From a virus: 39,737 nt of DNA. The first letter of the stretch is position 1. Each line of letters opens with the position of its first letter. The notes beneath the pieces were generated by a model. That model did no database searches and was not told the origin of the DNA. It saw only the letters and a list, made by a program, of their open reading frames with translations. Made by a program: the position numbers and the translations under genes. The stretch spans positions 1-39,737 of the IMG/VR virus record IMGVR_UViG_3300033141_003455. One strand, 5' to 3'. This document shows positions 1-39,737 of this stretch, piece by piece.

Positions 1-14
1 CGCCAGTACTGGCG
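1..14. other. Perfect 14-bp palindrome at the left window edge
   Basis: CGCCAGTACTGGCG is its own reverse complement. It lies inside the capsid gene, so it is coding, but a sequence break exactly at a palindrome may be an assembly effect. Confidence 0.7.
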
Positions 15-595
15 TGAGTGGTCCACGTCCAAGTCGTACCACCGTTACCAGCAACCTTATTCTGCCACCAGGTATCAGCGCTTGTGTCGATCGACCCAAC
101 GTCGTAATTATTAGGCGTCTCGCTCACGAACGCTAGGAGACCACCAGGCACCTTTGACGATTGAGAGCTGTTGTACTTACCAGCCCCGAACAAGTACCCG
201 CAGAATGCCTCTATAAAAGAGAGCTCCAGTTGGGTAATCTTTGCTGCTAATAGGTTAACGACCCTATTTCTACCAGAGTTCTGCCATTCTGACAGACCAT
301 CTATAGTTACACTACCAGCAACTTGAGTCCAAGGATACAGGGCCGCGGTGATACCTTCCTGTGGCGTGACGTCTATAACCTCATAACGACTATAGCCGGC
401 AATCGTAGTATTCTTACCATACATCAACGGCTCTACGATCTGAACGCCAGGTGTGGCTTGCACGTAACACCCTTTTCTCTTGAACTCCCAGAACGCTGGG
501 CATGACTTATGAATGTTGTCTACCAGAGTTGGCATGTAGGCGTCTAAGGTCGTGCTTACGATTTCGTCGAACGTTCTAGTTTCTGTTGTATCCAC
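1..595 (-). CDS. Major capsid protein, N-terminal part (cut by window edge)
   Basis: Partial gene: 198 codons run from a GTG at 595 off the left edge. The first ATG after the SD (601-599) is followed at once by TAG, so the GTG nine bases after AAGGAGG is the start. The readable part resembles HK97-fold phage capsid proteins of the type with an extended N-terminal arm, including the stretch TPQEGITAALYPW followed by VTIDGLSEWQNSG and an amphipathic helix (NLLAAKITQLE). It lies directly downstream of the scaffold gene, the usual place for the shell protein. The family is normally about 300 or more residues, so roughly the last third is missing. Assignment rests on motif recall and gene order. 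What follows at the other window end does not continue this frame. Confidence 0.85.
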   Translation of the reverse strand, partial: MDTTETRTFDEIVSTTLDAYMPTLVDNIHKSCPAFWEFKRKGCYVQATPGVQIVEPLMYGKNTTIAGYSRYEVIDVTPQEGITAALYPWTQVAGSVTIDGLSEWQNSGRNRVVNLLAAKITQLELSFIEAFCGYLFGAGKYNSSQSSKVPGGLLAFVSETPNNYDVGSIDTSADTWWQNKVAGNGGTTWTWTTHASTG

Positions 596-623
596 CTACA
601 TTCACCTCCTTCAACTAGTTATT

Positions 624-659
624 CTAACTATTCTAACTATTCTAACTATTCTAACTATT
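624..659. repeat. Four tandem 9-bp repeats in the capsid gene leader
   Basis: Four exact copies of CTAACTATT (top strand), with a partial fifth before them, fill the gap between the scaffold stop codon (655-657, inside the last copy) and the capsid SD. In the transcript this gives AATAGTTAG repeated just upstream of the ribosome binding site. It is one of several such leader repeats in this phage. Confidence 0.9.
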
Positions 660-1479
660 TGAACCAACCTCGTTCGCTCGCCACAGCGTCAAAACACTCC
701 TCGAAGCTCTTGAAGACTTTAGGCTTTGACTCGGTAGCCTTCCCTCCGGCACCGGTACCACTACCGTGTTCATCGCTTTCTAACAACTCAGCCTCCTTCT
801 TTTGCCTACGTAGTTGAGTACGTTTAACGGCAGGTGGTTGCTTACCCTGTCGAATACGAGCAGCAGCCGCGATGTCGTAGGCATCCGCGAGCGTAAAGGC
901 TCGCTGTTGTTCCATAATGTCAGCCATGTCATTCTTAAACTCCTGCTCGAGCATCCACGGGTACAAAAGGTTGCCCTCCTCGTCGACAGCCTCCTCCATA
1001 TCACGTACCTCAGCCTTAATACTCGCGTTGCTGGCCGTGGCGTCTGCCTTCATAGCAACGTTTTGTATAGGCCCTACTCTCTCCTCAACCATAGCATCCA
1101 CGAGCTTCTTGATTACGGGTGCAAGCTCCGGATCCTTTTGGGTGAGTGTTTGGAAGATTTCGTTGGGATCGGCTCCCTCTTTTTTAGACTCACCTGTCTG
1201 CTTGCCGGAGGACTTGTCTTCTAGCCACTGGCGGAACTCCGGGTCAGTCATCATATTTTGCAGAATCTTATGAGATCGTTCCATGGGTTCATACTTCTTA
1301 TTAATCTCATTAACCCTTCTACTTACGATCTCGTTGACCTGCTCCTGGGTAAAGGTCTTACTCTCTCCTCCCTCGCCTCCCTGATTTACGGTATCAGGTG
1401 CACCTTTTCCTGCGCCCGATTGGGAGCCGGCTTTATCTCCCTGGTCGGTACCGCCTTTTACGCCTTCATCTCCTGACAT
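655..1479 (-). CDS. Capsid scaffolding protein
   Basis: A 274-residue, highly charged, largely helical protein with a Gly/Ser-rich N terminus (about residues 1-40). The segment FTQEQVNEIVSRRVNE (about 43-58) is typical of phage scaffold proteins. A Lys/Arg-rich stretch (VKRTQLRRQKK, about 218-228) near the C terminus would suit capsid-protein binding. It would guide procapsid assembly and then leave the head. Its place between portal and major capsid genes supports this. The start ATG follows a strong SD (GAGAGGAGGT). No protease domain is visible, so this is a dedicated scaffold rather than a protease-scaffold fusion. Confidence 0.85.
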   Translation of the reverse strand: MSGDEGVKGGTDQGDKAGSQSGAGKGAPDTVNQGGEGGESKTFTQEQVNEIVSRRVNEINKKYEPMERSHKILQNMMTDPEFRQWLEDKSSGKQTGESKKEGADPNEIFQTLTQKDPELAPVIKKLVDAMVEERVGPIQNVAMKADATASNASIKAEVRDMEEAVDEEGNLLYPWMLEQEFKNDMADIMEQQRAFTLADAYDIAAAARIRQGKQPPAVKRTQLRRQKKEAELLESDEHGSGTGAGGKATESKPKVFKSFEECFDAVASERGWFK

Positions 1480-1519
1480 TTTGTTTACCTCCTCTCAGTA
1501 TTTTTGCATATCTCTCACC

Positions 1520-1537
1520 GCGAGTTGCGTAACTCGC
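1520..1537 (-). other. Perfect 7-bp hairpin in the scaffold leader
   Basis: GCGAGTT and AACTCGC are exact complements around a four-base loop, in the 140-base gap between the 133-residue gene and the scaffold gene. No T-run follows in the minus direction, so it is not a classical terminator. It could be an RNA processing or expression-tuning hairpin for the highly expressed head genes. The function is a guess. Confidence 0.5.
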
Positions 1538-1619
1538 ACTAATGCGTGCTTTTTGTTTAGTCGAGTGACAGCTCTTCACGGAGCCATCCTCTCGAATAAG
1601 TCACCATTTGCTTCCTTTT

Positions 1620-2021
1620 TTACGTATGTGATAGGGCACCTTTCAAAACCTTTCTATCTATAGGATCCCTAACATCCTCTAGGGGTCTGTTGTACATTTT
1701 AATCCTTAACTTACTTTTGGTTACGCCCAACCTTTTCAAATGGTTTGCTACGAACTCCCTTTTATTTGTGGGTTTAAACTTAAGCCTATTGGAGGTGTTC
1801 TTTGCTACATCCTTACTATCCACAGGTTCGCGTACGTTGAACATCTCCATCAACCTCTTCTTATGTCGTGCGCTTTTGACCTCTATAGGGTAGCCTGTTA
1901 AGTCGGTTGTTATAAAAGGTTGTTTGAATGTTACGTCTGAAAATGTCAACGGACCCTTAACCCTATCACTAATCTTAATTAGTTTCTTACCTCTTAGTAC
2001 GTATGTACCCGTATGACTCAC
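1620..2021 (-). CDS. Conserved small protein between portal and scaffold
   Basis: A 133-residue basic protein of unknown function. The start is a GTG at 2021 preceded by GAGAGGTGTAAG, 10 bases after the portal stop. The opening (MSHTGTYVLRGKKLIKISDR) and the stretch on residues after about 40 (IEVKSARHKKRLMEMFNV) resemble small proteins often seen in this position in podophages. Those typically begin with a similar 'sHtG.YV...' segment and hold a 'S...Rk.lMke.gv' helix. No zinc-binding cysteines, membrane segments or catalytic motif are seen. It is probably a head-assembly or regulatory accessory translated with portal. Confidence 0.6.
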   Translation of the reverse strand: MSHTGTYVLRGKKLIKISDRVKGPLTFSDVTFKQPFITTDLTGYPIEVKSARHKKRLMEMFNVREPVDSKDVAKNTSNRLKFKPTNKREFVANHLKRLGVTKSKLRIKMYNRPLEDVRDPIDRKVLKGALSHT

Positions 2022-2031
2022 CTTACACCTC

Positions 2032-3699
2032 TCAAATTTGTCCTAGCCGAGCTACCTCAGGACTCCTCAACAACTCAGCCATCCTCTGCGGACTTGGCAA
2101 CCTTTGCGACATAGGGTTCACACCGTACGGAGCCATATTTGGTAATTGCGTCCCGCCGCCTTGCGTCTGGGCAGCCTCTTGTGCTAAGGGTTGTTGTCGT
2201 AACAACTTGGTCCTGAAGGGAATGTTCATTAATCTTGTACATATATCCCTTAATACTATCGGGTCGAAGTTAGGATCGTTGCCAAATAGTTGGTAAATCA
2301 GCACACCTTTTTGGAAGTCCGCGCTTTCGTTCCTAGGTGCTGTGGAGCCAGCCTGTACTGTCACTCGGTGTACACCTTGCAAATCCTCTTGGGTTACCTG
2401 TCTCCAAAAACGGCCTTGTGGGCCTAACAACCTTACTACCCTAGGTTCGTCATAAAACTTCTTCATTAGGGCGATGTCTTTACGACTTACCTCGCAGATG
2501 AAGTCGTTCGTTAGGTCTGCCTTCTCACCTCTACGCTCCATCGTACCTCTAACTATTTGTTCTGTCTCGTAGGCGGTTTTTGTACGAGGCACGGCACCCG
2601 CCCTATCATATTCATTTATACCCAGGATTTCTCTATAGTCCTCTTTAATAGCTGCGTGGTACGCATACACATCACCTGAGAGTGGGGCGTCCTCAATAGG
2701 TTTAAAGGCATCTGGGTCGTTGGCCTCGACGACGGTTCCATCCTCCTGACTTTCTAAACGTTTTTTATTCTTAGCGTCTATGTTATCCTTAGCAGTTATG
2801 TATTTGCGGTTAAACCTACGGTTGTGTGTCCTCATCTGGTCACGAATTGTATCCAGTTCGTCCTGTTGGCGCTCGACTGGTTCGAGGTCGCTAATACCAT
2901 AGTGTTGGAATACCTTTTCGTTAAACTGTAGTTGGGTAAACAACGACTGGGTTGGATAAGGACTTGGCCTAGGTTTGACTAGATAGCGGTCATATTGTAG
3001 ATGGAACACACTTATCTCGCCCTCTAGTTGGTTGTGTACTTCGTATACGATACACCTAGCCATTTCGTCATCGTGTAACTCCTCAGGTTCCTCTAAGTGG
3101 GAGAATATCCAACCGGTTGCTCGGTCCAGGTCCCCGTAGATTTCGTGAGGAGATGCTGGAGGTAGGTCGGCCTTCGGCCACATCTTCCTAGCCTTAGACC
3201 AAGGCATAACTACTTTGCGTATTACGTAGTAACTGTCAGCTACGTCGAGGGCACCATCCTTCCACAAATGGGCTGGAGATACTCTGGTCAGCCATGTAGT
3301 GTATTCTCCCGTCTCGGGGTCAGGTTTTAAGTGAGTCAACCCGTATCCTACCTTCAGTAGAATAGTGTCTAAGACTATCCTCCTCAGTATTCTTTTACGG
3401 TTTTGAGCTCGCCAGTGGTCGTTCAACAGAAACTCGAGTACGTCTGCGCTTAAAACATACTCAGGTCGAGTCGGGTTTACGTATATATAAGGATTAGAGC
3501 TTGCTGCGCTTCTCATTAGAATTTTAACACTTGGGAATGTTAGGTTGACTCTAACTTGTTTGGTGTCTGTTTCGTATTGTATCTCATATTGACGGATGAT
3601 TCTGGACCAGTCGCGCTCGACCTGCTGGCGCTCAGCCATCGCAAACTCCAATCTAGCCTTCCATTTTCTAACCTCTTCAGCTTCTCCTCTTAACGCCAT
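2032..3699 (-). CDS. Portal protein
   Basis: A 555-residue protein directly downstream of the large terminase. It begins with a charged helical region (EEVRKWKARLEFAMAERQ). Typical portal traits follow: a NLTFPSVKILMRSAASSNPYIYVNP segment split over about residues 52-78, a long mixed wing region, and a helical clip/stem region (ERQQDELDTIRDQMRTHNRR, about 275-295). A stretch near residues 365-395 (EYDRAGAVPRTKTAYETEQ) resembles the crown-proximal part of podophage portals. The C terminus is Gln/Pro-rich. It would form the dodecameric ring through which DNA is packaged. The start ATG has GAGGTG upstream. If the terminase really extends to 3690, the two genes overlap slightly. Confidence 0.88.
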   Translation of the reverse strand: MALRGEAEEVRKWKARLEFAMAERQQVERDWSRIIRQYEIQYETDTKQVRVNLTFPSVKILMRSAASSNPYIYVNPTRPEYVLSADVLEFLLNDHWRAQNRKRILRRIVLDTILLKVGYGLTHLKPDPETGEYTTWLTRVSPAHLWKDGALDVADSYYVIRKVVMPWSKARKMWPKADLPPASPHEIYGDLDRATGWIFSHLEEPEELHDDEMARCIVYEVHNQLEGEISVFHLQYDRYLVKPRPSPYPTQSLFTQLQFNEKVFQHYGISDLEPVERQQDELDTIRDQMRTHNRRFNRKYITAKDNIDAKNKKRLESQEDGTVVEANDPDAFKPIEDAPLSGDVYAYHAAIKEDYREILGINEYDRAGAVPRTKTAYETEQIVRGTMERRGEKADLTNDFICEVSRKDIALMKKFYDEPRVVRLLGPQGRFWRQVTQEDLQGVHRVTVQAGSTAPRNESADFQKGVLIYQLFGNDPNFDPIVLRDICTRLMNIPFRTKLLRQQPLAQEAAQTQGGGTQLPNMAPYGVNPMSQRLPSPQRMAELLRSPEVARLGQI

Positions 3700-3817
3700 C
3701 CTAGCACCTCATAACTGTCTTGCGTGACCTCGTCCAGATTAGCCCAGGGTAAAATAGGTTTGGTGTAGTCAACCCTAACCTTTCTATCTGGGGGAGGTTT
3801 GATAGGATCCCTAACTA
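3690..3817 (-). other. Open -1 frame that would extend the large terminase by 42 residues
   Basis: After the terminase stop TAG (3817-3815), the -1 frame stays open for 42 codons to a TAA at 3692-3690, across the first bases of the portal gene. The translation looks like real protein: acidic and basic residues alternate with a Pro-rich segment (DPIKPPPDRK, later PILPWANLDEVTQ). It has no start codon of its own. The shift point is an A5 run in ATT AAA AAC TAG. One more A, or a ribosomal -1 slip on AAA AAC, would join it in frame to the terminase. It therefore looks like the true terminase C terminus. Confidence 0.6.
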
Positions 3818-5236
3818 GTTTTTAATGCCTACGCACGCCAGGCCAGCAGCCATTGCGCAGTCGTCAAACTCACCCTCGGGGGCCTGTAGTTTGCCATCAA
3901 CCTCCTCTAGGCACCTCAACTCATGTATCGTCTGTTTGTCTACAATTATCATTCCACGACGTAAATAAAGCTTAAGGGTGTTCGTTAGATGGAACTTAGA
4001 CTTCTCAGTCGTTAGGAACCCTAGTGTGTTTTTCTTCTTATCATAAGGGGTCTTGGCATCTGGAGTTATGCGTCTATAAATCTTATTAACAGGATATATA
4101 CGTTTCAAAACCTCAACGGTTAAAATACCGTGGTTGTTTAGCTCGGGTACGGCGTAGGCGTCGTTGAACTTCCTACCTACCCGAGCTATTACGTGGGCAG
4201 CAGACTCAGGAGTGGTCCAGCAATCTCTATATATAGCTACTTGGCGCAGCCTTTCGAGGTCGAATACAATAACTACTGTGTAATCTTGCCCTATGCCTGC
4301 GCTAATGTCTGCACCTAGTACGTACCTACCCTCCTCTCTCGGTTGTTCGTAAACTTTAAGCTTTCCCTCCACCTCGATAGGTTCCAATTCCTCATAGTTA
4401 AACTGGCCTATGTAGGGAGCACCGGATGCTTGGAAGGCCTCCTCAGGTGTACAAGGGTACTCTTGTTTGAACAACCTTAGGCCTTCGATGTCATCTTCGG
4501 TCTCCATAAACTCCTCGCGTTTGGCTACGTACCATTTCAACTGTTCTGTAGTCAAACCAAAGGTTTCTTTTAGTTGCCAGTCGTCCTCGTCAAATATCTC
4601 GTTACCTTTTAGGAGTAAACGGTTGTCAGGATCGTCGAACCAAGCAAAAAAGTGTAGTTTGAATTGCCCTCTACCCCTTTGAGCTTTATCACATAAACGT
4701 TTGAACCAGTTGTGACCGTTTGCGGTGCTTTCGATTACTATACGTTTCGCGTGACTGGCTGCCTGTAGTGCGCCACCTATCACATTCTTAGGTTGTTCGT
4801 AGAATGCAGCCTCTGATAGGTGTAGGTGGGTAATAGTATCTCCTCGGCCGAACGTCTTACCACCTGCGGTGCCTATGTAAAACGTACTGTCTGTTTTAGG
4901 GAAACTTAAGAAGTTTTTAGCTTCACGTTTTAGGACGGGCGCGGGACCCTTTAAATGTTTTAAGTAGAAATGCACTCTGGCTAGGTGACGCTCAGTCGCC
5001 TCTCCCTCATGGCTCATAATAACGGCTGCTGTATTTTGTTCTGACATACAGGCTACGGTGAACTCTGCCAACGTATAGCTACTAAAGCCTTCACGTCGTG
5101 CCTTTAGGATTATATCTCTACTGGTTGCCTGGGCGCTGTACTTACGTTGCGGATTGTTTAGAATGAAGTCTACGGTGACTGCTTGCTTGTTGGCAATTTG
5201 GAATAATGTTTGTATTACGTTATCACAAGGTCTCAT
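3815..5236 (-). CDS. terL: Terminase large subunit (packaging ATPase and nuclease)
   Basis: A 473-residue motor protein that drives DNA into the procapsid and cuts it. The N-terminal ATPase has the deviant P-loop ILKARREGFSSY (43-54), Walker B around HLHLSEAAFY (137-146) and a coupling motif VIESTANG (167-174). The C-terminal RNase H-like nuclease has D310 (LGADIS), E365 (VPELNNHG) and D458/D459 (EFDDCAMAA), a full acidic triad. It sits between holin and portal on the late operon. The start at 5236 has no clear SD, so coupling to the upstream holin gene is likely. The annotated end is probably premature (see 3690-3817). The exact packaging type cannot be told from sequence alone. Confidence 0.93.
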   Translation of the reverse strand: MRPCDNVIQTLFQIANKQAVTVDFILNNPQRKYSAQATSRDIILKARREGFSSYTLAEFTVACMSEQNTAAVIMSHEGEATERHLARVHFYLKHLKGPAPVLKREAKNFLSFPKTDSTFYIGTAGGKTFGRGDTITHLHLSEAAFYEQPKNVIGGALQAASHAKRIVIESTANGHNWFKRLCDKAQRGRGQFKLHFFAWFDDPDNRLLLKGNEIFDEDDWQLKETFGLTTEQLKWYVAKREEFMETEDDIEGLRLFKQEYPCTPEEAFQASGAPYIGQFNYEELEPIEVEGKLKVYEQPREEGRYVLGADISAGIGQDYTVVIVFDLERLRQVAIYRDCWTTPESAAHVIARVGRKFNDAYAVPELNNHGILTVEVLKRIYPVNKIYRRITPDAKTPYDKKKNTLGFLTTEKSKFHLTNTLKLYLRRGMIIVDKQTIHELRCLEEVDGKLQAPEGEFDDCAMAAGLACVGIKN

Positions 5237-5253
5237 TCTTTAACTTAGGTTAG

Positions 5254-5661
5254 TTATTTAGTCAAACCGTGCTTCTTCTCGTAGGTACGAACTCCTGACA
5301 ACCCTAGGAGGGCGAATACTAACGTCAAAAGCTCGCTGGTATTTATGTCAGGCATTTCTATAAACACATCGGTACACTTAAGTACTACCTCAACGACAGG
5401 TTGTCCTATAAAAGCCCAGGTTAGACCGATGCCACAAATCCAGCCTATGAAGGGACGCCAGCCGGCTACAAATATAGACCTATGGGCTGCCTCGATTTGG
5501 TTTATTTTAGCTTGCCATTCATCCGGCTTTTGCTGGATTTTCGTCCTAATTATTTCAGCAGCTGCCTTCTCCTCGGGAGTTTCGACAAACTTGTCTATGA
5601 CGTTTGCTATCCCTTCAGCCATTCCGATTGGGTCGGCGCCTAACAACTTAAGTAAGTTCAT
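5254..5661 (-). CDS. Holin, 3-TM gene-transfer-agent type
   Basis: A 135-residue membrane protein. The N-terminal part is helical and charged (EKAAAEIIRTKIQQKPDEW). Hydrophobic segments follow around RSIFVAGWRPFIGWICGIGL, WAFIGQPVVEVVL and LLTLVFALLGLSG. The string 'AGWRPFIGWICG' is characteristic of the three-transmembrane holin family found in phages and gene transfer agents. It ends with a short basic tail. It would permeabilise the inner membrane at the end of infection so that the adjacent endolysin reaches the wall. I chose ATG at 5661 over an upstream TTG because GAGG sits at the right distance. Confidence 0.8.
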   Translation of the reverse strand: MNLLKLLGADPIGMAEGIANVIDKFVETPEEKAAAEIIRTKIQQKPDEWQAKINQIEAAHRSIFVAGWRPFIGWICGIGLTWAFIGQPVVEVVLKCTDVFIEMPDINTSELLTLVFALLGLSGVRTYEKKHGLTK

Positions 5662-5670
5662 TTTCAACCT

Positions 5671-6126
5671 CTATCTTAGTAGATATACATAATCGTTTAT
5701 GGTTGGGTCGAGTTTCCAAATTTGAAAGTGTTTCCTCAAGTCTCCATGGAACCCTATCCTAAGTGTTCTATTGTTCCACTTCCAAACGTTTTGGTAGATG
5801 CCTATGCCTTTGAAACCGGAGCGAATGACGTGCCAAGCTTGGATGCGTGGATCCGTGTCCGTTACAAAATGAAAGTCAACGGCCGAACAACCCTCAGGAT
5901 GGTCGTAGTTATGATAAGAGTTAGGGGTATGGTGGCCTCTCGACATGCAAACACAACCATGTAGACCGTATTTGTTATGGAATATCATCGGCCAACCGGT
6001 CGTCTTCCTCAACCAATGGCAGATTAGGATAGTCCTAGGACTCATATAAACATAGGAGCCTTTTAGATCGGGATCGTCGAACTCCTCCGGTTTGTGTATA
6101 ATTTTACTCCAATCTAACTTCTTCAC
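5671..6126 (-). CDS. Endolysin, peptidase M15-type
   Basis: A 151-residue zinc peptidase of the D-Ala-D-Ala carboxypeptidase / L-Ala-D-Glu endopeptidase superfamily (M15). Zinc and catalytic residues are recognisable: H76 and D84 in HPEGCSAVDFHF, then GIGIYQ (107-112), and H127-x-D129-x-R131 in FHGDLR, matching the 'HxDxR' ending of phage M15 enzymes. It would cleave the peptide part of peptidoglycan during lysis. It lies immediately upstream of the holin, forming a lysis cassette placed between the two terminase genes. The start is a GTG at 6126 with AGGAAG upstream, overlapping the preceding gene by 23 bases. Confidence 0.8.
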   Translation of the reverse strand: MKKLDWSKIIHKPEEFDDPDLKGSYVYMSPRTILICHWLRKTTGWPMIFHNKYGLHGCVCMSRGHHTPNSYHNYDHPEGCSAVDFHFVTDTDPRIQAWHVIRSGFKGIGIYQNVWKWNNRTLRIGFHGDLRKHFQIWKLDPTINDYVYLLR

Positions 6127-6379
6127 TCTTCCTAACGTTCCTAACGTTCCAATTTTTATTCATACCTATACTTTCTATCCTTTTCAACCTCTCATCCATT
6201 CTTATAACCATCTCAAGTATCCCAGGGTTGTTGTTAGGTCTACCGTACAAAGCTTGTTCTAACCTATCCAGTTTTGTACAAATATGTCCATAACGCTCCT
6301 CAAACACCCTTTGGAGTACGTACTCACCATTTAACCCGTTAAAGATGTTCCTAAAGATACGTATCGTCGCCTGCCACAT
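6104..6379 (-). CDS. Small coiled-coil protein of the lysis/packaging operon, unknown
   Basis: A 91-residue protein with no recognised domain. The middle (KLDRLEQALYGR ... MVIRMDERLKRIES) has heptad-like spacing of hydrophobic residues and would form a coiled coil. The C terminus is basic and polar. It overlaps the endolysin gene by 23 bases, so the two are probably translationally coupled. No clear SD precedes its ATG. Such short coiled-coil proteins next to lysis genes can be lysis accessories (spanin- or anti-holin-like), but there is no lipobox or transmembrane segment here, so I do not assign one. Confidence 0.6.
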   Translation of the reverse strand: MWQATIRIFRNIFNGLNGEYVLQRVFEERYGHICTKLDRLEQALYGRPNNNPGILEMVIRMDERLKRIESIGMNKNWNVRNVRKSEEVRLE

Positions 6380-6467
6380 ATATAACTTAGTTAGTCAGAT
6401 ATTAGGGTTGTTAGGATCAGGGCTGTTAGGGTCGTTATAGACAGCAGGGCTGGTTGAGCTAGTTTAG

Positions 6468-6923
6468 TTAGTGAAACGTTTTGTTGTCGGATTGGTCGAA
6501 AACATCCATATTCCTAACGTTATGCTTTTCAACCATTTGACGCTTAGCCTCCCCTACAGTCCTTTCACGCTGATCCTTAAGGAGCTCCTTAACCACATCT
6601 TCAGCTGTAAGCCTGCCCTCGACGACGTCTTTAAACATACCCTGGGTTCGGTAAACCTTCTCAACAGCCAATAGGACTACGTTCTTATTACTAGACAACA
6701 GACACTCACGTAGTTTCTCAGTAGCCAAGCCCACCAAGTTCTTAAGCTGACCAGCCACCTCTCGCTGGGCCTCCTGCGTAAGCCTTTTAACCTCCTCTCT
6801 GTTGAGGAGTTTACGTATATATTGAGTCGTTAGACCAGTCCGCCTACTAATCTGCCTAATAGATAAGCCATCCAACAACCTCAGATTTAAAACCTCATAA
6901 TCTATAAAGGTTAACGGTTCCAT
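6468..6923 (-). CDS. Terminase small subunit (DNA-recognition, HTH)
   Basis: A 151-residue protein with an N-terminal helix-turn-helix (about residues 14-41, including GLSIRQISRRTGLTTQYIRK). A helical oligomerisation region follows (EAQREVAGQLKNLVGLATEK, then LLAVEKVYRTQGMF). This matches small terminases, in which the HTH binds the packaging site and the central helices form a ring. It is the first gene of the leftward late operon, with large terminase and portal downstream, and it starts 43 bases after a sigma70-like -10 box. An alternative is a transcriptional regulator, but the conserved 'LLAVEKVYR.QG' helix and the operon position favour small terminase. Confidence 0.75.
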   Translation of the reverse strand: MEPLTFIDYEVLNLRLLDGLSIRQISRRTGLTTQYIRKLLNREEVKRLTQEAQREVAGQLKNLVGLATEKLRECLLSSNKNVVLLAVEKVYRTQGMFKDVVEGRLTAEDVVKELLKDQRERTVGEAKRQMVEKHNVRNMDVFDQSDNKTFH

Positions 6924-6965
6924 ATGATGTGAACACCTTAAACTTAGAAGTTTCGATTTAGGTTT

Positions 6966-6995
6966 ATTATATAATATTAAGGATTGTTAGGGCAA
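6966..6995 (-). promoter_or_regulatory. Leftward sigma70-like promoter of the late operon
   Basis: On the minus strand TTGCCC (6995-6990) is followed after 18 bases by a perfect TATAAT (6971-6966). The transcript would start about 35 bases upstream of the small terminase ATG and run through the packaging, lysis and head genes. The -35 matches consensus at 4 of 6 positions. Confidence 0.6.
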
Positions 6996-7000
6996 GTCAT

Positions 7001-7091
7001 TTACAACTCTCACTGATCACTTACAACTCTCACCGGTAAGGCGTCCTTAGGTCCCTAGGTAGTTAGGTTTTTAGGTAGTTACAACTCTCAC
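7001..7091. repeat. Three copies of 13-bp TTACAACTCTCAC
   Basis: Exact copies start at 7001, 7021 and 7079. The first two are 20 bases apart (two helical turns), and the third is 58 further on (between five and six turns). All face the same way, just upstream of the leftward promoter. They look like binding sites for a regulator or initiator protein. Confidence 0.75.
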
Positions 7092-7187
7092 CAGCCACCC
7101 TGTATGTATAGAGAAAGGGTCTTATACGCGACGACGTTTTGATTTTTGAGGGGGGTGTGTAGTAAGTAAAGTTTTTACAAAACCTAC

Positions 7188-7239
7188 CAATCTGGTATGT
7201 TTGATAGGTCTAATCAGATTGATAGGCCTAATAGGCCTA
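7188..7239. promoter_or_regulatory. Inverted repeat and tandem palindromes, candidate operator
   Basis: CAATCTG (7188-7194) and CAGATTG (7215-7221) are exact inverted copies 20 bases apart. They are followed at once by two abutting copies of ATAGGCCTA (7222-7230, 7231-7239), each holding the palindrome TAGGCCTA. The arrangement suits a dimeric DNA-binding protein. No function is proved. Confidence 0.4.
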
Positions 7240-7360
7240 TAAACATATGGTTATATATTAGGTGGTAGGTAAGTTATTGAAATTATTAGATTTTAGATAG
7301 GTTTATGTAAGTTATTGGAATTATTATATAAATTGATGGTTTTATTATTTTCAAAAATAT

Positions 7361-7366
7361 TATAAT
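7361..7366 (+). promoter_or_regulatory. Possible -10 box for the 69-residue gene
   Basis: A perfect TATAAT lies 35 bases before the ATG at 7401, in an AT-rich stretch, but no good -35 box stands 16-18 bases upstream. The position fits a promoter for the gene that ends at the terminator at 7628-7668. Confidence 0.35.
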
Positions 7367-7400
7367 ATATGTCAAAATTAAATGAAAGGAGGTGACAAAT

Positions 7401-7610
7401 ATGAACTATAGAGAACACATTACCCAAAAATTCCCTACCCTTAAGTCCCTGATCAAACATTACGGAAAGGATGGTGTTTACATTCTTTGCGTTAATGAGT
7501 TGATCAATAAGACAAGACGTTCCGACTATAATAGAAAAAGGAACGAAAACATCAAACGAATTAGGGAGGAGGTTAGGGTCTACAGGGAGAAGTATGGTAA
7601 GTTGGACTAA
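7401..7610 (+). CDS. Small basic protein on its own transcript, unknown
   Basis: A 69-residue, strongly basic, helical protein (RRSDYNRKRNENIKRIREEV near the C terminus) of no recognised family. A GTG at 7392 lies inside the SD (AAAGGAGGTGA), so ATG at 7401 is the start. It is the first rightward gene and is followed within 20 bases by a strong intrinsic terminator. It therefore appears to be expressed alone, apart from the early operon. Short basic proteins in this position can be host-takeover or regulatory factors, but there is nothing specific in the sequence to prove that. Confidence 0.75.
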   Translation: MNYREHITQKFPTLKSLIKHYGKDGVYILCVNELINKTRRSDYNRKRNENIKRIREEVRVYREKYGKLD

Positions 7611-7627
7611 TGTACATCCCTAACGGA

Positions 7628-7668
7628 GGATAGGTGGATCCAATTAGGGTCCACTTATCCTTTTTTTT
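7628..7668 (+). terminator. Strong intrinsic terminator
   Basis: A 14-bp hairpin (7628-7641 with 7647-7660, two G-T pairs, five-base loop AATTA) is followed at once by eight T residues. It ends the transcript of the 69-residue gene at 7401-7610 and separates it from the AT-rich region and the main early operon. Confidence 0.92.
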
Positions 7669-7740
7669 ATTTTTATTACGTTTACGTACCTAACAAGGTC
7701 CGCAATCTTTAACCTATAATGTTTAACCATTCCCTGACGT

Positions 7741-7772
7741 TAAAACGTTAAAACGTTAAAACGTTAAAACGT
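7741..7772. repeat. Four tandem 8-bp TAAAACGT units
   Basis: Four exact head-to-tail copies lie at the left edge of the AT-rich region, where they could be initiator-protein sites or slippage products. Confidence 0.85.
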
Positions 7773-7938
7773 CCTAACCTTTAGGTTTTTTAGGTTTTTA
7801 GGTTCCAGCCCTTATAATTATACGTAATTTGTATATAATTAGTATGTAGTTTATATATAGTTTGTATGTAATTTGTACGTAGTTATATGTAATTATATGT
7901 AATTTATATGTAATTAAAAACTTAATAAAATCAAAAGG

Positions 7939-8191
7939 TTACAAAGTGATAAATCAGTTTAGTATCATATCTGAAATTTCGTAATAAAATCAATAAGTTA
8001 CAAAGTGATATTTTGAAACTGATACTTTTATATATATACATAAATATATATACTTATATATAAAAACGGTAATAATAAATTTATATCTAAGTATATAAGT
8101 AAAGGTATCAGTTTAAAAATATCAGTTTGTAAACCTTTGAAATTATTTAGGATTTTTTGGTATGATACTAAAGTGAGTTATCACTTTGTAA
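7939..8191. repeat. Iterated TTACAAAGTGATA, two direct copies and one inverted
   Basis: Exact 13-base copies lie at 7939-7951 and 7998-8010, with an exact inverse complement at 8179-8191. Partial matches to GTATCA/TGATAC and AAACTGATA lie between them. The spacing and AT-rich setting resemble iterons. Confidence 0.7.
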
Positions 8192-8334
8192 GTTATTGAA
8201 ATCATTAAGTTTTTTAGCTAAAGCTAACCCTTTGAAATTATTAACTAAAGTTAAAAATTTTTATAACTAATTGAAATTATTAAGTTTTTTAATAGCTAAA
8301 GCTAACCTTTTGAAATCATTCTAAATTTTTATAA

Positions 8335-8363
8335 TTGAAATAAATCTTAAAATATTATATAAT
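8335..8363 (+). promoter_or_regulatory. Rightward sigma70-like early promoter
   Basis: TTGAAA (8335-8340), an exact 17-base spacer and a perfect TATAAT (8358-8363) make the best promoter in the window. It points into the early operon that begins at 8441. This implies transcription by host RNA polymerase with the housekeeping sigma factor. Confidence 0.8.
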
Positions 8364-8440
8364 TTACCCTAACATAGCTAAAGCTAACCTAACTAAACCT
8401 AACTAAACCTAACCTAACTAAAGAAAGGAGGTGAGTAAGT

Positions 8441-8848
8441 ATGCAACCACAGCTCGAGGAATCCATTCTACAAGAAATTAAAGACAAACTAAACCCTGTT
8501 GAGATACCACAAGGACACCCCTATCCAGCAAACCTGCCAAACTATCTTGAACAGGTAGACGAAGCCTACCGAATACTTAAAGTCATCCTTAAACGATATG
8601 ACTTAGCTCTTTATGCTAACTACAACCTAACCTACTATGAGGACTGGACCTATATAGAACAGATTGACGGCGTCCTCTGGAAGCCTTCTAACGAGGTTCT
8701 GTATAAGTTCTACCGACATACAGGTATTCACGTCCCTTTAGTACTGTTTGCTTTAAGCGAATACGTCCATGGATTCTACAAACAACTTAAGTTGACCACT
8801 CTCGGATTAAACCCAGCCAAAAACACTTTAATTGGAAAGGAGAATTAA
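8441..8848 (+). CDS. First gene of the early operon, unknown
   Basis: A 135-residue acidic-to-neutral protein with many Tyr and Leu residues and no recognised domain. It starts at an ATG after a near-perfect SD (AAAGGAGGTGA). It stands first behind the early promoter and just four bases upstream of queC, so it is co-transcribed and probably coupled with it. There are no membrane segments, Cys clusters or nucleotide-binding motifs. First early genes of phages often act on the host, but that is only a positional hint. Confidence 0.75.
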   Translation: MQPQLEESILQEIKDKLNPVEIPQGHPYPANLPNYLEQVDEAYRILKVILKRYDLALYANYNLTYYEDWTYIEQIDGVLWKPSNEVLYKFYRHTGIHVPLVLFALSEYVHGFYKQLKLTTLGLNPAKNTLIGKEN

Positions 8849-8851
8849 AGT

Positions 8852-9538
8852 ATGTCTAACACTAAAACCAGAAAGGCCTTAGTCCTGTTGTCAGGAGGTC
8901 TAGACAGCTCTACGTGTTTAGCTGTAGCTAAACAGACCTACAACTGTACTGCAGTAGGGTTTAACTACAACCAGAGACATTTAGTAGAGTTGTTGAAAGC
9001 CTCTCAACAGGCCAAGAGCCAAAACGTTCCTTTCAAACTATTACGTTTACCCTTATACACTAGAAGTAGTCTTACAGACCACCAAATAAGTGTCAACCAA
9101 CGCTCTCAGTTTGCTAGGGACAAAAGGTTACCTAGTACGTTTACAGCCGGACGTAACCTAATCTTTCTAAGTCATATGTTAGCCTACGGATACCCACAGG
9201 GTATCAAGCACTACTTTATAGGTGTCAACAACGTAGACTACTCCGGTTATCCAGATTGTAAACCTGAGTTTATACAAAACGTAACCAACACCCTAAGGTT
9301 AGCTGTAGACGACCCTGGCATTTACGTCCACACTCCCTTAATCTCCTATCAAAAGGCAGCTATCATCAAACTGGGTCGTAGCCTAAACGTAGACTACTCT
9401 GAAACCTGGAGTTGTTACAACCCACAAGCCATAAATAAGGGTGAACCACTCGCCTGTGGTAAGTGTGAGAGTTGTCGAATTAGGTTGAAGGGTTTTAGAG
9501 AGGCTAACCTACAGGATCCTATTAAGTATGTAACCTAA
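8852..9538 (+). CDS. queC: 7-cyano-7-deazaguanine (preQ0) synthase QueC
   Basis: A 228-residue ATP-dependent enzyme that converts 7-carboxy-7-deazaguanine to preQ0 with ammonia. The PP-loop SGGLDSS is at residues 14-20. The zinc-binding cysteines C188, C202, C205 and C208 (SCYNP ... CGKCESCR) are all present. The length is normal for the family, and no fused glutamine amidotransferase domain is present, unlike the Gat-QueC of some phages. With QueD, QueE and FolE further downstream it completes the route from GTP to preQ0. With the DpdA-like enzyme it points to modification of phage DNA rather than of tRNA. It is separated from the other pathway genes by about 6.6 kb, but on the same transcript direction. 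Confidence 0.93.
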   Translation: MSNTKTRKALVLLSGGLDSSTCLAVAKQTYNCTAVGFNYNQRHLVELLKASQQAKSQNVPFKLLRLPLYTRSSLTDHQISVNQRSQFARDKRLPSTFTAGRNLIFLSHMLAYGYPQGIKHYFIGVNNVDYSGYPDCKPEFIQNVTNTLRLAVDDPGIYVHTPLISYQKAAIIKLGRSLNVDYSETWSCYNPQAINKGEPLACGKCESCRIRLKGFREANLQDPIKYVT

Positions 9539-9563
9539 AAGTAAACCTTATATGGAGGTAAAG

Positions 9564-9863
9564 ATGAACCACATACACCCCGAACCAAGTAAGTTTGCTG
9601 GTAAGAAGGTAAGAATCAAACAAGAGGTTGTCCACCCACAGTTCAAGGACTTCGGAGGTTCGGAGTTCTTAGTAGAGGACTGGTGGGACCGAGTTGCTGG
9701 TGAGTCTTGGATGTATTGTGAAGGAAACCCAGCTTGTCTGACCTATGCCGTCCGCTCAGGTCTCTTAGGACTTCCTATAGACAACGAGGTTTTATATGGA
9801 AAAGTTGGTCTGTACGGTCATCTAGTCCATATAAGCGAAATCTGTATAAACGAAAAACGTTAG
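9564..9863 (+). CDS. Conserved phage protein of unknown function (WWDRV..SWM type)
   Basis: A 99-residue protein. The earlier ATG at 9552 is part of the SD (ATGGAGGT), so ATG at 9564 is chosen. The stretches KKVRIKQE, LVEDWWDRVAGESWM, YAVRSGLLGLP and VLYGKVGLYGHLVHISE resemble a short protein found in many actinobacterial and other phages with no known role. The beta-rich fold with conserved Trp and Gly suggests a small barrel. It follows queC by 25 bases. Being next to queC may or may not be meaningful. There is no catalytic motif I can name. Confidence 0.75.
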   Translation: MNHIHPEPSKFAGKKVRIKQEVVHPQFKDFGGSEFLVEDWWDRVAGESWMYCEGNPACLTYAVRSGLLGLPIDNEVLYGKVGLYGHLVHISEICINEKR

Positions 9864-9871
9864 AGGTAAAG

Positions 9872-10012
9872 ATGAACCTAATAAACCAAATCTACTGTAC
9901 TAGCCTAGGTAAAGCCTTTTTGGGTATAGTTTTACACCACCTAAGTTGGCTATGGCCTGTAGGTATAACTATTCTATTCCTAACAACCCTTTATTATGTT
10001 TTAGAGAAATAA
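9872..10012 (+). CDS. Single-pass membrane microprotein
   Basis: A 46-residue protein: a short N-terminal region, then two hydrophobic stretches (AFLGIVLHHL, and WPVGITILFLTTLYYVL) that would form one or two membrane helices, ending in a short charged tail. It starts at ATG 9872 after GAGGTAAAG, a near-copy of the leader used by the preceding gene. It lies just upstream of the structured RNA element at 10017. Early membrane microproteins of phages may act in superinfection exclusion or host inhibition, but the role here is unknown. Confidence 0.65.
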   Translation: MNLINQIYCTSLGKAFLGIVLHHLSWLWPVGITILFLTTLYYVLEK

Positions 10013-10016
10013 CAGT

Positions 10017-10120
10017 GTGGGCGTAGACATAAACCGGCCTCGGAATGTAGCTAAATGAGATGTTCTCTTCCCTCTGTTATAAGAGCAAGAAGTGTGAATG
10101 GTTGCTACGTCTACGCCTAC
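10017..10120 (+). ncRNA. Structured RNA element A (12-bp closing stem, internal hairpins)
   Basis: Bases 10017-10028 pair with 10109-10120 (11 Watson-Crick pairs and one G-T). Immediately inside, GTAGC (10047-10051) pairs with GCTAC (10104-10108), so the two stems could stack. A small hairpin CCG-GCCT-CGG lies at 10034-10043, and CTCTT/AAGAG (10065-10069 with 10081-10085) closes an inner loop. It begins five bases after a stop codon. No ORF with an SD covers it, and it is too different from a tRNA. It could be a processing element, a riboswitch-like leader or a free small RNA. Confidence 0.55.
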
Positions 10121-10172
10121 ATCAAAACAAAAAAAAATTCAAGTTGAAAAGATTAGGGAGGAGGGAATAAAA

Positions 10173-10400
10173 ATGTACATAACAAAAAAGATGTTAGAGG
10201 AGCAAGTTAAACGTCTTAAAGAGGACCTAATCTTTAAAGAGTTTGAACTTGGTCAGAAGGACCACGAGGTGAACGAACTACGTACAAAACTCTTAGACCT
10301 TAAGTCTGTTATAAGAGAACAACAAAGAACGATAGACCACCTTACACAGGCCCAAAGGGCGTCTCTCAGTACCGCTATGTTACTCCTAACAAATACCTAA
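10173..10400 (+). CDS. Short coiled-coil protein, unknown
   Basis: A 75-residue, almost wholly helical protein with clear heptads (MLEEQVKRLKEDLIF, VNELRTKLLDLKSVI). I use ATG 10173 with the SD GGGAGGAGGG eight bases upstream. A longer reading from 10098 would begin inside the stem of RNA element A and lacks an SD. It probably dimerises. No DNA-binding or enzymatic motif is evident. Confidence 0.65.
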   Translation: MYITKKMLEEQVKRLKEDLIFKEFELGQKDHEVNELRTKLLDLKSVIREQQRTIDHLTQAQRASLSTAMLLLTNT

Positions 10401-10427
10401 AAAGACCTCAAGGAGTTCTTTAACGGA

Positions 10428-10643
10428 ATGAACAAATTTCTACTAGAACATATACAAACCTATAAAGACGACATTATTATTCCAATTTGCCCTCAAGTCC
10501 TTCTCGACAATCTTTGGAAGCGTCTCCAAAGTAAGAGGAGGGGGGACATAATGAGTCTAAATACAACAGGAAAGGAGGTGAGACCATATGGCAAAGAAGA
10601 AGTACTCCCCGGAGGAGATCGAGCGCATTCTACAAGAGAATAA
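10428..10643 (+). CDS. Possible small protein, weakly supported
   Basis: A 71-codon frame starting at ATG 10428 after a distant AAGGAG. Its last third overlaps the next gene in another frame. A better SD (AGAGGAGGGGGG) precedes an internal ATG at 10551, which would give only 30 residues. The first half (FLLEHIQTYKDDIIIPICPQVLLDNLWKRLQ) looks protein-like, which is why I list it. Either form, or neither, may be expressed. Confidence 0.4.
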   Translation: MNKFLLEHIQTYKDDIIIPICPQVLLDNLWKRLQSKRRGDIMSLNTTGKEVRPYGKEEVLPGGDRAHSTRE

Positions 10644-10875
10644 GGAACTGCGCGTCTACAAGCAAAGGGAGGAGGAGCGTAGGAAACGGCAAAAGGAGTC
10701 CGGCGCCTACAAAAAACAATACGAACGGATGAAGAAACGGATGCAAGAGGATCCGGAGTACGCTGAGCTCGTTAAGAAACAAAGGAAGAGCTATCAAGAG
10801 AAACGCCGCAGAAAGCTCCAGAAGATTATAGAGGAGCACAAGCGGTACGTAGAGCTCTACGGTCCTCTGTCCTAA
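10588..10875 (+). CDS. Highly charged helical protein, unknown
   Basis: A 95-residue protein built almost only of Lys, Arg, Glu, Gln and Tyr (for example KQREEERRKRQKES and KKQRKSYQEKRRRKLQ), predicted as one long basic helix. The SD is AAAGGAGGTGAGACCAT before ATG 10588. The composition suggests nucleic-acid or ribosome binding. Its stop is followed after 17 bases by the long hairpin at 10893-10955. The GC-rich codons here contrast with the AT-rich neighbours. It has no recognised family. Confidence 0.75.
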   Translation: MAKKKYSPEEIERILQENKELRVYKQREEERRKRQKESGAYKKQYERMKKRMQEDPEYAELVKKQRKSYQEKRRRKLQKIIEEHKRYVELYGPLS

Positions 10876-10892
10876 CCACCCTAAAACCTAAA

Positions 10893-10955
10893 GGGAGGCC
10901 GACCTACAACCTAAGTTAAAAAAGGTTAAAAAAGGTTAAAAAAGGTCGGCCTCCC
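10893..10955 (+). ncRNA. Long hairpin D (13-bp perfect stem, 37-base loop)
   Basis: GGGAGGCCGACCT (10893-10905) and its exact complement (10943-10955) close a loop made of GGTTAAAAAA repeats. No T-run follows, so it is not a standard terminator. It stands right after a stop codon, like elements A, B and C, and could protect or delimit an mRNA 3' end or be an RNase III target. Confidence 0.6.
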
Positions 10956-10963
10956 GTTCCTAA

Positions 10964-11009
10964 CGAAACAAAACGAAACAAAACGAAACAAAACGAAACA
11001 AAACGAAAG
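10964..11009. repeat. Tandem 10-bp CGAAACAAAA in a gene leader
   Basis: Four exact copies plus a partial fifth (CGAAAGG) that merges into the SD of the gene at 11019. The A-rich blocks recur every 10 bases, in phase with the DNA helix. Confidence 0.9.
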
Positions 11010-11018
11010 GGAGATGTC

Positions 11019-11255
11019 ATGCCTACCACAAAACAACTATGGGCTAGACAGAGAAACTGGGAAAAGGGTCTTTTAATGGCTATGAGGGTTCAGCTACAGG
11101 ACTTTAGGACCCTTACGCCTAGAGAGCGTCTCGACGCGGACCTATTGTTGTCGACCCTTAACAACCTAATAAACTGTTGGAAAGAACGGAACGAACACTC
11201 TAAATTCTACTATCTGAAATGGAGGAAAACGAAAGGTGAAAATACAACTACGTAA
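11019..11255 (+). CDS. Small helical protein upstream of the nuclease, unknown
   Basis: A 78-residue protein with no recognised domain. Aromatic and basic residues are frequent (LWARQRNWEKG, FYYLKWRKTKG). The SD is AAAGGGAG before ATG 11019. It overlaps the next gene (nuclease, GTG at 11236) by 20 bases, so the two are probably translated together. It may be a partner of the nuclease. Confidence 0.7.
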   Translation: MPTTKQLWARQRNWEKGLLMAMRVQLQDFRTLTPRERLDADLLLSTLNNLINCWKERNEHSKFYYLKWRKTKGENTTT

Positions 11256-12084
11256 CACAGCACTCAACTACTTTTGCGACTGCGAAACCAAGTTTTACCA
11301 CGGTGTGGTTCGCAGTCGTCAACTCAAGGAGAGGCCGGATTACTACTCAATAGGATCGTTGTACCACGAGGGTATGAAAGTCTTACTCCACCCTATCAAT
11401 AAAAACAAAAACTTACAGGATAGGTTTAATGACGCAACTAAACATATGCGTAATTATGCGGAGGAGAATTCGTTCTCTCAGGAGGTCTACGAGACAGCCC
11501 TTGGACTCCTCAGAGCCTACTTTACCAAGTACCCAGAAGACCCTGATGTCGACATAATCTCAGTCGAACAAGAGCTGAGTAGAGCGTTAATAGACCGTAA
11601 AGGTCTGAAAGTGGTCTACGAGGCTACTATAGACGCTATCGGTCGAACCAAAGACAGTTATAAACGTTTAGCTCTAATAGAACACAAGTCCACCTCAGGC
11701 TACGGGTCCACCTACAGTAGGTCTATTACACACAGCCCACAAGTTGACGGGTTTGCCTGGGTAGGTGAAGGTAGTCTAAAGGAGCCCATCGAGCTGGTGA
11801 TCGTTAACTATGGGGTTAAAACCCGCCAACCGCGTGCGGAACGTGATAAGGTAGTTATGAACTCCAACCGTATCCAAAAATGGTACGACTTCGCCGTACA
11901 TAAAGCTGAACGAATTGCAAAAGCAATCCAGACAAACGTTTACGATAGGAACCACTATCACTGTCATACAACTAGGTCTACCTGCCCCTACGTACAACTC
12001 TGCTGGCATGGTGAAAATGACGCTACGCTTCAATTGTATGAGGAAGTAAAGATGGGTAGGCCCACCTCCAAAATCACTCTTTAA
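11236..12084 (+). CDS. PD-(D/E)XK exonuclease with probable Fe-S cluster (Cas4/RecB-like)
   Basis: A 282-residue nuclease. The catalytic core is D133 (TIDAIGR), E149 and K151 (LIEHKS), preceded by the conserved His of the IGSLYHEG motif (H44) near the N terminus. Cysteines C14/C16 at the start and C243, C250, C256 at the end (CHTTRSTCPYVQLC) could hold a 4Fe-4S cluster, as in Cas4 and AddB. It would resect DNA ends and work with the Sak4-like ATPase and DUF669-like protein downstream in single-strand annealing or recombination. The start is GTG 11236 after GGAGGAAAACGAAAG. Spacing and cysteines differ a little from standard Cas4, and there is no CRISPR array in the window. Confidence 0.82.
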   Translation: MKIQLRNTALNYFCDCETKFYHGVVRSRQLKERPDYYSIGSLYHEGMKVLLHPINKNKNLQDRFNDATKHMRNYAEENSFSQEVYETALGLLRAYFTKYPEDPDVDIISVEQELSRALIDRKGLKVVYEATIDAIGRTKDSYKRLALIEHKSTSGYGSTYSRSITHSPQVDGFAWVGEGSLKEPIELVIVNYGVKTRQPRAERDKVVMNSNRIQKWYDFAVHKAERIAKAIQTNVYDRNHYHCHTTRSTCPYVQLCWHGENDATLQLYEEVKMGRPTSKITL

Positions 12085-12147
12085 CCTTAACGTAAGACAC
12101 TAACAACCTCGAAAATCTTAACGTAAAAAGGATTAAGGAGGTTTGAG

Positions 12148-12537
12148 ATGTTAACTATAGAAAACATACATCAGGACGTGTACCAGCTATACACGCTCCT
12201 ACGTAAGAACCACTTCATACCTAGAACCTTGGTAATATTAGGCAGACGCTCCTTATTACCAGGAGCGTGCCTAGTAGACCTTTTGAACCCTAGCTACGTA
12301 CGTTACGCGGACAAAGTCAACAAGTTACAAGAGTGTAAGTTGATAGGTGACACCCTAGTCTTTGTGTTCAACATAGAACACGAGGACTATGTAAAATGGG
12401 TACGACGCTCCCTGTTAGGTAGGACGTTCAAAATAGCTTGTTTATATAAAAGCTGTGTAGAGGAGCCTGACTTTTGCGTCTACGTCGTACCCCCCGAAGT
12501 ACAACTAACACTACCACTTAGAACCAACCAAAGCTAA
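12148..12537 (+). CDS. Unknown protein, 129 residues
   Basis: A mixed alpha/beta protein (HFIPRTLVILGRRSLLPG, then LIGDTLVFVFNIEHEDY) with no recognised domain. The start ATG has GGATTAAGGAGGTTTGAG upstream. It sits between the nuclease and the microprotein that precedes the Sak4-like ATPase, so it may belong to the recombination module. No catalytic or metal-binding pattern is evident. Confidence 0.7.
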   Translation: MLTIENIHQDVYQLYTLLRKNHFIPRTLVILGRRSLLPGACLVDLLNPSYVRYADKVNKLQECKLIGDTLVFVFNIEHEDYVKWVRRSLLGRTFKIACLYKSCVEEPDFCVYVVPPEVQLTLPLRTNQS

Positions 12538-12562
12538 CAAAACTGACGAGGAGACTTGAGAC

Positions 12563-12670
12563 GTGGCGAAATGTATCGTACTCTTAATATTAATAGTACT
12601 AATGCTACTAACTCTAGGAGCTTTACTGAGTATGTTTAGGAAGCTCTTGAGGGAAAGGAGGAATCGTTAA
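12563..12670 (+). CDS. Single-pass membrane microprotein, 35 residues
   Basis: GTG start at 12563 behind GACGAGGAGACTTGAG, ending with a TAA that abuts the ATG of the next gene. Residues 4-24 (CIVLLILIVLMLLTLGALLS) form one clear membrane helix, followed by a strongly basic tail (RKLLRERRNR), so the C terminus would stay inside the cell. It is a good candidate for a real small gene because the SD of the following gene lies in its last codons. The function is unknown. Confidence 0.6.
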   Translation: MAKCIVLLILIVLMLLTLGALLSMFRKLLRERRNR

Positions 12671-13459
12671 ATGCCTAAGTTACAAACCTATGATGGTGCC
12701 TCAGACCGTCACATAATCTTACTAATGGGACCCAGTAAGGCAGGTAAGACAACCCTAGCCTGTCTTTTATTCGGCAAACAAAACACCTTTGTGTTGTCGT
12801 TCGACCCAGATGGTTTGAAAAGCGTACGCCCCATCGACGCCTTCATCGTAGACCCTAAAAAACCCTGGGATTATTGTGTAGACGTCTTCCCAGAAATAAC
12901 CAAATTGAAGGGGAAGAAAAATACGTGCGTGGTGGACGACCTCACACACATGGGGTACGTCTTCCTCAGAGTCCAGAAGTCCTACAAAGACTCCAGAAAG
13001 ACCTACGGTGAAGCAATCGAACAGATGAGGCAGCTCGTTGAAAAACTTAAATATGACTTCCCGTGGTTGAACATTATCTACACCTCTACGGATATGTACG
13101 TCGAGGACCAGGAGGAGAAGGTGGTTATGACGTACCCTAACGTTATAGGTCGTTACACCTTTGCCCAGGAGATGCCTGGCAGGTGTGACCACGTCTTCTA
13201 CCTTCTACCGCCTAAGCAACGTAAGAAGGTTGTCGACGGCGGCAAACGTTTAATAATTGACAAAGTGGAACGTAAAATACTAACAACCTCGGATGGCGTC
13301 CTAATGGCTGGTAACCGAGTAAATCAAGCTGGAGGGGAAACAATTTTAGAACTACAAGAGGAGGTGAGCGTTGATGACGGACTTAAGAACATCGAACGAC
13401 TTAGATCGAAGTTACTCGGCACATACCGACCTAACAGCAGCAATACTAACGGCAATTGA
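12671..13459 (+). CDS. Sak4-like RecA-fold ATPase (phage recombinase)
   Basis: A 262-residue P-loop ATPase. The Walker A motif GPSKAGKTT is at residues 20-28 and the Walker B VVDD at 87-90 (NTCVVDDLTH). This architecture is that of the phage 'AAA_24'/Sak4 family, which loads on single-stranded DNA and promotes strand annealing. The partner DUF669-like protein lies two genes downstream, and the Cas4-like nuclease is upstream, which supports a recombination role. The SD is GGGAAAGGAGGAATC. The helix near the end (LKNIERLRSKLLGTYRP) is likely the interaction tail. It overlaps the start of the small gene at 13374. Confidence 0.8.
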   Translation: MPKLQTYDGASDRHIILLMGPSKAGKTTLACLLFGKQNTFVLSFDPDGLKSVRPIDAFIVDPKKPWDYCVDVFPEITKLKGKKNTCVVDDLTHMGYVFLRVQKSYKDSRKTYGEAIEQMRQLVEKLKYDFPWLNIIYTSTDMYVEDQEEKVVMTYPNVIGRYTFAQEMPGRCDHVFYLLPPKQRKKVVDGGKRLIIDKVERKILTTSDGVLMAGNRVNQAGGETILELQEEVSVDDGLKNIERLRSKLLGTYRPNSSNTNGN

Positions 13460-13631
13460 GGTCATCGAAGCTCTACCCAACACAAACGTACCCTGTACAA
13501 TAAACCCACAGGCCGTACACGGTACGTTCAACCACTACAGAAAGGAGGTGAGCAAGATATCCAAATCTCCCTTTATCTACGTAAAAACCTACACTAAGAA
13601 GAAGGAAAGGAGGAATAAGGTATGGCTGTAA
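13374..13631 (+). CDS. Small protein overlapping the Sak4-like gene, unknown
   Basis: An 85-residue frame starting at ATG 13374 with the SD GAGGAGGTGAGCG, overlapping 86 bases of the upstream gene and 10 bases of the next. The first part is acidic and polar (DLRTSNDLDRSYSAHTDL) and the end is basic (KTYTKKKERRNK). Without it there would be a 160-base hole in a tightly packed operon, which argues that it is real. A second SD-like AGAAAGGAGGTGAGC occurs inside it near 13540 with no usual start codon behind it. It has no recognised family. Confidence 0.55.
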   Translation: MTDLRTSNDLDRSYSAHTDLTAAILTAIEVIEALPNTNVPCTINPQAVHGTFNHYRKEVSKISKSPFIYVKTYTKKKERRNKVWL

Positions 13632-14041
13632 TTCGTACTAAGTTGAAAGATTTGGCCCAAGGCACCCCGGTTCCGGACGGCGTCTACCACTGCGAGGTAG
13701 TCAAACTGGAGGAGACCGAATTCCAATCCGGCTCCTGGGGGTTTAGTGGCGAACATAAAATCTTAGACGGTGAGCAGCAAAACCGTCGTTTGTTTGAAAA
13801 CTACATCCTTATTAACGAGGACGGTGAGCTGTCCGGCGCCGCCTTCAGGTTCGCCCAACTCTACGAAGCCTGCGTAAACGATGAGGTCGAACTGGAGGGT
13901 GAGACTGAAGAGGTCAAAGAGATACTAAGGAACCTTGCCGAGGCGTGCGTAGGCGCCACCTTCACCTGCGAGACTGAGGTTGAACCAGGTGAGGCTGAGT
14001 ATAGGGATAGGGCAAGGATCGTAAGGTACCATAAGGACTAA
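13622..14041 (+). CDS. DUF669-like single-strand DNA-binding protein
   Basis: A 139-residue acidic protein with a pattern of beta strands (VPDGVYHCEVVKLEETEFQS, YILINEDGELSG, TFTCETEVEPGEAEYRDRARI). This resembles the DUF669 family, proposed OB-fold single-strand-binding proteins that accompany Sak4 in phage genomes. The very acidic stretch (VELEGETEEVKEIL) is also typical. It would coat single-stranded DNA during replication and recombination. The SD AAAGGAGGAATAAGGT lies before the ATG. Assignment rests on context and overall pattern more than on exact motifs. Confidence 0.65.
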   Translation: MAVIRTKLKDLAQGTPVPDGVYHCEVVKLEETEFQSGSWGFSGEHKILDGEQQNRRLFENYILINEDGELSGAAFRFAQLYEACVNDEVELEGETEEVKEILRNLAEACVGATFTCETEVEPGEAEYRDRARIVRYHKD

Positions 14042-14062
14042 AAACCTAAGAATTAAAAGTTA

Positions 14063-14147
14063 CCGGCACCCTATCTAATTGTGTTATGGCGTTCCCTTCA
14101 TACTAGTTACGGAGGGTCGACCCAGGCAAGTTAGGTTAGGGTGCCGG
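14063..14147 (+). ncRNA. Structured RNA element B (11-bp closing stem)
   Basis: CCGGCACCCTA (14063-14073) is the exact complement of 14137-14147. Inside, CTAATT (14075-14080) can pair with 14129-14134 (one G-T), and GGG-TCGA-CCC (14114-14123) makes a hairpin. It shares GTGTTATGGCGTT and the GGGTNNACCC hairpin with element C. It starts 22 bases after the DUF669-like gene and lies in a 213-base gap that carries no gene. It is followed by tandem repeats and then an SD. Confidence 0.55.
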
Positions 14148-14182
14148 GTCACCTAAAACCTTTAACATACAAAAAGGACACC

Positions 14183-14235
14183 CTCACACAAACTTATACA
14201 AACTTATACAAACTCACACAAACTCATACAAACTC
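14183..14235. repeat. Tandem 10-bp AACTYAYACA in a gene leader
   Basis: Four full copies (14191, 14201, 14211, 14221) and partial copies at both ends lie between RNA element B and the SD of the gene at 14255. Copies differ only at C/T positions. Confidence 0.88.
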
Positions 14236-14254
14236 GCTATAGAAGGAGACCATT

Positions 14255-14443
14255 ATGAAATTACTACTTAGTCTCGGAACACTGACAGGTAGGTCCTTCT
14301 TAGGTATTAAAACTCTAAAGGTATACCTCTACAACCCCTTCAAAAAGCCTTACGCGAAGTTTGGGAACGTGAGACACCTAAGACTTTGTGGCGTAAAATT
14401 CGTCTGGGTGAAAAGGATAAAAAGGATAAAAAGGAGGCCGTAA
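14255..14443 (+). CDS. Small basic protein, unknown
   Basis: A 62-residue protein with SD AGAAGGAGACC before the ATG. It has a hydrophobic N-terminal third and a strongly basic C terminus made of a short repeat (KRIKRIKRRP). That end is encoded by AAAAGGATA units, the last of which forms the SD of the next gene. It has no recognised family. The composition suggests nucleic-acid or membrane binding. Confidence 0.65.
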   Translation: MKLLLSLGTLTGRSFLGIKTLKVYLYNPFKKPYAKFGNVRHLRLCGVKFVWVKRIKRIKRRP

Positions 14444-14444
14444 A

Positions 14445-14708
14445 ATGTCTGAGCCTGAAATAGACCTAAATCTCGAAAACGAAAACGAAAACGAAAACCT
14501 GGAGGAAATTATAGACATTAGCATGTACAACTTAGACAACCCTTCAGAATTTGACGAGGATACATATCACAAACTCCGTTTACATGAGCTGCGTAAGTCG
14601 AGAAAAGTTAGAAGGCTGTGTAAGGAATGCGGGTTTGCCGACCTTGTAGATAAGGACATTCGGTTCTGCCCTACCTGCGGCTTCGAACTGGAGGGTTGGA
14701 ACGACTAA
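14445..14708 (+). CDS. Zinc-ribbon protein with acidic N terminus
   Basis: An 87-residue protein. The first third is very acidic, with an Asn-Glu dipeptide repeat (NENENENENLEE, encoded by repeated CGAAAA). The C-terminal third holds a rubredoxin-like zinc ribbon, C-x2-C ... C-x2-C (LCKECGF, FCPTCGF). Such ribbons bind DNA, RNA or protein. It is the first of five small Cys-rich genes in a row, ending at 16125. Its partner is unknown. Confidence 0.72.
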   Translation: MSEPEIDLNLENENENENLEEIIDISMYNLDNPSEFDEDTYHKLRLHELRKSRKVRRLCKECGFADLVDKDIRFCPTCGFELEGWND

Positions 14709-14731
14709 ATAGTTGAAAAAAGGAGGTAGCT

Positions 14732-15046
14732 ATGTACAGAGGTCAAACGAGAACACATATAAAAAACATGTGTAGGGGTAAGAACTACCCGTTGTGTAAG
14801 ATAAGACTTGACGACGGGAGTATTTGTAATACGCCTATTCGTCCCAAACTATATATAAGCCCTTCAGGTAAGATATCTACTAGACCCTCTGCCAGTTCAA
14901 TAGAGCTCAACCTCAGGTATATGTGTGAGATATGTTATAAGGAACAACGACCAGTAGAACTGGTAGAAACCAAACACAAAAGAGGTCAAATCGACTGCGA
15001 TTGGAGGGATATGGTATGTACCGACGTAAGCGTACCCGTATACTAA
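14732..15046 (+). CDS. Cys-rich small protein, unknown
   Basis: A 104-residue protein. It has an N-terminal C-x-ten-C pair region (MCRGKNYPLCKIRLDDGSIC) and then CEIC in the middle (YMCEICYKEQRP), a possible zinc finger. The SD AAAAAGGAGGTAGCT is strong. It overlaps the next gene by 31 bases. The layout resembles a treble-clef or HNH-like zinc fold, but the His-Asn-His catalytic set is not visible, so I do not call a nuclease. Confidence 0.65.
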   Translation: MYRGQTRTHIKNMCRGKNYPLCKIRLDDGSICNTPIRPKLYISPSGKISTRPSASSIELNLRYMCEICYKEQRPVELVETKHKRGQIDCDWRDMVCTDVSVPVY

Positions 15047-15324
15047 CCTACAACCCAGACATACACGCTAAGAGACTTATTAGGATGTTTGAGAGTTCGG
15101 AATGCTGTGGGTGTCCAGTAACCCGTAAGTTCAAGCCTAGAAACAGACCTATACCCTTAGCACGTAATCCAGAGGCAGAGGGCGTTATGGCTAAGGTATG
15201 CCGCCTATGCAAGACATTTATAAAGGTCCCTATTACAGACTCTTGTCCGTGTCTAGCGCTTGGTAAGGAGGAGGCTGTTAAACGTACATGGATAGCCCTT
15301 GAAGAGAAGGGATACCTTAAATAA
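15016..15324 (+). CDS. Cys-rich protein, paralogue 1 of the CPCxALGKEEAVKRTW family
   Basis: A 102-residue protein. I use ATG 15016 (GGAGGGATATGGT upstream) rather than the TTG at 15001. The order is: a basic N terminus, CCGCP, CRLCKTF, CPCLALGKEEAVKRTW and a C-terminal helix (ALEEKGYLK). The same order is found in the gene at 15814, so the two are duplicates. The Cys pairs probably bind zinc, and the conserved helix could be a partner- or DNA-binding element. I know no family for it. Both copies sit just before the queuosine genes. Confidence 0.7.
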   Translation: MYRRKRTRILTYNPDIHAKRLIRMFESSECCGCPVTRKFKPRNRPIPLARNPEAEGVMAKVCRLCKTFIKVPITDSCPCLALGKEEAVKRTWIALEEKGYLK

Positions 15325-15350
15325 AATACAATAAACCGAAAGGAGTTGAA

Positions 15351-15539
15351 ATGGGAGAATTAAGAAATTTAACTGAAGAAAATGTTGAGGAACTAAAGGT
15401 AAATCTTAAGCGAATGCAACAGGACAACCCGGACCTTGAGTATCGGTTTTTTCAGCAGAATGAGACCGATACATTGGATATAATTACAATCAATGGTCAT
15501 GTTTTAATAAACAGTGCCTTCCGAAAAATACCTAGCTGA
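15351..15539 (+). CDS. Small acidic protein, unknown
   Basis: A 62-residue protein with SD CGAAAGGAGTTGAA before its ATG. A helical N-terminal half (ENVEELKVNLKRMQQ) is followed by beta strands (YRFFQQNETDTLDIITING). It has no recognised domain and no cysteines, unlike its neighbours. Codon choice here and in the next gene is visibly less rich in CTA, GTA and CGT codons than in most of the operon, which may mean a later arrival. Confidence 0.6.
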   Translation: MGELRNLTEENVEELKVNLKRMQQDNPDLEYRFFQQNETDTLDIITINGHVLINSAFRKIPS

Positions 15540-15563
15540 CCAGTCACTCGAGTCGACTAAAAG

Positions 15564-15785
15564 ATGAAGGAAGTACCAAGACCAGTCATATGTTCGATGT
15601 GTGGAAGTAAGATGAAAATTAAGGAATGGATGAGCGCATCGCTCAAATACCCTGATACCGATCCCAACCTCCTGATTCCGCATATGAACAGGAGCCATGA
15701 GTGTCAAGTGTGTAAACATTTGTGGCTTAGCACTGATGATATTTTGTGTGTAGGAAATATACTGGTTTGGCTTGAGATGCCTTGA
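15564..15785 (+). CDS. Small zinc-ribbon-like protein
   Basis: A 73-residue protein with two knuckles, CSMCGSKM (about residues 9-16) and CQVCKHLW (about 45-52), the usual C-x2-C ... C-x2-C layout of a zinc ribbon, with HMNRSHE between them. The C terminus is hydrophobic. No strong SD precedes the ATG, so its translation may depend on the gene upstream. Its partner is unknown. Confidence 0.55.
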   Translation: MKEVPRPVICSMCGSKMKIKEWMSASLKYPDTDPNLLIPHMNRSHECQVCKHLWLSTDDILCVGNILVWLEMP

Positions 15786-15813
15786 ATAAGATATTAGATT
15801 AAGGAGGACTACA

Positions 15814-16125
15814 GTGAAATGTAAATACACTAAAGACGACCATGCCAAAAGGATTATCAAATTACTCGAATCTCCGAAGGCGTGTTTCAAGTGCCCAGGA
15901 CAGACAACCTTCGGACCTAACCTGTACGTTGCTCCCAGGAGCATTCCTTCTACGATCACAGATGAAGAAGAAATTCCTGTCTCCATCTTACCAAGAGAAG
16001 TCTGCTTGGTATGTAGAACCTTTGTTGGACTTCTTTTTACAGACAACTGTCCCTGCAATGCCCTTGGAAAGGAGGAAGCTGTCAAACGAACATGGTTAGC
16101 CTTAGAGGAAAAGGGTTACATATAA
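15814..16125 (+). CDS. Cys-rich protein, paralogue 2 of the CPCxALGKEEAVKRTW family
   Basis: A 103-residue protein starting at GTG 15814 after AAGGAGGACTACA. Against paralogue 1 (15016-15324) it keeps the order CFKCP, CLVCRTF, CPCNALGKEEAVKRTW, ALEEKGYI, while the loop between the first two Cys pairs has diverged and lengthened. The strongest identity is in the last 25 residues. Retention of two copies suggests that each has a job, perhaps as subunits of one complex. No family is recognised. It is followed after 16 bases by queD. Confidence 0.72.
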   Translation: MKCKYTKDDHAKRIIKLLESPKACFKCPGQTTFGPNLYVAPRSIPSTITDEEEIPVSILPREVCLVCRTFVGLLFTDNCPCNALGKEEAVKRTWLALEEKGYI

Positions 16126-16141
16126 AAAAAGGAGGTAAAAG

Positions 16142-16516
16142 ATGAAAACTGTTTTAGGTTATATGACGACGTTCCACGCCGCCCACAAGCTGTCGATGCA
16201 CACAGGTAAGTGTAAAAATCTCCACGGGCATACCTACAGACTCCTAGTGGAGGTGGAGGGTCATCCTAACTATAACAGACACGACCCTTCATACGGTATG
16301 ATAATAGACTTTAAGGAGCTTAAACAAATCGTAGAAGGTGTCGTAGAAAAGGTTGACCACACCTATCTCAACGACTCTACTAATACCTACCCAACCGCTG
16401 AATTCCTTTGCAGGTGGATCTGGGGAGAACTACATGTACACCTCGAACACATACTTAAACGTGTTCGTTTATGGGAGACCGACCACACCTACGCCGAATT
16501 CAGAGCGAGGGGTTAA
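16142..16516 (+). CDS. queD: 6-carboxy-tetrahydropterin synthase QueD
   Basis: A 124-residue enzyme that makes 6-carboxy-5,6,7,8-tetrahydropterin from 7,8-dihydroneopterin triphosphate, the second step to preQ0. The zinc ligands H15 (FHAAHKL), H28 and H30 (NLHGH) are present, with catalytic C24 (GKCKNLHGH), the segment YGMIIDFKEL, DHTYLN, and a C-terminal Glu in LWETDHTYAEF. The length is normal. The SD is AAAAAAGGAGGTAAAAG. Together with the next genes it forms the block queD-queE-folE with short gaps. Confidence 0.93.
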   Translation: MKTVLGYMTTFHAAHKLSMHTGKCKNLHGHTYRLLVEVEGHPNYNRHDPSYGMIIDFKELKQIVEGVVEKVDHTYLNDSTNTYPTAEFLCRWIWGELHVHLEHILKRVRLWETDHTYAEFRARG

Positions 16517-16536
16517 ACTCAAGAGGAGGGAGAAAG

Positions 16537-17136
16537 ATGACCAAAATTATACCAGTAGCCGAGACGTTCGAAAGCTACCAAGGAGAAGGTAGACATGCGT
16601 TCACCCCTATGTTTTTTATAAGACTAGCAGGGTGTAACCTAAAGTGTTCGTTTTGCGACACCGACCACAGAACCAGATTGGAGTATGCGGTTGAGGAACT
16701 TGTCAGCCTAGCAAGCAGATCAGAGCTAAAGTGTATATGTATTACAGGTGGCGAGCCTACTATACATCCTTTACTACGTAAGCTCGTACAAACCCTTTTA
16801 GACAAAGGCCATAAGGTGTACGTAGAAACAAACGGAGTAGAGCCCATACCAGACCTTCCACGAACCTATATATCCTGCTCCCCTAAGGAGATTATGGACC
16901 TAACGAACCTCGATAAGGTTAACGAGTGGAAGGTCTTAATTCCAACCTATAGTAAATGGGTACACCAACTACGTAACCTTGACACCGCGGCCCATAAGTT
17001 CGTACAACCAATAGATCCAGGTGGACGTAAACCCTATCTAGTACGTATAAAAGAAAACCTTGAGCTCTGCGAACCCTACCTGAGGGAGGGATGGAAACTC
17101 TCTCTCCAATGGCATAAGGTGTTCGGCTGGCAGTAA
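16537..17136 (+). CDS. queE: 7-carboxy-7-deazaguanine synthase QueE (radical SAM)
   Basis: A 199-residue radical SAM enzyme that rearranges carboxy-tetrahydropterin to 7-carboxy-7-deazaguanine. The cluster-binding motif is C33-x3-C37-x2-C40 (GCNLKCSFCDT). GGEP (SAM contact), VYVETNG and the family C terminus (LQWHKVFGW) are also present, and SYQGEGRHAFTPM near the start is typical of QueE. The start is ATG 16537 with GAGGAGGGAGAAAG upstream, in preference to a frame opening at 16471 inside queD. The small size is that of the compact QueE form. Confidence 0.93.
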   Translation: MTKIIPVAETFESYQGEGRHAFTPMFFIRLAGCNLKCSFCDTDHRTRLEYAVEELVSLASRSELKCICITGGEPTIHPLLRKLVQTLLDKGHKVYVETNGVEPIPDLPRTYISCSPKEIMDLTNLDKVNEWKVLIPTYSKWVHQLRNLDTAAHKFVQPIDPGGRKPYLVRIKENLELCEPYLREGWKLSLQWHKVFGWQ

Positions 17137-17140
17137 TAAC

Positions 17141-17169
17141 AAACTATAACAAACTATAACAAACTATAA
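17141..17169. repeat. Tandem 10-bp AAACTATAAC in the folE leader
   Basis: Three copies (17141, 17151, 17161, the last with A for C at its end) lie between the queE stop and the folE SD (AAAGGAAAGGA). Confidence 0.85.
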
Positions 17170-17186
17170 AAGGAAAGGATGAACGA

Positions 17187-17774
17187 ATGGAAAAAGGACG
17201 TCTGGTTTTAGAAAACCTAACGAAAGAGGGAAAGAAGAAAATACTCAACAAGTTAGAGGACGCCTTCGCCGACATACTAGACGCGCTAGGCGCCCCTGAC
17301 AACGACCTAAACTTTAGAGACACCCCTAACAGGTGTGCCAGAGCTCTGTTGGACGACTTCATAGCCGACGACTTCGAAATCAGCGAGTTTGAGGAGGAAC
17401 CTTTCGACGGTATGATCACCTGGCCATCTCACACCGTCTGGACTAGGTGTCCACACCACCTCGAGAGGGTAGGCATAAGAGTCTGTGCGAGTTACATCCC
17501 ACGCTCCAGTAGAGTCGTAGGCCTCTCCAAACCTATCCGTCTAATGGACTACCTAGCTAAAGGTTGTATTCTACAGGAGACCTATACCCGTCTCCTAGCC
17601 GATGAGATTATGGACCACCTAGAACCGGAGGGTTGCGGCGTACATACAGAAGCACGTCACCAATGTATGCAGTGTAGAGGTGTACGTACCCACTCACCAG
17701 TACGTATGACAATCCTACGTGGCTCGTTTGCCTACAGTCGTTCTATAAAAGAAGAGTTCCTTAGGAATGTTTAA
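17187..17774 (+). CDS. folE: GTP cyclohydrolase I FolE
   Basis: A 195-residue enzyme that opens GTP to 7,8-dihydroneopterin triphosphate, the entry step for preQ0. Zinc ligands C88 and H91 (TRCPHHL) and C160 (RHQCMQCRGV) are present, with catalytic H90 and H158, and VVGLSKPIRLMDYLA and the ending RMTILRGSF are conserved. The N-terminal part has the usual helices with RDTPNRCARAL. A phage-borne folE beside queD and queE argues for deazaguanine synthesis rather than folate. The stop is followed by RNA element C. Confidence 0.92.
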   Translation: MEKGRLVLENLTKEGKKKILNKLEDAFADILDALGAPDNDLNFRDTPNRCARALLDDFIADDFEISEFEEEPFDGMITWPSHTVWTRCPHHLERVGIRVCASYIPRSSRVVGLSKPIRLMDYLAKGCILQETYTRLLADEIMDHLEPEGCGVHTEARHQCMQCRGVRTHSPVRMTILRGSFAYSRSIKEEFLRNV

Positions 17775-17786
17775 TAGGTTTTATTA

Positions 17787-17891
17787 GGTTGTACGGAGCC
17801 CCGACTAGCCGGGAGAGTGTGGCGTTGGGGGTGTACCCGTCCGATGTGCGGCCACTGCAGAATTCGGGTTGCTGGAAGGGGCTCCATAACC
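17787..17891 (+). ncRNA. Structured RNA element C (8-bp stem with outer 4-bp extension)
   Basis: GGAGCCCC (17795-17802) is the exact complement of 17878-17885, and GGTT/AACC (17787-17790 with 17888-17891) pair outside. Inside, GTGGC (17819-17823) pairs with GCCAC (17851-17855) around a GGG-TGTA-CCC hairpin (17829-17838). It shares GTGTGGCGTT and GGGTNNACCC with element B. It begins 12 bases after folE and is followed by a T6 tract about seven bases past the stem, too far for a standard terminator. It could control or delimit folE or the next gene. Confidence 0.55.
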
Positions 17892-17910
17892 CTTTTTTGG
17901 GGGGTTTAAA

Positions 17911-18114
17911 ATGAAATACTACAAAAAGGGTAAGATAGAAGTTATAGACTTTATAGTCGACCAACAACTCGGCTTTCGGGAGGGTAATGTAGTCAAATAC
18001 ATTTGTAGGTATAAACATAAAAGCCGTTCTCGTAAACACCGACTACAAGACTTGCGTAAGGCTAGACACTATATACAGATGTTAATTGACGAGTACGAAA
18101 CAGCCTTAGGTTGA
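17911..18114 (+). CDS. DUF3310 protein
   Basis: A 67-residue protein matching the DUF3310 pattern: YYKKGKIEVIDFIVDQQLGF, then GNVVKYICRYKHK and a final LRKARHYIQMLI. This short domain is common in phages, where it is often annotated as nucleotide-kinase-like, without proven activity. The conserved 'G...KY..R...K' helix is intact. Its ATG follows a weak G-rich SD (GGGGGGTTTAAA) just after RNA element C, so the RNA may tune its translation. Confidence 0.8.
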   Translation: MKYYKKGKIEVIDFIVDQQLGFREGNVVKYICRYKHKSRSRKHRLQDLRKARHYIQMLIDEYETALG

Positions 18115-18150
18115 TTTAGGTTGATTTAGGTTAATTTAGGTTGATTAAGG
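18111..18150. repeat. Tandem 10-bp TTGATTTAGG ending in an SD site
   Basis: Four copies (18111, 18121, 18131, 18141). The last, TTGATTAAGG, runs straight into AGG and so makes the SD AAGGAGG of the gene at 18159. This shows how a ribosome site can arise from, or be re-spaced by, the repeat. Confidence 0.88.
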
Positions 18151-18158
18151 AGGTCGAA

Positions 18159-18404
18159 ATGAAACCTAGGTATGAAATCAGACTAATTGACGACGATTGG
18201 ATCTTAACGGAGTTCCACGCAAACTCCGACAAAATCAAAGCCCAGATCATTTTGACTAACGAGGAGGCTGTTGCAATCTGTCGTCATATTCTACGATACA
18301 ACCTTGGAGGCGTAAATGGACGGGAGAAAGGCAACGAGTTACCCAAACATATCAAAGCAGCCTACGGTATTTTACGACCTATTCAAATTAAATCGGAGGC
18401 GTAA
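18159..18404 (+). CDS. Small protein upstream of the HTH gene, unknown
   Basis: An 81-residue protein. The ATG at 18159 follows AAGGAGGTCGAA; an earlier frame start at 18141 lies in the repeat and is not used. A beta-rich first half (RYEIRLIDDDWILTEFHA) is followed by a helical region (NEEAVAICRHILRYN). It abuts the next gene (stop at 18404, ATG at 18405). No family is recognised. Confidence 0.65.
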   Translation: MKPRYEIRLIDDDWILTEFHANSDKIKAQIILTNEEAVAICRHILRYNLGGVNGREKGNELPKHIKAAYGILRPIQIKSEA

Positions 18405-18704
18405 ATGGACGAGAGGAAGGAACAACTCGAATACCTTTATTATGATTGCAAGATGTCTATAAGCCAAATGGCTCGCCACCTACATATGAAACCCCCAACT
18501 CTCTACAGAGAGTTGCGACAACTAGGAATAAAGATGCGACCCAGAGGCGGCCCTAACAAACCAAGAATCTTAGAGAACCTAGAGCGAGATGGCCTGGACG
18601 TTATGCAAATTATAAAGGAGGCTGGGAACTTGGATAAGGCAGCCGTTCGTCTAGGCGTAAGTCGAGGAACCCTTTACAAGTGGTTGAAAAGGAGGACACG
18701 ATGA
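18405..18704 (+). CDS. Double helix-turn-helix DNA-binding protein
   Basis: A 99-residue protein with two HTH units: one around residues 17-37 (MSISQMARHLHMKPPTLYREL) and one at the C terminus (about 73-96, KAAVRLGVSRGTLYKWLKRRT). The second resembles the Fis/NtrC-type recognition helix. A basic linker with PRGGPNKPR joins them. It probably regulates transcription of the early or middle genes or binds the repeats in the intergenic region. Its stop overlaps the polymerase ATG (ATGA), so expression is coupled to replication. Confidence 0.75.
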   Translation: MDERKEQLEYLYYDCKMSISQMARHLHMKPPTLYRELRQLGIKMRPRGGPNKPRILENLERDGLDVMQIIKEAGNLDKAAVRLGVSRGTLYKWLKRRTR

Positions 18705-20986
18705 ACGAATGTAACAAATGTAAATTATGTGTGGAACGTACAAAGGTAGTCCCAGCTAGAGGCAACCTTAACAGCCCAATATGTTTGTTAGGTATGGGAC
18801 CCGGGGCCACTGAGGACCAGAAGGGTATACCGTTTTGTGGTGACACAGGAGCCCTTCTACACCGCCTGCTGGCAGACGCCGGCCTGTCTAATAAGACGTA
18901 CACTCAAAACACTATAACAGGTGACAACGAATGGCTGTTTGAGGTATACGCCAAAAAAAGGTTTTTTAAGGTTATATACAAACCCTATATAATGATTGAT
19001 AATGTGGTTAGGTGCCGTCCGCCTAATAACAGAGCCCCTACTCTAGAGGAAATGGAGGCGTGCCACGTACACACCGAAAGGCTATTTAGGAGGATGCCTA
19101 ACCTAAAGGTAATTATTGCCTGCGGGGCTCCGGTTCTACAACATTTTACTGGTCACACGAGCATAACTAAATATAGAGGGTATCCATTTCAATACAACGA
19201 CTATATAGTCATCCCAATAGTACACCCTCGCTTCATCCAACAACAATGGCAGTATTACGATATAACCGTTTACGACCTAGAGAAAGCCAACAGGTTGGCT
19301 CTGGAGGGTTGGCAGCCACCTAAGACGGATTACGTAGAGGCAAGTCATATTCCTAGAGATGAGGTGTTAGGTAAGCTATCAAAATGTTATGCGTTCGACA
19401 TCGAGACCGTTGGTATGGAAGAGAAGGACGCCCTAGACCCAGTAAGAGGTCATATTACTGGTATGGCGTGCTCCTATGCCGAAGGTAAAGCTATACATTT
19501 CGACTTCGACAATAGGTACGAACGCGACCTAGCTAAAGAGGTATTAGAGAACGACGCCTACAAAACAGCTCATAATGCTACGTTCGACGTTACCTTCCTC
19601 AGACGTATGAACATAAAGATAAAGGCTGACTTTGATACCTCTCTAGCCCAGTACAGCTTGGTACCCCACTGGCCTAAATCCCTAGCGTTTTGTAATTCTC
19701 TACATACCGACTACCCCTACTACAAGAGCATGCGGACCTCTCTAGACAGAAACGATAGGATTACCTACTGCTGCTTTGATGCGGACACTACCTACCAGAA
19801 CTACGTCAAACTGTCTAAGGAAGTTAAACAGGAGGGAACCTCAGACGTCCTAAAGGAGATCGTTTTCCCGCTTGTCCACGTCTGTAGCGGGATGACCTTA
19901 ACAGGTATAAAGGTAAACGAGCAAATGTTAGACGAACAACTAGAGGAGGTAAGTAAAGAGGCAGACCAAATATGGGACCATTTTGACAAGTATAATGTTA
20001 ACATTCGCTCTCCTAAACAACTTAACGAGATGTTCGTCGCCCTAGGTTTAGGTAGGCAAGCCTCTACAGACGAGGACCACTTGGAACGTCTCTATAAGAA
20101 TACAGAAAGTCCCGTAGTAGCAGCCATCCTAGACTATCGTAAAAAGAACACAATCCAAAAGTGGTTGCGTACTATAAAAAGTAATTTGTTCAACGGACGT
20201 ATCCACGCTAGGTTCGGTCCATCTGGTACCGAGACCGGTAGGTTAAACTCCGAGAAGCCTAACATGCAGAACGTTAACAAAAAACGTAGACATATATTCA
20301 TACCTGATGAGGGTAAGGTATTACTACAGGCTGACTACGACAGGTTGGAGTTTGCCGTAGCAGCTATTTTAGCAAACGACGAGAAAATGATACACGACGC
20401 CTTCTACAAACACATTCATAAGGAGGTTACTACGTTGTTACACGGGCCTAATTATACTGACCAACAATACCTTGAGGGTAAGAGCATAGTCTTTGGTTTA
20501 ATCTATGGGAGAACAACCGGTTCCATAGCCCTCAAGTTTGGCATCCCAAAATGGAAGGCTCAGAAGTATGTAGATATAGTTTTAGGTAACTACCCCGGAC
20601 TAGACACCTTTAGGAAGACTTTACAACGTAAAGCTAAGAGTGATGGGTTTCTACGATCCGCCTTCGGACGCATTCGTTATTTTCTAAGAGGCAACATTAC
20701 CGGTCAAGCTCTCAACTTCCCAGTTCAATCGGCCGCGGCTGACGTCACCCTTAGCTCTTTGATACGTTTATCCCACTTACTAGAGGAGAAGTATCCCGAG
20801 GCCGACCTGTTGTTATCAGTTCACGACTCTATATTAATTCAATGTCCTGAGGAGGACGTATACAAATATGCTAAGTTAATGAAGGAGGTGATGGAGCGAC
20901 CTATACCGCAACTCAAAAACATGAGCTTTAAGGTAAGTTTTGAATATGGTTACAACTGGAGAGATTTGAAGGAATTGGAGGTGTAG
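18701..20986 (+). CDS. Uracil-DNA glycosylase / DNA polymerase A fusion
   Basis: A 761-residue replicative polymerase. Residues 1-200 are a family-4 UDG: C4, C7, C105 and C121 as Fe-S ligands, GMGPGATED (31-39), VRCRPPNNR and the HP motif (VHPRF, 175-176). The 3'-5' exonuclease follows with FDIET (D233, E235), HNATFDVTF and FDADTTY. The polymerase has motif A (LLQADYDRLEF), the fingers helix GKSIVFGLIYG and motif C (LSVHDSIL); in motif C the usual HDE reads HDS. The UDG has an insertion of about 25 residues before its second Cys pair. Similar UDG-polymerase fusions are known, for example in SPO1-type phages. The start at 18701 has AAAAGGAGGACACG upstream. Confidence 0.93.
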   Translation: MNECNKCKLCVERTKVVPARGNLNSPICLLGMGPGATEDQKGIPFCGDTGALLHRLLADAGLSNKTYTQNTITGDNEWLFEVYAKKRFFKVIYKPYIMIDNVVRCRPPNNRAPTLEEMEACHVHTERLFRRMPNLKVIIACGAPVLQHFTGHTSITKYRGYPFQYNDYIVIPIVHPRFIQQQWQYYDITVYDLEKANRLALEGWQPPKTDYVEASHIPRDEVLGKLSKCYAFDIETVGMEEKDALDPVRGHITGMACSYAEGKAIHFDFDNRYERDLAKEVLENDAYKTAHNATFDVTFLRRMNIKIKADFDTSLAQYSLVPHWPKSLAFCNSLHTDYPYYKSMRTSLDRNDRITYCCFDADTTYQNYVKLSKEVKQEGTSDVLKEIVFPLVHVCSGMTLTGIKVNEQMLDEQLEEVSKEADQIWDHFDKYNVNIRSPKQLNEMFVALGLGRQASTDEDHLERLYKNTESPVVAAILDYRKKNTIQKWLRTIKSNLFNGRIHARFGPSGTETGRLNSEKPNMQNVNKKRRHIFIPDEGKVLLQADYDRLEFAVAAILANDEKMIHDAFYKHIHKEVTTLLHGPNYTDQQYLEGKSIVFGLIYGRTTGSIALKFGIPKWKAQKYVDIVLGNYPGLDTFRKTLQRKAKSDGFLRSAFGRIRYFLRGNITGQALNFPVQSAAADVTLSSLIRLSHLLEEKYPEADLLLSVHDSILIQCPEEDVYKYAKLMKEVMERPIPQLKNMSFKVSFEYGYNWRDLKELEV

Positions 20987-21820
20987 ATGAGCGTAGAACA
21001 ACAAATACTGTTATCTATGGAGATACCCTATAAACACTTACAACACTTTTACCTTCAGGAGGACATAGGTTTCTGTATAGCTCCCTACGTAAGAGAGAAA
21101 AAGGAATATATAGAACACTACAAACTTCAGGTTCTCGCTGGCAAAAGGGTCATACTGGACAACGGGATGTACGAACAAGGCGTAGCTATAAACAACGAGG
21201 AACTTATCAAAACAGCTAAGTCCTTAGTGACTACGTCTGAACAACCCTATATAATAGCCCCGGACGTTATGGGCGACTCTATTAAATCCTACGAGTTGAC
21301 CACGGCCTTTAGAGAACAGGCGAGATGGAATGGACTGTATAGAATAGGAGCCGTAGTGCACGGTAAAAATGTAAACGAGATGATTAATTACTACAAATGG
21401 CTAGTAAATGAGGGCTTCGAACCTATATGCATAACATTTTTAGAGAACCGTATAGACCTCCTTAGAAAGTTAAGACTAGAGTACGACATCTGGCACCACT
21501 TTCTAGGTATGACTACCATAGAGGAAATTAAATATATTCGCTCTTATATTCCTTTACCACGTATGACAAGTATAGACACCTGTAAGCCTATTAAAGCAGC
21601 TTTACACAACTTACGTATAACACAGAACGTTAGAGGTTTAGGTACATGGTCACCAACCGTAGAACTCGACGAGAAGGCTATAATACTAACCCTGGAGAAC
21701 ATTAAAACGTTAAAATTCTACCTACAGGCGAGCCTCCCACTTGCTAAGGTACATAAAAGGTACGCTACACAGGAGGAGTTATGCGGTACCGAGAGCTCAT
21801 TCCAAAAGAAGGATGGATAA
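20987..21820 (+). CDS. dpdA: DpdA-like DNA 7-deazaguanine transglycosylase
   Basis: A 277-residue relative of tRNA-guanine transglycosylase. Marks of the phage DpdA group are VILDNGMYE (55-63), IAPDVMGD (90-97), GAVVHGKN (121-128), HHFLGM (170-175) and SIDTCKP (195-201), whose D197 could be the nucleophile. The C-terminal zinc domain of bacterial tRNA-type enzymes is not evident. It would exchange guanine in DNA for preQ0 or a derivative. It directly follows the polymerase gene without a gap and overlaps the next gene, so it belongs to the replication block. It might instead act on tRNA, but with QueC, QueD, QueE and FolE in the same genome, DNA is the likelier target. Confidence 0.82.
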   Translation: MSVEQQILLSMEIPYKHLQHFYLQEDIGFCIAPYVREKKEYIEHYKLQVLAGKRVILDNGMYEQGVAINNEELIKTAKSLVTTSEQPYIIAPDVMGDSIKSYELTTAFREQARWNGLYRIGAVVHGKNVNEMINYYKWLVNEGFEPICITFLENRIDLLRKLRLEYDIWHHFLGMTTIEEIKYIRSYIPLPRMTSIDTCKPIKAALHNLRITQNVRGLGTWSPTVELDEKAIILTLENIKTLKFYLQASLPLAKVHKRYATQEELCGTESSFQKKDG

Positions 21821-23085
21821 GAAAATATGTTTGTTATGCCGCCGGCTCCGACAGCCTCAAACTACCTGAAAAGTATAGGAACGAAATACCTTTCGAGTTC
21901 CATCTATTTACTGGTCTAACTATACTAGGAGCCAATCTTGGACGTAACGTCTACGTACCCAGGGGGACCTATAAGGTATATCCGGCGATGATCACCGTGC
22001 TGACCAGCCCTACTGGCATCTGTAAAAAGACAACGGCTATATCAATAGGTCAACGCATACTAAGGGAAACAGGTCAAACGAAAATTATTAGTGAAAGTAT
22101 AACACCTGAGGCACTTGTAGAGGCACTAAGACGCGAACGTCCCAAGCTCCTTAAGAAGGGTGATAAGCAAAAGATAGTTCCTGAGGTACTAGACAGTACG
22201 GCTATAATAATAGCTCCCGAGTTGTCTACGTTTATAGACAAACGGGACTACCATGCAGGCCTTATTCCCTTAATAACCAGATTGGCGGATTGCCCGGACA
22301 TATGGTCCTCCGAGACTATAGGTAGAGGGACTACTACGTTACGTAACGTAGGCCTCTCAGCCCTCTGGGCCTCGGCTCCCTCTTGGTTGTTTGGGATGCC
22401 GGACGTTATGTTCTCAGGTGGCTTCGTAGCTAGATGTATTTACGTATGCAGAGACTTCCCAACAGGACCAGTGTCGACACCTACACCCTTATGTAGTGAG
22501 CTCAGGGACGAGCTGGTTAAGGAGTTGATAGAGCTCCACAAGGTTAAAGGGGAGATGCCTCCGACTGAAGAGGCTGGCGAGTGGTTCGATAACTGGTATG
22601 ACAACGAGTTCTATCCCTACAAGAGCCACGAGGAGAAGCGTGCGGCCTACCAGGAACGTAAACCAGACCATTTATTCAGGATGGCTCTTGTTATATCCAC
22701 CAGCAAATGTAGACAACAAATACACTTGGAGGATTTAAAGGAAGCCCTAGCCATCCTAGAGGCTACTGAGGAGAAGATGTTCCAACTGTTCGGTACCATA
22801 GAACGTAGCTCCTCAACCACTGGCTGGATCCTAGAGACGGTCCTTAAGAAGATTAAACGTCGGGGCAGAATTATGCACACCGACTTGATGAGGGGTCTCG
22901 TAGCTAGAGGCATCCACAAGGGAGATATTATGCAAGCCATAGGCAGCCTAACCGAGGCCGGGTTTGTTAGACGGGAGGTGGAACAGCGTAACAGAGGTAG
23001 AAGTCCTATATTTTATAAATATATAGGCGGGGAGGATGTTGACGACCTTGCCCAACCAAAAAAGAGAAGAAAGGAAAGGAGGTAA
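21781..23085 (+). CDS. DUF3987-like P-loop ATPase, candidate replicative helicase
   Basis: A 434-residue protein. A Walker A-like loop SPTGICKKTT is at residues 76-85 (Cys in place of the usual Gly), followed by a Walker B-type stretch (TAIIIAPELSTFID). GGFVARCIYV and the order of blocks recall DUF3987 ATPases, which occur in phage replication modules. The C-terminal 100 residues form a winged-helix-like region (RRGRIMHTDLMRGLVARGIHKGDIMQAIGSL split across it). The position after polymerase and DpdA supports a helicase role, which is otherwise missing from this genome. The SD is CAGGAGGAGTT. Confidence 0.7.
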   Translation: MRYRELIPKEGWIRKYVCYAAGSDSLKLPEKYRNEIPFEFHLFTGLTILGANLGRNVYVPRGTYKVYPAMITVLTSPTGICKKTTAISIGQRILRETGQTKIISESITPEALVEALRRERPKLLKKGDKQKIVPEVLDSTAIIIAPELSTFIDKRDYHAGLIPLITRLADCPDIWSSETIGRGTTTLRNVGLSALWASAPSWLFGMPDVMFSGGFVARCIYVCRDFPTGPVSTPTPLCSELRDELVKELIELHKVKGEMPPTEEAGEWFDNWYDNEFYPYKSHEEKRAAYQERKPDHLFRMALVISTSKCRQQIHLEDLKEALAILEATEEKMFQLFGTIERSSSTTGWILETVLKKIKRRGRIMHTDLMRGLVARGIHKGDIMQAIGSLTEAGFVRREVEQRNRGRSPIFYKYIGGEDVDDLAQPKKRRKERR

Positions 23086-23089
23086 TGGT

Positions 23090-23374
23090 ATGAGACGTTA
23101 CGTATTATCACTTAAGAACGAACAGCTAGGGGTTCTTAACGACTTAATTAGAACGTTAGGAAACCAGGAAAAGGCTGAACTAACCCTAGGTAACCTTAGG
23201 GCAACGGGTAGATGGTTCTTCCACGAGAAGGATTACAGGAAGGATAAGCTCATCGTTGAGCTCTATGGGTTGACTCGCCTTGAGCCACCTAGGCGTCCCA
23301 CGGAACCTAGAACACTATCAGATGGTGAGACAGTCATAGTAGGTGAGATCGAACTCAATCCTAAGGAGAGTTAG
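23090..23374 (+). CDS. Last gene of the early operon, unknown
   Basis: A 94-residue protein with SD AAAGGAGGTAATGGT. I use ATG 23090, not the upstream frame start at 23036. Sequence: a helical N-terminal half (YVLSLKNEQLGVLNDLIRTL), a basic middle and a short Pro-rich turn (TRLEPPRRPTEPRTL). It has no recognised domain. It converges with the end of the late operon 17 bases away, with no clear terminator between them. Confidence 0.65.
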   Translation: MRRYVLSLKNEQLGVLNDLIRTLGNQEKAELTLGNLRATGRWFFHEKDYRKDKLIVELYGLTRLEPPRRPTEPRTLSDGETVIVGEIELNPKES

Positions 23375-23391
23375 ATCCTAAGGAGACCTAA

Positions 23392-26300
23392 TTAGTCCTC
23401 CACAGCCCATATCCTACGGAGCCGGTCTTGGGCCCGCCTAACAGCACGCTCGCTGAGGCCGGCTCCCCCTCTATACTCCCTATACACCTGGGACCACAAC
23501 TCACGTTCCTGTTCTTGACGCCTAGCATAATCAACCCTAGCTACTTGTTCCTCTGTCCTAGCAAACGTTTTCAAACCAAACTGACTGGCAAGTACCTGCT
23601 TAGCGGTAGGTTCGTACTCCCTTTGCTCCTCAAACAATAGGTTGTAGACCTTCATGAAATCATAACCACCTATAAATATAGAGGGGACTGCAGCCTTCCA
23701 GATATGGTTGAACACCTTAAAAGCTTGTATAGGGGTCGGCTCCCAGTCGTGCCTAATTGGCTGGCCCGCATAATTCTTATTAAAGGCCAGCTCGTAAGCT
23801 GTCGTGAACAACGGATTAGCAAATATAAACCTACCTATACCTAGACGACCCTCCTCACCACCAGCCCTCAACACCTCATAGAAGTCGCCCCAGGGAAGTA
23901 TGTAAGTTAGGTCTAAGAGTTGTAGACGACCTTGACTATCCCTCCAGGGTAGCGGTAAATAGGCGCCATTCTTAACGTACCCGGGCAACCTCTTCCTTAG
24001 GTCTTTCCACTCCTCATCCGTAATGTTTAAAGTCTCCAAGCTCGCCTGGGCTCCTAACCACAAAGCGCTCATTAGACCAGCTATACGCCAGGGGGCTCGA
24101 ATAGTAGTCTCCATAATATAAGGTATAGCCTTATAGGTAAACGTTACGAAAGGAAACCCTAACGGGCTAGTTCTCACCCTTCTAATGAACGGAGTAATCT
24201 CCCCATAATGGAAGGTAGACTTAACAGCATCCTCAGCAGCCTCAACACTAGACATACCTCTATACTTAACGTTATGAAGGTACTTAGCTGCCTTAGCCCA
24301 GTGTTCCTCTAAAGTATATAGACGTGCACCCTTCCTAGCCAGTTTGGACGTTAGGGTGCCTACCAACTCACCTACGTTCTTTACGTTTTCTAACCTAACG
24401 GCCTTTAGGGCCCTAAGTTCCTCAGCACCAAAGGCTCCGGTGAACACGCCTACGTCTCTCATCTCCTCCCACATAGCCTTATGTTTCTCAGGGTTACGTA
24501 TAACCCTTAGTGCTTCTATATAGCTCTCAAGACTACGCGGGCTGTATAAAGGCATACCACCTAGATGGTTGAGGATGACGTTCGACATCATATTTCTGAA
24601 GTGTGTAGATGGTCTAGCAACCACTTTACCAAACTTCCATAGCTGCATCGCCTCTCTCAACAACGGCACACTCTCCTGTATAGGATCTATGAACGACTTG
24701 AGTTCAAGCCAGACATCCCTGTGTAGGTAACCACCCTCAAGCACGCCGTATTTAGCCCAGGGCCCCTCGGTTACTGGTACCCTGACCCAGCGACTGCCGT
24801 CGAACGTCGGTACATTCTTAACAGCCTGCCTAAACTCTCTAGGTGTTTTAAACACATTCTTCATATTATGAATAGTCTGGAACAACCTCGCGGTTTCGAC
24901 GTCCCTAGTAATATCCACCAGACTTTGATAGGCCACCTCGCCAGCATCAACTACCTCACCTAAGGCCTCTCTGGCTTCCTTCGACAAGTCGTGCCTTCTC
25001 ATAAACCTACTTAAATCTAGTCGTAACATCTCCGTTTTACGGAAACTATTCCTATCAGTCAAAGGGGTTCTAAGGACATCTTCCAACTTTTTAACCGTCT
25101 CCGCATCCAAAGTTTTGTAGTACCTACCCAGCCACGCACCGGCATTACGTTGGAAGGTCCAGACAGACATCAAAGGTTGTATTTGCCCCTTAACTTTCTT
25201 CCAGCCTGCCTTCGTAGCCTCCTGGCCCCAGTGGGTCATATACTTATTTATATCCTTAGCGTACCTTTTAATTAGTCCCCTACGGTCCGCAGGTAAGTCA
25301 GCTAACACGCCTACCTTACTTCTAGCCTGCGCCCTTTCAGACCAAAAGGCTATACCCTCTACATGTTGACGCAACTCCTTATAGGCCTGGGTTGGGGTCT
25401 TAGCGATCTTAAACCTTTCGGCGAAGTACTCGTACAACTTCTGACGCTCGTAACTATTTAGGGGTTCGATGCCCTTCTCTAAATTCTTACCTGTTACTAT
25501 ACGTTCGGCCAACCCAAGCGCCTCTTCCTTATGTATCCCAAGGTTGCGATAATAATCTCTAAACATCCTCCTAACCTTAGGTTCCATACGATACAGAGCA
25601 GGTTGCAACCACTCCCTCCAGGTTTCGCCGAAGTCTTCGATCCAGGGACGTATCAACCTCCCAAAGTCCTTAGGTTGCGGTATACGTAGAGGCCCTACAC
25701 CTCTCTGACCCTCTATAACCTCCCAAGCTGTCTTTATAATCCTATCAGCGAACTTATCTCTATTTTTCATGTATCTACCAACGAGCCGAAAAGGGAACGA
25801 TATAGCTTTAGGTACGTAGGGCAAGACTTCCAATCCACCCCATAAAGCAGCCTCCTTAGCCACCTCCTCCGGCGTCTTAGCCCTTCCCTTAGCCCATTCG
25901 TAGGCAGCTCCATAGGCTCCTGTAGTTATAAACTTATTCCAGAAGTTGGGAGACCAGCGTAAAGCACCTATGGTCCATCTAGCCGCACCCATAAACATAG
26001 TTATAGGGGCAAACTCACCAATGATCTCTCCAGCCTGTTCTACGTAGGGCTTAGGTTCTATACCTAGTTGTTTGTACATATCCTCAAGACGTTCCTTCGT
26101 AAAGTCCATAGTCTCCTTATAACCCGGTGTGAAGAACATAGGACCAGTGACACCTTTCACCAGTCCGTACTTTAGGGACATATTGTCCAATTCCTGTTGG
26201 GTTACGTATTGCTTCATCGTCCTAGAGAGTTGTTTGACGTCTACAGGCTTGCGCTCAGGATGGAACGGGTCGAAGGGGTACGTAGCCTCTCCAGGCTTGA

Positions 26301-28962
26301 CCACCTCAGACTTCTCCTCTAACCCTTCAGGTGGTACTATATCCTTCGGCTCTACTATACCCTGGTCTACTAGTTCTTGCATCGTAAGCGGACGCTCCTC
26401 CGCTCTAGCCTCACGTTCGTCTACAACGACCAACCCTAAACCCAGTGGTAGGGCGATAGTCGTTGAACGCCAGTAGCCTTTCTTAGGTACGCCTTCAAAG
26501 GTTATACCCTCGTTAAGTAGGCGCTTGTAGAACCTAAGTGCTGTATTACGAAGAGGGATTGATTTATCCTCAAAATGAGGTCTTATGAGGTCATTCACGA
26601 TATGATCGACTACCTCCTCCTTCGTCTCTGGAGTAATGACTCCACCAGCCTCCTGAAAGCCTTCAAAAACGTCCCTTAGGAGTTGGGCGTCCCTGTCCGG
26701 CAGATCCTCCGGTAGCCTTAAAGTAGGTCTAACGATAGGCATCCCTGTCTCATCAAGGGCCCCTACAAGCTCGTCTTTCTTAAAGCCGCCTAACTTAGAC
26801 ATCGTCCTCTTATACATAACATCATACAAACCCTTAGACTGAGTCGAGCCGATTGGCATACTCGACAAATCGGGGACGAATACCCTATCTATCCCTTTCT
26901 CCTTAGCATCCTTTATAAGGGTAGCTAGGGCGTCTATACGATATCGTTCTAATCGCTTAAGAGCTTTTTTAGACGTACTCTCCGAGACTTTAAAGGATGG
27001 CAGGTTCCTTAGGTCTTTTATAAGCGCCTCTATATACCTTTGTACATCCGACTGTATCTCATGGATAACTCGGACCTTCCTACCATCAGGAACGGTAACA
27101 TCTTTATAACGTATCCAAAGGAGACCACCTGGATGTGCCGTACCTGCACCTTCGACAACCGCCTTGTTAAGAAGTTGTTCAACTGGATCCTCACGGGCTC
27201 CTTTTCTAAGGTTAACCTTTAACACCTCGTCAGCCTCACCGGGAAGCCAAGTCTCAACAGCTTCAGGGGTCCACTCGCCAAACTCGCCGACGACCTCAGG
27301 ACTACGACTCTTCAACGCCTGCTCTATATCCCTCAAAGCTACCTTAGCCCTAGGTTGGAAACCCTCTGTTTTTAACGTATGGCTTGCCGAGGGTAATTTA
27401 CCTTTCAACTCACCCCAGGAAATCTGGTCCTTACCCTGAGATTTGAAGTAGTTACGGAACGCCTCTAAGGCTCTATCTTGCTTTGTTAATATCCTACCAA
27501 ACCTTTGAACTGAGTCCTCAGGAATACGAGCCTCCTTCAGAACTCTTTTTATAGCGTCATAAACCCTTTGAGATACAAAAGGATGACGATTTATAAGATA
27601 ATCCTCCTGTAAGTTTATACCTAAGATATTCAGGAAATCCTCAAACCAATCTGAGGGCAACCGTTCTCCTTCTAATTTAGACACAAATTTGGCCAGTTCA
27701 TGTAAACCCTCTCGACGAAAACCCTCTGTAAGTTTAGACTTAAGATATTCAGGAATTCCTTTAGGTATATAGGCAGCCTCAGCCTCATCAGGTCTTGTTA
27801 ATTCTAACCCTAGGGCACCTAACCCTAAGGCCGGCAATCCTATCAACCTTCTATACTTCATCAAAATCTCTTGAGCTTTACGTGCGAACGTACCAGCACC
27901 TTCTTCTTCTCTAAAATACTTCAAAACCTCCTTATAGGCATCTAAGGGGTGCGTACCCTCCTGCATCTCCGACAACCATCTTTGTAAATGTATCTTAACT
28001 GGCTCGGGAACATCTTTCTCTTTCAACAACTGACGGACCTCTCTAATTACAGGCCTACGCTGAGCCCTTTGGGTTAACGTAGTACCACGCCTCTCGCTCG
28101 TAAGAACGCTAGGCTCCTCTATAGGTTTACGACTCGCCCTTAGACGTTCCTCAGCCTTACGTACACCCATAGCCTCCCTAGGTCTAAACTTAGCTTGGTT
28201 GGATTGGTACCAACCCTCGCCACCTTGCTGACGTTTACCCCACCAACGTAAAAAGTACTCCTTAGGATCCTTGGCCCTAGCACTCTTAGCCAGCTCTCTC
28301 CAGAATCTCTTGTCGGCGTGCTGCCATACCTTCTCACCAGAAGGTATTAGCTCCTCCACGGCTCCCTCGGGGGTACGTCGCACCCTCATCTCTCTAAGGG
28401 CCTGGGCGATCTCTGTAGCCCTTTTACGTCGAGTCTCAGCAGCCTTAAGTCTAGCCCTTGCTCGACTTACCAAAGGTAGCCTCTCCCTGTAGGCTTGAAC
28501 CTTACCACCCTCAGTCAATCTGGTCTTATACTCCCAGGGTCTAGGGATACCTATCACCTCTCTCATAACGTAAAGATGGGCAGGCTCCCTAGTCTTAGGG
28601 TGGAGGGCTTCAACCTTCCCCTCAGGAGTTACTGTGTAGATCCAGTCTATAGCACGTCGACCTCTCTTAGGCTCGCCCTTGAATATTAATTGCTCTAGTT
28701 GACGCCTTTGCTCTGGGTTGATTGCCTTATCCAACTCCTCTTGGAGACGTAAACGCTCAGCCTCTGCCTCTAAGTAGTCTTGCCATAATGGATGCTCAGG
28801 ATGCATACCTTTAGGGATGGGTCGCATACCCTTAGGCATCCTAGTCATCTCCCTCTCAGAACGTCTGAGTGCTTCCGCAAAACCTTCAGGAGGGGTTAGG
28901 CGTCTAGCCCTCTCCCTTAGGTGTCTGAGTAGTAACGTAAGATACTTCTCACCTGCAGGCAT
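23392..28962 (-). CDS. Giant internal virion / polyvalent ejection protein
   Basis: A 1856-residue protein, last gene of the late operon, starting with a TAATG overlap with the gene upstream. The N-terminal 370 residues are charged and helical. Two hydrophobic segments (about 372-386 LIGLPALGLGALGLE; about 838-850 ALPLGLGLVVVD) are each followed by an Ala/Glu stretch. A block around residue 630 (HEIQSDVQRYIEAL) resembles a domain found in large polyvalent phage proteins. The C-terminal third holds the segment FPFVTFTYKAIPYIM (about 1600-1615) with a nearby hydrophobic region, a pattern of phage DNA-ejection proteins. It would sit inside the head and enter the cell with the DNA. No lytic-transglycosylase motif was found. 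Confidence 0.7.
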   Translation of the reverse strand: MPAGEKYLTLLLRHLRERARRLTPPEGFAEALRRSEREMTRMPKGMRPIPKGMHPEHPLWQDYLEAEAERLRLQEELDKAINPEQRRQLEQLIFKGEPKRGRRAIDWIYTVTPEGKVEALHPKTREPAHLYVMREVIGIPRPWEYKTRLTEGGKVQAYRERLPLVSRARARLKAAETRRKRATEIAQALREMRVRRTPEGAVEELIPSGEKVWQHADKRFWRELAKSARAKDPKEYFLRWWGKRQQGGEGWYQSNQAKFRPREAMGVRKAEERLRASRKPIEEPSVLTSERRGTTLTQRAQRRPVIREVRQLLKEKDVPEPVKIHLQRWLSEMQEGTHPLDAYKEVLKYFREEEGAGTFARKAQEILMKYRRLIGLPALGLGALGLELTRPDEAEAAYIPKGIPEYLKSKLTEGFRREGLHELAKFVSKLEGERLPSDWFEDFLNILGINLQEDYLINRHPFVSQRVYDAIKRVLKEARIPEDSVQRFGRILTKQDRALEAFRNYFKSQGKDQISWGELKGKLPSASHTLKTEGFQPRAKVALRDIEQALKSRSPEVVGEFGEWTPEAVETWLPGEADEVLKVNLRKGAREDPVEQLLNKAVVEGAGTAHPGGLLWIRYKDVTVPDGRKVRVIHEIQSDVQRYIEALIKDLRNLPSFKVSESTSKKALKRLERYRIDALATLIKDAKEKGIDRVFVPDLSSMPIGSTQSKGLYDVMYKRTMSKLGGFKKDELVGALDETGMPIVRPTLRLPEDLPDRDAQLLRDVFEGFQEAGGVITPETKEEVVDHIVNDLIRPHFEDKSIPLRNTALRFYKRLLNEGITFEGVPKKGYWRSTTIALPLGLGLVVVDEREARAEERPLTMQELVDQGIVEPKDIVPPEGLEEKSEVVKPGEATYPFDPFHPERKPVDVKQLSRTMKQYVTQQELDNMSLKYGLVKGVTGPMFFTPGYKETMDFTKERLEDMYKQLGIEPKPYVEQAGEIIGEFAPITMFMGAARWTIGALRWSPNFWNKFITTGAYGAAYEWAKGRAKTPEEVAKEAALWGGLEVLPYVPKAISFPFRLVGRYMKNRDKFADRIIKTAWEVIEGQRGVGPLRIPQPKDFGRLIRPWIEDFGETWREWLQPALYRMEPKVRRMFRDYYRNLGIHKEEALGLAERIVTGKNLEKGIEPLNSYERQKLYEYFAERFKIAKTPTQAYKELRQHVEGIAFWSERAQARSKVGVLADLPADRRGLIKRYAKDINKYMTHWGQEATKAGWKKVKGQIQPLMSVWTFQRNAGAWLGRYYKTLDAETVKKLEDVLRTPLTDRNSFRKTEMLRLDLSRFMRRHDLSKEAREALGEVVDAGEVAYQSLVDITRDVETARLFQTIHNMKNVFKTPREFRQAVKNVPTFDGSRWVRVPVTEGPWAKYGVLEGGYLHRDVWLELKSFIDPIQESVPLLREAMQLWKFGKVVARPSTHFRNMMSNVILNHLGGMPLYSPRSLESYIEALRVIRNPEKHKAMWEEMRDVGVFTGAFGAEELRALKAVRLENVKNVGELVGTLTSKLARKGARLYTLEEHWAKAAKYLHNVKYRGMSSVEAAEDAVKSTFHYGEITPFIRRVRTSPLGFPFVTFTYKAIPYIMETTIRAPWRIAGLMSALWLGAQASLETLNITDEEWKDLRKRLPGYVKNGAYLPLPWRDSQGRLQLLDLTYILPWGDFYEVLRAGGEEGRLGIGRFIFANPLFTTAYELAFNKNYAGQPIRHDWEPTPIQAFKVFNHIWKAAVPSIFIGGYDFMKVYNLLFEEQREYEPTAKQVLASQFGLKTFARTEEQVARVDYARRQEQERELWSQVYREYRGGAGLSERAVRRAQDRLRRIWAVED

Positions 28963-30071
28963 TATTTAACCCTCGTCTTCTTTCTTAATTGGTTTATGAG
29001 GTGTTGTCGCCTTAACTCTAAGGTGTCTACGTCTACGATAGAACCCTTCTTAGCCTTCTCATACAACTCTAGCAACTTAATAGCATACTCCACCTGAAGG
29101 GCTTCGTAGTCCTGAGGAGCCATTTTTGGAGGCTTGGGAACGCCGTCCTGCGTTAAAGAGCGGTTGTGGGTAAGTTGGTAGGCTTGCTGTGCAAATGCTT
29201 GTGTGGGACTCCTTAAAGCCTCGACCGCAGGTTGGTTGGGCGGCTTACCAGTAAAGACGCTCTTTAGGTAGTCGAGTCGTCCTGGACCAGATTCAGATTG
29301 TTCGCCGACAGGCTCTCCCAGCAAATCTACATAACTAGGGCCACCTATGCCGAGTTCCGTAGATATAGCGTCTAGTCGAGCAGCTACACCTAGAGCGGCC
29401 TCCATCAACTTCTTCCTTTGATCCCTGGTTAGGCGTATATCGCCAGCATCGGCCAGCATTCTACGTAGATCCTCAGAAAGAGCTGTAAACAACCTAACGT
29501 CTTGCGTGTGACCTATATCCTGCATACGTAAAAGATCTAAGGTCATCTGAGTATCTAAGGCCTCCAGACGTCTTTGCGTCTCCAATCTACCTAGTTCTAA
29601 GTTGGTCTGCAGACCCTTTATCCTTAGGTTATATTCAGCCCGTTGCTCAGGTGTTAGGGGTAGCCTTTCTAACGTACCATAAGGGGTCCTAAACCCGCCT
29701 GGGACGAGGTCCTCCTCAACAACACCCTCGCGTGTCGTAGGCTCATGTAACACATAACCTCTACTCATAAGGTCTAATACATCCGAGCGCCTTTGACGCT
29801 TACCTCTCAACTCCTCAATTTGGAATTGGGCTTTACGTCTCTCCTCCTCTATTTCCTTCTCGAACTCTTGTCTTTCTCTAGCCTGGCGTGTAAGGAAGTC
29901 CCATTCGCGCTCTTGTAGACGTTCGCGCTGACCCATCTCCTCACGTCTTAATCGGTAGTCCTCTCTAAGGGCCTGAATACGTTGACCAGCCATTATACCC
30001 TCGATAAAACGTCTAGCAAACTGAGGGTCGAACCTTCCCTCTACTATACCTTGCAAAGTAGGATCATACAT
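28962..30071 (-). CDS. Coiled-coil internal virion protein
   Basis: A 369-residue protein, highly helical and charged in its first two thirds (QRERLQEREWDFLTRQAREK-like heptads at about 45-90). A segment TPYGTLERLPLTPEQRAEYNL follows, split around 123-145, then a less structured region. SD TTTTAGGAGGTAGTAGTT precedes the ATG. It lies between the membrane-anchored protein (30097-31059) and the giant protein, as expected for a second ejection protein. No enzymatic motif was seen. Confidence 0.65.
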   Translation of the reverse strand: MYDPTLQGIVEGRFDPQFARRFIEGIMAGQRIQALREDYRLRREEMGQRERLQEREWDFLTRQARERQEFEKEIEEERRKAQFQIEELRGKRQRRSDVLDLMSRGYVLHEPTTREGVVEEDLVPGGFRTPYGTLERLPLTPEQRAEYNLRIKGLQTNLELGRLETQRRLEALDTQMTLDLLRMQDIGHTQDVRLFTALSEDLRRMLADAGDIRLTRDQRKKLMEAALGVAARLDAISTELGIGGPSYVDLLGEPVGEQSESGPGRLDYLKSVFTGKPPNQPAVEALRSPTQAFAQQAYQLTHNRSLTQDGVPKPPKMAPQDYEALQVEYAIKLLELYEKAKKGSIVDVDTLELRRQHLINQLRKKTRVK

Positions 30072-30096
30072 AACTACTACCTCCTAAAACAACTGC

Positions 30097-31059
30097 CTAA
30101 AACAGGGCTCCAGCGGTCTGCGCCTCGGTTAGTTGATCAAGCCTGGTCTCATTATAGTTAGGCGTTGACCATGGTACCCTGTTACCACTAAGTGCATATT
30201 GCATACCTAATGTATAACCTAGGTCACCTACACCTCTTCCTAAGGTGGTCCAGAAAGCAGCTTTACCAGCCGCACCAGGCTGCACTCCTGGCCAAGGCGG
30301 ACTGTAAGCACGTGAGGGTAGGCCTACAGCAGTCTGCAGGGCTGAAGTTCTAGCCTCCTGTTCCTGTAAGAATGGTATCGCCTCAGCTTCAGCTATAGCC
30401 TTTGCGGTCTCGGCGTCCACTCCGGCCATTTGTAGCTCAGCTGCTAGGCGTTCCTTATCATAAGCGGCCTTCTCTCTCAACGAGGCTATTGCTAGGGGTA
30501 ACGCTTCCTCACTTATCCTCCTTTCAGCGTACCCTCCACCTCTCCATGGCTCAAAGGACCAGCCACCAGGTCGAAAGGTCTCCTCGGCGCCACGTAGAAA
30601 TCTAGCATACTCCGCCTGTGCTGTAGAGGTTGTAGGAATCCTACTAACGTACTCGCCGAGTAATTCTTTAGTGCGTTCGCCACCTCTCCTGAGGGCGTCT
30701 ACATATTCTTCCATAGAGGGGGCTCGCCATTCCTCAGCCCTTCGAACTAGGCCCTTTAGTCCATAGTAGGGGACGTTTGGATCTGCGCCAGACTTCTCAC
30801 CTCTCAACCACTCAGGATAGCCGTAGCCCCACCTATGTATCTCTCTTAGGGCTGCAGCTTGCTCATCTGCGGCACCCCTGTAGGCAGCTGCAGAAGCCTT
30901 TGCCCCTTTCGACCCGAAGTAGCCACTTAGGGCGCTACCTGCGAGCATGCCCCCACCTATTATAGCCGCAGCTCCTAGACTAATATGCCGCCTTTCTATG
31001 CGCCCGAATTCCGGATTAAACCTAGGCGGCCTGTGCTTCATCTGATCAGTGTAGAACAT
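30097..31059 (-). CDS. Internal virion protein with Gly-rich membrane segment
   Basis: A 320-residue protein with an N-terminal Gly-rich helix (GAAAIIGGGMLAGSALSGYFGS, about residues 29-50). Ala-rich helices follow (KASAAAYRGAADEQAAAL). This is the usual pattern of podophage and other phage internal or DNA-transfer proteins that insert in the host membrane. Its neighbours are the other two candidate ejection proteins. The SD AAAGGAGTCTTAAT lies before ATG 31059. The tail is Pro/Gly-rich (RAYSPPWPGVQPG). Confidence 0.7.
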   Translation of the reverse strand: MFYTDQMKHRPPRFNPEFGRIERRHISLGAAAIIGGGMLAGSALSGYFGSKGAKASAAAYRGAADEQAAALREIHRWGYGYPEWLRGEKSGADPNVPYYGLKGLVRRAEEWRAPSMEEYVDALRRGGERTKELLGEYVSRIPTTSTAQAEYARFLRGAEETFRPGGWSFEPWRGGGYAERRISEEALPLAIASLREKAAYDKERLAAELQMAGVDAETAKAIAEAEAIPFLQEQEARTSALQTAVGLPSRAYSPPWPGVQPGAAGKAAFWTTLGRGVGDLGYTLGMQYALSGNRVPWSTPNYNETRLDQLTEAQTAGALF

Positions 31060-31060
31060 A

Positions 31061-31294
31061 TTAAGACTCCTTTATAAGTTTTGAGGTTCGTAGTGTAGCT
31101 AGGATGTCGTTAACCTTATTAGCTACGATTAACGTATCCCCCGTCATTCCTGTAACATCTATATCACTAATAGAGTCGTTATGTTGTAACCTACTGAATA
31201 GACGTCCGTAGACGTCCTCAAACAATATGTTTAGACGTATTACCAAATCCTCTAAACTTTCGATGCCTACTAGGTTCGCTGGTTGTTCAGCCAT
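31061..31294 (-). CDS. Small structural-operon protein, unknown
   Basis: A 77-residue acidic helical protein (EDLVIRLNILFEDVYGRLFSRL), directly abutting the start of the 320-residue gene and the end of the next small gene. It has no recognised domain. Proteins of this size between fibre and ejection genes are often minor virion or assembly factors. Confidence 0.65.
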   Translation of the reverse strand: MAEQPANLVGIESLEDLVIRLNILFEDVYGRLFSRLQHNDSISDIDVTGMTGDTLIVANKVNDILATLRTSKLIKES

Positions 31295-31528
31295 CTACAC
31301 CTCCTGTAAGGCTTTGTAGGCCTTAATACATTCGGGGGTGTGAACCGCCTTCGCCAGCAAGACGGTCCTCTCATCCTCGTTTGAGACGTCATCACCAGGA
31401 CATATTACGTGGCGATGGTACGTACGAGAAATTTCTTTCCCGTCCTCCAGAATCCTTATAATTCGTCGAACCTGAATACAGCCTGACTCAGTAACGCTAT
31501 GGTCGTATGACGTTTGTTTTTCTAACAT
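31295..31528 (-). CDS. Small conserved phage protein (tail region), unknown
   Basis: A 77-residue protein. The stretch IQVRRIIRILEDGKEISRT followed by YHRHVICPGDDVSNEDE is a recognisable pattern of small proteins located after tail-fibre genes in many phages, with no assigned role. SD AAAAGGAGGTAGGT precedes ATG 31528. It may help fibre assembly. Confidence 0.7.
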   Translation of the reverse strand: MLEKQTSYDHSVTESGCIQVRRIIRILEDGKEISRTYHRHVICPGDDVSNEDERTVLLAKAVHTPECIKAYKALQEV

Positions 31529-31540
31529 ACCTACCTCCTT

Positions 31541-33028
31541 TTACGCGGTCTTATATGTTGCGCTTAATATAATTCTAAAGCTATCTGTAATCTCTGTGTC
31601 CTGTAAGGTAGTTGTGCCTGTCGTTGCATCCCATAAGCGTAGGTAAATATAGTCACCACCTATACCTGGATAGCCTGTAACAGCATATCCGGCTGTAATA
31701 GCGGCCCCGTCAACATAACCAACTGATACTGTACTATAGGCATCAGTAGAATTGCTGGTAGTAAAGGGTAATCCTCCAATGCGAACCTCACCAGCCAGCC
31801 CACCCTTTGCTGATATTTCTAGATATAGGGTACAATGTACTACATCTCCTACTTTAGTATAATAACCCGTTTGTCTTACATATGTGGGGGAGCCTGCGGT
31901 AGTGCCGCCGTATAAAGTAGCCGTCCAAGTTCCCTCCTCGTAGTCATCTAAGGTATTTGCATCCGCGCTCGCATTCTGAGCGGCTGGGAATTTTATTTGA
32001 CCGCCTTGGACGGAAAGGCCTCCGTTTATATCTAACGTAGCTCCTGGACTTACTACTCCTATACCTACATTACCACTCGTATCTATTGTTAATCGATCAA
32101 CTCCACCAGTAACATCAGTAACCTGCAACAACCCAGAATCTGAGACAGTAACATCCCACACCCTTGTGGCCGTAGAGTTCTCGACCCGAGTACCTGGTGA
32201 ACCAGTGCCCTTAATATGGACCGGCCTCCCTGGATCGTTAGTACCTATACCCACGTTACCATTATTGTCAATCCTAACCCTCTCACTATCGTTAACCGTA
32301 ATAGCCAACTCAAGATTTCTTAGGTCGGAGACACTCGTGATACTAGTGGCGTCCGTAACAACCTTAGCCAGTCTAATAGAGTTGTCAGCAATAGAAGGAG
32401 CTGAGGCTCCGTTACCTACCTCCGAAAAGGTATAATTACCATTATGGTCTACGTCTACATAGATATCCTTACTGGCTGTATAGGTGTGAGATGTAGTAGG
32501 TACATAGACCCTTCTACCTTGTACATAGGCTTGTCCGGCTGAGATGTCGGATGTTAGATTGACCGAGGTAGCCGGTAACAGCCCCGAAACCACGAAGTCT
32601 GTAAACAAATCCTCAAACCGTAACAAAGGCGATTTGTCTTGGGTGGCGGAATACCAGTTGGTCCCGTTACTTGCGATCCTTATGAAATCATTCATATTAA
32701 ATAAACGAGCATAACGATTACCATCTACAGTCACCCCTGAGCCAGCATCAATCGTTACGGTTCCTGTGGCACCTACATTCTTAATCAAAAATATTTGACC
32801 AGAACAACTGGAAGCACTAGGTAGCGTAAGTGTAAAGTCACCACTACTCGCATCCGCTAGTATCATATAATCACTATCTTTTACTAACGTATAGGTGCCA
32901 GACTTAACCACTAAGTTATCTTTCTTTTCTATAGTGGTAACGTCATCTATCAAACTATTTACCTTATTAAAGGCCTCCTTTATACTATCTATAGGAGCTG
33001 TGTTGTTGCTAACTTTATTCCAAGGCAT
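31541..33028 (-). CDS. Tail fibre protein
   Basis: A 495-residue, Ser/Thr/Gly-rich, beta-structured protein. The start (PWNKVSNNTAPIDSIKEAFNKVNSLIDD) has a short coiled region. Repeats of the type 'GNVGIGT.DPG.P.HI' (about residues 258-275) and 'GNVGIGVVSPGATLDI' (about 320-335) are hallmarks of phage fibre shafts. A C-terminal head follows (EEGTWTATLYGGTTAGSPTY onward). No S74 chaperone motif is visible. It would be a host receptor-binding fibre. Its start overlaps the upstream gene's stop (TAATG). Confidence 0.8.
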   Translation of the reverse strand: MPWNKVSNNTAPIDSIKEAFNKVNSLIDDVTTIEKKDNLVVKSGTYTLVKDSDYMILADASSGDFTLTLPSASSCSGQIFLIKNVGATGTVTIDAGSGVTVDGNRYARLFNMNDFIRIASNGTNWYSATQDKSPLLRFEDLFTDFVVSGLLPATSVNLTSDISAGQAYVQGRRVYVPTTSHTYTASKDIYVDVDHNGNYTFSEVGNGASAPSIADNSIRLAKVVTDATSITSVSDLRNLELAITVNDSERVRIDNNGNVGIGTNDPGRPVHIKGTGSPGTRVENSTATRVWDVTVSDSGLLQVTDVTGGVDRLTIDTSGNVGIGVVSPGATLDINGGLSVQGGQIKFPAAQNASADANTLDDYEEGTWTATLYGGTTAGSPTYVRQTGYYTKVGDVVHCTLYLEISAKGGLAGEVRIGGLPFTTSNSTDAYSTVSVGYVDGAAITAGYAVTGYPGIGGDYIYLRLWDATTGTTTLQDTEITDSFRIILSATYKTA

Positions 33029-34860
33029 TACGTAACTCCTCCTGGAAAGAATTTGAACACAATAGGAGCGTGTATTTCACCTACAACCGTTAGATGTACG
33101 CTGAAGGATACGCCCCACAAGCTAGACGGCAACTGGAACTTAGCTCTACCGTCGTGGATCGTCTCGCCATTGACTCCTATTGTAGTATCACTACTTAGAA
33201 CAGTAGTGTCGCTACTCAACAACGTAGAGGTGCTATCGAACTCTACTGTTTCGGAGCCATCTACATATATTTTTAGTATAACCGTACCGTCTACATAACC
33301 TAACAAAACCTCGGTTAGTTGTTTATACCTATAGGGCATGCCTAAGTAGGACCAGCCACTTTTCCATTCAAATTCAACTCTGTTACTTGAGAACGAATGT
33401 ATACCCGTACTATTGCCTACGTATACGGTACGATCTCTATTGTTGTATTCAATAATACTAGCCTCGACTCTATCATAACTAAACTCAAACTCTCCTTGAC
33501 GTTTGTCAACGACCAACACATCAGAGGCGCCTGTCGAGCCGCCTGTCGTAATAACACCAAACTCGTTGTCGAACTCATAAATATCATCCGTAGACTCTAT
33601 ACGAACAACAACACCAAACTCGCTGTCAAACGTTGCCTCGTCGTCATCTTGTACCAGTCGAACACTTAGACCACTTGCAGCGCTAAACGAACTCTCCACG
33701 GGCACCAGGAAGTACATATCAGGTGTGGAGGCACCTACGGCCACATCACTAGGCGAGACAAGCAGGTCACGTATACGCTTGCTTATGAACCTTACATTCA
33801 CCTCGTCTATGTAGAACAGGCCCTCACCTGCCTGCGTAATAACTCCATGCTCAAAGGCCTCGGTTACACGTTTAGACTTAACATATATCTCACTACCTCT
33901 CAAAGGGCGATAGTAGAAGCTATTCACATCATCCAAACCACCTAGTATGTAGGGGCGGTCTTCGCATATAACCAGTAGGACGGAGCCTAGAGCTACGTGC
34001 CCTTGAATGTAGGAGGGCATATCTACATAATAGGTTGAAGGCTGGCCTCTTTCGTTCGGGAACGGTAAACTATAGTACAACCTCCTATTTTCGTTCTTAG
34101 AGGCGAACCAGCGGTCCCTACAAACCGTAATGTTTACAAAGTCCGCGTCTGGCTTGTCGTGGTTGGTAGGAGGGGTGGTTGCACCTAGGTTGGAGTCTAC
34201 GACGTCATCCTCATAGGTAGTCGTAGTATTGTCCGTAATAGTAGTAAGCAGGTAAAAAATAGAGCCGCCGGCAGTAGTCCTGTAAATCTTTCGCTGGGCC
34301 ACGTCTTCATCACTGGAACCAGTAGGGATGTTCGTAAGGTCTACCTTTTGGCTTGAAGGGCTTACTGTACTACTAGCAGTACTAGCATTACTCTCAAACC
34401 CATCGCCGTCTACGAAGGTAACTTTGTACTGGTAGTCACCTGTTAGGTTGCCGGCGGCTCCTACGGCTACAGAGGGTGCGGAGGCAGGAGCCGTAATTCC
34501 TACTTCATATACGGAGGAACCATCCGTACGTATAAACTTTGAGCCGTTAACCAAATAATACCATTTGTTTATCTCACACCAGTCGAACCAACCACCCCAG
34601 TCCGACTTCAACAATGTATCCCGGTTGTATAACTCACTACCTGTGGTGCTGAATATCTCGTCGCCACAACATGCTAGACCGGCTACGGAGCTATCGCGAT
34701 TCCATAGCAACTTTAGGTCGCGTCGACCTCTTAGAACACCGATGATTCCGTAGTCAACATCATTAGCTACCAGAGCTCCGCCCTCGATCTGCCTGCTCGA
34801 TCTGTCTTGGATTAGACCGTGGAAGCGATCTATCGACCAATATTGTGGTTCCGTTGCCAT
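33028..34860 (-). CDS. Tail structural protein (nozzle/stabilisation-like), 610 residues
   Basis: A beta-rich protein. The start RFHGLIQDRSSRQIEGGALVANDVDY and several WxxG/YYLVNGSKFI strands suggest a propeller-like fold. Around residues 133-170 lies an FN3-like insertion (SAPSVAVGAAGNLTGDYQYKV then TFVDGDGFESNAS). Short-tailed phages carry such proteins as the tail nozzle or as head-tail stabilisation protein (gp10 of P22 type). The gene order adaptor, fibre, this, fibre supports a tail role. The exact equivalent is uncertain. Confidence 0.6.
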   Translation of the reverse strand: MATEPQYWSIDRFHGLIQDRSSRQIEGGALVANDVDYGIIGVLRGRRDLKLLWNRDSSVAGLACCGDEIFSTTGSELYNRDTLLKSDWGGWFDWCEINKWYYLVNGSKFIRTDGSSVYEVGITAPASAPSVAVGAAGNLTGDYQYKVTFVDGDGFESNASTASSTVSPSSQKVDLTNIPTGSSDEDVAQRKIYRTTAGGSIFYLLTTITDNTTTTYEDDVVDSNLGATTPPTNHDKPDADFVNITVCRDRWFASKNENRRLYYSLPFPNERGQPSTYYVDMPSYIQGHVALGSVLLVICEDRPYILGGLDDVNSFYYRPLRGSEIYVKSKRVTEAFEHGVITQAGEGLFYIDEVNVRFISKRIRDLLVSPSDVAVGASTPDMYFLVPVESSFSAASGLSVRLVQDDDEATFDSEFGVVVRIESTDDIYEFDNEFGVITTGGSTGASDVLVVDKRQGEFEFSYDRVEASIIEYNNRDRTVYVGNSTGIHSFSSNRVEFEWKSGWSYLGMPYRYKQLTEVLLGYVDGTVILKIYVDGSETVEFDSTSTLLSSDTTVLSSDTTIGVNGETIHDGRAKFQLPSSLWGVSFSVHLTVVGEIHAPIVFKFFPGGVT

Positions 34861-35164
34861 CTACCAACCTTTTAAAGAAGTTATGCAGTTCTGTGGCCCT
34901 ATTACGTGCTTGCGCACTATCAGCTTGACATCCTCTAATAGCCCCCTCGACGTGAGGTATGTATTTAGCTATAAAATCTAGTATGTTCCACTTCTCTTCT
35001 TTGACGACAGGTGGTCCACCTGGATTCTCTTTACCACTTTCGACCTTTACAGTACGTGTCAAAGAGATTGATATAGCTCTAAGGACGATGTTGCCTATAC
35101 GTTCCTCGAACTCTTTACTTTCTACGTACTCTTTTACTGCTTTCTTAACTATATCTTTTAACAT
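34763..35164 (-). CDS. Small coiled-coil protein overlapping the tail gene
   Basis: A 133-residue protein of unknown role. The N-terminal 35 residues (MLKDIVKKAVKEYVESKEFEERI, split) form an amphipathic helix, and the C terminus is basic (PRSNPRQIEQADRGR). It overlaps the first 98 bases of the next gene in another frame, an unusually long overlap here. No SD precedes the ATG; instead it follows 7-bp CGTTAGA repeats. The C-terminal part past the overlap start could be dispensable. Confidence 0.55.
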   Translation of the reverse strand: MLKDIVKKAVKEYVESKEFEERIGNIVLRAISISLTRTVKVESGKENPGGPPVVKEEKWNILDFIAKYIPHVEGAIRGCQADSAQARNRATELHNFFKRLVDGNGTTILVDRSLPRSNPRQIEQADRGRSSGS

Positions 35165-35185
35165 AACGTTAGACGTTAGACGTTA
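35165..35185. repeat. Three tandem 7-bp CGTTAGA units between two late genes
   Basis: These units (ACGTTAG on the top strand) fill the whole gap between the fibre-tip gene stop (35185-35183) and the ATG at 35164, with no SD. Coupled re-initiation is likely. Confidence 0.8.
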
Positions 35186-36028
35186 GACTGCCACGTCCGG
35201 ATATTGTAAGGTACCCACGGCAGCCGCCGGTCGCCAACTATTGGCTGTAGCACTGCCTCCTAAAGTTATAGAGGGCTCCTCCTGAGACGTATAACTATCA
35301 CCTACACAGGATCCTGTGTAACTAGAACCTTCAGGAGCTAGACATACGCCGCCAACACCGGCCTTACTTCCTTCAGTAAGGTTTTGGAGATCACCTAAGT
35401 TGTCAAACGTCTTATCATCCTCACCCGTCTCTGTGTATTCGTACCACTGGTGAACGTGGGCTGCACCGGATATTGAGTGCGTATGGTTGGGTTGGGTCCA
35501 GGTACCAGCTGTACTCCCTCCAGTAGTATTGTAGGCCTCAGTACCACCTTTCAGCGCTAATATCTTGTCGGTGACACTTGTATCTATAACCCAACCCTCT
35601 TGAGCGCTGTTTGAGTAGACCCATAACTTCAAACTTGCCCCGCCTAATAGTACTCTGCTTACGTCACCATTAGACTCTGCTATGAAATGAGGCCAGGGCT
35701 CTGCGACGCTTGAGCCGTCCCTCGCAAACAACTTAACCTGATTGGCATCGGTAGTCGGATTAGAACCAAGACCTTTTAAACCTACCTCTTTAAGGTGTAG
35801 TCCCTCAGTGGCGTCCTTTATATCCTCTAGAATGCCTTCGATGTTGGTCGCTAACCAATTAGAACCTGTGTCTTCTAAAGGTATCGCCTTAGCGCTAAAC
35901 TTATGGATGGTTTGCGAACCACCTGTAGATGTGGTCCTGGTAAACGTCTCGCCGGTGGTCTCACCACCATCCATAAAGCTTACATCCTCAGTACCTATCA
36001 GACCTTTCGTAACTGTTATTGTAGCCAT
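35183..36028 (-). CDS. Tail fibre tip / collar-like protein with HxH iron motifs
   Basis: A 281-residue, Gly/Ser/Thr-rich protein. The residues HTH (182-184) and HVH (191-193) in QPNHTHSISGAAHVHQW are the HxH motifs that in T4-type long fibre tips bind iron ions. Here they occur in tandem. The ending NSWRPAAAVGTLQYPDVAV resembles 'collar domain' fibre C termini. It may be the receptor-binding tip or a separate short fibre. The ATG follows GTAGGGTGGTAAT. Confidence 0.68.
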   Translation of the reverse strand: MATITVTKGLIGTEDVSFMDGGETTGETFTRTTSTGGSQTIHKFSAKAIPLEDTGSNWLATNIEGILEDIKDATEGLHLKEVGLKGLGSNPTTDANQVKLFARDGSSVAEPWPHFIAESNGDVSRVLLGGASLKLWVYSNSAQEGWVIDTSVTDKILALKGGTEAYNTTGGSTAGTWTQPNHTHSISGAAHVHQWYEYTETGEDDKTFDNLGDLQNLTEGSKAGVGGVCLAPEGSSYTGSCVGDSYTSQEEPSITLGGSATANSWRPAAAVGTLQYPDVAV

Positions 36029-36055
36029 ATTACCACCCTACATCTCTTCTTTAGG

Positions 36056-36778
36056 TTACCACCTTATATCTGGATAGTCACTCGGCCATTCTGGACCTAT
36101 CGGACCAGGTACACTCTTAGTCCTCGCCCCGTACACATAGGTTCTGCCAGAGGCTTCGTCCACAGCCTCCCAATGTTTGCGTTTAGCTAGGTATCTCAGA
36201 AAGGCTTTGTCGGATTCGTCTATATCCCTTATCTCCTTGTGAATGCGTTGTAGACGATATTTACAATAGTCTACAACCATAATTCTAGAGTTGTGAATCG
36301 GCTTAGGTAAGTAGGACGAACTGCTATCCGTTAAAGCTGTTTGGTATTGTCGATATTGTATAGTAGGGCTGCTTCCATTATAATCCGAACTGGGTTTTTT
36401 GTAAAAGGAAATCTTGTCCATACCATCAGTGCCGCCCCGCCAATAATAGGTAACCTCACCCTCATCCTCCTCCCAGTCAGTCTTGTAGGCGTTCAGGTTG
36501 TCTATAGGAATAGGGTAAATAACTCTATCCTTTACTGGGTCGTATACGCGTAGAATGTCGTAAAGGTCTGAGGGAAGGTCGTAGGAACGTGTCCCAGTAA
36601 CCCAGACGACTGTAGAGTTATCCTTTGCCTGGAAGGCATAGGTGTTCTCCGTCAAATCTATCAGACAATTATTTATCTGGGTCAATACGTTCACCCTCGT
36701 AACAAACTTAGGACTGGAGGTGTCTAACCCTAAATCTGTCAGAACCTCATCAATTATGGATGCAGCGTCCTCAGCCAT
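36056..36778 (-). CDS. Head-tail adaptor protein (P22 gp4-like)
   Basis: A 240-residue protein. The start is helical (EDAASIIDEVLTDLGLD), followed by LTQINNCLIDLTENTYAFQ and WVTGTRSYDLPSDLYDILRVYD, a pattern of phage adaptor proteins that extend the portal. FYKKPSSDYNGSSPTIQYR supports it. The end is long and basic-aromatic (LRYLAKRKHWEAVDEASGR and on). SD GGGAGGAAAGAG precedes ATG 36778. Confidence 0.75.
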   Translation of the reverse strand: MAEDAASIIDEVLTDLGLDTSSPKFVTRVNVLTQINNCLIDLTENTYAFQAKDNSTVVWVTGTRSYDLPSDLYDILRVYDPVKDRVIYPIPIDNLNAYKTDWEEDEGEVTYYWRGGTDGMDKISFYKKPSSDYNGSSPTIQYRQYQTALTDSSSSYLPKPIHNSRIMVVDYCKYRLQRIHKEIRDIDESDKAFLRYLAKRKHWEAVDEASGRTYVYGARTKSVPGPIGPEWPSDYPDIRW

Positions 36779-37350
36779 TTAACTCTTTCCTCCCATAATG
36801 GTCGCTCCCAAGGAGCCCTTTCCTCTACCTTCGTCTGAAATGGATTGAAGTGCTTACGTTTATCCTTAGGCACCCACAACTTATGACCTTTGAGACTTTC
36901 ATACTCCACCTCAAAAGGGTTTGTGAGGAGCGGCCGTTGATGTTGTTCCCAAAACTCGTACTTTATTTGGGAGATTATTCCTGACTTCCTTCCATAGTTG
37001 TTCAGCTCTAACTCCTCTCCAGGCCACTCGATACGTTCCTGAGAGGCTATTATATCTCTAACATTCCGCCTACACAGAACGACAGCTATGTCCTTAGCGT
37101 CATACTCATGTATCCACCTACATAATCCTGAACATTGGATGACCATAGGAATGGGATCGTCTACAAACTCTTTAAACAATTTTTTGTCGAAGTAACCAAA
37201 CTCCCATTCTCTGATCAGTTCTAGGTTGGTCTCGTAGTTTATGATTTCGGAGGTGATGGCCGTACCACTACGTTGCGGACCTGTTACCAACACCTTCCGA
37301 AACATATCTAAAAAGGTAAGTTTGAACTTACCCTCGATCACCTGCGCCAT
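36754..37350 (-). CDS. Sulfotransferase-like P-loop protein
   Basis: A 198-residue protein. The PQRSGT loop (residues 25-30, VTGPQRSGTAITSEII) matches the 5'-phosphosulfate-binding loop of PAPS-dependent sulfotransferases. LCRRNVRDIIASQERIEW (about 92-109) matches the 3'-phosphate-binding motif. It may sulfate a sugar or peptide on the virion or host surface. It overlaps its upstream gene by 23 bases and its downstream gene by 25, so it is an integral part of the late operon. Weak alternatives are other P-loop kinases. Confidence 0.6.
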   Translation of the reverse strand: MAQVIEGKFKLTFLDMFRKVLVTGPQRSGTAITSEIINYETNLELIREWEFGYFDKKLFKEFVDDPIPMVIQCSGLCRWIHEYDAKDIAVVLCRRNVRDIIASQERIEWPGEELELNNYGRKSGIISQIKYEFWEQHQRPLLTNPFEVEYESLKGHKLWVPKDKRKHFNPFQTKVEERAPWERPLWEERVKWLRTLHP

Positions 37351-37696
37351 CCGCGCTCCTCAGTAGTTCTGCTTGGCGTAGTATCTGTCTTACCTTACTG
37401 AGCCCTATACGTAGGTCGCTGCCGTACAACACCTGACCAGTCGTCACTCTATGCTCTTCAGTCTCAACGGCAGGCTCGTCTCGCTGGGCATGTTTTATTT
37501 GGGTCACCTCGAACCCGGCCTCACCTACATCCAAATTGGCGCCAGGTGGAAGGAAGAATCTCGTAAGGCCACCCTCTACGGTATCATACCTCGTCACTCT
37601 ATGCCAACCTGTAAAATAGTAACCTGTAAACGGGCCGACTGTTATGGGTTCGTCCTCATAAATCCTTTGAATTAAGTATTGGTACCTATTATCCAT
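37328..37696 (-). CDS. Unknown late-operon protein, 122 residues
   Basis: A protein with aromatic and Gly turns in the first half (YLIQRIYEDEPITVGPF, GYYFTGWHRVTRYD) and a helical C-terminal end (LSKVRQILRQAELLRSAD). It overlaps its neighbours on both sides by 7 and 23 bases. It has no recognised family. A virion or decoration role is possible from position only. Confidence 0.6.
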   Translation of the reverse strand: MDNRYQYLIQRIYEDEPITVGPFTGYYFTGWHRVTRYDTVEGGLTRFFLPPGANLDVGEAGFEVTQIKHAQRDEPAVETEEHRVTTGQVLYGSDLRIGLSKVRQILRQAELLRSADGAGDRG

Positions 37697-38366
37697 TCTC
37701 GATCTCCTCCTTTACAGCGTAGGGGTCACCTACGTCTAAATCATGGTTGTTTGCCCACTCCGAAAAGTGTTCGTAGGTAGGCTTCCCCTCCTTAATACCG
37801 TAAAACCGCACCTCAGTACGATCTAGATCGCCTAACATTCTCACTTCATGACTTACACAGAAGGACCACCTCAACTCCGGGTTGAAGTGCATCCATTTAA
37901 ACAAAGACTCTCTTGTAAACCCATACCTGTGGGTCCAGCCCTTATTAAACCTAACCATTACGTGCCAGCCATACACCATGTCTAGGGGTGTGATAGGATA
38001 ACCGCGAGAAGTGCCGTCTGGTCGGATACAATAGGCGGCCTCGAAGATTTTACCTTCTAGGATACGCTCACAGGCAAACGCTAGGTTAGGTACGCCTATA
38101 AATATCTCACCACCTGGTTTAAGTACCCTATACATTTCCTTTATGGCCCTGCCTACGTCAGTACTAGACACGTGTTCTAAGACGTGTTGGGCCATCACGG
38201 CCTCAAAACTCTCATTTTCGAAGGGCATCCTACGCATATCACCTACGGTGTGTGGCTTAACCTTTTGATCGATGTCCATTGTGTGTAAGTCGAAGTGTTT
38301 TTTAAAAGGATCTCCTACTAACTCGCCTCTTGGGCCTGAGCCGACCACTAAAAGCTTTGGTTTCAT
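37689..38366 (-). CDS. Class I SAM-dependent methyltransferase
   Basis: A 225-residue enzyme. GSGPRGE (residues 9-15) is the SAM-binding motif I, DMRRMPFENESFEAVMAQHVLEHV (split, about 43-66) is the following acidic and central strand region, and YRVLKPGGEIFIGVPN (about 81-96) is motif III. The family is typical of sugar or small-molecule methyltransferases, though not of the DNA type (no DPPY or PC motif). It lies between a glycosyltransferase and a sulfotransferase-like gene. Its substrate cannot be told. Confidence 0.82.
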   Translation of the reverse strand: MKPKLLVVGSGPRGELVGDPFKKHFDLHTMDIDQKVKPHTVGDMRRMPFENESFEAVMAQHVLEHVSSTDVGRAIKEMYRVLKPGGEIFIGVPNLAFACERILEGKIFEAAYCIRPDGTSRGYPITPLDMVYGWHVMVRFNKGWTHRYGFTRESLFKWMHFNPELRWSFCVSHEVRMLGDLDRTEVRFYGIKEGKPTYEHFSEWANNHDLDVGDPYAVKEEIENG

Positions 38367-38367
38367 C

Positions 38368-39171
38368 TCATATCCTCCCTAAACTGCTGTCTAACATTAA
38401 AGGACCTGCTAGATCCTTTGTGTTTGGGTTCCATTCGTCCAAAAGTTTCTCTATTACCTTGTAACGCCCCTCATCCTCAGATAGAGCGCACGCCAACCTA
38501 AATTTCAACCTGTTATACCTAAGGTTGTCCTTGTGAACCCAGCCTGTGCCTAGTAGGTGGGCTGCTGTGATTGTGGTGTCCACAGCACATTGAAAGTCGG
38601 GCTTGACGCTAGCAACCTTAGCACAGAAGAAGGCGTCCTCTGTAAAGTTGCTGCCAGTCCTATACCACTCCTTATTTGAACAGGAAATCTCTAAAAGTTT
38701 GAAGATTTCCATACGTATCAACGTACACCCGTTACCAATGGCCTTTAGGCCTGTAATTAGTCCGTCCTCATCTGTTAGTTCGTCCTCGCGACCAGGCTCG
38801 AATAGCTTCATAGTCGTTTCACCAGTAGCCTCAAAAGCCATGCAGACATAGGGATAGGAGCGCACGTAGTACGCAGGGCAAATTTGGTCTATTTCCGGTC
38901 TTTTCATCATCACCTCTAGGAGGCGACTAATTGTATGGTTCTCCAGTAGAATGGTATCATCATCCAGCCAGAAGAAATAGTCACAACCTAAATTAATAGC
39001 GTGATCTATTCCCATATTACGTGAGGTGTGGATAGATATACGTTCTGGTAAATATTGTACACACTCGATTTCGGGGTGGTGTTTACCCAGATGGAACATA
39101 TTTGCACTAAGGCCTAGGGATACCTTGGGATGCATGGAGCTAAGTGCTACGCTTGCTATCATTACCTTCAT
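38368..39171 (-). CDS. GT-A type glycosyltransferase
   Basis: A 267-residue enzyme. I use ATG 39171 with SD AAGGAGGATATT; a longer frame begins at 39198. The DDD metal motif (WLDDDT) lies near residue 70, and ISIHTSRNMGIDHAINLG precedes it, as in GT2-like glycosyltransferases. The C-terminal part includes FTEDAFFCAKV and a long helix. It probably adds a sugar to a virion or host surface component. Its start overlaps the preceding Cys-rich gene by four bases (ATGA). Confidence 0.8.
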   Translation of the reverse strand: MKVMIASVALSSMHPKVSLGLSANMFHLGKHHPEIECVQYLPERISIHTSRNMGIDHAINLGCDYFFWLDDDTILLENHTISRLLEVMMKRPEIDQICPAYYVRSYPYVCMAFEATGETTMKLFEPGREDELTDEDGLITGLKAIGNGCTLIRMEIFKLLEISCSNKEWYRTGSNFTEDAFFCAKVASVKPDFQCAVDTTITAAHLLGTGWVHKDNLRYNRLKFRLACALSEDEGRYKVIEKLLDEWNPNTKDLAGPLMLDSSLGRI

Positions 39172-39437
39172 AATATCCTCCTTAAGTGATATCCGCAAGC
39201 CCTGATAGCACGTGCGAAGACATTCCTTCCTAGGGCGTCTCTACCGGACCTTATTACAAGTCTTTCCGCCTTATGGCACTCTCTTATCTTATGTTCAGGC
39301 GGAAGCTGACCGGTCTGCCTGAACATTTGGCCACCGCATCGCCAGCAACCGCCTAGATACTCGATACTGTTGAGAGTTATGACCGCCGCACAAGTGCTAC
39401 ACCAGAAGTAATTCTCAGGGCTCTCGTTCAGCTTCAT
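39168..39437 (-). CDS. Zinc-ribbon-like small protein
   Basis: An 89-residue protein with CSTC and CWRCG (C-x2-C ... C-x2-C, residues about 13-34), a zinc ribbon. A further CH and CG follow in a basic C terminus (IRECHKAERLV, RAIRACGYHLRR). The C-terminal codons carry the SD of the glycosyltransferase. Its ATG has AAGGAGAGGACTTATG before it. Unknown role; possibly a partner of the downstream enzymes. Confidence 0.65.
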   Translation of the reverse strand: MKLNESPENYFWCSTCAAVITLNSIEYLGGCWRCGGQMFRQTGQLPPEHKIRECHKAERLVIRSGRDALGRNVFARAIRACGYHLRRIL

Positions 39438-39452
39438 AAGTCCTCTCCTTAA

Positions 39453-39737
39453 CTACATACACCTAATAAAGACGTGGTGTGATGTGGTAGCCGAGCTAGC
39501 CGCATTACTAGCTAGTGTCCGCATCGCCACGAACTGTATAGGTGGTTGTCGACTGTCCGTAAAGGCAGCATTGGATGCTACTGCTGAGGTCAGGTTACCA
39601 TAGGCCCTCGCAGGCTCAGCAACGAATGAAACCGCGCCACCGGAGCTGCCAATACCTACGTCGCCGATTGCGACGTTGGCGTCGGTAGCCGTCCCGTGAG
39701 CGTAACATACGGCGTCATCATCTTACCCGTAACACTG
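39453..39737 (-). CDS. 3' fragment of a late gene cut by the right edge
   Basis: On the minus strand the frame from 39722 to the TAG at 39455-39453 is open for 89 residues with a structural-protein look (Ala/Ser/Gly-rich, TDANVAIGDVGIGSSGGAV, later QFVAMRTLASNAA). It is blocked by a TAA at its own upstream end (39725-39723), just 12 bases before the edge. A one-base error there would join it to the other frame (SVTGK). Order suggests a head or decoration protein after the capsid gene. The true start lies outside the window. Confidence 0.45.

Follow-up and report, generated by a model that had tools for sequence, protein, structure and literature searches.

In phages CAjan and Rosebush, the combination of FolE, QueD, QueE, QueC and DpdA without an amidotransferase leads to dPreQ0 (PMC6884629). 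In the Campylobacter phages CP220 and CPt10, 100% of dG is reported to be replaced by dADG (PMC8306585), and Campylobacter phages were listed in 2019 as lacking DpdA (PMC6884629). Here we analyse a 39,737-base IMG/VR virus record, taken in full and called the window, in which an initial annotation had recognised a complete preQ0 pathway together with a DpdA-like enzyme and had proposed a 7-deazaguanine DNA phage with dPreQ0 as the expected base. Family scans, gene neighbourhoods across many unrelated phages and a structural resemblance to the DNA enzyme DpdA, as opposed to tRNA enzymes, all agree with that prediction, and dPreQ0 is the most likely product. We propose, with a probability of roughly 0.8, that the phage makes preQ0 and that a compact transglycosylase swaps it for guanine in DNA, giving dPreQ0 that blocks restriction.

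Results

The structural genes of the window (portal, terminase, tail and internal virion protein) lie at its left and right on the minus strand, and the metabolism and replication genes occupy the centre (8441-23374) on the plus strand. The only near-identical contig found is 31,669 bases long, with 100% identity over the compared part, and searching viral contigs with the DpdA-like protein, QueC or PolA of the window, one at a time, brought up this identical contig only. A scan of genome contigs gave just three weak matches, all in metagenome bins, and hence no hint of the host.

All four preQ0 genes are open and intact, with family-level matches and with their catalytic or metal-binding residues kept. 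The preQ0 synthase gene queC (8852..9538, plus strand, 228 aa; CDG to preQ0) matches PF06508 (E 1.4e-63), and its best solved relative is the QueC structure 3bl5 (E 6.7e-37), with which the motifs align. The window protein carries SGGLDSS, YNQRHLVE, GRN, YPDC and CxxCxxC. Compared with a recently published QueC motif set that includes VPxRN (PMC13329287), it shows two departures: TAGRN stands in place of VPxRN and retains the essential Arg, and 13 residues, against 8 in the published signature, separate the first zinc Cys from CxxCxxC. The 6-carboxytetrahydropterin synthase gene queD (16142..16516, plus strand, 124 aa) is preceded by a strong AAGGAGG ribosome site; its product has HAAH, CKNLHGH, DH and ET and matches PF01242 (E 3.4e-32) and the solved relatives 2oba (3.7e-20), 4ntm and 3qn0 (both E ~1e-16). 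The radical SAM 7-carboxy-7-deazaguanine synthase gene queE (16537..17136, plus strand, 199 aa) matches phrog_2076 (E 6e-29) and the solved QueE structures 6nhl (E 1.5e-16) and 4njg (7e-13), and keeps CX3CX2C and TGGEP. Judged from the Shine-Dalgarno AAGAGGAGGGAG ahead of it, ATG 16537 is the real queE start; the longest open reading frame would begin at 16471, a start rejected because it lies inside queD and a clear ribosome site precedes 16537. The GTP cyclohydrolase I gene folE (17187..17774, plus strand, 195 aa) matches PF01227 (E 1.4e-29) and solved GTP cyclohydrolases (8e-19) and encodes CPHH and HQCMQC. A structured RNA was sought between the end of folE and 17911 and rejected, given a fold z-score of -0.8 and no Rfam match.

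The initial annotation had credited all four enzymes with every key residue, which family scans, solved relatives and aligned motifs confirm apart from the two small departures in QueC. It had also reported no QueF-like reductase and no amidotransferase-fused QueC, and we agree: our scan of the window found no QueF-type open reading frame, and the 228-aa QueC has no fused amidotransferase. QueA and QueG are likewise missing from the window, and no Gat, ArcS-like or formyltransferase gene was found there by the profiles and scans used. By the published minimal-set rule (PMC6884629), dPreQ0 is expected because QueF, the formyltransferase and an AAA_28 kinase are all absent from the window.

The separation of queC from queD-queE-folE that had been pointed out is real, but the genes responsible are not all unknown, as had been stated. 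Between queC and queD lie a PD-(D/E)XK exonuclease (11236-12084), a Sak4-like recombination ATPase (12671-13459) and a DUF669/SSB-like protein (13622-14041), so that the gap consists of a recombination module plus small zinc-ribbon open reading frames. The suggestion that some of the intervening genes are accessory proteins of the system was rejected, since the small ones do not recur beside the pathway in L006 (a podovirus-like phage contig described below), BSP7, Youna2 or L030, and only recombination genes recur in relatives.

This bears on the possibility that the same enzymes operate but lead to a base other than dPreQ0, because a phage or host protein that has escaped recognition turns preQ0 into dADG, dG+ or another derivative, as happens in CP220 (dADG) and Salmonella phage 7-11. 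We hold this to be unlikely, if a serious contender. CP220 has a DpdA-like protein of the same family and contains dADG (PMC8306585), phages carrying dpdA alone have shown dADG from an unidentified enzyme (PMC6884629), and several open reading frames in the window have no family match; small genes of this kind might change preQ0 further, and the host may contribute enzymes. Neither QueF nor any of the Gat, ArcS-like and formyltransferase genes was detected in the window by the profiles and scans applied, however, and the failure of the small intervening genes to recur also weighs against it.

The putative base-inserting enzyme of the dPreQ0 reading is encoded by a dpdA-like gene (20987..21820, plus strand, 277 aa), predicted to specify a compact, zinc-free DNA guanine/7-deazaguanine transglycosylase. 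It begins directly after the stop codon of polA (20986/20987), exactly the position behind the DNA polymerase that had been reported for a transglycosylase relative. The single protein has no Pfam match and no match in a PDB sequence search; its best family match is phrog_19058 (E 1.5e-9), a PHROG of unknown function. Weak tblastn matches led to a protein of Flavobacterium phage immuto annotated as DNA guanine transglycosylase and to BSP7_057 of Bacillus phage BSP7. Both relatives sit inside preQ0 clusters and adjoin polA, BSP7_057 within queC-queD-queE-folE-polA. An alignment of these three sequences yielded 158 candidate relatives in viral contigs, 80 of which were retrieved. Across an alignment of 40 family sequences, Asp58, Asp93, His171 and Asp197 are invariant, the motifs LDN, PD, HHxLG and SxDT run in DpdA order, and there is no conserved zinc-binding Cys/His cluster. 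Family proteins are compact (244-277 aa), and the family profile matches CPT_0056 of CP220 (E 3.4e-80), which is unannotated, and a protein of Weizmannia phage Youna2 (8e-40). By these sequence comparisons the window protein belongs to a compact zinc-free family with the immuto and CP220 proteins. A DpdA3 subfamily was reportedly named by Cui et al. in 2023 and linked to complete replacement, and the compact immuto/CP220 family is probably this DpdA3.

Classical phage DpdA proteins proved distant. The family profile had no match at E<=10 in phages CAjan and 9g (NC_028776, NC_024146) and none in nt-1 (NC_021529) or Dp-1, and hhalign of the family against CAjan DpdA gave a probability below 2%. 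Identity with the CAjan/9g-type DpdA (DpdA1) was rejected on the missing profile match and, for CAjan, the hhalign result; identity with nt-1 DpdA2 was rejected on the missing match in NC_021529, although a structure search does list nt-1 DpdA2. The closeness to classical phage DpdA that the initial annotation had assumed therefore fails at the level of profiles, which miss the CAjan, Dp-1 and nt-1 transglycosylases. In the structural comparison with phage DpdA that it had proposed, nt-1 DpdA2 was among the viral matches.

Within the family, the window protein groups with that of L006 (support 100/99) on a deep, long branch; another deep branch unites BSP7 with Youna2, and a third holds immuto, CP220 and all the rest, the branches being long enough to leave their order unsure. 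Given the deep branch, assignment of the window protein to a named subfamily is tentative. Several residues that are near-invariant elsewhere are changed in the window/L006 branch, among them H11 to M and S60 to G and, in the window protein, Q125 to H. With such a long branch and these substitutions, the window and L006 enzymes could differ from their relatives in base or target preference.

Gene context ties the family to preQ0 synthesis. Among 27 non-redundant family loci with long flanks, FolE is present in 24, QueD, QueE and QueF in 22 each and QueC in 14, and 22 of the 27 loci have at least three of FolE, QueD, QueE and QueC. For scale, the QueD of the window matches at least 10 of 50,697 phage records, a lower bound given the limited sensitivity of that search. 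The linkage greatly exceeds what chance would produce. The L006 contig retains polA, dpdA, the primase gene and the full set of four preQ0 genes, with identities of 30-41%, its polymerase being only ~31% identical to that of the window.

Replication genes flank the dpdA-like gene. Directly upstream, and probably in the same operon, is a family A DNA polymerase gene with an N-terminal uracil-DNA-glycosylase-like domain (18680..20986, plus strand; PF00476 1.7e-63, PF03167 5.5e-18), and the end of the dpdA-like gene is overlapped by a primase/helicase-like replication gene (21781..23085, plus strand; phrog_14296 1.8e-34; 30% identity to the L006 homologue). The dpdA-primase order is common to L006, and polA lies within ~6 kb of the dpdA-like gene in 17 of 27 relatives. 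Together with the polA-dpdA-primase order, this suggests modification during copying of the DNA or close to its replication.

Coupling to replication might also be pictured at the level of precursors, the transglycosylase exchanging the base on free nucleotides (dGMP/dGTP) and the polymerase then incorporating the modified base, a scheme to which we give very little credence. Incorporation of modified dGTP has been proposed for Campylobacter phages (cited in PMC6884629), and a small P-loop nucleotide-kinase-like gene (AAA_28; dNK-like in BSP7) neighbours dpdA in 36 of 53 non-redundant relatives, among them CP220, BSP7 and Youna2. This kinase gene is absent from both the window and L006, as are QueF and the formyltransferase (PF00551), and the scheme is kept as a weak rival only. 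To our knowledge, no TGT relative acts at the nucleotide level, which we count against it, and the closest structure to the window protein, 7ui4, belongs to an enzyme described as inserting preQ0 into DNA.

That structural match points back to exchange in DNA itself. An AlphaFold (AF2) model of the DpdA-like protein (pLDDT 85.8, pTM 0.82) has as its top PDB match 7ui4 (E 3.4e-6), a crystal structure of bacterial DpdA, which inserts preQ0 into DNA, with a modest TM-score of 0.48 that other TIM barrels almost equal. There are no tRNA enzymes among its best 50 PDB structural matches, and among its viral matches are nt-1 DpdA2 (E 5.9e-5) and several phage proteins with a queuine transferase annotation. 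The family profile also found 7ui4 and no other PDB chain, at a weak E of 0.053; the alignment spans exactly HLLG...SID, including the nucleophile motif, and pairs HLLGIARPESF...VTSIDSTTP with HHFLGMTTIEEIK...MTSIDTCKP. The modelled fold is a TGT-like TIM barrel with DNA enzymes closest. By itself the structure would not settle the identity of the protein, given the modest TM-score and the many TIM barrels close behind; structure, linkage and motifs together make the 20987-21820 product most likely a DNA-type base transglycosylase.

A TGT-like barrel also invites the reading that the pathway boosts queuosine in host tRNA in support of translation, with the 20987-21820 protein as a tRNA-guanine transglycosylase. 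Such a role has been suggested for phages that have preQ0 genes and lack dpdA (PMC6884629), TGT has the same TIM-barrel fold, and a few family members reach PF01702 (E 0.06). It is nonetheless highly improbable here: the family proteins are small, QueF, QueA and QueG are absent from the window, dpdA is placed among replication genes, and CP220, a phage with fully modified DNA, is represented in the family. With no zinc Cys/His cluster and with no TGT among the best 50 PDB matches, headed by the DNA enzyme 7ui4, identity as a tRNA-guanine transglycosylase was rejected. The grouping with tRNA enzymes that the initial annotation had named as counter-evidence did not appear, as far as this could be tested.

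Discussion

The observations that carry the dPreQ0 reading are the intact genes, the family placement, the fold, the order of the motifs and the conserved linkage. In the proposed mechanism, FolE, QueD, QueE and QueC would convert GTP to preQ0, and the 20987-21820 product would cut the glycosidic bond that holds guanine in the phage DNA and insert preQ0, giving dPreQ0. Asp197 of S-x-D-T would act as the nucleophile, and Asp58, Asp93 and His171 would hold the base and the DNA. DNA as substrate and preQ0 as the inserted base are predicted, as is the anti-restriction purpose: by analogy with published work, phage DNA carrying the modified guanines would resist the restriction enzymes of the host.

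A more speculative and rather doubtful extension is that the window and L006 enzymes form a separate DpdA subfamily, in which the four preQ0 genes and coupling to replication would lead to replacement of most or all guanine in a 40 kb podovirus genome by a minimal five-gene system. If five genes do replace guanine so extensively, they would provide a convenient toolkit for producing DNA that resists restriction and a clear-cut way of finding out what determines how much guanine is replaced. The window enzyme would add a deep branch, missed by standard protein-family databases, to those that place 7-deazaguanines in DNA, here in a small phage with the minimal gene set. Systems of this kind are already known; what is unusual is how far the enzyme has diverged, that so small a genome carries the minimal gene set, and that the enzyme belongs to a family linked to complete guanine replacement.

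In gene content the window resembles the Group 2 deazaguanine phages (E. coli phage CAjan and Mycobacterium phage Rosebush; PMC6884629), which also combine FolE, QueD, QueE and QueC with one DpdA-type enzyme, have neither amidotransferase nor QueF and share the dPreQ0 prediction; the DpdA they carry is either CAjan-type or DpdA2, however, to which profile searches do not connect the compact family of the window. With the immuto/CP220 family the window shares one profile family, identical invariant motifs, the absent zinc site and preQ0 clusters near polA, whereas at most of those loci QueF, the formyltransferase (PF00551) and the AAA_28 kinase are present as well, none of which is found in the window or L006. 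Bacterial DpdA 7ui4, from dpd islands, is the best structural and profile match and shares the HLLG and SID[ST] motifs, but it has 436 aa and belongs to a multi-gene bacterial island, in contrast to the 277-aa protein of a single gene in a phage replication module. The BSP7 and Youna2 clusters have a comparable queC-queD-queE-folE-dpdA-like-polA content with no QueF in the regions examined; there, the order is kinase gene, dpdA, polA, and the DpdA-like protein belongs to another deep branch.

Most relatives of the compact DpdA-like transglycosylase gene share a conserved gene order in which dpdA is followed by a formyltransferase-like gene (PF00551), an AAA_28 P-loop kinase gene and QueF, as found in the viral loci L003 (12948-13999), L029, L036, L010 and L097 (9494-10036), among others. 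Of 53 non-redundant loci, 36 have a kinase-like gene next to dpdA, among them those of Campylobacter phage CP220 (CPT_0057), Bacillus phage BSP7 and Weizmannia phage Youna2. CPT_0056 of CP220 (L097:8676-9452), annotated only as hypothetical, matches the compact DpdA family with an E value of 3.4e-80 and is clearly a member of it.

In the window, the gene directly before the transglycosylase encodes a family A DNA polymerase (18680-20986) whose N-terminal domain belongs to the uracil-DNA-glycosylase superfamily (PF03167, 5.5e-18). Divergent gene blocks are separated by approximately 1.5 kb of AT-rich, mostly non-coding sequence (6924-8440), which contains numerous iterated motifs and a 136-nt imperfect inverted repeat (arms 7916-8051 and 8079-8214), and is a possible replication origin. 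We also found ten short tandem arrays with periods of 8-11 bp, mostly exactly 10 bp, at 620-659, 7737-7772, 7815-7916, 8386-8413, 10915-10946, 10962-11008, 14183-14235, 14411-14435, 17136-17169 and 18106-18150. Almost all are located in intergenic spacers and the repeat unit differs from array to array. In contrast, no such arrays were seen in any of 20 local dinucleotide shuffles or in the genome of L006, the podovirus-like partner in the DpdA tree.

Two small cysteine-rich ORFs, 15001-15324 and 15814-16125, are tandem paralogues sharing the motifs AKR..I...ES..C..C and EAVKRTW.ALEEKGY, and no family matches were found for either. Between folE and polA lies a 67-aa DUF3310-type ORF (17911-18114; PF11753, 1.2e-12). 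The DUF3310 domain is often fused to phage nucleotide kinases, whereas here it stands alone.
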